A stretch of DNA of 64,000 nucleotides from Nymphaea colorata (lineage: Eukaryota > Streptophyta > Magnoliopsida > Nymphaeales > Nymphaeaceae). Positions 1-64,000 of the stretch are shown piece after piece (position 1 is the stretch's first letter; every line of letters begins with the position of its first letter). A program made the translations under genes and the position numbers. The DNA is taken from positions 12,166,571-12,230,570 of the forward strand of contig NC_045138.2 of assembly GCF_008831285.2 (NCBI RefSeq). Direction: 5' to 3'. The notes beneath the pieces were generated by a model that searched no databases, was not told the DNA's origin, and saw only the letters and a program-made list of their open reading frames with translations.

Positions 1-116
1 AAAGTGGGAAGCGGCTTGTCCCAAACCTCATAGGCGAACCTTAGGCCCACTTTCCCGTCAAAGCCTCTCTCCCTTTCTCTCTATCTGGAACTCCCTGCAG
101 TACCAGCGGGGAGGCA
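1..116 (+). other. LPAT2 5' leader (partial)
   Basis: This is pyrimidine-rich sequence directly upstream of the start codon, with CTCTCTCC-type tracts common in plant 5' leaders. The transcription start and the core promoter are not visible and probably lie outside the window. Confidence 0.5.
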
Positions 117-197
117 ATGGCTTTACCGGTTGCAGGGGTCATTTTGCCGATTGGGCTCATTTTCTTGTTCTCCGGCCTCATAGTGAACGTCATTCAG
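117..197 (+). CDS. LPAT2: LPAT2 coding exon 1
   Basis: This exon has 27 codons and encodes the N-terminal hydrophobic segment, [11 protein letters not shown] onward, ending NVIQ. The donor follows immediately (CAG|GTACTT). Intron 1 is 307 bp and ends GAAG|GCT at 504. Phase is 0. Confidence 0.92.
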
Positions 198-1776
198 GTA
201 CTTGCCCTGCCGATTTTGCCGCTAGTTTTTGCAACTTATTTCTCGAATTGGTGGGTTCGTTTTCTCTGGCTTCCTGTGGGGATCTCGAGGTAGGTTTATT
301 GTGGTTCGACAAAATTTATGACTTCTGCTCGATGTCTTTTTGTGGGTATAGGAGTTTTGGGTGCAATCCAGCTTTGCGGAGCTCTGTCTCTATCTGTCTC
401 TCTCTTTCTATGTATATCGGGATCAAAGGGATCTGAGTGTGGTGGGATTTGAGTGATATTGCTTTAGATTTTAATTTTCCTTTTCTTTTGGTTGTGGGTT
501 GAAGGCTCTTATCTTCGTGTTGGTTCGGCCGATTTCAAAGAGCTTCTTCAGGAGGATGAACCGGTTCGTCGCGGAGTTGCTGTGGTTAGAGTTCATTTGG
601 CTTGTCGATTGGTGGGCTAATCTTAAGGTTCTCTCTCTGCCTCCCTTTGGAACAAATCAATTGTTCGTGCTATTGGTTTTGCGAATTTGCTAGTATTCTT
701 TTCCAAGAAGCAGAAGTATTTCTACTATTGTTAGATGTTGTAGCTGTAGTTACTATTTCTAGTGAAAGTTTATGCTGGAGGACGTATGAAAAGTTTGAAA
801 GGAGAATAAATAGATAATCACATTTATGTCCTGCTCGGTTGGATCTTATGGAATAGTCCGGCTCCGATTATGAGTTAAGGTTAATACTCTCCCTTAGTTT
901 TTTTGGCTATTGTCAAATTAAATCAAAGAAAGGAAGAAGAGAGTGGAGAATGCCCGGTAACAGAGTTAAGACCCCTTTTTAAGGGGGCTAAACTCTAAAA
1001 TTCCAATTGAATCTCGGGTCTCAAAATCATAAGGTCTAAACTCAAATAAACACTAGAATAGAAGGCCCATTGAGTACCTGGCCCAGGCTTAGGCCCAAAA
1101 AGTGGGCTGTGGCCCTGGGTTGGCTCGACAAGGCCTGGTTCGGTCGATAACTCATTTTTAATATTATTTTAATATATATAATTATATATATTTTGTTATG
1201 ATTAATTATATTTATGTATTATTTTATGTTTTAAAAATATATTTTTTTAAGTTAACCAGGCTGGGCCGGGCTCGGATTTTGGTTGTCAGGCGGGGCCCGG
1301 GCCATGGTCATGGGCTATGGCCCGGCCCGATGCTGAGGCCTACTAGAATATCCAAATAAGAAGAAATGCTATCTATCCTAAGATCTAGAATGGATAGAAA
1401 ATCCGGGATGCAGCCCGCTAAACCATATTGTGTCAAGGTACCTCTTTGGTTCTGTGTGGTTCTACTCCTAGCTTGGACCATGACAAGTGTGGTGGTAGCA
1501 GTTCTCTTCACATCGACCTAGGCATCAAATGTGCAATCCAAACATAAGCATGCCTTCGATTTATTTACCATGTTATTAGGTTTAATATTCTTTAATGCAA
1601 CATAACTTTAAATTTCAATATTTAATAGTTTACTTTCATGGAAAACTGAGCACCTAAAAAGTAGTCCAAAGAGTCATGTAGGGAACAAGCATGATCTATA
1701 ATTTAGTTTCCTTGATGTTGGCATTGTATAAATCACAAGGATGTACCTCTGGTGTTATGGTGGGGCAATGCCCTTG

Positions 1777-1838
<62 letters not shown>

Positions 1839-4007
1839 CTACCATGTATATTTGTTCTACAAAGTTAACTGTATATATGATCTTTATATTTCATAAAATA
1901 GAACAAAAAATTATGTTTTCCATTCCAATGCATAGATAGTATCTTACAAGCTGAGAAGCCTCAAACCGTTGATTTTTTAAGCTCTTATATATGTTTTAGA
2001 CACAAAATGTTCTTCATTCTTAGGTTTTCGAACATGGAGAAGTTTAATTTTCTGAAAGACACATTCCCTGTACAGATATTTAAGTAGAGTGTATTACATC
2101 TGCATGACATTTTTCAATATGTAGACATGCACACACATATATACACAGTACAGCTGCTTGTAGGGCTGTCTCATGTAGGTTGAACAGTTCTCCTTAGGTT
2201 CACCTCTTTGTTGGTTCATAGAACGTAATATTCACAATCTGATGTTTTGGTGCAGGTTCATGTATATGCAGATTCTAAAACATTCAAGTCCTTAGGTGAG
2301 TACCCAATTTACTATTTGGATTTGCTGTCAAAAGTGCTAGCCGCTAGGACAAACCAGGCAATAACTTGAACTTGAAGCCTATGCAACATCAGGAGTCCAA
2401 CAAATGAGAAACCAATAAAGTGGGCTATTAAATGTTAAAATTATCAACAAAACTTAAGCATTCTAGATGAAAAGCATATGACAATTGATTTATAACAGAA
2501 AAATAATCAAAATACTTAACCATGTTTCTTAAAAGCATGCCTGGGCCTCTAGTGATAGATTGCACTGGCTGGCTGTTTCTAGCTGAGCTGCCACTTGAGA
2601 ATGCTTATACCATCACCTAGGTGCTGAGGCTTGCCAAGGCGCACAATAGCATAGGGTTATTTTCTTCAACAACTTTGATTTCTTCTTGTCTTCTTCTGTT
2701 GTTTGAGGTAGACCCTCTATCACACGGATACGTGGGTTTAGCCCACGTACCCGTATCCGATACGCGGACACGCATATCTGGATACGGGACACGGGTGGGA
2801 CATGCCAAAAAATAAACTATTAATTTAATGTTTTTTTTTTCATTTTATCATTTTTTTTGTGATGCATGCAATTATTTCCATGAACAATCCTTTCAAATAC
2901 TCAGCACTTTTGTGATAAAACAAACTTTCTTATAAGAGTGAACTATTAATTTAATATTTTTTTTCATTTTATTATTTTTTGAGAATATAAAATTTGCCAT
3001 ATCCACGTATCCAAAATTTTCAAAATTACCGTGTCTGTACCCGTATCACTGTACCCGTACCCATTTCGTACCCGCACCCATGTGACATAGGGTAGACCTT
3101 TTTCTCTCTTCTTCAATCTTTATGCAGATTTCTTTTTCTCATTATTTTTGCTGTTTCATGCGATTTTGCATTTGAAGTATATATGTGTGTGTGTGTGTGT
3201 GCTTCTTTGAATATTTATATCTTCTTTCTTAAGTTTTTAACTGCTACACACATATCTGATCTTTCTAATAATTTTTTCTTGCTTATTGGAATTATAATAG
3301 AAAACTGTTTTACAATTTGCTGTCTTAATATGGGTCCCAATGTCCCATGACTATTTTGATGATTTATGTTTGTCTTTTTTCCTAATTAAATTAGTATAAA
3401 GTTTTAGTCTAAATTTTAGGATTAGAAATTAGAATTAGATATTTACCAATAGTATTTATGAAACTTGAAGATTTTATATGTTTTAAAACATTGACAAGCA
3501 TTTATGTTAAATTTTATGCTTACCATGCTATATGTTATTCAAATTTTAGTTGTTCAACTTCATAAATTTTGTAAACGTTAATTTTATGTTTATTGTCATG
3601 CTATGGAATATCATTGTGCGTTTTATTATTATTTGCTTAGAATGAATTGATTTTTATAGGTTTAGTTTCGTTGCTAATTTTAGGAGTTCACTATTCCATT
3701 TTATTGTCTTTTTCGGCGTCTGCTTGATGTGCCTAGTCCCAAGTGTCTAATCCCACTTCAATTTTTGAGTCAAGCCACTATATAGGCTGCACTTGTTGCT
3801 TTTTATGGCATGGATGCCAATAACAGTAAATATTGCATAACATGATGATAAAGACAATGAAATGACTTCTTGCCTAATGAGCACCTAAGTTATTCGAACG
3901 CCTTATTTAAGTGGACGTACCTGTGTTGACATGCCCAGACAAGGTTGTGAACCTATGTCACATAGGTACGGTAAAGGTACGGACCATTTTCAAAAAATTT
4001 GGGTGCG

Positions 4008-4050
<43 letters not shown>

Positions 4051-7000
4051 GTCAAAAAATTTCAAAATGAATAACATATTCACAAAACATAGTATGGAAG
4101 TAATTTAACATTCAAATATATCAACTTTCTTGATTCTCCGTCGCATCATCAAGATTAGAAGGAGCACAGGTCACGCTTTTAAGATATATTGACATCACAC
4201 TACTATCGAAGAGTCAAGTTATAGAGAAGGAGTGGATTTTCGAAACATTGTATGGAAGATTTTAAATGAAAAGTTGTGAGGAACTATGTACAAGAAAGGT
4301 TTAAACTTTAAAGTGAAAAAAGAAACAAGAAAAGAGAGGGAGATTTTTAATTTTCAACTAAAAAAATGGACAACTTTGAACTTGGTCAAAGTTGACCGAG
4401 TCCAAAAATGGACAAAAATGATCCCGGGTACGTTGACCGTACCCAGTACTGCGTTGACCGCACCCAGGGACGTACCCGTACCCGTACCATACCCGTACCA
4501 TACGGGTACTCCTCCTTAATAGGAGTACCCGTGTGACATAGCTGTGAACATGTGTGCACGTCTGGACATGTCTCAGATGTTGTTCTGACCATGTGGGGGT
4601 GTGGCTAACCCACTGGAGGATGAATACATCTATTTTCTGACTAGGTCAAAATAACCAAGTCCAAATCCATCTAAAATTAGGGTTATTTTTAATTGTCACA
4701 TATTTATATGTGGGAAAGGGTTGACCTTCAATTCCCTTGACAATTTGAGAAAACTCTTGAAGCAGAAATCCTGCGGTGCCCTTTGACCACATTTTTCTTC
4801 CGTTTGTAGTGAAACTTTGATGACTTTTTCTAGGAATTGTCATCCAGCTGCAAACTCCAGTGACTCTGCATCCAGTGAGTCATTTGTGCATTCCTGTGGC
4901 TCATTTCCTCTCCAGCGACAGTGATGTTTCCTCTTCCTCCCCCTTCTGTCTATTACTCCCTCCCTCTTCGACATATCCATCCCTCTTTCTTTCTCTCTCT
5001 CTCTCTCTCTGACTGTTCTCTTTCTCTGTTTTTCTCCGTCATCTCCCTTTATCATTCTCAGTTTCTCTTAGTATTTTTTTTTAGTTTTTTTCGCATGCAA
5101 TGATATGAATATGCATGTCCATATTCTTTGTTATAAATCTGATAAGTGATACCACAGAATCACAGAAATGAATATGTTTGTGCTGGTTGAATCAAACACA
5201 CATATGCTAGCTATATACATCACTCATCTGCAAATAATGTGAATGTGGAATGATACGGGCAATGTTATCACTGGCGTAGTGTATCGCGTATCGGTCGGGC
5301 CGACCTATACGCCGTATCGTAACGTATCGTAAACGTATCGTAACGTATAGTAAAATTAATTTTTTAATTTTTAAAAAATATTAAAAAATCATAAAAATCA
5401 TAAAAAATTTCAAAAAATCATAAAAATTCAAAAAAAAAAACCGAAAAAACAAGTAAAAATCAGAAAAAATCAAGAAAAATGTATTTAAAGGAACATTCAT
5501 CATTCATGTATATGATTATGAAGTATGAAGTATGAACTATGACAGTATGAAGTATGAACTATGAACGACACATTCCAAAATAAGAAATTAGACATTCAAA
5601 TAACATAATAAGCAGCTGAAGAGAATTCAATTACATCACAATTCATAAGTTCAAAAGTGGAAACATATAGTTATCAATGCCACTGCCATGTAGGATCCAA
5701 CATTATATCTTCACAAAACAAGTGAAAACATACAAATAAATGTAGGAAATAAGAGAAATGAACGATTCAACGGCAAAAATGAGTTATTTCTTACCTTCTT
5801 GGTGTTAGAAACCAAAAAACCCTCTTTCTCCAAGCTTCCCACCGTCCCGAGACTCTCCACAACAAGAAATAAAGCTTCTTCACCGGCAAATCTTGATGCA
5901 AATGGAGAAAATCTCTTCCTCCCACGTCTCTTGCAGTGTTTAGAAACAATAGAAGAGAGAGAGAGGAGCGTAGGTTTTAAAAAAAGACGCAAAAAAAGGG
6001 CCGTCGGGCCCCTTTGTCATTTTTACCCCATATCGTATGAGACGGGGGTGTATCGCCCGTATCGTACGATACGGTGCCCGTATAGTACGATACGGGCGAT
6101 ACGTGTGCGATACGCACGCGTATCGTGCGTATAACATGTATCGTATCGTTTTTGTTGATACAGACGATACGTATCGTACGATACGCGTCCGTATCGTACG
6201 ATACAAATAACATTGGATATGGGTGTGCTACTGATAAGAATAGTTTTTTTTTTCTTTTTCTGATGCATGATCTATATTTTCTTTGATATGTAAATGATGC
6301 AAATAATTTGATCTTCCAGTGAGAAATCTTCCTCATTCTTTTTCCAGTCAATACTCTTGTTTGCTTCTTCTTCTTACCTTTCCTTCTGTTCTTTTTTCTT
6401 CTAAAACAATTTCATATCCCTTTTCTGAAATTTTGGATCTGAAACCTAATATGCTCTGACATCAAACCATAATTTTTTGTGTTGGCAAATCAAAGTTTGT
6501 TTGCCTCTATATTAGTTCGTATCTTGTTTTATCCGAGACATCTACAGATTTAAAATATTATGGTAGGTCTTCTGTCTGATCAGGTTCAGTTTTATCTGAT
6601 CAGATCAGACATGCATTTTGCCTGTGTGTGTTGGCCGTGGCCCTGGATCCAACTTTCTTGAAGTTGCTCCGAACTCGTTTCCGCATCCATACCTGTACCC
6701 ATGTGACAGAATTGAGCATGTTTCCTCATCTAAAATCTTCTCGATTTTCACAAAAGAGTATTTATACATATTTAATAGTTACATACTTAAATATGTATAC
6801 TGTACTTTATTAATATGTGTAGAATACATTTCATACATACAAGATACATATTAAACATTTCCACATCTATAGATTATGCACAATAACTGAAATGAAAAAT
6901 GCATGAAAACTTACTGTTTACAAAGTTAAAGGACAAAAGGAACAAGAATAAATGATAACATAGAAGAAAAGAAAATATGAAAGGACAAACAGAAGAAGAA

Positions 7001-10000
7001 AAAAAAAAAAGAAGCATTAGAAAACATAGAGGAAGATGAAAAATACAAAGGCAAAAACAGACTAGAAGAAGAAGAAGAATAGGAGGAGGAGGAGGAAGAA
7101 GAAAACAAGAACAAGAAAAATGGAAGAAGAAGAACAAGTAAGAAAACACGAGTCAATATTTTACTATTTTTTATTTTTTGCGTGCTTTAGTTTTTTTGGT
7201 AACACACCCTACTTTTTCTTTCCTAGTCATGCCTAGGTAATCGATGGCCTGGACATTTTGACAAGGTTTGTCTCCTAGACCCAAGGGGGATGGGGACCTA
7301 CCTTTCCTTGGTGCCCCTTTGACAACATGGCTATTTGGATGTCTGCTTTGCGTAAGTTCATTTTATGCTTATCATGTTTCATCATCGTAATCCCTTTTGT
7401 TAATGTACATTAACAGGTCAAGAACATGCACTTGTCATATGCAACCACAGAAGCGACATTGATTGGCTTGTTGGATGGGTTTTGGCTCAGGTTTTGATTA
7501 AACCAATGTAATACTGTGTATGCATATGAACTTTGGTTGTTTCTGATGGCAGTTACTTTCTGCTGCATGTTCCAGCGCGCTGGCTGTCTTGGTAGCACAC
7601 TCGCCGTCATGAAGAAGTCATCAAAATTCCTTCCGGTGAGCATTCAGGTTTTTATATTTTGTTTAGATAAAAAATGTAATCATCATGGTCATGAAAGCTG
7701 CCAGATGCTTTAGACTTTGTAAATAGATAACTCTAATGTGGTTGACCTTTTCTTCTCGAAATTGAAAAATGTTGAGGTACAAATATTACACTAATAAATC
7801 ATAGTATTTGTTAAGACGTGTTTATACTCAGTATTAGGCTTGAGAGGGCACTTGTGTAATAATGTTTCTTTTAATGACTTTCTTGTAACTTATCCCTCTC
7901 CTCTAGTCTATATAAAGAGGAGTTAGGGATTCTTTCGAGGTTAATCAAAGATTAGTTCTCTTAACTTTATCATGGTATCAGAGCTCCAGCCGTCTCCTCC
8001 TCAGCGAGTTGTCGCCGACTGAGCGGCGCCGCCGCCGCCTCATCGGCGTCAGTCGCCGCCGCCGCCTCATCGGCGTCAGTCGCCGCCGCCGCCCTTTGCC
8101 GCCCTGTCCATTGCCGCCTCGCCCTTTGCCGCCCTGTCCATTGCCGCCTGATCCATCCCTGCTGCCCCTCGTCGCCCTACCCATTGTCTGCCTGCGCCGC
8201 CTCCGCCTGTGCCTCCTGCGCCCGTCTGCCTGCGCCCGTCCGCCTGCGCCACCGCCGCCCGTCTGCCTGCGCCCGTCTCCCTGCGCCCGTCCTCCTGCGC
8301 CCGTCCGCCTGCGCCGCCGCCGCCCGTCTGCCTTCGCCGCCGCCTCAACGCTGATTTTTCCTCTCTGCGTCTTTCCGCTGCATGCTGCTCCGCCGCTGCT
8401 CTGCACGCTGCTCCTCCGCTGCTCTGCACGCTGCTCCTCCGCTGCACGCTGCTCCGCCGCTGTTCCGCCGCTGCTCTGCCCGTGGTTCTGCACGTTGATT
8501 TTCTTCTCACCGTCATCTCTGGTATCTCTCTTCGTTCAGCTCTGCTGTTGCCTCTTCTCGCCGATCGGACTTCTGGATTGCTACCTGCGTTAACTACATA
8601 TTGCTTCATGATCAGCATGTTGTCTTTCGATATGTGATTGTATTCTTTTGCCTGCACTTCCTATTCCGTGGCTCGGTTTCCTCCTTTGTGTTGAAAGATG
8701 TCTGAAATTAGTAGTGGCGCTAATACCTCTTCCTTTGTATCGTCGGGAGAGATGAAGAGTTCCCCATTTTCCAGCATTATCACCAAAATGGATGGGGGTA
8801 ATTACGAGATGTGGGCCATGCAAGTAAAAAGAACTTTGATCGCCCATGAGAAGGAACATCTCATATTGGAGCCCGAGCCCGTACAGAAGGTAGGAAAATA
8901 TACTACTTGGTTTAAAGATAATTCATTGGTTATGGTATGGATTGTTGGTACTCTTTCACAAGAAATTGCAAATGAAGTCTTGCACAAGGACAGTGCAAAG
9001 GATATGTGGGATTCCCTTGCTGCCACTTATTCACAGGCAAGAAATGAAACGCGCATTATGCAGCTTCATCATGATATCCATCAGATGCGCCAAGATGGCA
9101 GACCTCTTCACACTTATTATTCTAGTCTCAAGTCCATGTTTGAGAGACTGAATAGCTACTTTCCCGCATGCAAGTGTGAACAACAAAAGGCATACAGAGA
9201 TATGCTTATGGTAGGGGTCTTTCTTTCTGGTTTAGACTCTGTTTATGAATCCGCAAAGAACCAAATGCTTACTAGTCCCTCGATTCCTCCTATTGATGAG
9301 GCTTACAGTAGGCTCAGCAGAATTCCGATCTCTGCATCGACTGTTCCTGATACCACTTCTGCTATGCTTGCTACTCGTGGCAGAGGAGGACCCTTTTTTG
9401 CCAGAGGAAGAGGGGGCCGTGGCCGTGGCAATACCCCTTCGCGCCCTGTATGTCAGTTTTGTCACCGCATTGGTCATACTGTGGATAAGTGTTGGCAGAA
9501 ACATGGTCGTCCAGCTTTTGCAAATCAGACTGTATCTACTGATTCTCCTGAGCAGCCTAAGCCTCAGCACATGGTATCCTCCAGTGAGTTGCATGTAGAT
9601 GACATTCTCTCTCAGTTGAGGCACTTGATTGGCGACAGCGCCCATCCATCCCCTGGTCCGACCACTTCTACTGTTCCTACCGCTGCGAGTGCTTCTTCAT
9701 CTGGTATGTATTCTGCTTGTACAGTCTGCTCTCCTCCTGACACTACAGATTGGCTTATTGATTCTGGTGCATCGACACATCTCTGTGGGGATAAGATGCA
9801 ATTCACCTCTTACGTCCCTACTCCACCGGGTCGTTCGGTTATTCTAGCAGATGGAAAAGATTCACCAGTTGTTGGACATGGAGAGGTCCAACTTACTTCA
9901 TCATTGCCGCTGCAGCACGTTCTTCATGCACCAGAATTCCCCCATAGCCTACTTTCTATCAGTCAGATTACCAGAGAATTAAATTGTCGTGCTATATTTG

Positions 10001-13000
10001 ACTCTTCCTCTCTTGTGTTTCAGGATATACTGACGGGCAGGGTGATTGGCAGTGGCCGTGAACAGGGAGGTCTCTACAGGCTAGTGCACTCCTTTCCCTT
10101 TGCTGGATCTACCTCGTCGGGGTCGTCCTCATCCTCGGCTTATACTTGGCATTTACGTTTTGGACATCTCCCGTTTCAGAAACTGCTGCATGTTCTCCCT
10201 CAGCTGTCTCATAAGTCGTCTTTTCAATGTGAGTCTTGTCAGTTAGGCAAACACCATCGGTCATCCTTTCCTCCGCGGTCTAGTAGAAGTAGCCACTCTG
10301 TGTTTGAGTTACTTCATTTTGATGTTTGGGGCCCGAGTCGTACTCCTGACCTTCAGGGTCATCGGTATTATCTTGTTGCTGTTGATGATTACAGTCGTGT
10401 TAGTTGGGTTTTTCTTATGAAACACAAATCTGAAGCGGGTCATGTAATCAAAAATTTTATCAATGAAATTCTGACTCAGTTTGATACTTGTGTCAAGATT
10501 GTGCGCTCTGACAATGCTCTTGAGTTCTGTGCTTCCTCTTTAGAACAATTTTTCAGGGATAAGGGTATCATTCACCAAACTTCTTGTGCCTATACCTCTC
10601 AACAAAACGGGGTTGCTGAAAGAAAACACCGCCATATTCTTGATGTCGCCAGAACCATTATCATACACAGCCATGTTCCCCATTCTTATTGGGGAGATGC
10701 TGTTCTTACAGCATGCTATCTTATTAATCGCATGCCGTCATCCGTGTTGGGAGATCTTATTCCTTTCTCTGTTCTTTTTTCTGACAGAGAATTGTTTTCT
10801 GTTGCACCTCGTATTTTTGGATGTGTTGCCTTTGTTCAGTTACTTGGTCCTGGGCGAGATAAGTTATCCCCTCGGGCTATCAAAACGATCTTTGTTGGTT
10901 ATTCCCGCACTCAAAAGGGATATCGTTGTTATGATCCTTCTACTCGTCGATATTATGTGAGTGCTGATGTTACATTTTTTGAGTCCACCTCTTATTTCTC
11001 TCCCAATGGAACTCAATTAAGGGTGCCTGAATTTAGTGATGAAGTCCACCTTCCTTTACCTCTCATGAGTTATCCACAACCCGTTGCTTCGCGTTTTGGG
11101 GCTATCTACCAACGTCGCACTAAACCTGTTCAACCTGCCCCCTGTGCTCCTGTGCCTTCACCCAGCATGCCCAAGGTACTTCCTGAACACACAAATCCTG
11201 CTGACCATTCTTTATGTGATGATGCCACAGGGGACTCTCCAGAGCATGCTACTGGTCCTCATATTAATGAACTTGATATGCCTATTGCTCAAAGGAAAGG
11301 CAAACGCAGTTGCACTATGCATCCTCTCTCTGGTCATTTGTCCATGGCTCGACTCACTCCTACTTACCGCCAGTTTGTCAAGGGACTGTCGGCTGTAGCT
11401 CTTCCACAGACTCCTATGGACGCTCTTTCTGATCCCAAATGGGCCGCAGCTATGCAAGAAGAGATGGATGCCCTTCAGTCTAGAGGCACCTGGACACTAG
11501 TTACTCCTTCATCTGATGCAGCTATTGTTGGTTGTCGATGGGTGTTTACTGTTAAATACAGAGCAGATGGCAGCATTGAGAGATATAAGGCTCGCTTGGT
11601 TGCAAAAGGCTATACTCAGACTTATGGGGTTGATTATTATGATACCTTCTCTCCTGTGGCACGACATGCTTCTTTACGGGTTCTTCTCGCTGTTGCCGTC
11701 AGCAAGAATTGGTCTCTATCACAGCTTGATGTCAAAAATGCCTTTCTGTATGGTGACCTACATGAAGAAGTGTATATGCAGCAACCACCAGGGTTTGTTG
11801 CTGAGGGGGAGTGTCAGAAAGTGTGTAGATTGAGAAAGGCAATTTATGGTCTGAAACAAAGTCCTCGAGCTTGGTTTCAAAAATTATCAGAGAATATTGA
11901 GTATGAGGGCTTCAGACGTTCTTCGGCTGATCATTCCCTTTTTGTCAAGAAAACTTCTACAGGTACAGTGATAGTTCTTGTCTATGTTGATGATATCATT
12001 GTTACAGGGGATGATATTCAGGGGATTTCCAACATCAAGGGCGTCCTTGGACGACACTTTGTCACCAAGGATCTTGGTGAGCTACGCTATTTCCTAGGTA
12101 TTGAGTTTGCCAGAAATCAGAAGGGTCTTATCATGTGCCAAAGGAAATACGTTACTGATGTCTTGCAAGAGACAGGTATGCTAGGATGTCGACCTGCCTC
12201 TACACCCATGGACATCAATACTCGCTTGTATGATGATGATACTGAAGATGTTGATGCTAGACAATATAGAGGGATTGTTGGGAAGCTCCTATATATCACT
12301 GTTACTCGACCTGATATTGCCTATGCTGTCAGCAGAGTGAGTCAATTTATGGATAAGCCCAAGAAAGTCCATTGGGATGCTGCCATGATGATTCTCAGGT
12401 ATCTGAAAAATTCACCAGGAATGGGACTCTTCTTTCAAAATGGTACATCTCTCACTATATCTGTGTATGTTGATGCTGATTATGCGGGATGTCACCTTGA
12501 CAGAAAATCCACTACTGGGTTTTGTGTGTTTATTGGATCCAACTTGGTTACATGGAAGAGTAAGAAGCAGACAGTGGTTGCCAGATCAAGTGCAGAATCT
12601 GAGTATAGAGCTATGGCTCAGGCTACTGCTGAAGTTATGTGGGTTAGATCTCTGATGTTGGATCTTACTGTGGAAGTGCCTCTTCCTATGCAATTGTTAG
12701 GTGATAACAAAGCTGCTCTGTTTATTGCTAATAATCCTGCTTTCCATGAGAGAACCAAGCATGTTGAAGTAGATTGTCACTATACCAGAGACATGATTCA
12801 AAAGGGGTTTGTAAGCACCTCCCATATTTCAACTACAGGGCAAACTGCTGATATTTTTACTAAAGCTCTTGCAAGAGGACCATTCCAAAGTTGTTGTTCC
12901 AAGTTGAGCTTGTTTGACATATACGCTCCAACTTGAGGGGGAGTGTTAAGACGTGTTTATACTCAGTATTAGGCTTGAGAGGGCACTTGTGTAATAATGT

Positions 13001-16000
13001 TTCTTTTAATGACTTTCTTGTAACTTATCCCTCTCCTCTAGTCTATATAAAGAGGAGTTAGGGATTCTTTCGAGGTTAATCAAAGATTAGTTCTCTTAAC
13101 TTTATCAGTATTTGCATGTCGATGAATAGCTTAGTGATGAATAGTTGTAAACCTGAAAGGCTGAAACTCATATCACTAGTTTGTCATCAATCATGAATTT
13201 GCAGATTTCATTCAGAGTGATGAGAAGTTTGTTGTTTTTCTAGAAAGGATAATGATTTTGTAGCTAAATGGACATATATTATTGCATTAGAACCATTTTC
13301 ACGTCTTATTGGAAAAAGACGCTTATAATACGCCAAAACAGAGTCAACCGTGAATAAAACACATCTTTTTCAAAAAAACACCAGAAAATAAAAAACGTGA
13401 AAAAAACGCGTATTGTGCGCGTTTTTTTGCGTTTTTTTCATATTTTTTATGATTTTTTATTTTTTATATTTTTAGGATTTATTAAATGTTTTAAATTTTT
13501 TAAAAATTTGCTGAGATTTTTCCGTTTTATTTCCGAGACATACAACTTTGCCGTATTATACCCGAGAAATTCCTCACCGTATAATACCCATACACGTTTT
13601 TTGTGAACTTGATACTAGAATGTTGTCGCATGTTACTAGAATTGGTTTCTTTAGTTGCTGTTTGAACCTAGTCAGCACTGATCACCAAAGAAATCTTGGA
13701 CATACTATAGATAATTGCCTTGCAAGGAAATTTGCATGACTGCTTAATAAGATTATTTGTAGCTGCATCTGATTGGTTCTGGAATTCCACTGCTTCTAGA
13801 TGGCATGATGCTGCTGAGTTGTAACCACTTCCTGCCAAATCAAGAGTCTTAGTATGTTTGCCTTCTAATAGTATCCTAAGCTACTTTCAGTTAATTACAT
13901 TTCGACTAATAAGATCCAAGCCTTGTAAATACTAAACACCCATTGGCCAGCTTGTGGTCCATGAATTGCAACAACTGCACAGACTGATGTCATACTCTTG
14001 TGCAGAAATTGGTGCAATGCTGAGGTGATTTCATTAGGGGAAAAAGAAAAGTGGTTGGGTGGAATTTACATCTGTTAGGAGTTCCAAACTCTACTTATAT
14101 CATGATCTTGTAAATCTAGAATAAGGAATACTTGGGAAATGTCTGGGCTCAACTGGACTTTCCATGTTTACAACTAGATAACATGAACTGCGATGTTTGA
14201 CTGGCATTGGATATGTTTCACTGTATCTGAAGAGGAAATGTTATGACAAGGCACCTTATCGATTTATAGATGCTATGGCTCCATGAGTTTTGATGTTGGT
14301 TTTGAGAAAGCACCTTATCATTTACGGATGCTATGCCTCCATGCATTTAGATGTTGGTTTTGACAAGGCACCTTATCAATTTATAGATACTATGGCTCCA
14401 TGCATTTTGATGTTGGTTTTGGACCTTTTGGTGAAGGGAAGGCCTAACTGTATTATGGGAGATTGTTTGAATGTGCTTATCAGATGGACATGAATCAACT
14501 TCATTTATGATGAGATGACACTTTTCCAATACGAGCTGGACTTTGATATGCAATGTGAGAAATTGACATGGTACAATGAAAGTGAAAGTATTGGGATTGC
14601 CAAAACTATTTTCTGCCAGATCAGCCATCAAAAGTGCTATTAGGAACAAACTTTTGTGAACTAGTGCCTCAGTAATTCAGTTGAGCATGTGGAATTCCAA
14701 TGAAATATTGTAGATTGATTTCTTTATGGTCATAACATTGGCTGATCTAAAAGCTATATTGCAAGTCTCAGATATCTTCCATGTGAAATGGTGATGCTTC
14801 AAGTTAACATGAACAGCTAAAACATATGAAATTTTTAAAAAATTAAATAAAGGCAGTGAAGATGGTAAAAGTGTCATGGCAACAGCATCCTTCTCATTTC
14901 TCAAGATATAAGCATTTAAGATTTTATGTCCTATCCTTTTCCAGATAATTGTTCAGCAGTCTTCTTCTTTAAACAAAATTTTCTTAGTAAAAAAGCTTGG
15001 TTTACATTGGATGTGGAGCAGCCTTCTCATATATCTAGAAACATGTTACCATTCAGGATCCTTCCTTGATCTCCTTCATGGTGGTGCTCTACAGGGTTCA
15101 TCACTATTACTGCTATAGGATGCTCACCTGGCAAATGTTTGGGATCAGTTTCTAATTCGCCCAAACTTATGGTCATGCCATTGTCTTACTGTTTCTGGGC
15201 AGTGATTGGATGCCAAATATAAAGAACCGCTCATGGTAGGTAATCAAGCATATGATCAATTACATGTATGTGCTATTCATTCTCTCTATGCTGCAACCAG
15301 AAAAGAAGAAAACTAGGTTGGTTCAAATCTTATATTAGGGCAATCTTGGCTCTCAAACTGTTCACTGCCTCCTTTTCCTTGATCAATAATGGGACCAAAC
15401 TTACATCAGGATGGAATCAGAAAGCTGAAAAAAGAAGCTTCTTAACGTAGCACAAGATCATGTTTACCTCCCCTTGGCAATGTTTGCTTGTAAAACCAAG
15501 CCATCTCTAAGCGTCCCTTTTAAATGTTTTAAAATTCGCTTAACTGCCTTCATATGTTACATGGCTCATGCAGGAACTGAGAAAACTAGTTAACTGACTA
15601 AACAATGTGTGAGTTCAGTGCTGCAGCATTCTAACAGGACTGATATTCAGTGGGGTCATCACACAGATCTTCATGATAAGCTGATAACTTGTAGTAAAAA
15701 AAACTCGGGGTGATCAGTTTACAATATTCCATTCCATGTTACTTAGAATACCAATCAGAAATTTCTGTTGAATAAGTCATCTTATCTCCTTTTTTTTCAG
15801 TGGGGTCATCACACAGATCTTCATGATAAGCTGATAACTTGTGGTAAAAAAACTCGGGGTGATCGGTTTACACTATTCCATTCCACGTTACTTAGAATGC
15901 CAATCAGAAATTTCTGTTGAATAAGTCATCTTATCTCCTTTTTTTATCAACCTCGATCCTAAGGAAATAATGCAAATACTTCCAAGATCTTTCATTCTAA

Positions 16001-19000
16001 GTCAACTATTTTATCTCCAATATATGATCATCTGAATAGCTTGTAATGACAACGTCATCGGCATGTTTCAACAATAAGGTGACGACACTTGGCTGTTTGA
16101 GGATGAAGATGGACTGATTTTAATGAGATTGCTGAAATCCTGTGTCACATGGGCACGCCTCCAAAGGGGGCGTACCCTACCGGTACCGGTACGACACCGG
16201 TACCGGTACGACACCGGTACCGGTACACCGGTACCGGTACCGGTACGGGTCTGGGTACGGCCCCGGTACGCGTTGACCGTACCGGGGACCGTATCCGTCC
16301 AAAATTGGACACGGCCAACATTGACCGGGTCCAATTTTGTCCATTTTTTTTAAATTTTATTTCATTTTAACGTTAAAAAAAAGGTAAAACGAAACCCTCG
16401 AAATCCTCGACTCTTTACCTCTCGTCTCTCTCTGGCAAGAAAAAGAACTCTTGTCTCTCTCCGGCGAAGCAGCGGCGACGACTGCGGCTTCGGCAGCGGC
16501 GACGGCAGCGGCGACGACAGCGGGTTTCAAATCTCTCTCTCTCTCTGTTTTCCGGGCGATGGGTTTTCTCGCCCCCCTTTGGTGAAACCTATAGCCCAGC
16601 CGCTTCCTCATGTGTTTTGTGTGTTTATTTGTGTGTGTCAATGTGATTTGCAGCTTGTTTGTGTGTTTTCATAATAAAAGGGCTTCTTTTCATTCTTCAC
16701 TGTCTTAGAATATGAGGCCTTTTCATTCTTCACTGTCTTAGAATATTGTTGAATGTGGATTGGATTTGCCGGCAGGGCATGTGAACGAGTGCTGCACTCA
16801 TGCCGTTGTACTGCATGAGTGCTGCATGTAGAATTGTAGATATTAATGTTGGCAAATTTGTATTATACAATACAAATTTGCCAACAATACATTTTTATTG
16901 TATATGATTTTGCACTACATGGTCCCTGTTAACTGCGTCTTCCCTAGTTATTGCTGTGAGCCTGTGATATATCGTTTCATGAGAGGATTCATCTATTTTG
17001 AATGTATTTTGAATTATGATTTATGAATATGACGATATGTTATTCTGTTTGTTTGTAATTTTTGATATAGATATGTGCAAATATATTTTTCTGCATTTTT
17101 TGACATATATATATATGTGCGTACGGCCGTACCCCCGTACCCAAGTTTTTTGAAAATGGTCCGTACTCGTACCAGTACCGGCACCCGTACCCATGTGACA
17201 TAGCTGAAATCCAATTTTTTGTGTTTCAAAGGAAAAACTATTGAGCCACAAACAAGACATTTATTTTAGCCCATAGAGTACTCTTTTCAGTTTGCACATA
17301 TAACTTTTGGAGTCCCCATCCATATGTCTAAGAGTTGATCTATGTAAACCTTCTTTTATAGGTCTCAGTGCAATGAAGTATTCTTAACATCAACTGATTA
17401 AGTCATCATCCATGCTCATAGGCAAGAACCAGAATGACATGAGTGGTCCCCATTCTAATAACCGGATTGCTGAAGGTCTCATTGGAGCCTTGGGTTGCTT
17501 GTTGGGTGAGTCCCTTGACAACAAATCGTGTCTTATACAGTTCAATGCTCCCATTGGATTTATAGTTTTAGTTTATTTTATGTACTCATTTAGATCCGAA
17601 CATCCTCCTAGAGTTCCTACCAAGCAGTGAAGGCATAATTTACCGAATGCTGCATGGTGCTGTTTTGGATATAAATACAACTTTGCAATACAATTCAAAT
17701 CCCTGTTCACATATATGAAATTAAATCACATGTTGCAATACAAAGTGAAACCATTCATCAGTTATGTTTTTACCGGATTTCAGAAGTAGTGAGTCCAGGT
17801 CGAACTCTGGGGACAACAATTGAATATCAAGATATATATAATCAAGACTTGGTGAATTTAAGTGGAATCAAGATAGAACAAACACAGTATTACTCAAGTG
17901 AAGTATGTCTGTTAAACGAAATTAAAAGTCCACAAGATAGTTCACTAATGCCCAATGGTGTTGCATGGATTCTTTCGAAGTAGTACACGATTGTCTTTAA
18001 AATACAACAAAATTCTAATACAAGTTGAAATTAAAATCCTAACTCTAAAATGGTGGCTCTCTTGAGGATGCTTGATGACACCTTAATCTTCATTAGCAGC
18101 TCCAATGTCAAACATGGACAGTTCTTCATCCTCCTTGATGAGTCTTGCTTCCCTCTTGAGCTGGTTGCAAGATGCACAAAAGAAGTTTAAGCTGCATAAC
18201 AAGTTAGAACACAAAATGGCAGTAATGCAAGGGTGCCAAAGTACACAATAAGACATCCTATGTATATGCGTGTAAGTGTCTGCTAACCGGCTGTTAATGC
18301 AAAATACAATCAGCTTCTAGTATCTTTTATGTCAAAAGCATCTAGACTTGGTTAATGTCGGCTAGCCTAAGTCTTAACTAGTTTGCTTGCATTTTGTCCG
18401 TGAACTCAAGATACACAAAAATGATCCTAAAAGGCTAAAAGCCTAAAACTAAGACACAAAATACTGCAAACCATAGTTTTGAAAAATAATATTCTGAACC
18501 AACAAACGGCAACAAGAAATGCACCAAAATAACAAATGTTCAAGCAAAACGTGCACTTTCTCTCTCTAGAACAATTCATATTTAAAAACTAAGTCTATCT
18601 ACTAATTAACAACTAGTTTTCATCTGAAACTGTTTTTTTAACAAAAAGTAGCTATTTTCCTACCAAAGATAATACAGTCGAAATCTACCTAACACAAAAT
18701 TGCGGACTTTTTTTTCTCTACAACCTGAACATCAATTAGTAGCATGCTCAAGCTAAATTGGCTAAAATTAATTACTAACAACTACTCTTTATGCTTCAAA
18801 GAAGATAGAACTAATTAATCTACTAACTACAACAGAAATTTGCAGTAAAAATATCGTGAAAACAAGACAAAACACCTAGACACTATGTTTGGAACCTGAA
18901 AAACAGTAAAGAGCAGTTTGAACTATTAAATAAGTTATAGTTAAAGACAATGACTAATTTTGGCTTAAAAACTGATTCACAGGAAGGATAATCGTTAATC

Positions 19001-22000
19001 ACAACTAGAAAAACAAGATTTAAACTAGAAAACTGCAGTTAACTACTGCAAGTGTAAACCAAGTCTACACTAGCCAACAATATTGTAAAACTGCTAGAAA
19101 ATGTAAAAACCTGATATATACTAATAATTAGATAGTAACAAGCATAAAGCGCAACTTAAACATTTCTTCTAACTACAAGTTACATAACAAAGCAATGGAT
19201 TCAACTACAGAAATATATAAACTAAGAATTTATAGTAGAAATTGTAGAAAAACATGACAGGAAATAAGATAGAACACAACCAAACCATATCTAGATCCTG
19301 AAAATGCTGCAAAGGACAGTCTACACACTTAACTGAAGCACATCTAATAATTACCCACTAATATTTATCTAAAAACTGGTTTAATCTAGGGATAACTATT
19401 TAATATAACTATAAAAACAAGATTTTAACTATATAGTTAATCTACTGCAAAGGAAAATAAATGCCAATTGCTGCTGAATGCAGCCAGCAGCCTCATGGGA
19501 CAGCTTGTGAGCTGCGGGCCACAAAAACACCTAGAAACTACTAGTTAAAACAGTAACAAATCAATAAAAACTGCACATAATTATTTAATTGATGTTAATG
19601 AACGACTAACCACAACAATTAGGAACTAGAAAAGCATTAGACCACTACAAGTGCAATTCTTGATTGTTACAGCAGGAAATAGCAGAAAATAGATAAAAAC
19701 CGAACTTAAACTGCTGGAAAACAAGAATACTTACAGCTATACGATGAAAAATTAGCAAATCTACCTAAGAAACTCTGCTATTCAACTATCCTGGATGAAA
19801 ACGTGCAAGATGAATACACGGTTCTAGAATGATACAGCAGGGAATGGTTGAAACACAACTGCGAATGAAAAATTAATTGCTGAAAACTGTCACATAGGTG
19901 CGGGTGCCGGAGCGGCACAACTCAAGAAATTTAGGTGCGGCGAGGGTATTTATTATTATTATTATTATTTTTTATTATAATATATATGCATATAATATAT
20001 ATATGACAAAAATTGTCTATAAACCACAAAATTATCAAAATACTAATCAAGTAATACTGTAATCTGTAATACTTGTGAGGCTGAGCGACAATGGATGCCG
20101 TGAGCTTCAACCATCTTCCTCCCCAGCCCTTCAGCCCTTCTACTCACTGCCTCCCCTATTCCCCATTACACACAGTCACGGTGCGCGCCATGGTTAAAGA
20201 GGAAATGCTAAACAGGTATTAAGAACATGCTAAACAAGTAAAACTGTAAAACAGTAAAAGTTGCTGCAGGCTGCAGCAAAAGAATACTGATTTAATCATT
20301 TTAATGTTCAAAAATTAAAACAGAACAGTTAAAACAGAAAAATTGGCATTATATCAGGCTTAGCAGCACTCATAAGCCTTGAGTGGCTGTCTGGCTGAGT
20401 CTTGATGACAGAAACCAAAAAATAGAAACAGAAAACAAATAAAAACAGTCAATGAACGTTCACTCATTCAGACGGTAGAGACCAAACTAAGAAGCATTGT
20501 TGAAAATTTTAAACTAACATCTAATGAAAAAACGAACAAAAAGAAAACGAACAAACGTAAAAACAAAAGCAATACAATGCACAATAGATTAATAAAACAA
20601 AGAAAGGGACTGTAAGATGGGACTTGAATAACTAGAGAAAGCTGCCGGAAAAAAACGAACAAGAAGAAAACGAACAAATGTAAAAACGAAATCAATACAA
20701 CGCACAATAGATTAATAAAACAAAGAAAGGGACTGTAAGATGGGACTTGAAGAACCAGAGAAAGCTGCCGGAAAAAATGTGGCAAGCTCTGCCGCCGGAA
20801 GAACAACACCCCTGTTGACCGTTTGGTTCTAGTCGCCGCTGGAGGAACAAGCTATGTAGCCGGCTGTCGAAAACGCAGGCGTTGGTCACCGGTTGCTTCA
20901 ATGCAAGAGGGAGAAGACGAGAAGGGCTGCTGCGGGAGGAAGAAGCTCTGCCACTGGAAGGGGCACGATTGTGCCCTAAATCACTTTTAAAGAAATAAAA
21001 AATCAAAAAAATCAAAAAATGGAGAAAAAAGTCCATGACGCGTGTTACATTGATGGAGAAAGGAAGGAACGAGAGAGAGAGAGAGAGACGGAAAAGATTC
21101 ATTCTTCATATCGTGCCCTAACCTCTACTTAAATAGAGATTAGGGCACGACTGTGGCTGTTACATAAGTAGACATATAAAATTGAAAAAAGACAAAAGGG
21201 GACTCTAACTTTTAAATAGTCGGAAAACTACCGTACTTAAAACTAAACTTTCTGATTTCAACACTCCCCCTCAAGCTGGATCATAGATATCAATCATGCT
21301 CAGTTTGTCACGACATCTAGAGAAAAGCTACATGAACTGTAGACACCACACTTTCTTTTATAAGATCCCAAACATAATGACAATCCACCTCAATGTGCTT
21401 AGTTCTTTCATGAAATACTGGATTGTTTGCAATATAAGTGGCAGCCTTGTTATCACAGTACATTATCATAGGAAGAGGAACATGAATATTCATATTTGTT
21501 AGCATAGATTTAACCCACATCATCTCAGTCGCTGTTTGAGCTATTGCTCTATATTCAGATTCTGCACTTGATCTAGAGACTACATTTTGTTTCTTGCTTC
21601 TCCATGATATGAGATTGCCGCCAACAAAGATACAAAAGCTAGTTGTGGATTTTCTATCATCAATAGACCCTGCATAGTCAGTATCGCTGTAAGCAACAAC
21701 TTCTAGAGATTCACCTTTCTTAAAGAAGAGGCCTCTGCCCGGGGATGACTTTAGGTATTTCAACACCATCAACGCAGCATCCCAGTGCACTTTTCTAGGT
21801 TTTTTCATAAACTGACTTAATTTTCCAACAACAAAGCTAATGTCTGGTCTTGTTATAGTAACATAAAGAAGTTTTCCAATGAGAGACCTGTAAGATCATG
21901 AATCTACTAGTTCCGATTGATTATCGTGAAGATGAATACGTGGATTCATAGGGAGATTAGTCGGTTTGGTCCCTAGCATCCCTGTATCTTGTAGTAGGTC

Positions 22001-25000
22001 AAGGACATACTTCCTTTGATACAATACTACACCTTCTTTGTTCTGCGCAACCTCAATTCCAAGGAAATATCTCAAGTGACCAAAATCTTTCGTGACAAAA
22101 TGCTTTTGAAGGAAAACCTTTGTAGCAGAGATTTCTTGATCACAATCACCTGTCAAGATAATGTCATCGACATATACTACCATGACAACTACACCTGTGG
22201 AGGTCTTCTTGATGAATAGAGAATGATCCAAAAGAGATATTTCAAATCCATATTATGAAACCGCCTCTGATAATTTGTGGAACCACACCCTGGTACTTTG
22301 TTTGAGTCCATAGATAGCCTTCTTCAGACGACACACTTTACTACACTCCCCCTGTCGCTCGAACCCTGGGGGTTGCTGCATATATACAGTCTCCTCAAGA
22401 TCACCATAAAGAAAGACATTCTTCACATCAAGCTGATACATAGGCCAATCCGAGTGTACCACAACAGAAATAATGAGGCGAATAGTGCCCAACCTGGCCA
22501 CAGGAGAGAACGTCTCAAAAAAGTCAACTCTGTATGTCTGAGTGTAACCCTTAGCCACTAATCGAGCCTTATATCGCTCTAATGACCCATCTGAATGATA
22601 CTTAATTGTAAATAATACCCATTTGGAGCAAAAAACGTCACAATTTTAAGGTGGATCGACCAATTCCCAGGTACCATGCTGTACGAGAGCATCCATCTCA
22701 TTTTGCATAGCTTTCCGCCATTTACAGTCTAGTAATGCCTGTTGATGACAAGTTGGTATAGTATGGACTGACATAGCCTTAAGAAACTGCTGTAAGTTGT
22801 CATCAAGATGGTCAGTGGAAACAAAGTGAGAGATAAGATGCATGATACATTGTCTCTTGCCTTTGCACAGAGCTATAGGCAAGTCTTGGGAAGGATCAAC
22901 ATTAGGTCTACTTACTTCAGTGGAGCTCACATCCTGAGAAGAGTCTGATGGTCGACCATGAGAGGGATCCTGTCGCAGAGTCTTGACCAATGGAGGGTCC
23001 TGGAACCTTTTCATAGTCGGAGTAGGAGAAGGAAAAGATTGCAATGGGACAGGAAGAATAGGTAGAAGAATAGGACATGGCATCTCAGATGACATAGAAG
23101 TAGGACTAAAGTTGGACTGAGACTCGAACAAAGTGACATTCGCACTGATATACTCTTTCTGAGTTACCGGGTCAAAGCACTTATATGCTTTGGTTTCTAG
23201 GATAGCTAATGAACACACACAGCAGAAAGTTTATCATGTTTAGGCCCAAGAATGTGAACAAAACAGGTACACTCAAACGCTTTAGGTGCAACAAAAAATA
23301 AGCTTCGATTGGAATACACAAGTTTAATAGGTACTTTGTTCTCAATAGGGGATGAAAGTAAACGATTTGTCAGGTAACAAGCCATGAGTATGGCTTCACC
23401 CCATAAGTATACAGGTACATGATTATGAAGCATTAGGGTATGAGCAACAGTTAGAAGTTGCCTATGTTTTTGTTAGGCGACTCCATTCTGTTGTGAGGCA
23501 TGAGGGCATGTAAATTGAGGAGAGATACCATTTTCAGCATAAAAGGTCATTAAGATAGATGATTTGAACTCAAGAGCATTATCAATGCGAATACACTTAG
23601 CCACAGAACAAAACTGAGTTTTTATTTCAATAATCAAGTTTTTGAGAATACAAATTACTTCAGACCTTTCCTTCAAAAGGAATACCCAACTGACTCGAGA
23701 GTAATCATCAACAACTACCAAAAAATACCTAAACCTAGCTCGGCTAGCAACCCTGCTAGGCCCCCACACATCAACATGGAGAAGATCAAATAACCCTTGA
23801 CTTGAAGGACTAAAACTCGAAGGAAAACTACTACGAGTCTGCTTGCCAAGTTGACATGCCTCACACTGAAAAGACTGGAACTGAGAGATTAGGTAGGATA
23901 GAATGGAGCTTGGGCGCTGAAGGATGACCAAGCCTAAGATGCCACTGGAAGAACTTTGATGTAGAGGAGGTAGCATCAAGACCCCTAGGAGCCGACAGGA
24001 TGTAGACGTCCCCATTCTCATAACTGCCACCAATCATCTTCCCAGTTTGCTAGTCCTGAAATGAGCATGAACCAGGGTAAAAAATAATGCGACAGTGTAA
24101 ATCAGTAGTCAACTGTTTGATAGAGAGCAAATGAGATGGAAATTTAAGGGCATATAAAACATGTGGAATAGTCATAGACTGAGAAAGCTTTACATCTCCA
24201 TAACCCAATATGGGTGACATACTACCATCTGCAATTTTGACATGACGTGGCTGAGGCAATATATGTAAAGTAATGAACGACCCAGGTCTACTGCAGAAAT
24301 GTCTCGATGCTCCTGAATCAATAATCCAAGACATACCTGAATCAGACATGGATGTACTCGCTGAGAAGGCTCAATCAGTCAAAGCTGTGGAAGCTGAAGC
24401 TTGTGAGGCTTTGTGTGCTAAAAATTGCTCATACTCAACTCTGTCAATGCTAACTGTAACTGTCTCTGATACTATGCTAGACGAAGAGCCCCCCACCGTA
24501 GGAGTGGCAACCTGTGCAGAGCTCATAGGAGGATGAGGAAGGCTCTTGCCCTGTTTGGTGACCATACCTCTTCCCTGTGACATAGAGGATGGACGACCAT
24601 GTTTCTCCCAACAGCGATCCTCCAAGTGTCTCATCTTTCCACAATAGGTGCATTGAAACCTCCCACGACCACCAGTTCCACGACCTATACCTCTTCCTCT
24701 GGCACTATAGGTGCTGCCCTGACCACGACCACCCCCCATACCAAGAGCAGAAGCTAGCGTTACACCAGCTGGTTGGGACAAGCTAATAGCTAAGTCTATT
24801 GTATGCATCAGAGAGATTAGGAATTTCACTCCCAGTGAACATCAGATCCTTGGCAGCGGCATACTCAGGAGAGAGACCAGCAAGAAACTTTGCAACCATG
24901 GTAGGTTCAAAGTGTGACTTATAACAAGATTTGCATGGAGGGCGCAGAAATTTCAGTCGTTCATAGGTAGCTTTAACTGTTGCAAAGTATTGTGATAAAT

Positions 25001-28000
25001 CCTGATTTCCCTGTCGGAGTTTGTGCAATTTTTCTTAAACTTGAAGGATTTTACTTACATTTTTATCTTGTGAATATGTCTCCCTAAGGAATTCCCACAT
25101 CTCTTTCGCAGTAGTATAGTAAGTAATAGTACAAGCAATTTGTGGTTGGACGTTGTTCATAATCCAAGACATAACCATACTGTCGTCCTCTTCCCAGGTC
25201 ATGTACTTCCCTGACTTGTTAATAGGTTCATCCTCTTCAATTATATGCCTCTTTCGATGTCCCTTGACCGACATGATAAAGGACCTGGGCCACAGTTTAT
25301 AGTTATGTCCATCTAATTTAACACTAGATCCATAGGAGAAGGGATTTTCAGCTCCTTTATGATCATTGCCACCCTCTGATTTGTTGCTCTCAGCCATAAT
25401 GAACCACAACAGGAATTAAGAGCAAGAACACCACGATAAAATTGTGCAGCAAGTAGGGCACACAAAAAAAACAGTCCTATTTAAAATCAGTCAGTCATGC
25501 AGACAAAGTAGAATCAACCATATCACATGCCCAACAATAATCCATAGAAAAAACAGCAGACGTGCACAATCCTCCTTTACGCAGATTTCACCTAACACAT
25601 TTACAAAACAACAAACATGCACAAACTTCCTTCACGTAGACTTCACCAAACTTCACCAAACTACATACCTTCAACTTTATCACCACCACGACATGCCTTA
25701 AACTTCATAATTATACCACAGAAATAATTAGTAGTGATAGAGAACATCAAACCCTAGTTTCCACAACATAAGCTTATGAAGAAATCACGAGATCAGAAAA
25801 AAAAGAAGTCTGCCTTTGACTGCAACGATCACGAGATCAGAAAAAGAAGTCTGCCTTTGACTGCAATCATCGCAAGAACATAAAAAGAAGTCTGCCTTTG
25901 ACTGCAACAACTGCCTTTGACTGCAACCATCACCCCAACTTTGAAAATGTGTCTTCATATCTCCGACGATCTTCAGACATTGCAACGACCAGATTTAGGG
26001 CATCTAATCACTACTGATCATGTCATGGCAGTGATTAGATACCTGATCTCCCATACGATAGAGCCCCTTAGGGCAAACTGCCACCCATGGCAGATCAGGA
26101 CAAAATAAAGAGATGATGAGGAAGAGGAAGAGAGGAGGGCAGGAGAGGGGAAGGCTACCTGCTCTGATACCATGCTACACGATGGAGAAATGAAGGAACG
26201 AGAGAGAGAGAGACGGAAAAGATTCATTCTTCATATCGTGCCCTAACCTCTACTTAAATAGAGATTAGGGCACGACTGTGGCTGTTACATAAGTAAGACA
26301 TAGAAAATTGAAAAAAGACAAAAGGGGACTCTAACTTTTAAATGTTCAGAAAACTACCATTCTTAAAACTAAACTTTCTGATTTCAACAACGCGGATTGA
26401 CCGCATCCCACTCGCGTCAAGTGCGAGTCGGGTGCACGTCCAAAAATGACAAAAATGGTTGGGTGCGGTCAACCGCACCCGACTCTCTTTGACTGCGGTT
26501 GGGTTCGAATCTGGGTCGCATCCGCACCCGCATCGTGTCGATGCTGGTGCATCAGCAAAACCGAAGCGTCCATGTGACTTAGGCTGAAAATTTTAAGATA
26601 TTATCTCCACACGATAAAAAAAATAACAAAAAAAAATTCACACCAGTACAAGCTGACCGACCAAACTAACTAAGATATACATGCTTAAATCAGTAAAACA
26701 TCAAACACACACATGATTTAGATGACCCAACACAGAAACTCATCTAGGAACAAAGGTATATTGCTGGAAAACACGAAATTCTAAGCTTCTACCACAAGGA
26801 CATGCAAAACACACAAAGTTGGCATAAAATGAAAGAAATCATTAATACCTACCAGAAAACGGTGTTTAGTCTCCTTGAATCCCTGATTTGTAGCAACTCC
26901 CAGCTCTAGAATCCTCCTTTGGGCTCTACTTTTCCACCCACCGAGCTTGGCTTCGAGTTATTAGAGAACAAAGATAAGGAAAGAAGAGGGTCATGGTGGA
27001 ATGGAAGCTTCTGTCCAAAGTGGCATCACCTTGTAGCTGGGTAGCAAAGCTTCTTTGTTTTAGCTCTGATTTCAATCAAATTTGAACCGCGACTCCTTGA
27101 GCGCTACACAAGTACAAACATGGGGATTTAAAAATTAAATCACATCAAAATTGCATGAAAATAATATTAAAAATCAAGGCATTTTCATGCATTATCACTG
27201 GATTCATGGAGGGCTTCTGTTTCACCATTCCTGGTTTCCATCCACTTCCTAAAATTGACTACATAGAATGCAATAAGTTCATCTTCCTTTCCTAGAGTTG
27301 CTAAGAACAATTGAAAGTCCATAGAAAAGTTATTGTAACTTACTATGCAATTGGATGATGGGGACAGGTAGACTATATGACATCATATGCATGTGAGGAG
27401 GTGGGAGGTGGAATCATTTATTGGGTAGGATCTATTGAATATGCGGTCTCTCTTCTGCCATTCTGGTGATGTTTTGATGCCTTGTTGGGCTACCAACTCC
27501 TCAACTACTTGAGTATGTTTTTGCTGTTGATGCAACTTGGATGACTAGGGAGTGGTTTTGTACTCAACCATGGATGATAGACCTCAATAGCTGGTGGTGA
27601 TGCATGGCTCACATTGAGGCAGTGATAGAAAACAATTAATAAAAAATGGCATTTTGTCACATTTTTATTGATTTGCTTACTGTTTATATCCTTTAACCTC
27701 ATCCACAAAGCCCACAAAACTGCCCCTTTAGAGCTCGGTCCTTAAATTTATGACTCACAACCCTGTCAATGTGACATGACAAGCACTTTCAAAAGCATGC
27801 AAGACATAATAATTAGGATGAATACCAATGAGTGTATTATGTGTAGATTTATCCATTGTCACAGAAAACGTTTTTTTTTCAAAAAAAAAAAATGCGTATA
27901 ATACGCGAAAAATAAGTCAGCCGTATAAAACGGCAATTAGACGCATCTTTTTTAAAAAAACACCAGAAAATAAAAAACGTGAAAATAATATGCATTTTTT

Positions 28001-31000
28001 CACGTTTTTTATATTTTTTATTATTTTTTTAAATTTTCAGGATTTATTAAATGTTTTAAATTTTTTAAAAATTTGCCGAGATTTTCCCGATATATTCCCG
28101 AGATATACAACTTTGCCGTATTATACTCAAGAAATTCCTCGCCGTATAATACCCATACACGATATATGTGACAATGGATTTATCTTCAACAATTGCCATA
28201 AGCAACCTGCTTGTCACATATATTGCAGTATGAAATGCTTGTGTCCATAAGGGAGGGAGGCTGCTACGACGCATCCTACTCATCACACTATCAATTATAT
28301 GTTTGTAGTTTTGTTCGACATTCTTATTTGGTTGAGGTGTGTTAGGATAACGAACCCTTCTTCCTATTCAATTATTGTGTGTGCAAACTTCAGAACCAAA
28401 AACAAAATTCAGCAAGAAATAGAATCATGCAACATGAAGCTGAATCTTCATTAACTTCAATCTGCTATTGTATAGAGCAGCAAGTCACGTTACAAAGTTA
28501 CAAACCAAAGGGCAAAAGTAAAAGTCCGTCCAGTAGGGAACGGAACCCTACTTTAAGGCTCTACTAAAGGCAGTAGTACAAAACTGTCCTCACTTACAAA
28601 GGCTAAAATGGTAGATAAATTTAAAACATTTTATAATAGAGTGGACAGAAATAGCCTTTGACTGTCAGTTAAAGAATTCAATGTGATATCCTTTGGATTC
28701 TAAAAAAGATTAAACCATTAGAATTCATAGTCTTTAAGAAAGCACAATTGTTTCCTCCTTGGAGCGCCTATAAAATGATTGATGCTGACAGGATTTGTGG
28801 GTCTGGAAGTTTTGTGGCAGAGATGCTACAGCTGTTGACACCTGCCTGTGCAAGAAAATGTTGTCTCCTAATACTAGTAATCAGTTAGCTACTTGTCAAG
28901 AAAAATTTTAACTCAGATTGTATAATGCAATTTCACACTTGGGCACAATGAAAATATTCTGTGAATGCTGCAAGTGCAACTCTTCTAAATTATGTGATCT
29001 TTTGGGTATCTCAAGTCCTCAACTCATAGGTATTCAGACACTTTTTACGGTTTTGCTCTGTGAGCCATATGTCCTGGCATCTTTCAGCTTATCTTTTAAG
29101 TTTTAACACAGCCAATTAAATTTGCACAAGGTTTTTGAAATCTGAACTATATACAGGTTCTTGGCTGGTCCATGTGGTTTTCTGAATATTTGTTCCTTGA
29201 GAGAAGCTGGGCAAAGGATGAGAACACATTGAAGGTATGCATGCCACTTATCATATATATGGGCATCCAGGAAAAATGGCTGTGAGTTCCGATGTACTGC
29301 TGCAAAATTCATGCTTTATAATTTGATGTTGCAGTTCGGCCTACAGCGATTGAAGGACTTTCCTCGCCCTTTTTGGTTGGCACTTTTTGTTGAGGGAACA
29401 CGATTCACTCAGGCAAAGCTTGTAGCAGCTCAGGAGTATGCTGAAGCAAGCGGATTGCCTGTTCCTAGAAATGTTTTGATTCCTCGCACAAAAGTGAGTT
29501 TGTGCAACGATTGTATTTGGTCTCAGATAGTTGCCACAATGTTGTCTTTGATGAAGTACCTTATGGATTTCTGAAGTACATATGCTGGCTATCTTACTGT
29601 CATTGTTTTCTGTAAGGGGATTAACTGTTCGTGGATTTTGAAGCAAAATTATGAACCTCCATGTTAATTTTGTGAAATATCACTGAACTATAACCTTTAG
29701 AAAATCTTTTAGTTGAAGGATTCAATTTATGTATGGCCTGTAGAGCCCTTTGTTCTATGTTTCAGCTAATCAAATCTGTTCTGTTACATGGAGGTCCGCT
29801 CAATGGACCTGAGAGTTTGCCTATATTTTCTTACTGTTCCTTTTTTGTACTTTGGTATAAAAATAAAGTTGGCAGCAAAAATTTTCTGTGAGGATATGAT
29901 AGAGATAAATTTTGTTTCCTACTTTTCGAGGTCAACAATGACACTGAGACTTCAAATTCAGATCAGGTTAATTGGAAAAACAATCAGAGCCATGCCTGTG
30001 ATAATTGTGATATTATTTAACTATCTTTGATAATTAGCACCATAACTAACTATTTAGAACAAAAGATCCACTTAAGTTTTGTTTCTGGGCTGTGATTTAA
30101 AAATTTTATTTGGCATTTGGCTATCTGTCTTATAATTTCATGTCTGGTTTCATTGCATTATCTGTGTGGTTCATTGGAATGTAGTCTTCAGTCATTAGCA
30201 GTCACAACTTCATTTAGTGGTCATCATACATTAAACACAGAATTCTGTATTTGAAGCACAATATATTGATGGTATTGCCATTTTTTCTAGTCTCCACTTC
30301 TAACATGATTTTGGTATCACATTTTGCAGTGTCAATTATTTGCCATGATTTTTGTTTGCAAGACATGGAGGAATTTAGGCTGATGTTTCATTGAAAAGAT
30401 GAATAGTCTAAAGAAGAAATGCATTTTTATTTTCCACCTAGGTTGGTGGTTGATGCTTACAAGTAAAATCTGAAATTTGATTAAAATTACTGTTAAAAAC
30501 ATATACTGCCTAGAAATCTGATTGGTTTACTACTTTACTTGGAGAATCCTTGTACATTATTTGGAAGTCATTGCCATCCTAACAATTTTCTAATATGAGA
30601 AATATTTACATATTTTTTTGTGTACATTTCATCTTTTCACTAGTATCCTTTTCTCCTTTTTTCTGAATAGACTTATAGACTGCATCCATGTTGACCACTT
30701 ATCTGAGGAATTGCCATTATTTTTTTGCTGAATCTTTTCTTTTCTGTGTTCTTGTTCTTGTTAAGAGCTGGCAAAGCAAACATTTCCATGTTTATTGCAT
30801 CCATAGCCACAAAAAACAGGTTTTTTAAAAGAAAACATGTTAAGAACATTAAAAACAGGTTACCAAAAAAGGGGAAAACATTTTTTTTTTCAAAACAAAA
30901 GCCAAAAATCAAAAAGTGCCTTTTTTCTTGTTTTTTCATTTTCTTTGTGTTTGTTGACGTTTTTGACGTTTTTTACTGCTTTTAATTACCAGATTTTTAT

Positions 31001-33996
31001 TTTCACATTTTTTGCATTTTATTCTTAAGATTTTGAACACCTTTATCTTTCTCGGTGAAAGATTAATTGTTTTAAAGTGCTGAATTTTTCCCAAAAACCA
31101 AGTTTCCCGTTTTAAACCCGAGAAAAACCTTGCCATTTAGAACCCGAAAACAATATTTGCAGCTGTGGTTGCATCTTATAGCCCTGTCTTATGCACTATG
31201 TAGCACAAACTCTTCAAGGAGGTTGTCACACCCATCTCGTGCCTGCACTGGGTGCTGGTGCATCTCTGACTCACTGAATTTGATTTTCAACTATGATGAG
31301 TTTATGCCAACTTTGTACACTAGGATTAACTTTATTTTGAGCCTGCTGTTGTTACTTCTTGCTTTGCTATGTAAAATTTCTAAATTTTGTTTTGCTATAA
31401 GGTGCTGAGTTTTTTCTGTCTATGCTTCGACCTTGAATGGCCCTACTTTTCTTTTTCCTTAGTTGATAAATGATGGAGAGCCTGCTTGTCTATCAAAGTG
31501 AAAATTAAGAAGTATCATGGAATTGTCGGTGTCTAGAATGTCAGGCAATTACCTTTCATGCTTATGGAAGTGTTCATGACACAGGGTTCTTGTTCCTAAA
31601 TCTGATGGGTGCATATCATTCTTGTTATCTATATAACACATCCTCTTATTGTTGTGTACTGATAGAAAACTTTCTGATGTTACACTTATAATTTTTCACT
31701 TTCATCTTAGGCAACTGTTTGTTCAATGCAGGGATTTGTTTCAGCTGTAGCCACCATGCGCTCATTTGTTTCAGCCATCTATGATGTAACTATTACTATT
31801 CCAAAAGATCAGCCATCCCCTACTATGCTGAGCATTCTGAAGGGCAAATCTTCTGTTGTAAGCATCGAAGAATAGCTTAAAGCCTGAAACGATTGGCTCA
31901 TCTACGTGTTATATTTCTGCATAATGTTGTGCTTTAAAAACTTACTCACACACACACACACACATACACAAACAGTTCCATTTTATGACTGGTTCATTTT
32001 GTGACTGGTTTTTCCAACCCTTCTTCTGTATCTCTCTCACGTACTTTTTCTTTCCTCCTCTTTTTCATTTTTCTTTTTCATAACCATCCTTTCCACCCTA
32101 GGATCGGCGGATTCTGGTGAAAAAGGGACATGAAAATCCAGGCCCATTTTGGTTGTGTTTTTTAACTGGTTTTACTCATTTCCCATCTGCATAACATACA
32201 CAGACACACCAGACACACACATGCACACACACTTATGTATATATATAGAATTTTTGTATATACGTATGTACATATATTTGTACACACATATGTTATTTAA
32301 TGAATACATAGTACAAGTGCCGTGTACTTTTTGCTGCACAGTTTTCTGTTGCCTTGTTTCTTTTTCATGTGTTCTTTAAGTTCTTATTTTCCTTTTTGTT
32401 TATTTCAGCTCAGCCATAAAATGGGAGCTAGCTGTTGGTTAGTCTGATGGCTGCATGTTTGTCTGTTGGGACTAGCTCAACAGCTATTTCAGTCCGTTGC
32501 TGTATATATAGAGGCTGCCCCTCTTATAATTTTAGTTTAAGATTTCTGTGACTTCTCTTTAATGAAATCCAGTATTGTTTCTTGAATGTGTTGCTCTTAG
32601 AGAGCTTGGTGGTTTAGCCTTGATAAAATATTGATTCTTGAGAGCCATCTGTTTACTTCCTATTTGTGAGGAATTTAGTTGCTGTTGTCACCATTTCATT
32701 ACATGCAGAATCAGCCCAAATGTCATGTGATGTCTTGCTTGTGCTTAAGTAATGTGCTGCTGTTGATTGTTTGTCCTTGTGTGGCATGTGTAGGCAGTGT
32801 TGGGGATATTTGTTGCTGTGATTCTCCTGAACTCTGCTTTCTCCTCAGGTCCTTTAAGTAAATTTCTTTTTTTCTGTTTGTATTAGATGAAAAGTTTTTT
32901 GTCACTATCTTTTCCCCAAAGTTTTCGTCTACCATGTTACATGGTCTTTTATGATAGGACACCATATTGGTGGAAGGACTTCGGAGTTTCATTGACAGAA
33001 CTGAAAAAAAATGCAAAGGAATTCTTAGGAAAGAAGTTGCAGGCAGCAATAGAGCTTTTGGGAAAAATTTATTAGTGGCTATTAAAAGAAATGGGAAACT
33101 TGAGAAGCTGGACACTACAAAACTATGCTATGCCTTCAAAATTTCAAATAGTCTAGATACGCTGATTAATGTAAATCTTGCTAAGTTAACCCATGAAACA
33201 TGGGCTTATCTTTAAAAAACCCATACCATGGAGGTTGTTGGCCATAAATGTAATCTCCTACAAAGAATTATGCAATTAGGAGATAAAACTACTGGGGAAT
33301 ATCTTGTTCTTCTCAGTTCTCACTCAACTCAGTGATGAGCTCAAAGTGGCAAGACCTTCTGGATATTGGTTTTTGTAATCAACAATTAGAAGAAAGTTTT
33401 TCCATGTTCATGATTTGGCCAACCAATTAGAAGAAGTAAGTTTTTTCATGTTCAGGATTGGCCTCAGATGAATCTTATAGAGTTAGGCCATTTCTTAGAG
33501 CATGTTCTTTCAATTCAAGTGACCCTTGTTGGACTCTTTATGAAGAATAGGATCTCCTTTGCTGGAGCTAAGAATTATTGTCCTTGATGCATCAAGGCCT
33601 GGTTCAAATGTTAAAGCATATAGATTCCTCTCTTTAACAATATTGCGATTCATTAAAAAGAACTACTCGTTAATTGTTATCGTTGCGGAGAAGCGGGATA
33701 TGTTAAACTATAATGTCCTAAACATAGAAGACGGGAACCTTAAAACATAAGACTATAAGAGAGTTCCTGTTGCTGAACCTCAAGAAGATGCAAAGAAAAA
33801 GGAATAATAATTGTGTCCTTGTCTCTTATGCAACTCATGGAGGCTCTTCAATCTCTCATCAAGGGCAACCCATTTATACCAAGAGCCATCTCTATACATT
33901 CTCCTTAGGATATATCCACTTGCCTTTAAACTTGCAAGCTTCTTTTATGAGAAATCTCTTTCAAAATGTTATTGTTGAATATTGGAGGAAGAAGGG

Positions 33997-34035
<39 letters not shown>

Positions 34036-37000
34036 CACTTTCTTGCTTATTCACGTGACCCTAATCTCATATTAAAAGAGATTAGGGTTGGCAACATAAC
34101 AATTACAAAATCAGTCCACTAAATATAAGAAAATATTTAAAGAACTACTATTCAACTTTCTAATATTGCAGAAATACTCTTTAACACTCCCCCTCAAGCT
34201 GGAGCATAGATATCAATCATGCTCAGCTTGTTACAACCTCTCAGGAAATCGCCTGTGGGAAGAGCCTTGGTGAACATATCAGTTGCCTGATCTTCAGAGG
34301 AGACATGAATAGTGCTAATAATTCCTTCTTGAACTAAATCCCGAACATAGTGGCAATCCACTTCAATATGTTTTGTCCTTTCATGAAAAACAGGATTGTT
34401 AGCAATATAGGTAGCCGCCTTGTTGTCACAATACATCTTCATTGGGAGATTCACTGAAACATCCAACTCTAAAAGTAATGATCTGACCCATGACATTTCA
34501 GCCGCAGTTTGAGCCATAGCCCTATATTCCGACTCAGCACTAGATCGAGCCACTACATTCTGCTTCTTGCTCCTCCAAGAAACAAGATTACCTCTCACAA
34601 AGACACAAAAACCTGTAGTAGACTTTCTGTCGTCTACAGATCCTGCATAATCAGCATCACTATATGCTTCAATGTAACACCTTCTTCCTTTTTGAACCAT
34701 AACTCCTTTCCTTGGGCTGATTTCAGGTATCTGACAACCATAAGAGCAGCGTTCCAATGAACTTTCATAGGTTTCTCCATGAATTGACTTAGTTTATTCA
34801 CAGCGAAGCTAATGTCAGGGCGAGTGACAGTCAAATATAGCAGTTTTTCTATTAGAGATCTGTAAGATTTAGAGTCAAAAAACTCTGATTCATCATCATG
34901 TATATGAATGTGAGAGTTCATGCCCCCCAATAAACCTGTTTCTTGCAGAAGATCCAAAGCATATTTTCTCTGAGATACCACAACTCCTTTACTACTACGG
35001 GCCACCTCAATACCAAGAAAATAACGAAGTTGTCCAAGGTCTTTTGTGACAAAGTGTTTCTGAAGAAACTCCTTTGTCTGAGCTATCTCTTGATCACTTT
35101 CCCCAGTGAAAACAATATCATCAACGTAAACAATTAATATCACTATACCAGATGTACCTTGCTTGATAAACAATGAGTGATCAAGTTGAGACCGACGAAA
35201 GCCACATTTAGATAAGACCTCAGATAGCTTATGAAACCATGCACGAGGACTCTGTTTAAGCCCATAAATAGCTTCTTTAATGTGCATACCTTGGAACACT
35301 CCCTCTGTCTCTCAAAACCAGGTGGTTGCTACATATAGACAGTTTCAGAAAGATCTCCATATAGAAAAACATTTTTCACGTCCAGCTGAAATAAAGGCCA
35401 TTGTCGCTGGACAACAAGAGATATAATAAGTCAAATAGAGCCCAATCGAGCCACGGGTGAAAAGGTCTCAAAGGAGTCGACACCATAAGTCTATGTATAT
35501 CCTTTAGCGACAAGACGTGCCTTGAACCGTTCAACTGAACAATCAGAATGATACTTGATGGTGAACACCCACTTGGAGCCAACCACATCACAGTGCCTCG
35601 GTGGATCCACCAATTCCCAAGTCTCTCGAGAGATAAGAGCATCCATTTCCTCCTGCATGGCATGTCGCCACCGTGAATCTAATAGGGCTTGATGGTGAGA
35701 AGAAGGGATCATGTGACTAGACAGAGCTCGATTAAACTGCACCAAACTTGTACTCAAATGGTCAATAGAGACAAAATTAGAAATTGGGTGTAGTGTGCAC
35801 TGTCGCTTTCCCTTACGAATAGCAATAGGGAGATCATCTGCATAGTGTTCATCATTTAAACCTGAATCAGTCTGATAAGTGGAGTTTACCTCTTGAGAAG
35901 ACGCTGGTAGGCGGTTGGAAGAGGGACCAAGACGACGAGTGTAAACCAATGGAGGATCAAAGAAACGTTCATGTGACATAGGTTGAGATGGCGGTAAGGA
36001 TTCAAGGGACACTGGTGGAATGGGAAGAGGAACAGGTATAGGCATCTCAGACAGAGGAGGACTCGAAGGAGAAAAATAAGGACGAGACTCAAAAAATGTA
36101 ACATCCGCACTGGTAATCTCTTTCTTATTCTGGGGATCAAAGCACCTATATTCTTTTTAATTGGCAGAGTATCCAATAAATACACATTTGATGGCTTGGG
36201 CAGCAAGTTTGTTTTTGTCTGGGCCTAGGATGTGTGCAAAGCAAGTGCATCCAAATACTTTGGGAGGTATATGAAATAGTGGTCGATTTGAATATAAAAG
36301 TTGAATGGGAATACGTTCTTGGATGGTTGACGAGGGTAATCTGTTAATGAGGTAACATGCAGTAAGAATAGCATCCCCCCAAAAGTAGGCGGGCATATGA
36401 GAATGCAGCATGAGGGTACGGGCCACATTTAGGAGTTGTCGATGTTTGCGTTCGGCAACACCATTTTGTTGGGATGTGTATGGACAAGTATATTGAGGCC
36501 GAATTCCATGATTGACATAAAACTGAAGTAGAACGGAAGATTTGAATTCAAGAGCATTATCAGTGCGAATATTTTTGACAATGAAACCAATTGAGTTTTT
36601 ATTTCCTTGACAAATTTAGGAAGAATAGATATGACTTCGGATCTTTCCCGTAACAAGAATACCCAACTGACTCGAGTAAAATCATCAACCAAAACAAGAT
36701 AATACCGAAAACGCAAGTGAAAAGGAACCCGACTAGGACCCCACACATCCACATGAAGGAGATCAAATGGACTTTGACTAGATGGTTCTTGACTCGAAGG
36801 AAAGCTACTCCGTGTATGTTTGCCTAATTGGCAAGCATCACATAAGAAGGACTCTGATATAGTAATACCTGGAAGCATGCGACGAAGTTTTGACACTGAA
36901 GGATGGCCCAGTCTGAGATGCCACTGAAAAGGAGAAGGCTTTGAGGAAAATGAAGATGCAGCAACATTTACTGGGACAGACAAGAAATAGAGACCCTCAC

Positions 37001-38516
37001 GTTCATGGCCGCCACCAATCATCTTCCCAGTTAGTAAATCCTGAAAAGAACATGTACCAGGGTCAAAAATGACTCTACACTTTAAATCAATAGCCAGCTG
37101 CTTAACAAATAACAAATTAACAGGAAACTGTGGAGCATAGAGCACGTTGGTAATAGTGCCTAAATGTGGGAGATAAATATCACCGCTGCCCAATACAGGA
37201 GATAGCTTGCCATCAGCCAGTCTGACATGCTGTGGTGTAGAGAACCTAACTAATGATGAAAAAATATGTGGTTGATTACAACAGTGCCTGGAGGCGCCAG
37301 AATCTATCATCCACATCATATCTGGGTCATCGGTAGAAGCACCAACAGAGAAGGAAGAGTCTATCACAGTCGTGCAGGCATATGAGAAGGAATTTCCAGC
37401 CATCTTGTAGTCATTGGAACCCTCGGACACATTACCATCAGCCATAGTAAAATTCCAACCAGAATTGTACTCACAATATGAATGTATAAGGTGCAATAGT
37501 TAACTTCAACCAAGGCACGACAACATAGAAGAATTTGGAACACACTTATGGCTCTAATCATCAACTCAAAAATTCACTAAAACAGGCAGCAACATAGGCA
37601 CTAACTCAGGCAGCAACTCAACAAAATAATTTCAGCCGATGGCTGCAACACAAGCAGGAACTTTACGATTAGCAGCAGTCCACAACTAATGAGACCTCAA
37701 CTTATAGATTCATATCCACGATTTGTAGATCATTCTGCTCCTCACGTCAAATTATATCCACAAGCAGTAGATTGACTCTGCCCCACACGGTCAACATAAA
37801 AATCTGATTACAACAACAATAACCTCCACGAGATCCGCTTAAGGATCAGGTTGAACACAAACACAAAACAAATTGGCGGACTGTTTTCAGACGTGGATAG
37901 CAGGCAGCACTTTCAGATGTCGATAATAGGTACCAAACAAGCACAAATTTGACAGTAGAGAAAACCTGTCTCACTTCAACGATGCAGAGAGAAAACAAAA
38001 ATCTGCCTACTCCATACAATTTCAAACTTGTCTCACTTCAACGATGTAGGAAAAAGACTGAACCTGCCCACACGACATACCTTTGCTTGTGAGAATCCAC
38101 CAGGCACCACAGGGCTAAACAAATCAGACTGCCTAGCAGATCCGACATTCTTTGGCCTGAACATCTTCCACGGCTGCACTTGAGTTAGATTTGATTTTGC
38201 AGCAAGGTCTGATCTGATTCACCATTTCAGTGACGTGATAAGCTTCAACGGCAGCAGCTTTCAGCAACTTCACGACAGCAGCAGCAACACAAGGGTGCTA
38301 ATCACGTTTTCACATGTTAAAAACGTGATTAGCCCCTATCCAACCAACCAATCAACTTGCTTGTTTTGTAAACAGCAAGAACCCTAGGTGTGAAACCTTA
38401 GTTTGGCGGAAGAGAGGAGAGATGAGAGGAGAAGGGAACCCTAGGCGTGAAACCCTAGATCACACAGCCCTAGGTCTAAAGCTTTGATACCATGTTGAAT
38501 ATTGGAGGAAGAAGGG

Positions 38517-38565
<49 letters not shown>

Positions 38566-41500
38566 CACTTTCTTGCTTATTCACGTGACCCTAATCTCAT
38601 ATTAAAAGAGATTAGGGTTGGCAACATAACAATTACAAAATCAGTCCTCTAAATATAAGAAAATATTTAAAGAACTACTATTCAACTTTCTAATATTGCA
38701 GAAACACTCTTTAACAGTTATAAATGCCTTGTTGTACCTTTTGTTTTTAATGGCCAATTGCACATGCCTTAGAAGTAAAAGTTATGGAATTTTGGAGAGA
38801 CTTTAACATTGAAACTTTTAAAGTTCCTAATGTTCGTTTTGTTTCAAATTTGAATCTTAATTTCTTATTTGTTACTCAAATTGCTTACTATGGTGTAGTA
38901 TTCTCATCAAAGGATTGCTTTATAGAGGATCACTAACCTAAAAAGTTCAGTGGGGAAGACTCTAGAATATGAGATCTATATCATATGGATTTTTTTTTAC
39001 CTTTCAAAGTCTTCATTTTGTAATGTGGCAAAAAAATTGATTCGAGCCTTTGGCACCAAAGGTTAGGACATCATAGCATTGGTAAATTGTCTTGTTCCTT
39101 TTCCGTGACAATTTTGTGAAGGCAATTTTACTTGTAAGGATTGTATCTTGAGAAAAATGAAATGTTGCTTTCTCCAATGGAAGGTTTGTGCCAAGCGACT
39201 CTTTGAACTTGTGCATTGAGAGACCAAAGGTTCCTTAGATTAAAAAATAAGATTGATGATGGAGAGTTGTTGACAATTTGACTGTATCAGGCAATTAAAT
39301 GGTTCTCTATTATATTTTTTTATTACTAGCCTGGACATTGCTCATGTGGTTCACATCATCAATTAATTTTTATTATAATTTTTTCATGATTTTTCGTTTA
39401 TGTTTTTTTCATTCTTTTTTTGTTTTTATTTTTTTCAACTTTTGTTTCATTATTCCTCTTGTTTTAGATACTTAATGTGACCTCCTAGATGCAGTATGGT
39501 GTTCATCACTTTGTCATTTTTATCATTTTTAACTAAATATTTTTTATATTTTCTTATTATTTTCCCATTTATTTTATTTTCTCCTAATGTTTTAGTTTTT
39601 TTTTTTTTGACTTTTTTGAAGTCTTTGATATTTTCCCTTAACAAAAAAGTGAAAAACATCTTTGCCAAAAAATCCTGGAGAAAATCGTTGCCCATAAAAA
39701 TCTGAGAACGATATTTGTGCTATGGTTCTAAGTAACATGGCTACAAGACTTTCTCTGATGTAGATGTGTTGGTTCAACATTTGTTTTCATACGAGTATGT
39801 CGGGGTAAGTGGGTACATTTTTGGATCTATTCTAGATCATACCTGCCAAAATGATGACATTTTAAGCTTTGTTTTTCAAAAATCCAGCTGTCCGATTTCA
39901 AAAAATAAAGACAGTGAATACTGCTGAAAAAACTGCCCTTGAATGACTGATGAGTGCTCCTTACAGACCAATCCTTTGAAAACTGCTTGGGAGGGGAGGA
40001 GGGAGTGGTGGGAAACATTTCAAATCCTTTTAAACCCTTCTTCTCTTTCTTCAGTCTTTTTTAATGCTCATCGATTTTTCCTATGTTACAAAAATAAGCT
40101 CAAATTTTAGAAACTTGCAAATCCATCTGATGTATTACAAAGGTAGCCTTTACTTAATTAACTCATACTACATACTTGTTTCCTATTGTTAAAACACCCC
40201 ACTGTACTCCTGTATGCATGGTTTTATAAAATTCCTGTGTCTGAACCTGTAGCATGTGCCAGCACCCATGTGACTTAGGTTAGGATGAATCACACATAAT
40301 TCATTCTTCAAACCCCTGCCACAGGTTGTATGCATCATGTTTGGCTCGGCCTGCATAGCATCTGGGATCTACGTTTCCATGTAAATCCAAAATTCAGGAT
40401 AGGTTATCCCTAGATTTGTCCAGAGTCCTTATGTTCAATTATCCATTTGTTTTCTATATTTATTATGTTCCATAGATAGGATATATTCTTCAATAGTACT
40501 AGTTTTCTACTGGTGAATAGTTCTTGCAAGGGGCTAAAATGGTTGTCACTGGCCGAATATTTGTTCATTTGCTACAATTTCTGTGTCAATGACCATGTAT
40601 TGTTTTCACATTAACAAGCTATATGAGGTTTGATATTCAGTTTTATGGGTTTGAGACTCTGAAGATAAGCTCTCATATCACTTCATATCTATTGGGTTGA
40701 TAAAACATGTACACATTGTCTTATTGTCTTTGTTTTTCTCCATTGTATACCTCCATCTTGTATTAAAAAAAAAAAGAATTGCGCTGAGATGTAGAAAATT
40801 GATATGATATGCAATGCACATCCCTTTTTTGCAGTTCCTTGTTCTTGGTAATAATTTTGTATAATTTAATTTCCTCAGTGGTAATGCAGAAGCATCACTA
40901 ATGTGGTTTTTGTGCATATAATTGGCGTGTTTCCATCCAAGCGTGTTTCCATCCAATTGTAGCATTTTCAATAGTTACACATGTATCTAATTTCCAACTA
41001 CCATGCAAGTACTTAATACTGCTGTAGAAAGTGCTCAAAGAAATGCTCCTAATAAAATGGGAATACTTAATTTCTGAATATTCTTCTCTAAAAATTCTAC
41101 TTCATATGATTTTCTATAGGTTTTAGTAGGGCAAAGCATGTTCTTGGTTATCAGTTTCCTTTTTTCTATTCTACATTGTTCTTTTTTTATTGTGAGCCCA
41201 TATGGTTCGAACAGTGATATGTGATGGCAAACTATTGTGTTTTCTATTTATTCATAGGTACATGTCCATATAAAGCGGCATGAAATGCAAGAGTTGCCAC
41301 AGACAGATGATGAAGTTGCCCAATGGTGCAGAGATAGATTTGTTGCCAAGGCATGTGAATTTTACTCTGTAATCCATTGCCTGAACAACAATTGTAAACT
41401 GGATAAGATACTGCCCTTTTGTTCTGGCTGTCTGTTGCCAGCTTACCTCCTCTTCTTCTTTTGTGCTGTTATGCAGGATGCCTTATTGGACAAGCATGTA

Positions 41501-44500
41501 ATTAATGGTACTTTTGTTGATGAGCAACTCCAAGATATTGGCCGACCCCTAAAATCTATGATGGTATGTTTTATGCTGGTTATTTTTGTATTTCCTAGGT
41601 AGACTGTATGAATTTGTTGCTATGTCACATAGGTACGGGTACGGGTGCGGGTACGAACCATTTACAAAAAATTTGGGTACGGGGGTACGGCCATACACAC
41701 ACATGTATATATGTCAAGATTTTTACAGAATCACTGAATCAGTCACTATTAGCCACCTTTTGTTTTGAAAGTCAAAACAAAGGCATTATCTAATTCCACA
41801 GGAACAACATGAATTTACAGTGAAAACTCACTAAACATCCCCAAAGTCCCAAACAGTGACGATTTTTACAGAATAACTTTGGCAAAATTTCCCCAAAATT
41901 GAACACGCTGTAAATAACGCACAAAAAGAAACAAAATTTCTATTGAACATGCTGTAAATAACACGCATAAAAGAACCGCCTCAACCGATGAGAAAACAAG
42001 CAATACCAGAATGTCAGATGCATATGAGAACAAACCTTATACAGGAAAAAGCAGGAACGGAGGCGACGTTTATAGCATATCCAAGACAAATGAGGAAATG
42101 ACGAAAAACTGAACTACGTGCTTTAAGAAGTGAAGATCTCGCTGGTGGAAACGACGTCTGCCGGCACCAGACTAATGGAAAGAAGAGCGCATTGACAGAA
42201 AATAAAAGAAATCGGCAAAACGGAAGCAAATACCGTCCGATGTCGCCGGTCGCCGTACGCCGTCGCCGGTCGCCGTACGCCGCTGCCGCCGGTCGCCGCC
42301 GTTCGTCCACCCAAGTCGCCGGTCGCCCCAGATGCTTCCTCTCGTTCGTGAAATGGGTAGAAGGAAGAAGATGTCGAGGGGTTTAGGGTTTTCTTCGACC
42401 AATTTAACGTTAGGTAATTTTTAAAAGTTAAAAACTTAAAATCGTTAAAATAAATAATGGACATCTTTGGACTCGGTCAAAGTTGACCGAGTCCGAAAGT
42501 GGACCGATTTGAACCTGGGTACGTTGACCGTACCCGGTACGCGTTGACCGAATTATTGGCGTACCCACGGGCGTACCGGTACCGTACCCATACCGTGCGG
42601 GTACTCCTCCTTAGGAGTACCCGTGTGACATAGGTTAGAGATCATTGGAAGTATATACTGCATACGTTTAACCAGGCAACTTGTCCAGCATATTTTTGTG
42701 TATGCTGTAATATAGATAAAATCCTGGACGTCTTGAACTCAAAAATCTCACTAGGACACACCAATAGAGCTGAGATGAGAGAAACTGTGCTCTTTATTTC
42801 ACAATAAAAAGCTTCCAAGAAGCATGGCTTACAAGCAGGGACGGCAGTCTCTTTTAAAGAGAAGAACAAATAGTAGTTGGAAACATTCCAATGGATAGAA
42901 GAGCTGCATCTCAAAAAAATGAAATATACAAAAAGTGCAAAAGAAATTATTGAACCTATTTGGAATCAAACCTCCAACAAGCATATACTGATTAAAAACA
43001 ACTTATACAACTGTATACATAAGCATGTATAAGTATAATATATTCATAAAATACGTATATACGCATGTATTTCCCTAACTTTAACAGCCTCCCTCAAAAT
43101 TACAGTGTTACAACCAAAAATTAGTTAAACAAAAAGTAAAATCTTGAAGACAAATATTCGGCAAGGAAATCATTCAACTGGAATTCCGAGGTAACATATG
43201 ATTTCATATTCTTCTTCAAATACTCTTCCTTAATATAGTGAGAGTCCATTTCAATGTGTTTCATCCTTTATTGAAAACTGACTTGTATGTAGCATTCTTA
43301 TTGTCACGAGAAGGATGTTGGTTAATAACTCCTACTTCTTGAATGAACTACCTTAGCTATACAATCTCCACCATTGGTGTCACTGCAGCTGTGTGTTCAG
43401 CTTTAGTCTTTAGTTGGGAAGGGGGACTTTTTTGTTGCTTTTCACGTTTCCATTATATTAATAGATTATATAAAATTAGACGAAATTCAGTTGAGTGGCA
43501 ATTATTTGGACATTTTCCCAGCCAGAGTTAGTATATGCTACCAAATCCGAAGTAGAAAATGACGATTAAGAATAGTCCATTATACAAGAAACAAACATAT
43601 GATGCACAAACATAGACATGTGAGACGTGGAGATGTCTTTTCAGTTACGACAGTCAGAATGATAAATTTCATATTACTAGAAAATATAACTTCCATAAAA
43701 AACAAAAAGGGCTTTGAAAAACTTTGTGCAAATAAGGAAATAAAATATATTTGTCCATTCAATTTGTTGGATACTAGTAATAGTGACATATTTATATAAA
43801 AATAATTTGAATAATGAAATGAGCACCAATGATGAATCTCATATCAATGATGAGCTGAAGTCCAGAGACAAGTATGAACTGAATGACAAGAATGAAACTT
43901 TAGGAGAACTTAGACTCACACTCATAAAGGAAATGGCAACAATCAAAATGATAGAATGTGTTCTGATCCAAAAGTAGATGAGTCAAGCCTAAGAAGGTTT
44001 CAACGAATTTCCATTCTTGATAAAGCTTGTTTCCCACTAAGCATTTGTCATTGATATAGATGATTGTCTTTTAACTATACATGCACATGGGGACATCAAG
44101 TCTTGGCCATTCGATTTAAGATTGGACGGCCCAGATCTCTTCTCTATATCCCCCCTTTCTCTCATTTTCTCAACAAGGAAGCTTGGTGGCTCCCTCTTGT
44201 CATCGCTGGCGGGGCCCAGTGTCGGTTTCCCTTACGAGAAGAGGGGAGAGAGAGAGAGAGGAGGTGGAGGAGGAGAGGGATCCATGGGAAGAGGGAGGTA
44301 GAGGCGGGGGGAGAGGGGAGATATGGGCCCAGATTTGATGTCTCTTGATGTGTTAAAAAAAAGTTGAAGGTAGCATTTTGAGATTATGTAGAAATATCTG
44401 AGAGATCAAAAGAAGAGCAGAGGTTTATTTATTGCCGAGTAGATAAAACCTAGGGGTTTCTCCACAAGATTCGTCCATGGAGGGTGTCAGGGTCTAAGAT

Positions 44501-44626
44501 GAGGCCAAATGGCATAGTTGAACAACAAGTCATACCTACTAATTGGTGGACGTGAGACGCATTTCCTCTAGCTCAAAAATAGGACATTATATGGACTGGA
44601 TTTGATTTATGAGCTATTAGAGCAGG

Positions 44627-44702
<76 letters not shown>

Positions 44703-44960
44703 CATGTATATATATATGTATGAAAATTGAATGGTGACTCTGACTTTTTAGAGTCACCTAGCTGTCTAATCAAGGCCGTCCGATCTATTATGATGGACGG
44801 TTAAGAGGAAAAAAGGAGAAAAAGGTGATGAACATTTTCATCTTCTAGTATTACTCCACACTTTTTTCTCCTTGTTTTTCTCTTAGTCACCCATCTTCTT
44901 CATATGGATGGCTGTTATTAGAATGCTGGATGACTCTACATAGCCAAAGTCATCATTCAC

Positions 44961-45010
<50 letters not shown>

Positions 45011-45297
45011 CCCATTGCATTGAAATTCTTGAGGTGGATAATCAATCCTGTTGAGTATAAGATGTTTCCGAATGGCTAAAATTAGAACACTTGTTGCTAA
45101 AAAATAATCACTATATTGGCATTAGTGACAGTTTCTAGTGTGCTCACAGTTTATGGTGGCTTTAACAACTATTTATGGTTCTTTTAGCAATGGACTTTAA
45201 GTTTTACCCATCTGGCAATTATCTGGAAGCATTGAAATTCTTGAGGCTTTCCCCATAAGAATCTCTCTTATAATTATCCGATATTGATGTTTGTCGC

Positions 45298-45383
<86 letters not shown>

Positions 45384-45981
45384 TGTTTATTTAGACATCC
45401 AACATTTATAGTTTTGCAGCCATATTTTGGCCAAAATTAATTCTTAGATCCATCTTCATGGATAAGCCAGGAGAATCCAAAACTATAGGTTTAGAAGAAA
45501 AAAAAAATTTTGAAATCCGTTGCGTGAATTAGATTTTATGACCTCCCTATTTCTCTAAAGCCATTATATAACTTTACTAAAACTAAAACCGGAACACACA
45601 ATTTAGAAATTAAACCATTGAGGTTAGATAGCTCTCGTAAGATTACATGATCTGCCTCCCTGCAGATGGCTGCTCCATCGGAGTTCTGGAACATGAACCA
45701 CTCCTATAATTTGTCAAGTTTAACGTGTGTACTGTTCTCTACAGGTTATTCTCTTTTGGGTGTCCCTTCTGTCATTTGCTTCTTCCAAACTTTTCAAATG
45801 GTCGTTGATCTTCTCTAGCTGGACCGGCATCATATTCACCACTGCTGTTGTGCTTCTAGTCGCACTTTTGATGCATATCTTCATTCTGTTCTCTCAAGCG
45901 GAGCGGTCCACACCTGCAAAGATATCACCTTCAAGGGTAACCAATGGGGGTGTGCCTGGGAAGCAATCTAAGGAGAAGTAG
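117..45981 (+). CDS. LPAT2: 1-acyl-sn-glycerol-3-phosphate acyltransferase (class A LPAAT), 11 coding exons
   Basis: The enzyme transfers an acyl group from acyl-CoA to the sn-2 position of lysophosphatidic acid, giving phosphatidic acid for ER glycerolipid synthesis. Coding exons are 117-197, 505-627, 2256-2295, 7417-7490, 7576-7635, 29157-29234, 29335-29493, 31732-31857, 41258-41350, 41477-41563 and 45745-45981. Joined, they give an uninterrupted 385-residue frame, close to the usual plant LPAT2 length. Visible motifs are a hydrophobic N-terminus (residues 8-27), the catalytic H(X)4D box NHRSDID (91-97), FVEGTR (170-175) and [12 protein letters not shown] (195-206). Two hydrophobic C-terminal segments (about 308-324 and 335-356) precede a lysine-rich tail. 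The ATG at 117 is chosen because the frame then opens with a typical hydrophobic N-terminus. All introns are GT-AG except intron 9 (GC-AG). The frame shows no disabling change, so the gene looks functional despite about 44 kb of intron. LPAT2 versus LPAT3 is not resolved. Confidence 0.95.
505..627 (+). CDS. LPAT2: LPAT2 coding exon 2
   Basis: This exon has 41 codons, with the recognisable family stretch [14 protein letters not shown] and then [14 protein letters not shown]. The donor is AAG|GTTCTC. Phase is 0. Confidence 0.93.
1061..1341. mobile_element. Short hAT-like element with GGCCC-type terminal arrays
   Basis: About 280 bp with GC-rich ends, AGGCCCAAAA / TGGCCCTGGG on the left and GGGCCGGGCTCGG / CCCGGCCCGATG on the right, around an AT-rich core. 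The 9-bp string ACTAGAATA is repeated directly at 1052-1060 and 1342-1350. This fits an 8-bp hAT-type duplication plus one chance base, so the ends are certain only to about one base. It lies in intron 2 and has no coding capacity. Confidence 0.65.
1777..1836. repeat. Compound microsatellite (CT)n(AT)n
   Basis: A CT dinucleotide tract runs directly into an AT tract. It lies in LPAT2 intron 2. The surrounding intron from 1342 to 2255 shows nothing else recognisable. Confidence 0.95.
2256..2295 (+). CDS. LPAT2: LPAT2 coding exon 3 (40-nt micro-exon)
   Basis: This 40-nt exon encodes [13 protein letters not shown] plus the first base of a glycine codon. The acceptor is TGCAG|GTT and the donor TTAG|GTGAGT, a strong consensus. 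The split codon is completed by GT at the start of exon 4. It is too short to appear in a simple open-frame search and is supported by phase and family homology. Confidence 0.9.
2715..3090. mobile_element. hAT-like MITE, CTATGTCACA family, copy A
   Basis: 376 bp with a perfect 8-bp target duplication GGTAGACC at 2707-2714 and 3091-3098. The right end is ATGTGACATAG and the left end CTCTATCACACGG, a diverged inverted copy. Both ends carry clustered GGATACG and GTACCC motifs (2720-2795, 3000-3080) around an AT-rich core. It lies in intron 3. The superfamily assignment is inferred from the 8-bp duplication and short inverted ends, since no transposase is present. Confidence 0.75.
3953..4541. mobile_element. 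hAT-like MITE, CTATGTCACA family, copy B
   Basis: 589 bp, beginning CTATGTCACATAGG and ending GTGTGACATAG. It is flanked by TTGTGAAC (3945-3952) and CTGTGAAC (4542-4549), a 7/8 target duplication. The left arm has GTACGG motifs and an (AT)n tract. The right arm has a near-palindrome built on GGTCAA/TTGACC, then GTTGACCGTACCC repeats and CCGTACC arrays. It lies 862 bp from copy A in the same intron. Confidence 0.78.
5260..6215. mobile_element. hAT-like element with GTATCGTACGATAC arrays
   Basis: 956 bp with inverted ends CAATGTTAT / ATAACATTG. Flanks are GATACGGG (5252-5259) and GATATGGG (6216-6223), an 8-bp duplication with one change. The ends are packed with CGTATCG / CGATACG units, sparse on the left (5275-5350) and dense on the right (6030-6205). 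Between them, on the - strand, is a promoter-proximal-looking block (CTCTCTCT leader, then an open stretch ending in AAG|GTAAGAA, a good donor). That block may be the leftover first exon of the parent transposase gene, but I cannot show it. It lies in intron 3. Confidence 0.72.
6681..6710. mobile_element. Fragment of CTATGTCACA-family terminus
   Basis: The stretch TACCTGTACCCATGTGACAG matches the right terminus of the family. The element body and the other end are missing. The rest of intron 3 to 7416 shows only low-complexity sequence. Confidence 0.45.
6950..7150. repeat. Purine-rich GAA/GGA low-complexity tract
   Basis: This is a strand-biased run of AGAAGAAGAA and GGAGGAGGAGG on the + strand. 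The open frames on the opposite strand are only its serine/phenylalanine-rich translation. Confidence 0.85.
7417..7490 (+). CDS. LPAT2: LPAT2 coding exon 4 (catalytic HX4D box)
   Basis: This exon encodes [14 protein letters not shown] and then WLVGWVLAQ. The catalytic pair is His92 and Asp97 of the acyltransferase H(X)4D motif. The acceptor is AACAG|GT and the donor CTCAG|GTTTTG. The next intron is only 85 bp. Confidence 0.95.
7576..7635 (+). CDS. LPAT2: LPAT2 coding exon 5
   Basis: This exon has 20 codons, [20 protein letters not shown], containing the conserved KKSSKFLP block. The donor is CCG|GTGAGC. The following intron 5 runs 21521 bp to the acceptor at 29156. Confidence 0.95.
7809..7972 (+). 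repeat. Copia-1 5' LTR
   Basis: The 164-bp LTR starts TGTTAAGACG and ends TTTATCA. No difference from the 3' LTR was found by eye. It carries a TATA box and ends directly at the primer-binding site. Confidence 0.96.
7909..7915 (+). promoter_or_regulatory. Copia-1 LTR TATA box
   Basis: TATATAA in the context GTCTATATAAAGAGG is a good plant TATA box about 60 bp before the LTR end. The same box is repeated in the 3' LTR near 13044, where it could drive readout into LPAT2 intron 5 in the sense direction. Confidence 0.75.
7973..7987 (+). other. Copia-1 primer-binding site
   Basis: TGGTATCAGAGCTCC directly abuts the 5' LTR. It is the standard copia site complementary to initiator tRNA-Met. Confidence 0.9.
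7990..8480 (+). repeat. Copia-1 GC-rich tandem-repeat leader
   Basis: This lies in the 725-nt region between the primer-binding site and the gag start. It consists of imperfect repeats such as GCCGCCGCCTCATCGGCGTC, CTGCGCCCGTC and CTGCTCTGCACGCTG. Base composition differs sharply from the rest of the element. Long frames exist on both strands but have no supported starts and are probably shadows of the repeats. Confidence 0.85.
8698..12936 (+). CDS. Copia-1 gag-pol polyprotein
   Basis: 1412 residues in one frame with no stops, in copia order protease-integrase-RT-RNase H. The gag region (about 1-280) has a zinc knuckle CX2CX4HX4C (Cys252, Cys255, His260, Cys265). The protease has LIDSGAS with Asp355. 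The integrase has an HHCC-type zinc region from WHLRFGH (His485, His490) and a catalytic triad Asp542, Asp605, Glu641 with 35 residues between the last two. Reverse transcriptase has [11 protein letters not shown] (Asp1011) and YVDD (1096-1099). RNase H acidic residues are Asp1259, Glu1300 and Asp1336. The C-terminus is DIYAPT. No catalytic residue looks altered, so the copy is probably competent if transcribed. Confidence 0.97.
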   Translation: MSEISSGANTSSFVSSGEMKSSPFSSIITKMDGGNYEMWAMQVKRTLIAHEKEHLILEPEPVQKVGKYTTWFKDNSLVMVWIVGTLSQEIANEVLHKDSAKDMWDSLAATYSQARNETRIMQLHHDIHQMRQDGRPLHTYYSSLKSMFERLNSYFPACKCEQQKAYRDMLMVGVFLSGLDSVYESAKNQMLTSPSIPPIDEAYSRLSRIPISASTVPDTTSAMLATRGRGGPFFARGRGGRGRGNTPSRPVCQFCHRIGHTVDKCWQKHGRPAFANQTVSTDSPEQPKPQHMVSSSELHVDDILSQLRHLIGDSAHPSPGPTTSTVPTAASASSSGMYSACTVCSPPDTTDWLIDSGASTHLCGDKMQFTSYVPTPPGRSVILADGKDSPVVGHGEVQLTSSLPLQHVLHAPEFPHSLLSISQITRELNCRAIFDSSSLVFQDILTGRVIGSGREQGGLYRLVHSFPFAGSTSSGSSSSSAYTWHLRFGHLPFQKLLHVLPQLSHKSSFQCESCQLGKHHRSSFPPRSSRSSHSVFELLHFDVWGPSRTPDLQGHRYYLVAVDDYSRVSWVFLMKHKSEAGHVIKNFINEILTQFDTCVKIVRSDNALEFCASSLEQFFRDKGIIHQTSCAYTSQQNGVAERKHRHILDVARTIIIHSHVPHSYWGDAVLTACYLINRMPSSVLGDLIPFSVLFSDRELFSVAPRIFGCVAFVQLLGPGRDKLSPRAIKTIFVGYSRTQKGYRCYDPSTRRYYVSADVTFFESTSYFSPNGTQLRVPEFSDEVHLPLPLMSYPQPVASRFGAIYQRRTKPVQPAPCAPVPSPSMPKVLPEHTNPADHSLCDDATGDSPEHATGPHINELDMPIAQRKGKRSCTMHPLSGHLSMARLTPTYRQFVKGLSAVALPQTPMDALSDPKWAAAMQEEMDALQSRGTWTLVTPSSDAAIVGCRWVFTVKYRADGSIERYKARLVAKGYTQTYGVDYYDTFSPVARHASLRVLLAVAVSKNWSLSQLDVKNAFLYGDLHEEVYMQQPPGFVAEGECQKVCRLRKAIYGLKQSPRAWFQKLSENIEYEGFRRSSADHSLFVKKTSTGTVIVLVYVDDIIVTGDDIQGISNIKGVLGRHFVTKDLGELRYFLGIEFARNQKGLIMCQRKYVTDVLQETGMLGCRPASTPMDINTRLYDDDTEDVDARQYRGIVGKLLYITVTRPDIAYAVSRVSQFMDKPKKVHWDAAMMILRYLKNSPGMGLFFQNGTSLTISVYVDADYAGCHLDRKSTTGFCVFIGSNLVTWKSKKQTVVARSSAESEYRAMAQATAEVMWVRSLMLDLTVEVPLPMQLLGDNKAALFIANNPAFHERTKHVEVDCHYTRDMIQKGFVSTSHISTTGQTADIFTKALARGPFQSCCSKLSLFDIYAPT
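12932..12943 (+). other. Copia-1 polypurine tract
   Basis: TTGAGGGGGAG immediately precedes the 3' LTR and overlaps the stop-codon region of the polyprotein. It is the expected plus-strand primer. Confidence 0.9.
12944..13107 (+). repeat. Copia-1 3' LTR
   Basis: 164 bp, identical by eye to 7809-7972, followed by the target duplication GTATT. Confidence 0.96.
13294..13611. mobile_element. hAT-like MITE, CATTGTCACA family, copy 1
   Basis: About 318 bp. It shares long stretches with the copy at 27854-28176, for example ACACCAGAAAATAAAAAACG, AGGATTTATTAAATG, and a right end with TACAACTTTGCCGTATTATA followed by CGTATAATACCCATACACG. The ends CATTTTCACG and TGTGAACTTG are an imperfect inverted pair. 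A target duplication is not clear (ATTAGAAC versus ACTAGAAT nearby). Confidence 0.7.
14246..14421. repeat. Three tandem copies of a 58-59 bp unit
   Basis: The unit contains GCACCTTATC, TATGGCTCCATG and TTTTGATGTTGGTTTTG and starts near 14251, 14310 and 14368. Copies differ at several positions. The rest of 13612-15460 shows no gene or element that I recognise. Confidence 0.85.
15647..15946. repeat. 150-bp tandem duplication inside the copia remnant
   Basis: Two adjacent 150-bp units, 15647-15796 and 15797-15946, start TCAGTGGGGTCATCACACAG and end in a CTCCTTTTTTT tract. They differ at only a few positions, so the duplication is later than the general decay of the remnant. Confidence 0.92.
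16140..17203. mobile_element. hAT-like element, CTATGTCACA family, copy C
   Basis: 1064 bp with a perfect 8-bp duplication CTGAAATC at 16132-16139 and 17204-17211. Ends are CTGTGTCACATGGG and the inverted CCCATGTGACATAG. One arm (16160-16300) is a dense, self-complementary GGTACC/CCGGTA array followed by GTTGACCGTACC units. The other arm (17110-17200) has CGTACCC units. Inside is a GC-rich block (about 16430-16600, CAGCGGCGACG repeats). Orientation is reversed relative to copies B and E. It inserted into the copia RT remnant. Confidence 0.85.
17641..19886. other. AT-rich intron 5 sequence, no recognised gene
   Basis: No coding homology was recognised on either strand. Between about 18540 and 19760 there are loosely repeated phrases (AACTAGAAAAACAAGATTT, CCTGAAAA...GCAAAG, TAACTACTGC...) suggesting a very degenerate repeat about 390 bp apart. 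I cannot assign it to a family. Confidence 0.4.
20527..20772. repeat. 123-bp tandem duplication
   Basis: Two adjacent units, 20527-20649 and 20650-20772, both end GAGAAAGCTGCCGGA and share the stretch AGAAAGGGACTGTAAGATGG. They differ at a handful of bases. They lie in the interior of hAT-like copy D. Confidence 0.93.
21043..21263 (-). repeat. Copia-2 3' LTR
   Basis: 221 bp, from TGTTACATTGATGG to GATTTCAACA on the + strand. It contains a (GA)n tract. On the - strand it is preceded by the polypurine tract (CAGCTTGAGGGGGAG, 21264-21278). Confidence 0.93.
21290..25397 (-). pseudogene. Copia-2 gag-pol, broken
   Basis: The reading frame starts at the ATG at 25397 ([10 protein letters not shown]). 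It is split into about ten pieces by stops and frameshifts. Recognisable in order are gag with LDGHNYKLW, a zinc knuckle [14 protein letters not shown] near 24640, a protease [11 protein letters not shown] near 24315, an integrase with SQQNGVA near 23490, RT with [11 protein letters not shown] near 22420 and YVDDIILTG near 22170, and RNase H with DRKSTTSFC near 21650 followed by [12 protein letters not shown]. The last readable tail lacks the normal DIYAP ending in frame. It cannot make a complete polyprotein. Confidence 0.93.
26158..26172 (-). other. Copia-2 primer-binding site
   Basis: The - strand reads TGGTATCAGAGCAGG directly next to the LTR, matching the initiator tRNA-Met type. Confidence 0.88.
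26173..26389 (-). repeat. Copia-2 5' LTR
   Basis: 217 bp from TGCTACACGATGG to TTTCAACA on the + strand. The 5-bp duplication follows. On the - strand a TATTTAAG box near the middle may be its TATA element. Confidence 0.93.
26591..27679. other. Intron 5 sequence without a recognised feature
   Basis: Mixed, mildly AT-rich sequence. No gene, element end or RNA was recognised on either strand. Confidence 0.5.
27680..28370 (-). pseudogene. Copia integrase remnant, split by a MITE
   Basis: The - strand from about 28350 reads [19 protein letters not shown] and then [20 protein letters not shown], the copia integrase region around the catalytic Glu (here replaced: NVEQN for GVAER). After the MITE at 27854-28176 it continues with [12 protein letters not shown] and EVKGYK, matching the integrase C-terminal VFLGY...KGY region after frameshifts. 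There are no LTRs nearby. Confidence 0.72.
27854..28176. mobile_element. hAT-like MITE, CATTGTCACA family, copy 2
   Basis: 323 bp with inverted ends CATTGTCACA / TGTGACAATG and a perfect 8-bp duplication GATTTATC (27846-27853 and 28177-28184). This copy defines the family boundaries. Inside are TATAATACGC and GCCGTATAAAACGGC motifs. It is inserted in a copia integrase remnant. Confidence 0.9.
28371..29156. other. Intron 5 tail, nothing recognised
   Basis: Ordinary AT-rich intron sequence leading to the exon 6 acceptor. Confidence 0.5.
29157..29234 (+). CDS. LPAT2: LPAT2 coding exon 6
   Basis: This exon has 26 codons, with [14 protein letters not shown] and the following WAKDENTLK. The acceptor is TACAG|GTT and the donor AAG|GTATGC. 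Intron 6 is 100 bp. Confidence 0.95.
29335..29493 (+). CDS. LPAT2: LPAT2 coding exon 7 (EGTR block)
   Basis: This exon has 53 codons. It contains [17 protein letters not shown], where EGTR is the acceptor-binding block, and ends [11 protein letters not shown]. The donor is AAAA|GTGAGT in the phase-0 frame. The next exon resumes with the conserved glycine. Confidence 0.96.
30802..31167. mobile_element. hAT-like MITE, CATTGTCACA family, diverged copy 3
   Basis: 366 bp flanked by ATTGCATC (30794-30801) and GTTGCATC (31168-31175), a 7/8 duplication. Ends CATAGCCACAAA and TTTGCAGCTGTG are inverted with 9/12 matches. The right part (AACCCGAGAAAAACCTTGCC) parallels CCGAGAAATTCCTCGCCG in copy 2. It lies in intron 7; the rest of that intron (29494-30793, 31176-31731) shows nothing recognisable. 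Confidence 0.65.
31732..31857 (+). CDS. LPAT2: LPAT2 coding exon 8
   Basis: This exon has 42 codons, with [20 protein letters not shown] and then the [12 protein letters not shown] block. The donor is GTT|GTAAGC. Reading through the donor reaches a stop within six codons, so splicing is needed to continue. Confidence 0.94.
31949..31973. repeat. (CA)n microsatellite
   Basis: A short CACACACA run downstream of exon 8. Related ACACACACAT motifs recur at 32200-32290. Confidence 0.85.
32400..33960 (+). pseudogene. Old copia element: probable 5' LTR and gag remnant
   Basis: 32460-32660 has LTR-like content (TGTTGGGACTAGC, the TATA-type TATATATAGAGG, then CTTTAATGAAATCC). Further on, + strand translation gives a gag-like [14 protein letters not shown] near 33170 and a decayed zinc knuckle [12 protein letters not shown] near 33680. 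The knuckle histidine is replaced by Tyr. The frame is full of stops. It is interrupted at 33972 by Copia-3 and resumes at 38722. Confidence 0.55.
33973..34186 (-). repeat. Copia-3 3' LTR
   Basis: 214 bp, TGTTGAATATTGG to CTTTAACA on the + strand, with a (GA)n tract at about 34000-34030. The adjacent - strand sequence GCTTGAGGGGGAG is the polypurine tract. Confidence 0.94.
34194..37445 (-). pseudogene. Copia-3 gag-pol with gag deletion and frameshifts
   Basis: It starts at the ATG at 37445 ([13 protein letters not shown]). After about 25 gag residues the frame passes directly, without a shift, into the protease ([12 protein letters not shown] near 37300). About 0.94 kb of gag, including the zinc knuckle, is missing compared with Copia-2. 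The frame stays open through the integrase zinc region ([13 protein letters not shown]) and DVWGPSRVP until a frameshift near 36590. Integrase, RT (YVDDIVFTG near 35125) and RNase H ([12 protein letters not shown] near 34530, ending DIYAPA) then lie in separate frames. Confidence 0.93.
38493..38716 (-). repeat. Copia-3 5' LTR
   Basis: 224 bp. It differs from the other LTR at two bases and has a longer GA tract. The - strand primer-binding site TGGTATCAAAGC lies at 38481-38492. Confidence 0.94.
38722..39260 (+). pseudogene. Old copia element, continued: protease/integrase zinc region
   Basis: The + strand reads [20 protein letters not shown] near 38830, [10 protein letters not shown] near 38910 and [13 protein letters not shown] near 39060, a classic GAG-pre-integrase stretch, then [12 protein letters not shown] near 39140. 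Stops interrupt it. It is the other half of the element begun at 32400, separated by Copia-3. Its 3' part and 3' LTR were not found. Confidence 0.75.
39299..39729. mobile_element. Possible CATTGTCACA-family MITE fragment
   Basis: The right part (about 39650-39721: GGAGAAAATCGTTGCC...GAGAACGATATTTGTGCTATG) parallels the right ends of copies 2 and 3. ATGGTTCT occurs at 39299-39306 and 39722-39729 and could be an 8-bp duplication. No matching left inverted end is visible, so the element is probably truncated or rearranged. Confidence 0.35.
39730..41257. other. Intron 8 tail
   Basis: Nothing is recognised here except the short element fragment at 40231-40278. Confidence 0.5.
40231..40278. mobile_element. 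Fragment of CTATGTCACA-family terminus
   Basis: CCAGCACCCATGTGACTTAG matches the right terminus of copy D at 26560-26582. Only the last 40-50 bp are left. Confidence 0.5.
41258..41350 (+). CDS. LPAT2: LPAT2 coding exon 9
   Basis: This exon has 31 codons, [14 protein letters not shown] onward, ending [10 protein letters not shown]. The family normally continues directly with DALLDKH, which is exactly what exon 10 supplies. This fixes the exon end at AAG|GC, a GC donor. A GT four bases further on would give an immediate TGA when joined to exon 10. Confidence 0.92.
41351..41476 (+). other. Intron 9: GC-AG intron, 126 nt, open in the coding frame
   Basis: The donor is AAG|GCATGT and the acceptor ATGCAG|GAT. 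The length is a multiple of three and there is no in-frame stop. Retention would therefore insert 42 residues, including a hydrophobic run ([13 protein letters not shown]). Confidence 0.85.
41477..41563 (+). CDS. LPAT2: LPAT2 coding exon 10
   Basis: This exon has 29 codons, [17 protein letters not shown] and then IGRPLKSMM. The donor is ATG|GTATGT. Intron 10 (4181 bp) holds a hAT-like element, a copia remnant, a MITE and long AT microsatellites. Confidence 0.94.
41620..42633. mobile_element. hAT-like element, CTATGTCACA family, copy E
   Basis: 1014 bp with ends CTATGTCACATAGG and CCCGTGTGACATAG. The left arm is GTACGGGTACGGG and the right arm has GTTGACCGTACCC plus GGTACC units. The near-palindrome at 42469-42494 has arms GGACTCGGTCAA / TTGACCGAGTCC. 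A GC-rich block with CGCCGGTCGCCGTACGCC repeats lies at 42240-42330. Unlike copies A-D, the flanks (ATTTGTTG, GTTAGAGA) show no target duplication. It lies in intron 10. Confidence 0.75.
42655..43425 (-). pseudogene. Copia LTR and RNase H remnant
   Basis: The - strand from about 43420 gives TEAEHTAAV (the STEAEYRA site), then [29 protein letters not shown] and [15 protein letters not shown] after small shifts, matching the end of copia RNase H. A polypurine-like TTTTGAGGGAGGC follows at 43087-43099. Then comes TGTTAAAGTTAGGG, so 43086 is the LTR edge. The far LTR edge is only approximate. Confidence 0.65.
44629..44722. repeat. (TA)n(TATG)n microsatellite
   Basis: An AT run of about 48 bp followed by TATG units. 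Confidence 0.95.
44728..44961. mobile_element. MITE with about 33-bp terminal inverted repeats
   Basis: The left TGAATGGTGACTCTGAC and right GTCATCATTCA ends are inverted. The match extends through TAGAGTCACC versus GGATGACTCTA with several mismatches. It is about 234 bp, non-coding, and lies between two TA microsatellites. The target duplication cannot be read because of the TA repeats. Superfamily is unresolved. Confidence 0.65.
44966..45006. repeat. (TA)n microsatellite
   Basis: An uninterrupted TA run next to the MITE. Confidence 0.95.
45299..45380. repeat. Long (TA)n microsatellite
   Basis: About 82 bp of perfect TA repeat, 364 bp before the exon 11 acceptor. Confidence 0.97.
45745..45981 (+). 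CDS. LPAT2: LPAT2 coding exon 11 (C-terminal membrane region and stop)
   Basis: This exon has 78 codons plus TAG. It encodes two hydrophobic segments separated by KWSLIFSSW, then [10 protein letters not shown] and a basic tail ending KQSKEK. The acceptor is CTACAG|GTT. No confident polyadenylation signal was found just downstream; an AATAAA at about 46907 is only a distant candidate. Confidence 0.93.
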   Translation, partial: VILFWVSLLSFASSKLFKWSLIFSSWTGIIFTTAVVLLVALLMHIFILFSQAERSTPAKISPSRVTNGGVPGKQSKEK

Positions 45982-48175
45982 CTTAATTTATCCACAGGAA
46001 GAACCTCTATTTTCTATAATTTTATTCAAAAACTGCAATTAGGTCGTATTTTTATGCTTAGTTTCTAGTTTTTTTTTCCCCCCCTTCTTAGTGGGGAAGG
46101 GGTTTCCTTGTAAGTGTCATATATATTCTCTGGGGTTTGGTGAAGGGGTTTACTTAATTGAAAATGTCTATTCTCTTTGGTTCAGTAGATGTGCTGTTGG
46201 TGTATTTGTAGCTATGAAAATGCTGGAGCACCCTATCTACGTCTCTCTGGTACGCACACACATATTCTTATTTAGTTAATTTGTTGCTCATTGGTAGATT
46301 GGCGGTCAGTTCCTACTAATTTGGCATATATATTTAAAGTGGGTTCAGCAAATACATCCCCATCCAGTCAACCAAGTGGATCGCTTCTAGTTAAATTCTT
46401 CAATGATGCCTATCTGATAACCAATTGTGTTTCCATTTATACTATCATGCAAAAATAATTTGTCTGAAGATCACGTTTGGAAGACCAGAAAGGCCCAATA
46501 TGAAAAGAATTCCCCAAGTAATTGACAGGGAAAACTGAAACTTTTTTAATGCATGCTTACATTGGAACGTCATTTTCGTGCCTGCGAGAAGCTGTATATT
46601 ATTACATGAACCCAAAGAATCCTCGATCGGGTAGCTCTCCTCTTCCTGGTGAACATGTTCTGACGGCATTCTAGGTTGTAATCTTCCTGTATATTATGGG
46701 GTTCCTCTCTCCTGGGACTGATCTTCCCCCAACAGGTGGTGCCGCCGGGATGTAGCATTGTCATCTCAGCCTTGGATTTCATACTTTATAGGAATGAATA
46801 TTCAACAATATTTATGGCCTATCAGCCTGTATCAATCGCTGTGCATCTCCTTAGTTATACATTACATTTTTTTCTTTGCACCTTTTATGAAGTTTTCGAA
46901 GAAGTGAATAAAATCTTGGAATACGAAAATAAGAGAAAAATTTCTAAGAATTTATGAATTAGCTAATAATGAATATGATATGAAAAACTAACTATAAAAA
47001 ATATTTTTTTAAATATTTGAATGCGAGAATACAGTTTGCAAACTGTTAAAACAAATTAAAAAATGCGTAAGAGCATAATTCAGGTATTATCTGAATCACA
47101 AGGGTTAAACTAAGGTTTAGAAGAAAGCCTGGAACTTTATCCTGGAAATTGTGTTTGCTGTTACCAATAAATTGCCCCTAATCGTGTGCTCAAATATTCA
47201 CCAACAACAAGTTCAAGTTATAACCAAACGGGAAACATGTTATAATTATGCTTCTAATAGGGAAGGGCTAAACCCAGTCCCTAAACCGCTGAAAAACCTT
47301 AAAACCCCTCAGCTCAGCTCTTAGTGCCATCAAAAGAGTAGTGCCTATGGGAATCGGACAAGAGATGTACTTGACACATGCCTCTGGTTCAACTTGCGAC
47401 ACTAAACCCCTTTTGGTGAGAGAGGACATTGAAGGCTTCGGAAATCCGCAGCGAAATTAATCTTAGCACAAGCTGTACTTAAAAAGAAAGAGATGCTGCT
47501 CAAATTCATAATGTCGCACATCCAAGCAATGAAGGTTTCATGTCAAGATCCAAGGGATCCTTACTATGTTATGGTTGGGAACGGCTGTATAAAGTAGGAC
47601 GAATGGAGAGGATGCTGATAACTCTTCACGTGTGGCAAGCTTCAATGTTGGTAATAATCAAATTTTAGAAAGAAGCAGTGGCGAAGCTGACTTTCGGTTA
47701 GCCATGGTCATGCTAGTAAGCGAACTGATAATAGAGTATTTCAGTGCGCCAATGTGTTGATATTCATTATTCTTATAAAAGATATTCACTATTCCTATAA
47801 AAAATTGGTTGCGAGCGTTTACGTTGATTTTAGAGAAGAGGGAATGTCAAAAAGGTGTATTTTACTTATTGCCTTTGCTTGTTAATATTGTTATGCCCCG
47901 TCTATCTTCAAGTTTGCATGTGTCTAATCTGTGACTTCTTTTGCATCAAGATGTCATAATACATGTTGCATTTTTTGTTCTTTACCTGCCACTATGAACG
48001 AAGACGATGCACATGGATTTTTCCCGCTCTAATGGGGGTCTAAAGAACGTTTCAGAAAAAACGCTTTTTCTTCCCAATGGAAGTTTCCAAAGCAGTATCT
48101 TAGCCAATGAGAGATGAACGAGAGTACGTTCCGGCAGTGGATTGACCATCCTTCCCTTGCATAAAACCATCTACA
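45982..48175. other. LPAT2 3' flank, no gene recognised
   Basis: This includes the 3' untranslated region of unknown length. Short open frames here are not supported by homology or by codon pattern. Confidence 0.5.
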
Positions 48176-48580
48176 TTCGATCTGGATCGGGTGTCCGATC
48201 GAACCGTCACGAAAAAGTCAGACATAAAAAAAAAAAAAATCTACTATCTGATTAAGAAATTAGATCAAATTTGGACCAAGAAATGACACCCAATTACATC
48301 GGATATACATATAAATATATGATTGGATTCCGATTCAGATTAGATTTAGTTTAAAAAATATATATATCATATATCAAATGCTCTTTTGAAAATCAGCCAG
48401 ATTCGGTTCAAAATTCGGATTTAGATTTAGATATGAATATAAAAGTCATATTCAAATCATGCAATTGGATTTTGAATTTGGACATGACTTTCTTTGTTCA
48501 CATTCAAATCCGGAAGCAGATACGATTAAAGAGGTACAAACATCTGATTCGAATTCGATCCATTAACATCCTTCATCCGC
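48176..48580. repeat. Degenerate GATTCGGATT-type repeat block
   Basis: Recurrent CGGATTTAGATTTAG, GGATTTTGAATTTGG and CCGATTCAGATTAG motifs lie between TGGATCGGGTGTCCG and GAATTCGATCCATTAAC. It resembles arrays found at the ends of some plant DNA elements. Boundaries are not clear. Confidence 0.4.
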
Positions 48581-50647
48581 ATGAAAGGGCATGTAAAGAA
48601 CTGTAAAATATTGTGAACCGATGAATGATTACATATTTTACTTATTCAATTTGGGTTGAACTCAAAAAAAATAAAGCGAATAGAAAGAAGAAGGGAAAAT
48701 TGATTAATAGATTATCAAAATGAAACATTAAAGCTGTCCAACATTAAGAGAGCGCGTTCGGTCGTCATAGAAAAAATCACCAGTTTTAAATTCAGGAATA
48801 AATTGCTGAAATAAGGTGGACGAGGATTCTTTTTGTTCCAAATTCACCTCATCTTCGAAATCCTAGAAGAGCTTTTATAGATAATTTTTTTGTTTGTTAT
48901 CCCTCTATAATAAAGTTGGAAAAAGTATAATGACCGCTTCAATACAACTCTCTTGACCCAACCAGAAAAGTGCTGGGGCGATTTCAAATTTTTTGTAAAG
49001 GAGTATGGCTTCCCCAAAAATTTCTGATACGTGTTGGCCCGCCATGAATTTTTTTCTCAAAGAAACTTTTCTTAGAAAATTTGTCATGATTTTTGTAAAT
49101 TAAGGATTTTTTGTTTTGCAGGACATTTGTTATAACAGTGTTTTATTGAAAATTTTTGATGGATTCTGAGCGGCCATATTACTTACGCTTTTTTTTTTTT
49201 TTTTTTTTTGGAAAAAGTCCAAAAAGTTTTGCGCCGGCCATGAAATACTTTATGAACGTCAGGCTATATATATTATGATTATGGCGCATAGCATGCGACG
49301 AATTGAAAGTTACCAAAATGGCCCTCTTGGCTAAATGGAGGGCCTTTCCCTCATGAAGGTAAAGGACAAATAAATATTTCTGTAAAATGACAAAAAGGCC
49401 CTTCAATTTGTACCGTGAGTAACACATGGGGTTCGACTTTTCTTTTTTCTCTTCTCGTCCTCTTTTCTCCTCTCAAATCTTGGAAAGTTTTCTCTAGTGA
49501 TCACCAGCAACACGCGGCAAAGAGGACTGATCCAGCAGCCTCCAATGTGCCGAAGCTTGAGAGGAGACAACCCGATTTAAAACCAGTGCCTTTTTTTTTT
49601 TTTTTCGTTTTTGAGAAAAAAAAATGTGTTTTTAAAGGCATGTTTTCTTATTATAAGGTATTGCACTAGCTGATTCACAATAATCCTTTTGTCTTTTTTG
49701 TTTCAAAAAAACAAAAGTTTCATCTGCAGAGGGTTGTACAGTTTTCCAACATCACCCTCCGAAGGCCAACTAGATTAGGTGGATATAATAGTGGTCTTGG
49801 CCTATCATGGACGATGGGTAGACTGTTGAATCTAGGCCTACTCTATCCAAAATACATTTGGTAAGCCTATATATGTCGATTATCATACATTACAGATTAT
49901 CTTATGGATGAACCCAATTTAAAGTGATCTAATAAGTCTGGGTTTGTATCATTCATTTAGTGTGGATCATATTTAGAAACCAAATAGGGTCCATATCCAG
50001 TTTATGATGGGCAAAACTGTCTTTTGAATCCTCATAAGTTTATAAGTAGGGTTGTGTTCCTCAAAGCTCAAAGGGTTAGGAAAAATTCCATTGTGTGATT
50101 TCCACTATTCCCATCCTAGAGGATTTTGCGTCACACCTTTAAAGCCACCGTAAGATCCATTGGGCCTTCATCTAATAGTGCAATGGACATCGGTATGTTT
50201 TCCCTAATTAATTCTAACAATACACACAAGGTGGCGTAGGGCTATTGGCTTCCACATGCGCCACCACCGCTTTCCATTCAGGCGTGCATCTCTTTTTGGT
50301 CCTGCCCAAAAGCATCAGCCCACTAGAGCATACCACTCTTTTGTTCTTTGTTAAAAAAAAATAAAAAATAAAAAGGAGAGCAGAAGACTTCTATACAATT
50401 CTTTTTGCACTTTATGAGATGATATCATTGTCAAGAAATTATGTGTGTATAAAGTATGTAAATGGGTAGAGACAAATAGGCAATCTAGGTCCACATCTCC
50501 CCCACTTACATTTTTCAAATCATTGATAATCTGTCATGGTCTCCCCAACATTCTCAACCCAATCTTCCATCTTAGGCCTCAAGCACCCAATCAGAAAACA
50601 GCAAATAGTTAGCTCCAAGTCCCCACTTTTGATGCATTTGCAATATG

Positions 50648-50716
<69 letters not shown>

Positions 50717-50940
50717 TTGAGTACCAACTAAAACAACAATAAAACCCCCTTTATGAAATGCGGACGAGGAAGAAGCGTAGCATGAAAGATTTTCATATTT
50801 GGAGATGTCTAGATGAGGCTAGCCATATAGGTCTAACAAAAGAAAATGAAATGCTAGGATAGTTAGCTGCTAGTTTGTTGGATATTCTGAAAGACCCAAA
50901 GATAATAAGTTTTATAATCACGTTAACGAGTCTTTTTTTC
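48581..50940. other. Intergenic sequence without recognised genes
   Basis: It holds poly-T tracts near 49190 and 49590 and the microsatellite at 50650-50712. No coding homology was seen. Confidence 0.5.
50650..50712. repeat. (AT)n microsatellite
   Basis: About 62 bp of perfect AT repeat. Confidence 0.97.
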
Positions 50941-50949
50941 GAAGTAGAA

Positions 50950-51800
50950 AAATGCTTATTTCTTTAAAGATATAGAGTTTGAGGAAAGTGGTAAGGTTAG
51001 AGACCTTGTATTTGAAGAATAACATGTTTTTATTAATACAATTGCTATTGATGAAGACCATGTTCAGTTGCCTGACACAAATCAAATAGCAGATGTAAAA
51101 CAAGGCATCATTCATGATTTCCCTGCTAAGGGATTGCATGTTTTCCTGAAGTTCAAACTCAACAACATCAAGAAATTCAGGAACAAGTGCCATTAAGAAG
51201 ATATATTAGAAAGAGAAAAAAAAGAAATTTCTGATGATTACATTATATATCTTGAAGAACATACAAGCATTGATGGAACGAAAGATGACCTATTAACTTT
51301 CCTGAAGTCATCAATAGTCTTAACTTTGAAAAGTAGATAGATATTATGGAAAAAGAGTTGAAATATATGAAAGACAATAATGTTTGAGATCTCATCTTAT
51401 TATCTACTAGTGTCAAACTTATTAGTTGCAAAAGGAGATTTAAAACCAAACAAGATTCGAATGGTAATCTAGAAAGATGTAACTTTTGTCCTGTTGCTAA
51501 AAGCTTAACTTAAAAGAAAGGAATTAATTACATGGAGAATTTCTCTCCAGTTTCTTTGATGGACTCTTTCATAAACATAATGGAACTAGTAACTTTTTTG
51601 ATTTGGAGCTTCATGAAATGGATGTAACCGCTAAGTTTCTCAATAAAGTCATTGATGGAATAATGTATATGGTACAATAGAAACCTTTGTATAGGTGATG
51701 CAAAAACATGGTTTGCAAATTAAAGAAATCCATGTATAGTCTTAAGTATACTTCCCATCAATGGTATCATAAATTTTATTATGTTACTATTTTATTTGGT
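50950..51800 (+). pseudogene. Copia reverse transcriptase remnant
   Basis: + strand translation through stops gives an ordered RT. NSLNFEK near 51310 is the conserved linker before ELKYMKDNNV. KQDSNGNLER near 51450 precedes VAKSLT, and MENFSPVSLMDSF lies near 51535. LHEMDVTAKFLN near 51610 is the catalytic Asp region, and VCKLKKSMYSLK near 51715 precedes QWYHKFYYV. The linker before RT (LRRYIRKRKKRNF near 51200) also fits. It differs from the other copias in the window, is heavily decayed, and has no LTRs. Confidence 0.75.
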
Positions 51801-52570
51801 TTAAGGGCACGTTTGATTCCTTGGAAATGCACTGTCGCTGAAGCTAAAAAATTCTAATTTAAAAAAAAAAAATCCTCCCCATCAACCTAGGGATAAAAAA
51901 AGTATCCATTAACCCAGTTTTCAGAAATTTTATTCCAGAAATTTTTTTCCACCGTGGGGGTGGAAAAAATTTTCCGGGGACGAAAAAATGCCCGTTAGGG
52001 CATTGTCCGTCTCGTGCGAGTGGAAGAAAGAGGTGGAAAGAGGGGACACCTGAAAACTTGGTCACTTGTGATGGCTGTGAGGCTGCTTGTCACCCGCGAT
52101 AGCTGCGAGACGATGTATTCTGCAGAGAGAGAAGGAGAGAGAAAGGCATTAAAGGGAACCAGCTACATTAGAGGGAGAGGGCAGCTCTTTCAGACTGGGT
52201 TTCAAAAGAAGAAGAAGACAAAATATCAAAAAAGAAAACATTGAATCCACCTGCAAATGGTTTGGGTTTTCTCCATGCAATGCCAGCAGCTTCGCCAAGC
52301 TCCGGTCGGTGGTTGCCACTTGCATGTCACCAGTCTGGTTTTCTTGTACCGGTGAAGAAGAGAGAACAGCAGAGAGGAGAGAATAGAGAAAGGCGGAAAA
52401 GGAAAGCTCGAACCTTCCTTATGCTGGTAAAATGAAAAACTTCAAAATGTGACACATCCTTTATAAAAATTATCTATACGCCCAATAATATTACGAAAAT
52501 TTCAAAACAAATTTAATTTCCAGTTCCAACTTTTGGCCATTAAACGTTGAAAACTACATTTTATATGTAT
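51801..52570. other. Intergenic sequence, no gene recognised
   Basis: Contains a palindromic stretch around 51940-51980 (TTTTTTCCACC / GGTGGAAAAAA) and nothing else that I can name. Confidence 0.45.
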
Positions 52571-53440
52571 GATTAAAAAATTAAGTAAAAACATGAAATT
52601 AAAAGAAAGAAACAAAGAAGAAAGGGGATTGTATTTAGGATTCCTGACCCAATCAGCGCATAAGTGAAATCAGTGATATCAAGTTTGCTATTTATTTTCA
52701 TAAGGATACCTTTGCCTGAATTGTCTTTCAAATATCGTAGAATTCTGTAAACTGCTTTGATGTGCACCATTTTAGGCTTAAGCATGAATTGACTGATAAC
52801 ACTGACTGCATAGAAGATATCAGGACGAGTGATGGTTTAGTAGACAAGCTTTACTACTAGATGCTGAAACCTATCAACTTCTTCAATCAACTCTCCATCG
52901 TCTTGTCTTAGTTTACAATTATCCTCAAGAGGAGTGTCCACACTTTTGGATCCTAATATCAATGTCATTGTAGCAGATCCAAAGTATATTTTCTTTGACA
53001 TAAAAACACACTCTTATATGAGTGTGCTACCTCAATACCCAAAAACTACCTCAACTTTCATAGATCCTTGATCTCAAACTTGGCATGAAGCGTTGTTTTT
53101 ACCATGTGAATCAATTGTGTATCATCTCATGTCATTGTGATGATGTCAACATTGACCAATAATAACACAGTGCCGTTGCTAGTACAAAATATGAACAAAG
53201 TGTAGTCAGTTGTGCTGCATTTAAATCCCATTTCAATAAAGACACTATTTACTTCGAAACCATGGCCGATGAGATTGTTTTAAGCAATATATTGATTTTT
53301 TAAGTTTGCACACCTTTCCAGTGTCATGAATGTAACCTAGAGTAGGATTCATGTAGATTTCCTCTTCTAATTGGCCATGAAGGAATGCATTGTTTATATT
53401 CAGTTGTTGTACACACCAATTTTTATTTATAGTCATAGAT

Positions 53441-53856
53441 TGTTCTCCTGCGTTTAGAGTCTGTACAGTTCTTTGCTTTGCAATGTACTTTCTTTGCTTA
53501 CGTTGAGTCTTAGTGTAAGCTGTAGTGTTCACCTGTGTCGGAATACCCTCCCAAAATGGTCTCCAAGTGTAATATTGAGATTCCTTATTTTGGATGGTCG
53601 GCATGGGAATTCTGTAAGCGGCTTCGGCCATCCTATGTAAGTAAAGTTAAAAGTTTGCTTACTTCCCTCGTGATGTACTTATCTTGTTGAAAGTGAATAT
53701 ATTGCGAGTTTTCTTTCTACATTCTTGTGTACTATGTGTCTTTTGTTTTGAAAGAAACGTTCAAGTGATCTGCGCCCACTTGAACAAGGCGAAGGCTTGC
53801 GGCTTACTGGCGAGAGTTTGCCGCGCCGCGCGGTTCGAAGGAGTCGGCCCGTGACA
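53441..53856. mobile_element. Solo LTR inserted in Copia-4 RT
   Basis: 416 bp starting TGTTCTCC and ending GTGACA, with a perfect 5-bp duplication TAGAT (53436-53440 and 53857-53861). There is no second LTR, no primer-binding site and no coding region. Removing it with one duplication copy rejoins the RT as [11 protein letters not shown], as expected for an uninterrupted copia. It is unrelated to the other LTRs in the window. It is most likely the product of LTR-LTR recombination. Confidence 0.85.
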
Positions 53857-55830
53857 TAGATAGTAAAATCCACATATAACTCATTTTGCCAATCGGAGCA
53901 AAGGTCTCAATGAAGTTGATTCTTTCTCTGTGTGTATATCCTTTTGCAACGAGCCTTGCCTTGTATCATTCAACTGATCCATCACTGCTAAATTTGATTT
54001 TATATCCAACAACATCCAACTAGTCTTTTCAGGGGAAAACGACATCATGGTTCAAGTTTTATTTTTCTCTAATGCTTTCAACTCATCATTCATAGCTTCT
54101 TGCCACTTACAATCTTTGCATGCTTCCTCAAATGAGGATGGTTCGCTGTGAGCATATGCACTTGCCATACACACTTTATAGCATTTTCTAAGCCCACTAA
54201 AATCAAATCGATCTTCTATAGAGTGAATAATAGGCTCTAAATGCAAACAATAGAAATAATAATCTCTTAGTTTAGATGGCGGTCTAGACACTCAAGTACA
54301 TCACCTAAGTTCACTATCACTCTAGATCTGATGAGCTGGTTATTCAATACTCATATTCTCCATCACAAGTGTTGCTTCTGTAGTCTCAATATTTATAGCA
54401 GTAGCGCCCTCGACAGACGGAGGCTCTTTGTTTGAAGAAAAATTTGGCATTGGAAGGATAGTGTTCATATATGTGTTCTTTTCATTCATTTCTTTTACAT
54501 TCTCAAGAATATGCTTATGAAGATAAGGTTCTTTCTCATAGAATTTGACATTCTGAGAAATAAAAAGACATTTAGTAATTGGATTGAAGCATTTAAGCCC
54601 TTTTTTAAAAGTATCGTGTCCCACAAAAATACATTTGATGGCTTGCGGTCCAAGTTTATTGTGCACGTTTTATTGTATTTGAACATAGCACTTGTAGCCA
54701 AACACCTTAACATAATTTATGGAGACTTTTCTTTTTTGTAGAATTTCCATTGGAACCTGGTTTTCTACCCTAGAACTTGGCAACCAGTTAATGAGATAAC
54801 ATGCTACAGACACTGCATCAGCCCAAAAAATTTGCGGAACATTCGTGAGAAATATAATAAATCGAGCTACATTAAGTAGATGTCTATTCTTGCATTCCGC
54901 AACTCCATTTTGTTGGGGAGTCCCAACACAAGAATTTTGTGGCAAAATACTATTTTTATTAAAAAAAAGTTTTCCACACATCATTTATATACCATCCAAT
55001 ATTGTTAGATCTAACATGTTTAATTTTCAATCCAAACCGAGTAACTATCATATTGTAAAAATTTTTGAAAACTTTAGCTACCTCATGCTTATGCTTTAAG
55101 AAATATAGCCAAGTCATACACAATTTGTCATCAATAAAAGTAACATAGCACTTAAATCCAAACACAGACTCAACTGGGGCTGGGCCCCAAACATGAGAAT
55201 GTACTAAATCATACAATTCTCTACTTCTAGACTGGGAATGTTTAAACGGCAAATGAGTAACTTGAGCATGTTCACATGTATCACAAGATAAATCGCTATA
55301 AGATAACTCAAGAATCATAAATTTCAAGGTCCTATATGGCACATGTCCAAGACGAGAATGCCAGAAATTAAAATTCATGCTTCATACAGAGTGGCTAAGA
55401 AAAGCTTTCACAAGATGCTTGATAATGTAGCGGCCATCATGCTCAACTCCTCTACCAATCGTTCTGTTCGTGTTCTAAAAGTCACATCCTTAGGAGAGAA
55501 GATAACTAAGCAATCATGAGACTTTGTAATTTTAGCAATAGAGACAAGAATAGGAGCAATAGGAATAAGTAGGACATCAAAAACATTTTTGTGATAAAAA
55601 AACTTTACCTTGCTTGTTCCTGTTACTACCATTTTGTATCCATCAGCAGTATAAACGCATGGATCATGATTAAGAACATTTAAATTTATATCTTGACTAG
55701 TCATGTGATCAGAGGCCCCAGAGTCTATTATCCATTCAACATCCATTACACGTGGAAGATAAGAAGATAAGAAGATGAGAAGTTACATGTGTTGCATTGC
55801 AATGGATCAGACACAAGACTTGTAGATGTC

Positions 55831-56438
55831 AGATTGATGGTGCCAAGTCTAGGCTTGGACATTTGCTCAATGAATAGGGCGAGCTCCTCCTTAGCCACAA
55901 AATTTGTTGTATCAACTTTAGACGCCTTATCAACATTGGAAACCTGTTCTTTGTAAGCCTCCTTGATGCGTGAAGGTCTGCCTATAAGATCCTAGCATCA
56001 GTTTTTAGTATGGCCTGATTTTTGGCAATTGGAACACCTCGATCAGCACAAACCTGATTCTGGTTTCCTCCCATTGAGATGATGGCTTCTTGAAATTAGC
56101 GTGTAGAGCCATTTGTTCATGCTGATGTTCTTTAAGATTGATGGTGCCAAGTCTAGGCTTGGACATTTGCTCAATGAATAGGGCGAGCTCCTCCTTAGCC
56201 ACAAAATTTGTTGTATCAACTTTAGACGCCTTATCAACATTGGAAACCTGTTCTTTGTAAGCCTCCTTGATGCGTGAAGGTCTGCCTATAAGATCCTAGC
56301 ATCAGTTTTTAGTATGGCCTGATTTTTGGCAATTGGAACACCTCGATCAGCACAAACCTGATTCTGGTTTCCTCCCATTGAGATGATGGCTTCTTGAAAT
56401 TAGCGTGTAGAGCCATTTGTTCATGCTGATGTTCTTTA
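55831..56438. repeat. Perfect 304-bp tandem duplication in Copia-4 gag
   Basis: Units 55831-56134 and 56135-56438 are identical by eye. They cover the zinc-knuckle end of gag. Identity within such a decayed element shows that the duplication is recent. Confidence 0.96.
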
Positions 56439-57182
56439 AGTTTTGACGCATGATTCTGTGTTTCCTCCCATTGAATCAAGGAACAAACGGTGTGACGGAA
56501 GGCAGAGGTGATGTCATTGGAATTTGATTTCTAAATTGTTCATAATCAGGCCCTAAACCAGCAAGAACCTTAAATACTTTATCTTCTTCAGCGGGCACTT
56601 GGGAGGTATCATCAGTAGGTTGGTGATATTGCTGCAGTTTGTCGAACATCCCACGCAACGTCCCAACATACATGTTGGACGACTTATCTACACGATTAAA
56701 ATTATGAATTTTCTGTTGTAGTTCATATACTCTAGCTAGGTTGTATTGATTTTCATACACTTCTTCACCCCATCCCAAATTTCTTTTGCTGTGTTCCAAT
56801 ACATAAGACCCCCTAGAGATCTCAGGCATCATGGAATTTAACAACCAGTAACAGTGTCATTTTCTGATTCCCATCTCTCAAACGAAGGAGCTGGGGGGTC
56901 TGGTTGTCTGTATTTTCCAGTAATATACCCCCAATCTTGACTTCCCACCTAAAAACAACTTCGCAAATTTAGACCAGCTTAGATCATCCGTACCTGTAAA
57001 AGGCTTGGTAGTGATCCGCAATATGTGATTCTGATCAGAGTTGTGACTTTGATCTGAGCCTTCATGCCTTGCTATGTGTATGCATGCTGCCAATCTCTGG
57101 CATCGATACATTCTCTGATTCAGCTATGAGTAATGCAGAACATTGAACAACTTTCACCCGAGTTGACCACGCTCTGATACCA

Positions 57183-58661
57183 TATCACGAAGAATGGATG
57201 CACAGCAAAAAATGCAAAGATACTCACTCATGCAATAACAAAAGCAAGAAAGATTGGTTCAGCATTGGAGCCTACATCCATGGTGAGAAGACCTCACACT
57301 GCATTTTCATTATTTACCACACATACATTGGGACACACAAAACTTCTTTCTTAATGATCGACTCTCAACCAACATTCCTTTCAATCGCTTCTCGAGGAAA
57401 AGAATGGCACCAAAAAAACTGTTCAACTTCACAAGAAAAAGAATGGCAGCAAAAAAACTGCTCAACTTCACGCAGAGTTACCAAAACACATGCACAAGCA
57501 ATAATTGAAAGAAAGAATGGTGATAAGGTAAGAGCGAACAGGCAGAATGATGACACCAACCACTCTGGACTCCAGTAGAGGAGCATTCTGCATATTAGTC
57601 TGTTAATGTTTTTGCAAATGTTTTGATGTCTGACTTAAGTCATTGATAAAGACAAGCTCTGGATTCTTTTGTTCCTTTGCATCTATGAAAACTGTAACAA
57701 AGCAAAATGCAAATATATAATTATTTTATAGTTATTCTAGTACGACAAGTTCATAGTGAAGCATATGCTAGTTAATATGCAATCTCTGTATGTGCACACT
57801 TGAACTGAAGGGACTAAGTTGTTCTAGATACCTTCCTAATCATTGTGAATATTTTAGCCAGATTCATTATCTTTCCAGGGGAAGAACCTGATTCAAGTGT
57901 TAGCTAACAACAGTATATTGCTCCCATGCCTGATTTACATAGACTGAAGTATGGAATCTAAGCCGTCTTCTTTTTATGGAACCCTAGATTATTAAATGTT
58001 CTCTTTACTCCTGAAATCTCCTCCATTCCTGCTGAGTTACAGCTGAAATAGACCGACAGCATGCTGCCCCTTTGGAGGCAGTAGCAATCTGAATATAACT
58101 CTGTCCCTCTGCAATGGTACGCGGTAGGCCAACTATCCAGAAGGATACCTGTAGCTAGCTAGCCATATACAAGTGTTCCTCAGTTGGTCTTGATCGTTCC
58201 TGAGGGAAAGCATGAATGAACTAGTCTTCACAGATCTTCCGAATTCCCTCGCCTTTCTCATCCAACAAGCAGTGTTCTTCCCCATGTAATCTACTGTTCC
58301 TAATCAGCCATAGTCGCCAGACCACCTGATGAAAATACGTGTCTCAGCATTTGGCCATCCATCCCCTTTTAGAATTGCAGCTAAACCACCACTTCCACTC
58401 TCTAACAAATGCTGGTCAACTGTTTTCGTTCATGGAAGTTCGAGTCAAATATTCAATCCACCATACAACCACACAACAGGAATGCTCTTAAGAGTTTGCA
58501 AGCCTCCTAAATGGAGATCATGACTAATTAAAAAGTTAACTGCAATTGTTACTTTTTGTATCCTCACTAATTTTAGTGCAAATTGGGCAAGAGATCCGAT
58601 GATGGGAGACACACCGATGTCTGATCGAGGGTAGTGTTCCCTCCCTTATAAGCAACTAGGA
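57183..58661. other. Probable Copia-4 5' LTR region, then unassigned sequence
   Basis: Sequence next to the Copia-4 primer-binding site should be its LTR, starting TATCACGAAG in place of the usual TG. Its far edge is unknown. A 36-38 bp unit (AAAAGAATGGCA..CAAAAAAACTG.TCAACTTCAC) is repeated at 57398-57470. Nothing else is recognised. Confidence 0.4.
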
Positions 58662-59056
58662 TGCCACAACTAAAGAAAACAAGGAAGAGAGAATGGGAAA
58701 CACAGAGCTTAACGTGGTTTGGAGAATGATTCTCCTACGTCCACAATGATCCTCTCTCCCTCTTACTCTAGGAGAGGTTTCATTATTTATAGAGGAAGAA
58801 TTACATTATGTCAATCTTGGAAAGATGTCTTTCCTTTTGTTTACAGTTTCTTATTCATCCATTGGGATTTACTTCCCTTTGTTGGCTTGATAGTTTCTTC
58901 TTCCATGCTGCTGTAATCATGGGATTTTATCAGTGGATGCTGATTTTCTTTTTCCTCAATTTTCTTGCCTTTGTCTTCAGCTCGTTTTTCTTACCTTTGT
59001 GGTGCGTTTCCAGAATCAGCGCTGATTGGGATCTCATTGGATCTGCTATGCTAACA
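58662..59056 (-). repeat. Copia-5 3' LTR
   Basis: About 395 bp ending TGCTATGCTAACA on the + strand. The adjacent - strand polypurine tract is GAGTTTGAGGGGGGGA. The right LTR lacks roughly 18 bp present here near 58900 (TTTCTTCTTCCATGCTG). Confidence 0.8.
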
Positions 59057-62000
59057 TCCCCCCCTCAAACTCAATGGTCTGGAACGAACATTGAGTTTGA
59101 AACGTCCTTGAGCAAATGCTTCTGTGGATAGAGCTTTGGTGAGAGGATCCGCCAATTGATGAGAGGCAAGAATGTGTCTCACAGAAAGTTGCCTTCGAGC
59201 GACAAGATCTCTGACAAAGTGGACATCGAGTTCAATATGTTTACTTTTCTCGTGAAGAACCGGATTCGCCGTCATATAGGTGGTACTAATGTTATCGCAC
59301 CAAAGGATTGGTGGTTCAGAAAGAGAGATACCCATATAGTGTAATAAATATTTAAGCCAAAGGATCTCTGCAGCAGTGTTGGCGACTGCCCGGTACTCAG
59401 CTTCAGTGGAGGATCGAGCAACAGTGGGTTGTTTGTTCGAACTCCAAGAGATCAAATTCTGGCCAAGGAAGATAGCATAGGCCCCAATGGACTTGCGATC
59501 GTCTGGACAGCCAGCCTAATCTACATCAGAGTAGGCATGCAGGTGAGTGGATGAGTTGTGTTTGAGGAGAAGGCCATGATGAATGGTGGCTTTGGCATAG
59601 CGTAATATCCGTTTCACTGCATTCCAGTGGTCAGTCGTAGGAGTGTGCATGAACTAACAAAACTTATTGACTGCATAGGATAGATAGGGCCTAAATGGTG
59701 AGGTATTGAAGAGCCCCAACTGTCTGGCGATATAGTGTGGCATCTGAGAAGGGTGTTCCAACCTTTGTCAGTGAGGATTTTGCTGGTAGAGGCATAGAGA
59801 TAGGCTTGGCACCAGTCATATGTGTCCGAGTCAAAATGTCAATGATATATTTTTGTTATGACAGGAGCAACCCTTCAGTTGTTGGAATAGCCTGAATACC
59901 CAATAAATAATGTAACTGGCTGAGATCTTTGGGAGAGATGAATTAATTCAGTAACCTGTACAGTAGAGTTACCTGTGATTAGAATATCATCAACATAAAC
60001 CATGATAAAGATCCTAACTTGATCAGTAATCAAGGTGAACAATGAAGTGTCAGCCTGAGACATTTTAAAGCCCATTTGAGATAGTGTCAGACTGAGACGA
60101 TGGTACTAGGCTCTTGGAGCTTGTTTAAGTCCATAAATTGCTTTATGAAGTTTGCACACATAACCTGGGTGATGTCGATCCTCAAATTTTAGAAGCTGAG
60201 CCATATATATATCTTCAATCAGATCTTCATGAAGGAACACATTATTAACATCGAGCTGTTTTATAGGCCATCTGAGAGAAGTAGCGAGAGATAAAACAAT
60301 GCACACGGTAGCTGGCTTTACAACAGGGCTGAATGTTTCATAGTAGTCGATGCCTTCAATTTGATCATAGCCTTGGCGACCAACCGAGTCTTGTAACATT
60401 CCAAAGTTCCATCAGCTTTACATTTAATCTTGAAGATCCATTTACACCCTATAATGGTATATGTCCGGTCTGGTGGAACAAGAGTCCATGTTCCATTTTG
60501 ATGAAGAGCTTGCATTTCGTCGGCCATAGCCTCCTGCCAATGGACTGACTTGAGTGCTTGGATATAAGTCCTTGGTTCCTGGTTGGAGCAATATTGAGTG
60601 ACATGAGCAGTGGGAAGAGGGTAGGCTGTTGGAAATGAGAGTTTGGGTTTTTTCGTACCATCTTGTGAGCGAGTGATCATACTATGGGTTCGAAGAGATG
60701 GCATTTGAGGATCTGTAGTTGGAGGTTCGGCAGGCATAAGTGTTGTGAATTGGGTGACATTTGGTTCACATGTAGAACTGGTTAGACTGGATAGTGGCTG
60801 ACCCGAGGGATTGTTGGGTAAGGGAGGTATCACAGGTAAACGAATAGGTATTGGTGTGGTGGTAGGATGGGTAACATCAAGTGGTTTTGGCTGATCAAGG
60901 AATGGAAAATTTGACTCATTGAACACAACATGTCGGCTGACAATGATTTTGGAACTTTGTAGGTTGTAACATAAGTATCCCTTGTGGACATTAGAATACC
61001 CAAGAAAGATGTGTTTGGAGGATTTTGGCTGAAGCTTGTGGTCGCGATAAGATTGTAGGTTTGGGTAGACAGTGCAGCCAAACACTCGCAGAAAGGTATA
61101 ATCTGGAGTTCGTTTGTGTAAAGTTTCAAAGGGAGACTTGCCTTTGAGTCCAGTTGTAGGAACACAGTTCAATAAGTATGCTGTTGTGCTAAAAGCATAT
61201 GTCCAAAATTCTGCTGGAACACCTTCATGTTTAAGAAGAGAGAGACCTGTTTCTACAATGGTGCGATGTTTTCTTTCAGCAGTGCCATTCCGCTCATGTG
61301 TATGCAGACATTAAATTTTTCTTTCAATACCATGATCTTGAAAGAATTGGTTAAGCGTTGCATACTCACCACCATCGTCAAATTGGAAAATTTTAATTTT
61401 TGTGTCATATATATGTCAACTTTCACCTTGAATGCTTTGAACGCTTTTTCAACATCAGACTTATATGTTAGAAAGTAAATCTATGTAAACTTAGAGTATT
61501 CATCTATAAAGGAGACATAGTATCGATATCTATCTTTGCTAAACATGGGCGCTGGACCCCAGACATCCGAGTGAACAACTTCTAAAGGTTTAGTGGCCTT
61601 ATGATCAGATTGAGTAAAAGGAAGAGCATGTGATTTCCCAGATTGGCAAGCATCACAAAAATAATTGTTTTTGACATCATAATCAAAAGGAAGTTGAAAT
61701 CATCTCAAGATAAAATTAACAGTATTCAAGGCAGGATGTCCTAGTCTAGCATGCCATCTACTAACTGTCGTCCGTTCTCCATATAATACCACCTTCTCAA
61801 TTTGACACTAATTGATTTCTGGTTGTGGAAGTTGAAGACGATAAAGGTCGTTGTTACACTTTCCTTGAAGTATCACCACCCCTGTACACTGGTCCTTCAC
61901 CACACAATGATCGGTAGAAAATTCAAACAAAACTTGATTATCCTTGCAGCATTTATTTACAGATAACAGATTATGAACCATTTTAGGAGCATGAAGAATA

Positions 62001-63050
62001 TCACGCAAGGCAACAGTAGATTTAAGAAGACGAAAGAAAGCTGACCCAATGTTTTTAATGTACACAGCTGTTCCATCTCCAACCTTGACAGTGTCATTTC
62101 CTTCATAAGGTTCATGAATAGTCATCGACCCAAGAGAATTGGTGATGTGATGGGTTGCTCCTGTGTCAGGGATCCAGTTTGCATCATCTAGCATATGTGG
62201 ATCTGAGTGATATACCTAAGCATTTGAGGATGGTGACGAGTTCGTGTTGGTAATAGCTGTTTCGTTGTGATCATTCTTTGCTATTTTAAAGCAAGTCTTG
62301 GCACTGTGACCCATTTTATCATAAAATTGACAAATAATACGACTTTTTCCACCAAAATCAGACCTGCCATGTCCTGCATCAGATCTGCCATGGCCTCGAC
62401 CACGACCCCTTTGAATCATTGGGGGCTGACTTCGGTTGAAATTTTCCCTAGTTGTTGAATATGGTTGGGCATAATGGGCAGCAGGAGTAAACGTTTCATG
62501 CTCAAATTCATGATCTTTAAGTTGTGTCTCTTGAGTGAGTAGTAAGCCATGCAAGTCATTAAGAGATATCGGATCTACTCGAGTGGTCAAAGAAAAAGCC
62601 GAGTATTCTAGGGGAAGTCCTCTCAAAATGTGCATAATTAAGTCCTCCTCTTCTACTGGTTTTGATGCAACAACAAGTTGGTGAGCCAACATCTTGGCTT
62701 TATAAAAATAATCATCCATAGTTAAATTTCCTTTTCGAAGGCCTTGTAGTTGTTCCTTGAGTTGCATGATTCTTGAGCGGGAATGAGCAGCATAGGACTC
62801 TTTTAAGAGCATTCCATACCTCATATGACGTCTTGAGCCCAACTACTTGGGCAAGAACAGTTTCAGACAATGAGGAAATAATACAACTTAAGAGAAGTTC
62901 ATCTTGCCTCATCCAAGTCACATATTCAAGATTAATAGATTGAGATCTCCCATCACTACTAGTGATATATTGGTTTGGACATGGTTTAGAACCATCGATG
63001 AACCCAAGCAAATCATATGAATATAGAGAGGTAGAAATTGCTATTCCCAC
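59051..63050 (-). pseudogene. Copia-5 gag-pol, broken
   Basis: Gag runs from about 63050, with a knuckle CQFYDKMGHSAKTC near 62320 in which the second Cys is Tyr. The protease is WIPDTGATHHIT near 62180. The integrase C-terminal part has VFGCTVYPNL and FLGYSNVHKGYLC near 61050. RT has YYETFSPVVKP (near 60340), QLDVNNVFLHE (near 60260) and YVDDILITG (near 59995). RNase H has a stop where DADWAG needs Trp (near 59520), then SSTEAEYRAVAN. Multiple frameshifts and stops show that it is inactive. Confidence 0.9.
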
Positions 63051-63758
63051 AGTAAAAAATTATCCACAGTCAACTTGATGTTCAAATATTGCTGTAAAGT
63101 GGTTGGTGCAGGCAGTAAAGGTAAAGTAGTACCCTCCAATGACGTCTGAGTTACAGCTCCGTTTGATGCCATAATGAATCACAAATCTGGTCAAGTTTGG
63201 AGCTGTTGAATCCTCAATGGAATGGAGGTACTTTCTGCTATAAACTCGCAGTGTTTCTGCTATAAACTGGCAGTGAACGATCACCTGAGGAGACAACATC
63301 AGTCAATAAACAGGAAGGGCGGAAATCAGCGACCGTTCTTCCTGCTTCTCAATCAGCGATGCTTCAAAAATCAAGTGCTTCCTTCTCCAAGGCCCAAAAA
63401 ATCTGCAAATGCACTGGAAGCATCTGCACACGTCTAGGAAAAGTTCGGATTCCTGCTCGATAGCTGGAGTGACCGATTTTGACAATGCCAGCACAAAAGG
63501 ATACCGTGAATAGGCAGGCAGAACTTCCTCTGTTCTGCCTCTGTTTCAACAATAGGGAGCGATCGTTTATTTCCTCTGGCTCCAGAAAAAAAATGCAGAA
63601 ACGCCTTGGGGAATGATATGCAGAAGCCTTGGCTTATTCTGGACTCTGCCTGACGACAAGAGTTGTTGGATTTGAACACGCCAGTAAAGATTCTCACCGT
63701 GAATGGTGATTTCCAGTGGAAGGCACAGTCTGTTTTCAACAGCTGCTTTTCACAGCTC

Positions 63759-64000
63759 TGATAAAAAAAACAAGGAAGAGAGAATGGGAAACACAGAGCT
63801 TAACCTGGTTCAGAGAATGATTCTCCTATGTCCACAGTGATCCTCTCCCCCTCTTACTCTAAGAGAGGTTTCATTATTTATAGAGGAAGAATTTCAGCAT
63901 GTCAATCTTGGAAAGATGTCTTTTCTTTTGTTTACAGTTTGGCTTATTCATCCATTGGGATTTACTTCCCTTTGTTGGCTTGATGCTGTAATCATGGGAT
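63759..64000 (-). repeat. Copia-5 5' LTR (partial)
   Basis: Matches 58675-58925 with several substitutions and one deletion, then is cut by the window edge. The - strand TATCAGAGCTGTG next to it is the expected primer-binding position, with the first bases changed. Confidence 0.8.

What the first reader, a model, noticed from the sequence alone, without database searches (positions are those of the whole stretch)
1061..42633. Several hAT-like families with dense, family-specific terminal motif arrays in one gene
Seen: non-autonomous elements with 8-bp duplications and short inverted ends fall into families with ends CTATGTCACA (five copies plus fragments), CATTGTCACA (three or four), CAATGTTAT (one) and a GGCCC type (one). 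Three of the families carry arrays of a short motif just inside the ends. The first three ends look related (TGTCACA / TGTTATCAC). Known: hAT transposases bind repeated subterminal motifs. Inference: these are derivatives of related transposases whose binding arrays have diversified.
Basis: partly seen in the sequence, partly recalled or inferred. Interest (0 to 1): 0.7.

Follow-up and report, generated by a model that had tools for sequence, protein, structure and literature searches.

The report
Non-autonomous hAT transposons with motif arrays
The window holds several kinds of short, gene-less hAT-type jumping genes, and in the same plant genome hAT transposase genes lie between or beside the same kinds of ends for two of them, so the finding is real but belongs to a well-known kind of mobile DNA.

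Summary
Family A (CTATGTCACA ends): four of five window copies have 8-bp duplications, one with a mismatch; 41620-42633 has none. Families C and D have one copy each with 8-bp duplications (7 of 8; 8 of 8). Family B has one convincing copy, not three or four. Motif arrays exceed shuffles in two of four A copies tested and in the C copy, not in B or D1. Genome-wide, 687 exact A ends occur, reversed control 0. Of two A-end pairs 2-10 kb apart on C1, I read 2000 of 3552 bp inside one: it encodes DUF659 (E 6e-43) and a hAT dimerisation region (E 2e-8). That interval lacks a duplication, so an intact autonomous element is not shown. Family D's end type and GGCCC array recur downstream of other hAT genes. 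So D is well supported as hAT, A likely; B and C rest on ends and single duplications. That arrays bind transposase is inferred. Verdict: ordinary superfamily, new families; A's end departs from the published hAT consensus.

The parts
2715..3090 (.). A1, family A non-autonomous element (376 bp)
   Evidence: ends CTCTATCACA/CTATGTCACA, duplication GGTAGACC exact
3953..4541 (+). A2, family A element (589 bp), left-type and right-type ends
   Evidence: perfect 10-bp ends, duplication 7 of 8; ends align with those of the transposase-bearing interval on C1
16140..17203 (.). A3, family A element (1064 bp), hexamer array TACCGG 16178-16250
   Evidence: duplication CTGAAATC exact; array
19887..26582 (.). 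A4, family A element interrupted by a long insertion (copia-like by eye)
   Evidence: duplication GCTGAAAA exact; left end CTGTCACA is 2 bp short
41620..42633 (+). A5, family A ends without duplication (1014 bp); GGTACG array 41632-41655
   Evidence: flanks ATTTGTTG/GTTAGAGA differ; array
27854..28176 (.). B1, family B element (323 bp), no dense array
   Evidence: ends CATTGTCACA both sides, duplication GATTTATC exact
13295..13611 (.). B2, diverged family B relative, bounds approximate
   Evidence: internal similarity to B1 by eye; no convincing duplication
5260..6215 (.). C1, family C element (956 bp), CGTATCG arrays
   Evidence: ends CAATGTTATC/CAATGTTATT, duplication 7 of 8; arrays
1061..1342 (.). 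D1, family D element (282 bp), GGCCC type
   Evidence: duplication CTAGAATA exact; right end TAGGCCTCAGCATCGGGCC resembles ends downstream of hAT genes

Best explanation
The elements are non-autonomous hAT transposons. Each family keeps only what a particular hAT transposase needs: a short terminal repeat and, in A, C and relatives of D, a dense array of a family-specific short motif just inside. A transposase made elsewhere binds the array through its N-terminal DNA-binding domain, pairs the ends, cuts the element out and inserts it with an 8-bp staggered cut. For family A the transposase is a DUF659-type hAT protein; for family D it is one of the TAGGG-ended hAT families. Shown: ends, duplications, copy number, arrays, a transposase gene between A-type ends and transposase genes next to D-type ends. 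Inferred: binding, mobilisation, and that B and C work the same way.
For: 8-bp duplications and no other length above 3 bp among 132 A pairs. 687 A ends of one type, 0 control; 78 of the other type, 0 control. Of 10 right-type ends on C1, 2 face a left-type end 2-10 kb away; the inside of one was read (2000 of 3552 bp) and has DUF659 E 6.2e-43 and Dimer_Tnp_hAT E 2.1e-8 on the minus strand. Its ends align with A2 and A5. D: three of the seven hAT loci extended (open frames 670, 440, 657 aa) carry 22, 25 and 16 GGGCC/GGCCC words in 800 bp; two contain the end CCCAGCCCTA, and the sequences after it differ. A D-type element in L016 has an exact 8-bp duplication AACATGAT. Published hAT precedents, passages or sections read: Ac, Kat1, Herves, Hermes.
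Against: The transposase-bearing A interval has flanks GTTAAACC/GCCACAGG, so no duplication; the second pair has GTTACATG/GTTGCAAC, 5 of 8, and its inside was not read. Among 16 listed DUF659 hits on C1 (of 150 scored, 1131 candidates) one has an A end facing it within 3 kb, which chance gives with P 0.11; none of 14 listed dimerisation-domain hits on C1 has one within 6 kb. The A end CTATG has T at position 2, against [T/C]A[A/G]NG. No A or C array was seen in 600 bp downstream of 20 hAT genes (three near-identical loci have an exact 9-bp C-end match but no array) or in the 7 extensions. The coding stretch read is split over three frames (introns or decay, not told apart).
Confidence: 0.77

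Rival explanations
1. The A ends belong to another superfamily that also makes 8-bp duplications (P or Merlin type; recalled), and the DUF659 hAT gene between two A ends is an unrelated insertion or neighbour.
For: No duplication around the 3552-bp interval; the A end does not fit the hAT consensus at position 2; DUF659 hits listed on C1 are not significantly close to A ends.
Against: The interval was chosen from end positions alone, before its content was known, and with about 1131 DUF659 candidates in 408 Mb a random 2 kb would rarely hold one; the dimerisation match lies about 0.6-0.7 kb inside the left end.
Confidence: 0.13
2. B and C are not partners of A-related transposases but independent hAT families whose similar-looking ends arose by chance.
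For: No partner found; arrays differ; no shared core beyond shuffles except in C.
Against: L002 has one A end and one B end with an exact duplication; end similarity TGTCACA/TGTTATCAC.
Confidence: 0.4
3. The arrays are ordinary simple-repeat growth with no role in transposition.
For: B has no array; the motif counts of A1 and D1 do not exceed shuffles; hexamer tandem runs can grow by slippage; for D-like ends the reversed control also shows arrays (6 of 31 against 17 of 50).
Against: Arrays recur just inside several A ends and inside the ends of two other hAT families next to their genes.
Confidence: 0.2

Closest known systems
Maize Ac/Ds (hAT)
   Same: short terminal repeats, clustered hexamer AAACGG sites bound by the transposase, non-autonomous derivatives sharing only ends and some hexamers (passages read, PMC3260210)
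   Different: end sequence and hexamer differ; no activity shown here
Herves and Hermes (insect hAT)
   Same: repeated subterminal motifs bound by transposase, through BED domains in Hermes (passages and one section, PMC3143072; passages, PMC10368747)
   Different: different motifs; here some arrays are tandem; binding untested
Plant hAT families with [T/C]AGNG ends (consensus in PMC6027215, passages)
   Same: the family D-type end TAGGGCTGGGCATCGGG fits
   Different: families A and B depart from the older [T/C]A[A/G]NG consensus at position 2 or 3

Membership tests
hAT superfamily (family A) | 8-bp target duplication | tested here: met
   10 of 132 pairs exact at 8, 0 at 4-7 and 9-12; four of five window copies
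hAT superfamily (family A) | transposase with hAT dimerisation region in an element with the same ends | tested here: inconclusive
   PF05699 and DUF659 found between paired A ends, but that interval lacks a duplication
hAT superfamily (family A) | terminal consensus [T/C]A[A/G]NG | tested here: not met
   CTATG: T at position 2 (consensus); a statistical consensus, not a strict requirement
hAT superfamily (family D) | 8-bp target duplication | tested here: met
   D1 (8 or 9 bp) and the L016 copy
hAT superfamily (family D) | hAT transposase with the same end type | tested here: met
   ends and arrays 3' of PF05699 genes; only the 3' side was read, and D1's own left end GAAGGCCC fits less well
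hAT superfamily (families B, C) | 8-bp duplication | tested here: met
   B1 exact, C1 7 of 8; essentially single copies
hAT superfamily (families B, C) | hAT transposase with the same ends | tested here: inconclusive
   not seen downstream of 20 of the 150 listed hAT genes; genome-wide end searches for B and C got no answer or were not sent
all | transposase binds the subterminal array | not testable with these tools
   needs a binding assay

The most novel reading that the evidence does not exclude
A, B and C form one lineage of DUF659-type hAT elements with an unusual CTATGTCACA-like end, in which the transposase's DNA-binding domain and a dense 6- to 10-bp array have co-evolved into new pairs within one genome, giving a natural series for studying how hAT end recognition changes.
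Probability: 0.3. Interest if true: 0.5.

Novelty: new member of a known kind. Interest (0 to 1): 0.32.

Why it matters
Several hAT families with distinct, readable motif arrays and matching transposase genes in one genome would let end recognition be compared across relatives. As it stands it mainly adds families of a familiar superfamily.

Tried and rejected
Tried: a shared CGTA core in the arrays (not above shuffles except C). A search for any inverted ends matching at 9 of 10 bases with exact duplications: 41, 14, 15, 2, 8, 1, 1 and 0 cases at 4, 5, 6, 7, 8, 9, 10 and 11 bp, so 8 bp stands out over its neighbours while 4-6 bp are chance-rich. A signature regex for the dimerisation region in the 320 kb then held gave nothing. 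Scanning 600 bp downstream of 20 of the 150 listed hAT genes found no A or C array; 7 of the 20 were extended and 3 others, read. Literature: exact-string search for the A end (44 papers hold it or its complement, 20 listed, titles and abstract starts seen, none about transposons; 24 not seen), for its array (2 papers, neither about plant transposons by title and abstract start), Nymphaea with hAT and MITE (2 fungal papers), and general hAT searches (listings). These do not prove absence from print. Not finished: a protein search with the A transposase and end searches for B and C.

Full report
Setting. The window is C1:12166571-12230570 of a 408-Mb, 783-contig genome. The first 43 kb look, by eye, like long introns of one acyltransferase-like gene; a Pfam scan of one presumed 53-aa exon returned no family.

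Elements. Four families were checked. A (CTATGTCACA): 2715-3090, 3953-4541, 16140-17203 and 19887-26582 have 8-bp duplications, one with a mismatch; 41620-42633 has good ends but none. B (CATTGTCACA): 27854-28176 is convincing, other claimed copies are not. C (CAATGTTAT): 5260-6215, duplication 7 of 8; a similar end is in L024. D: 1061-1342, duplication CTAGAATA. Across 34 records and 132 A-type pairs, exact matches of the flanks occur 10 times at 8 bp (7 loci) and never at 4-7 or 9-12; 19 of the 34 records were chosen at or next to doubled A ends. In L002 an A end is paired with a B end.

Arrays. With dinucleotide shuffles of the two terminal 150-bp stretches, the motif counts of A3, A5 and C1 exceed all 200 shuffles, A2 ties, and A1, B1, B2 and D1 do not exceed; A4 was not tested. 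Tandem Repeats Finder gives units GGTACG, CGTACC and TACCGG in A copies and CGTATCGTAA in C. In 25 records, three or more family motifs lie within 150 bp of 8 of 47 A-like ends (reversed control 0 of 12), 3 of 151 C-like ends (0 of 94), 0 of 34 B-like ends (0 of 19) and 17 of 50 D-like ends (6 of 31, so weak for D).

Genome-wide. The pattern CTATGTCACAYRGGTRCGGGT has 687 exact matches and the reversed control 0. A second kind of end, CTATGTCACACGGGTACTCCT, has 78 and 0. A2 and A5 have one end of each kind.

Transposase of family A. The list of the 687 places stops at 100, 96 of them on C1. Of 10 right-type ends on C1, two face a listed left-type end 2-10 kb away (3552 and 2478 bp). I read 2000 bp inside the first. 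The minus strand holds a 378-aa open stretch, running off the piece read, with DUF659 (E 6.2e-43) and, in another frame, a hAT dimerisation region (E 2.1e-8); a third stretch matched no family. That DUF659 goes with hAT transposases is recalled as well as seen here. Its two ends align with those of A2 and A5. The interval's flanks do not match, so its ends may come from a rearrangement. Among 16 listed DUF659 hits on C1, one has an A end facing it at 1.9 kb; chance P is 0.11.

Transposase of family D and another array family. PF05699 gives 1113 candidates, 150 scored, all over the cut-off. Downstream of three of the seven genes extended to 1.4 kb are dense GGGCC/GGCCC arrays. Two of these contain CCCAGCCCTA, after which the two copies differ, giving the end TAGGGCTGGGCATCGGG, like D1's right end TAGGCCTCAGCATCGGGCC; the third stretch stops before such an end. 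A D-type element in L016 has an exact 8-bp duplication. Two other hAT genes are followed by CGGATT-type arrays and GACATCCCTAG.

Mechanism. Published passages report that Ac and Herves transposases bind clustered subterminal motifs, that Hermes does so through BED domains at its left end, and, as a suggestion, that such repeats help Kat1. The same role here is the most likely reading but is untested.

Judgement. hAT membership is well supported for D, likely for A, and only suggested for B and C. The A end departs from the published hAT consensus, which is the least ordinary feature. Overall these are new members of a known kind.

Noticed in passing
L002, L003, L004, L006, L008, L010, L011: An A end together with 4-16 bp of its outer flank is repeated in tandem (periods 21-48 bp); flank repeats of 8 bp or more in 5 of 11 loci and of 4 bp or more in 7 of 11, all selected for doubled ends. 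Could be repair of nicked or abortively cut ends.
   Followed up: partly
L061 and L062 (C4:7558320-7559119, C14:2906225-2907024): Another hAT family with long CGGATT arrays and ends TAGGGATGTCAACGG downstream of its transposase gene.
   Followed up: partly
G000, PF04937 hits: Eleven rows share the same DUF659 score (197.4), eight of them with 650-aa open frames, suggesting a recently spread DUF659 hAT family.
   Followed up: no
L059, L063, L064: A hAT group whose copies stay alike to the end of the 1.4 kb read past the transposase domain, possibly including captured host gene sequence.
   Followed up: no
window 30800-31170: A possible further element with ends like CATAGCCACA and flanks sharing TTGCATC, read by eye.
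   Followed up: no
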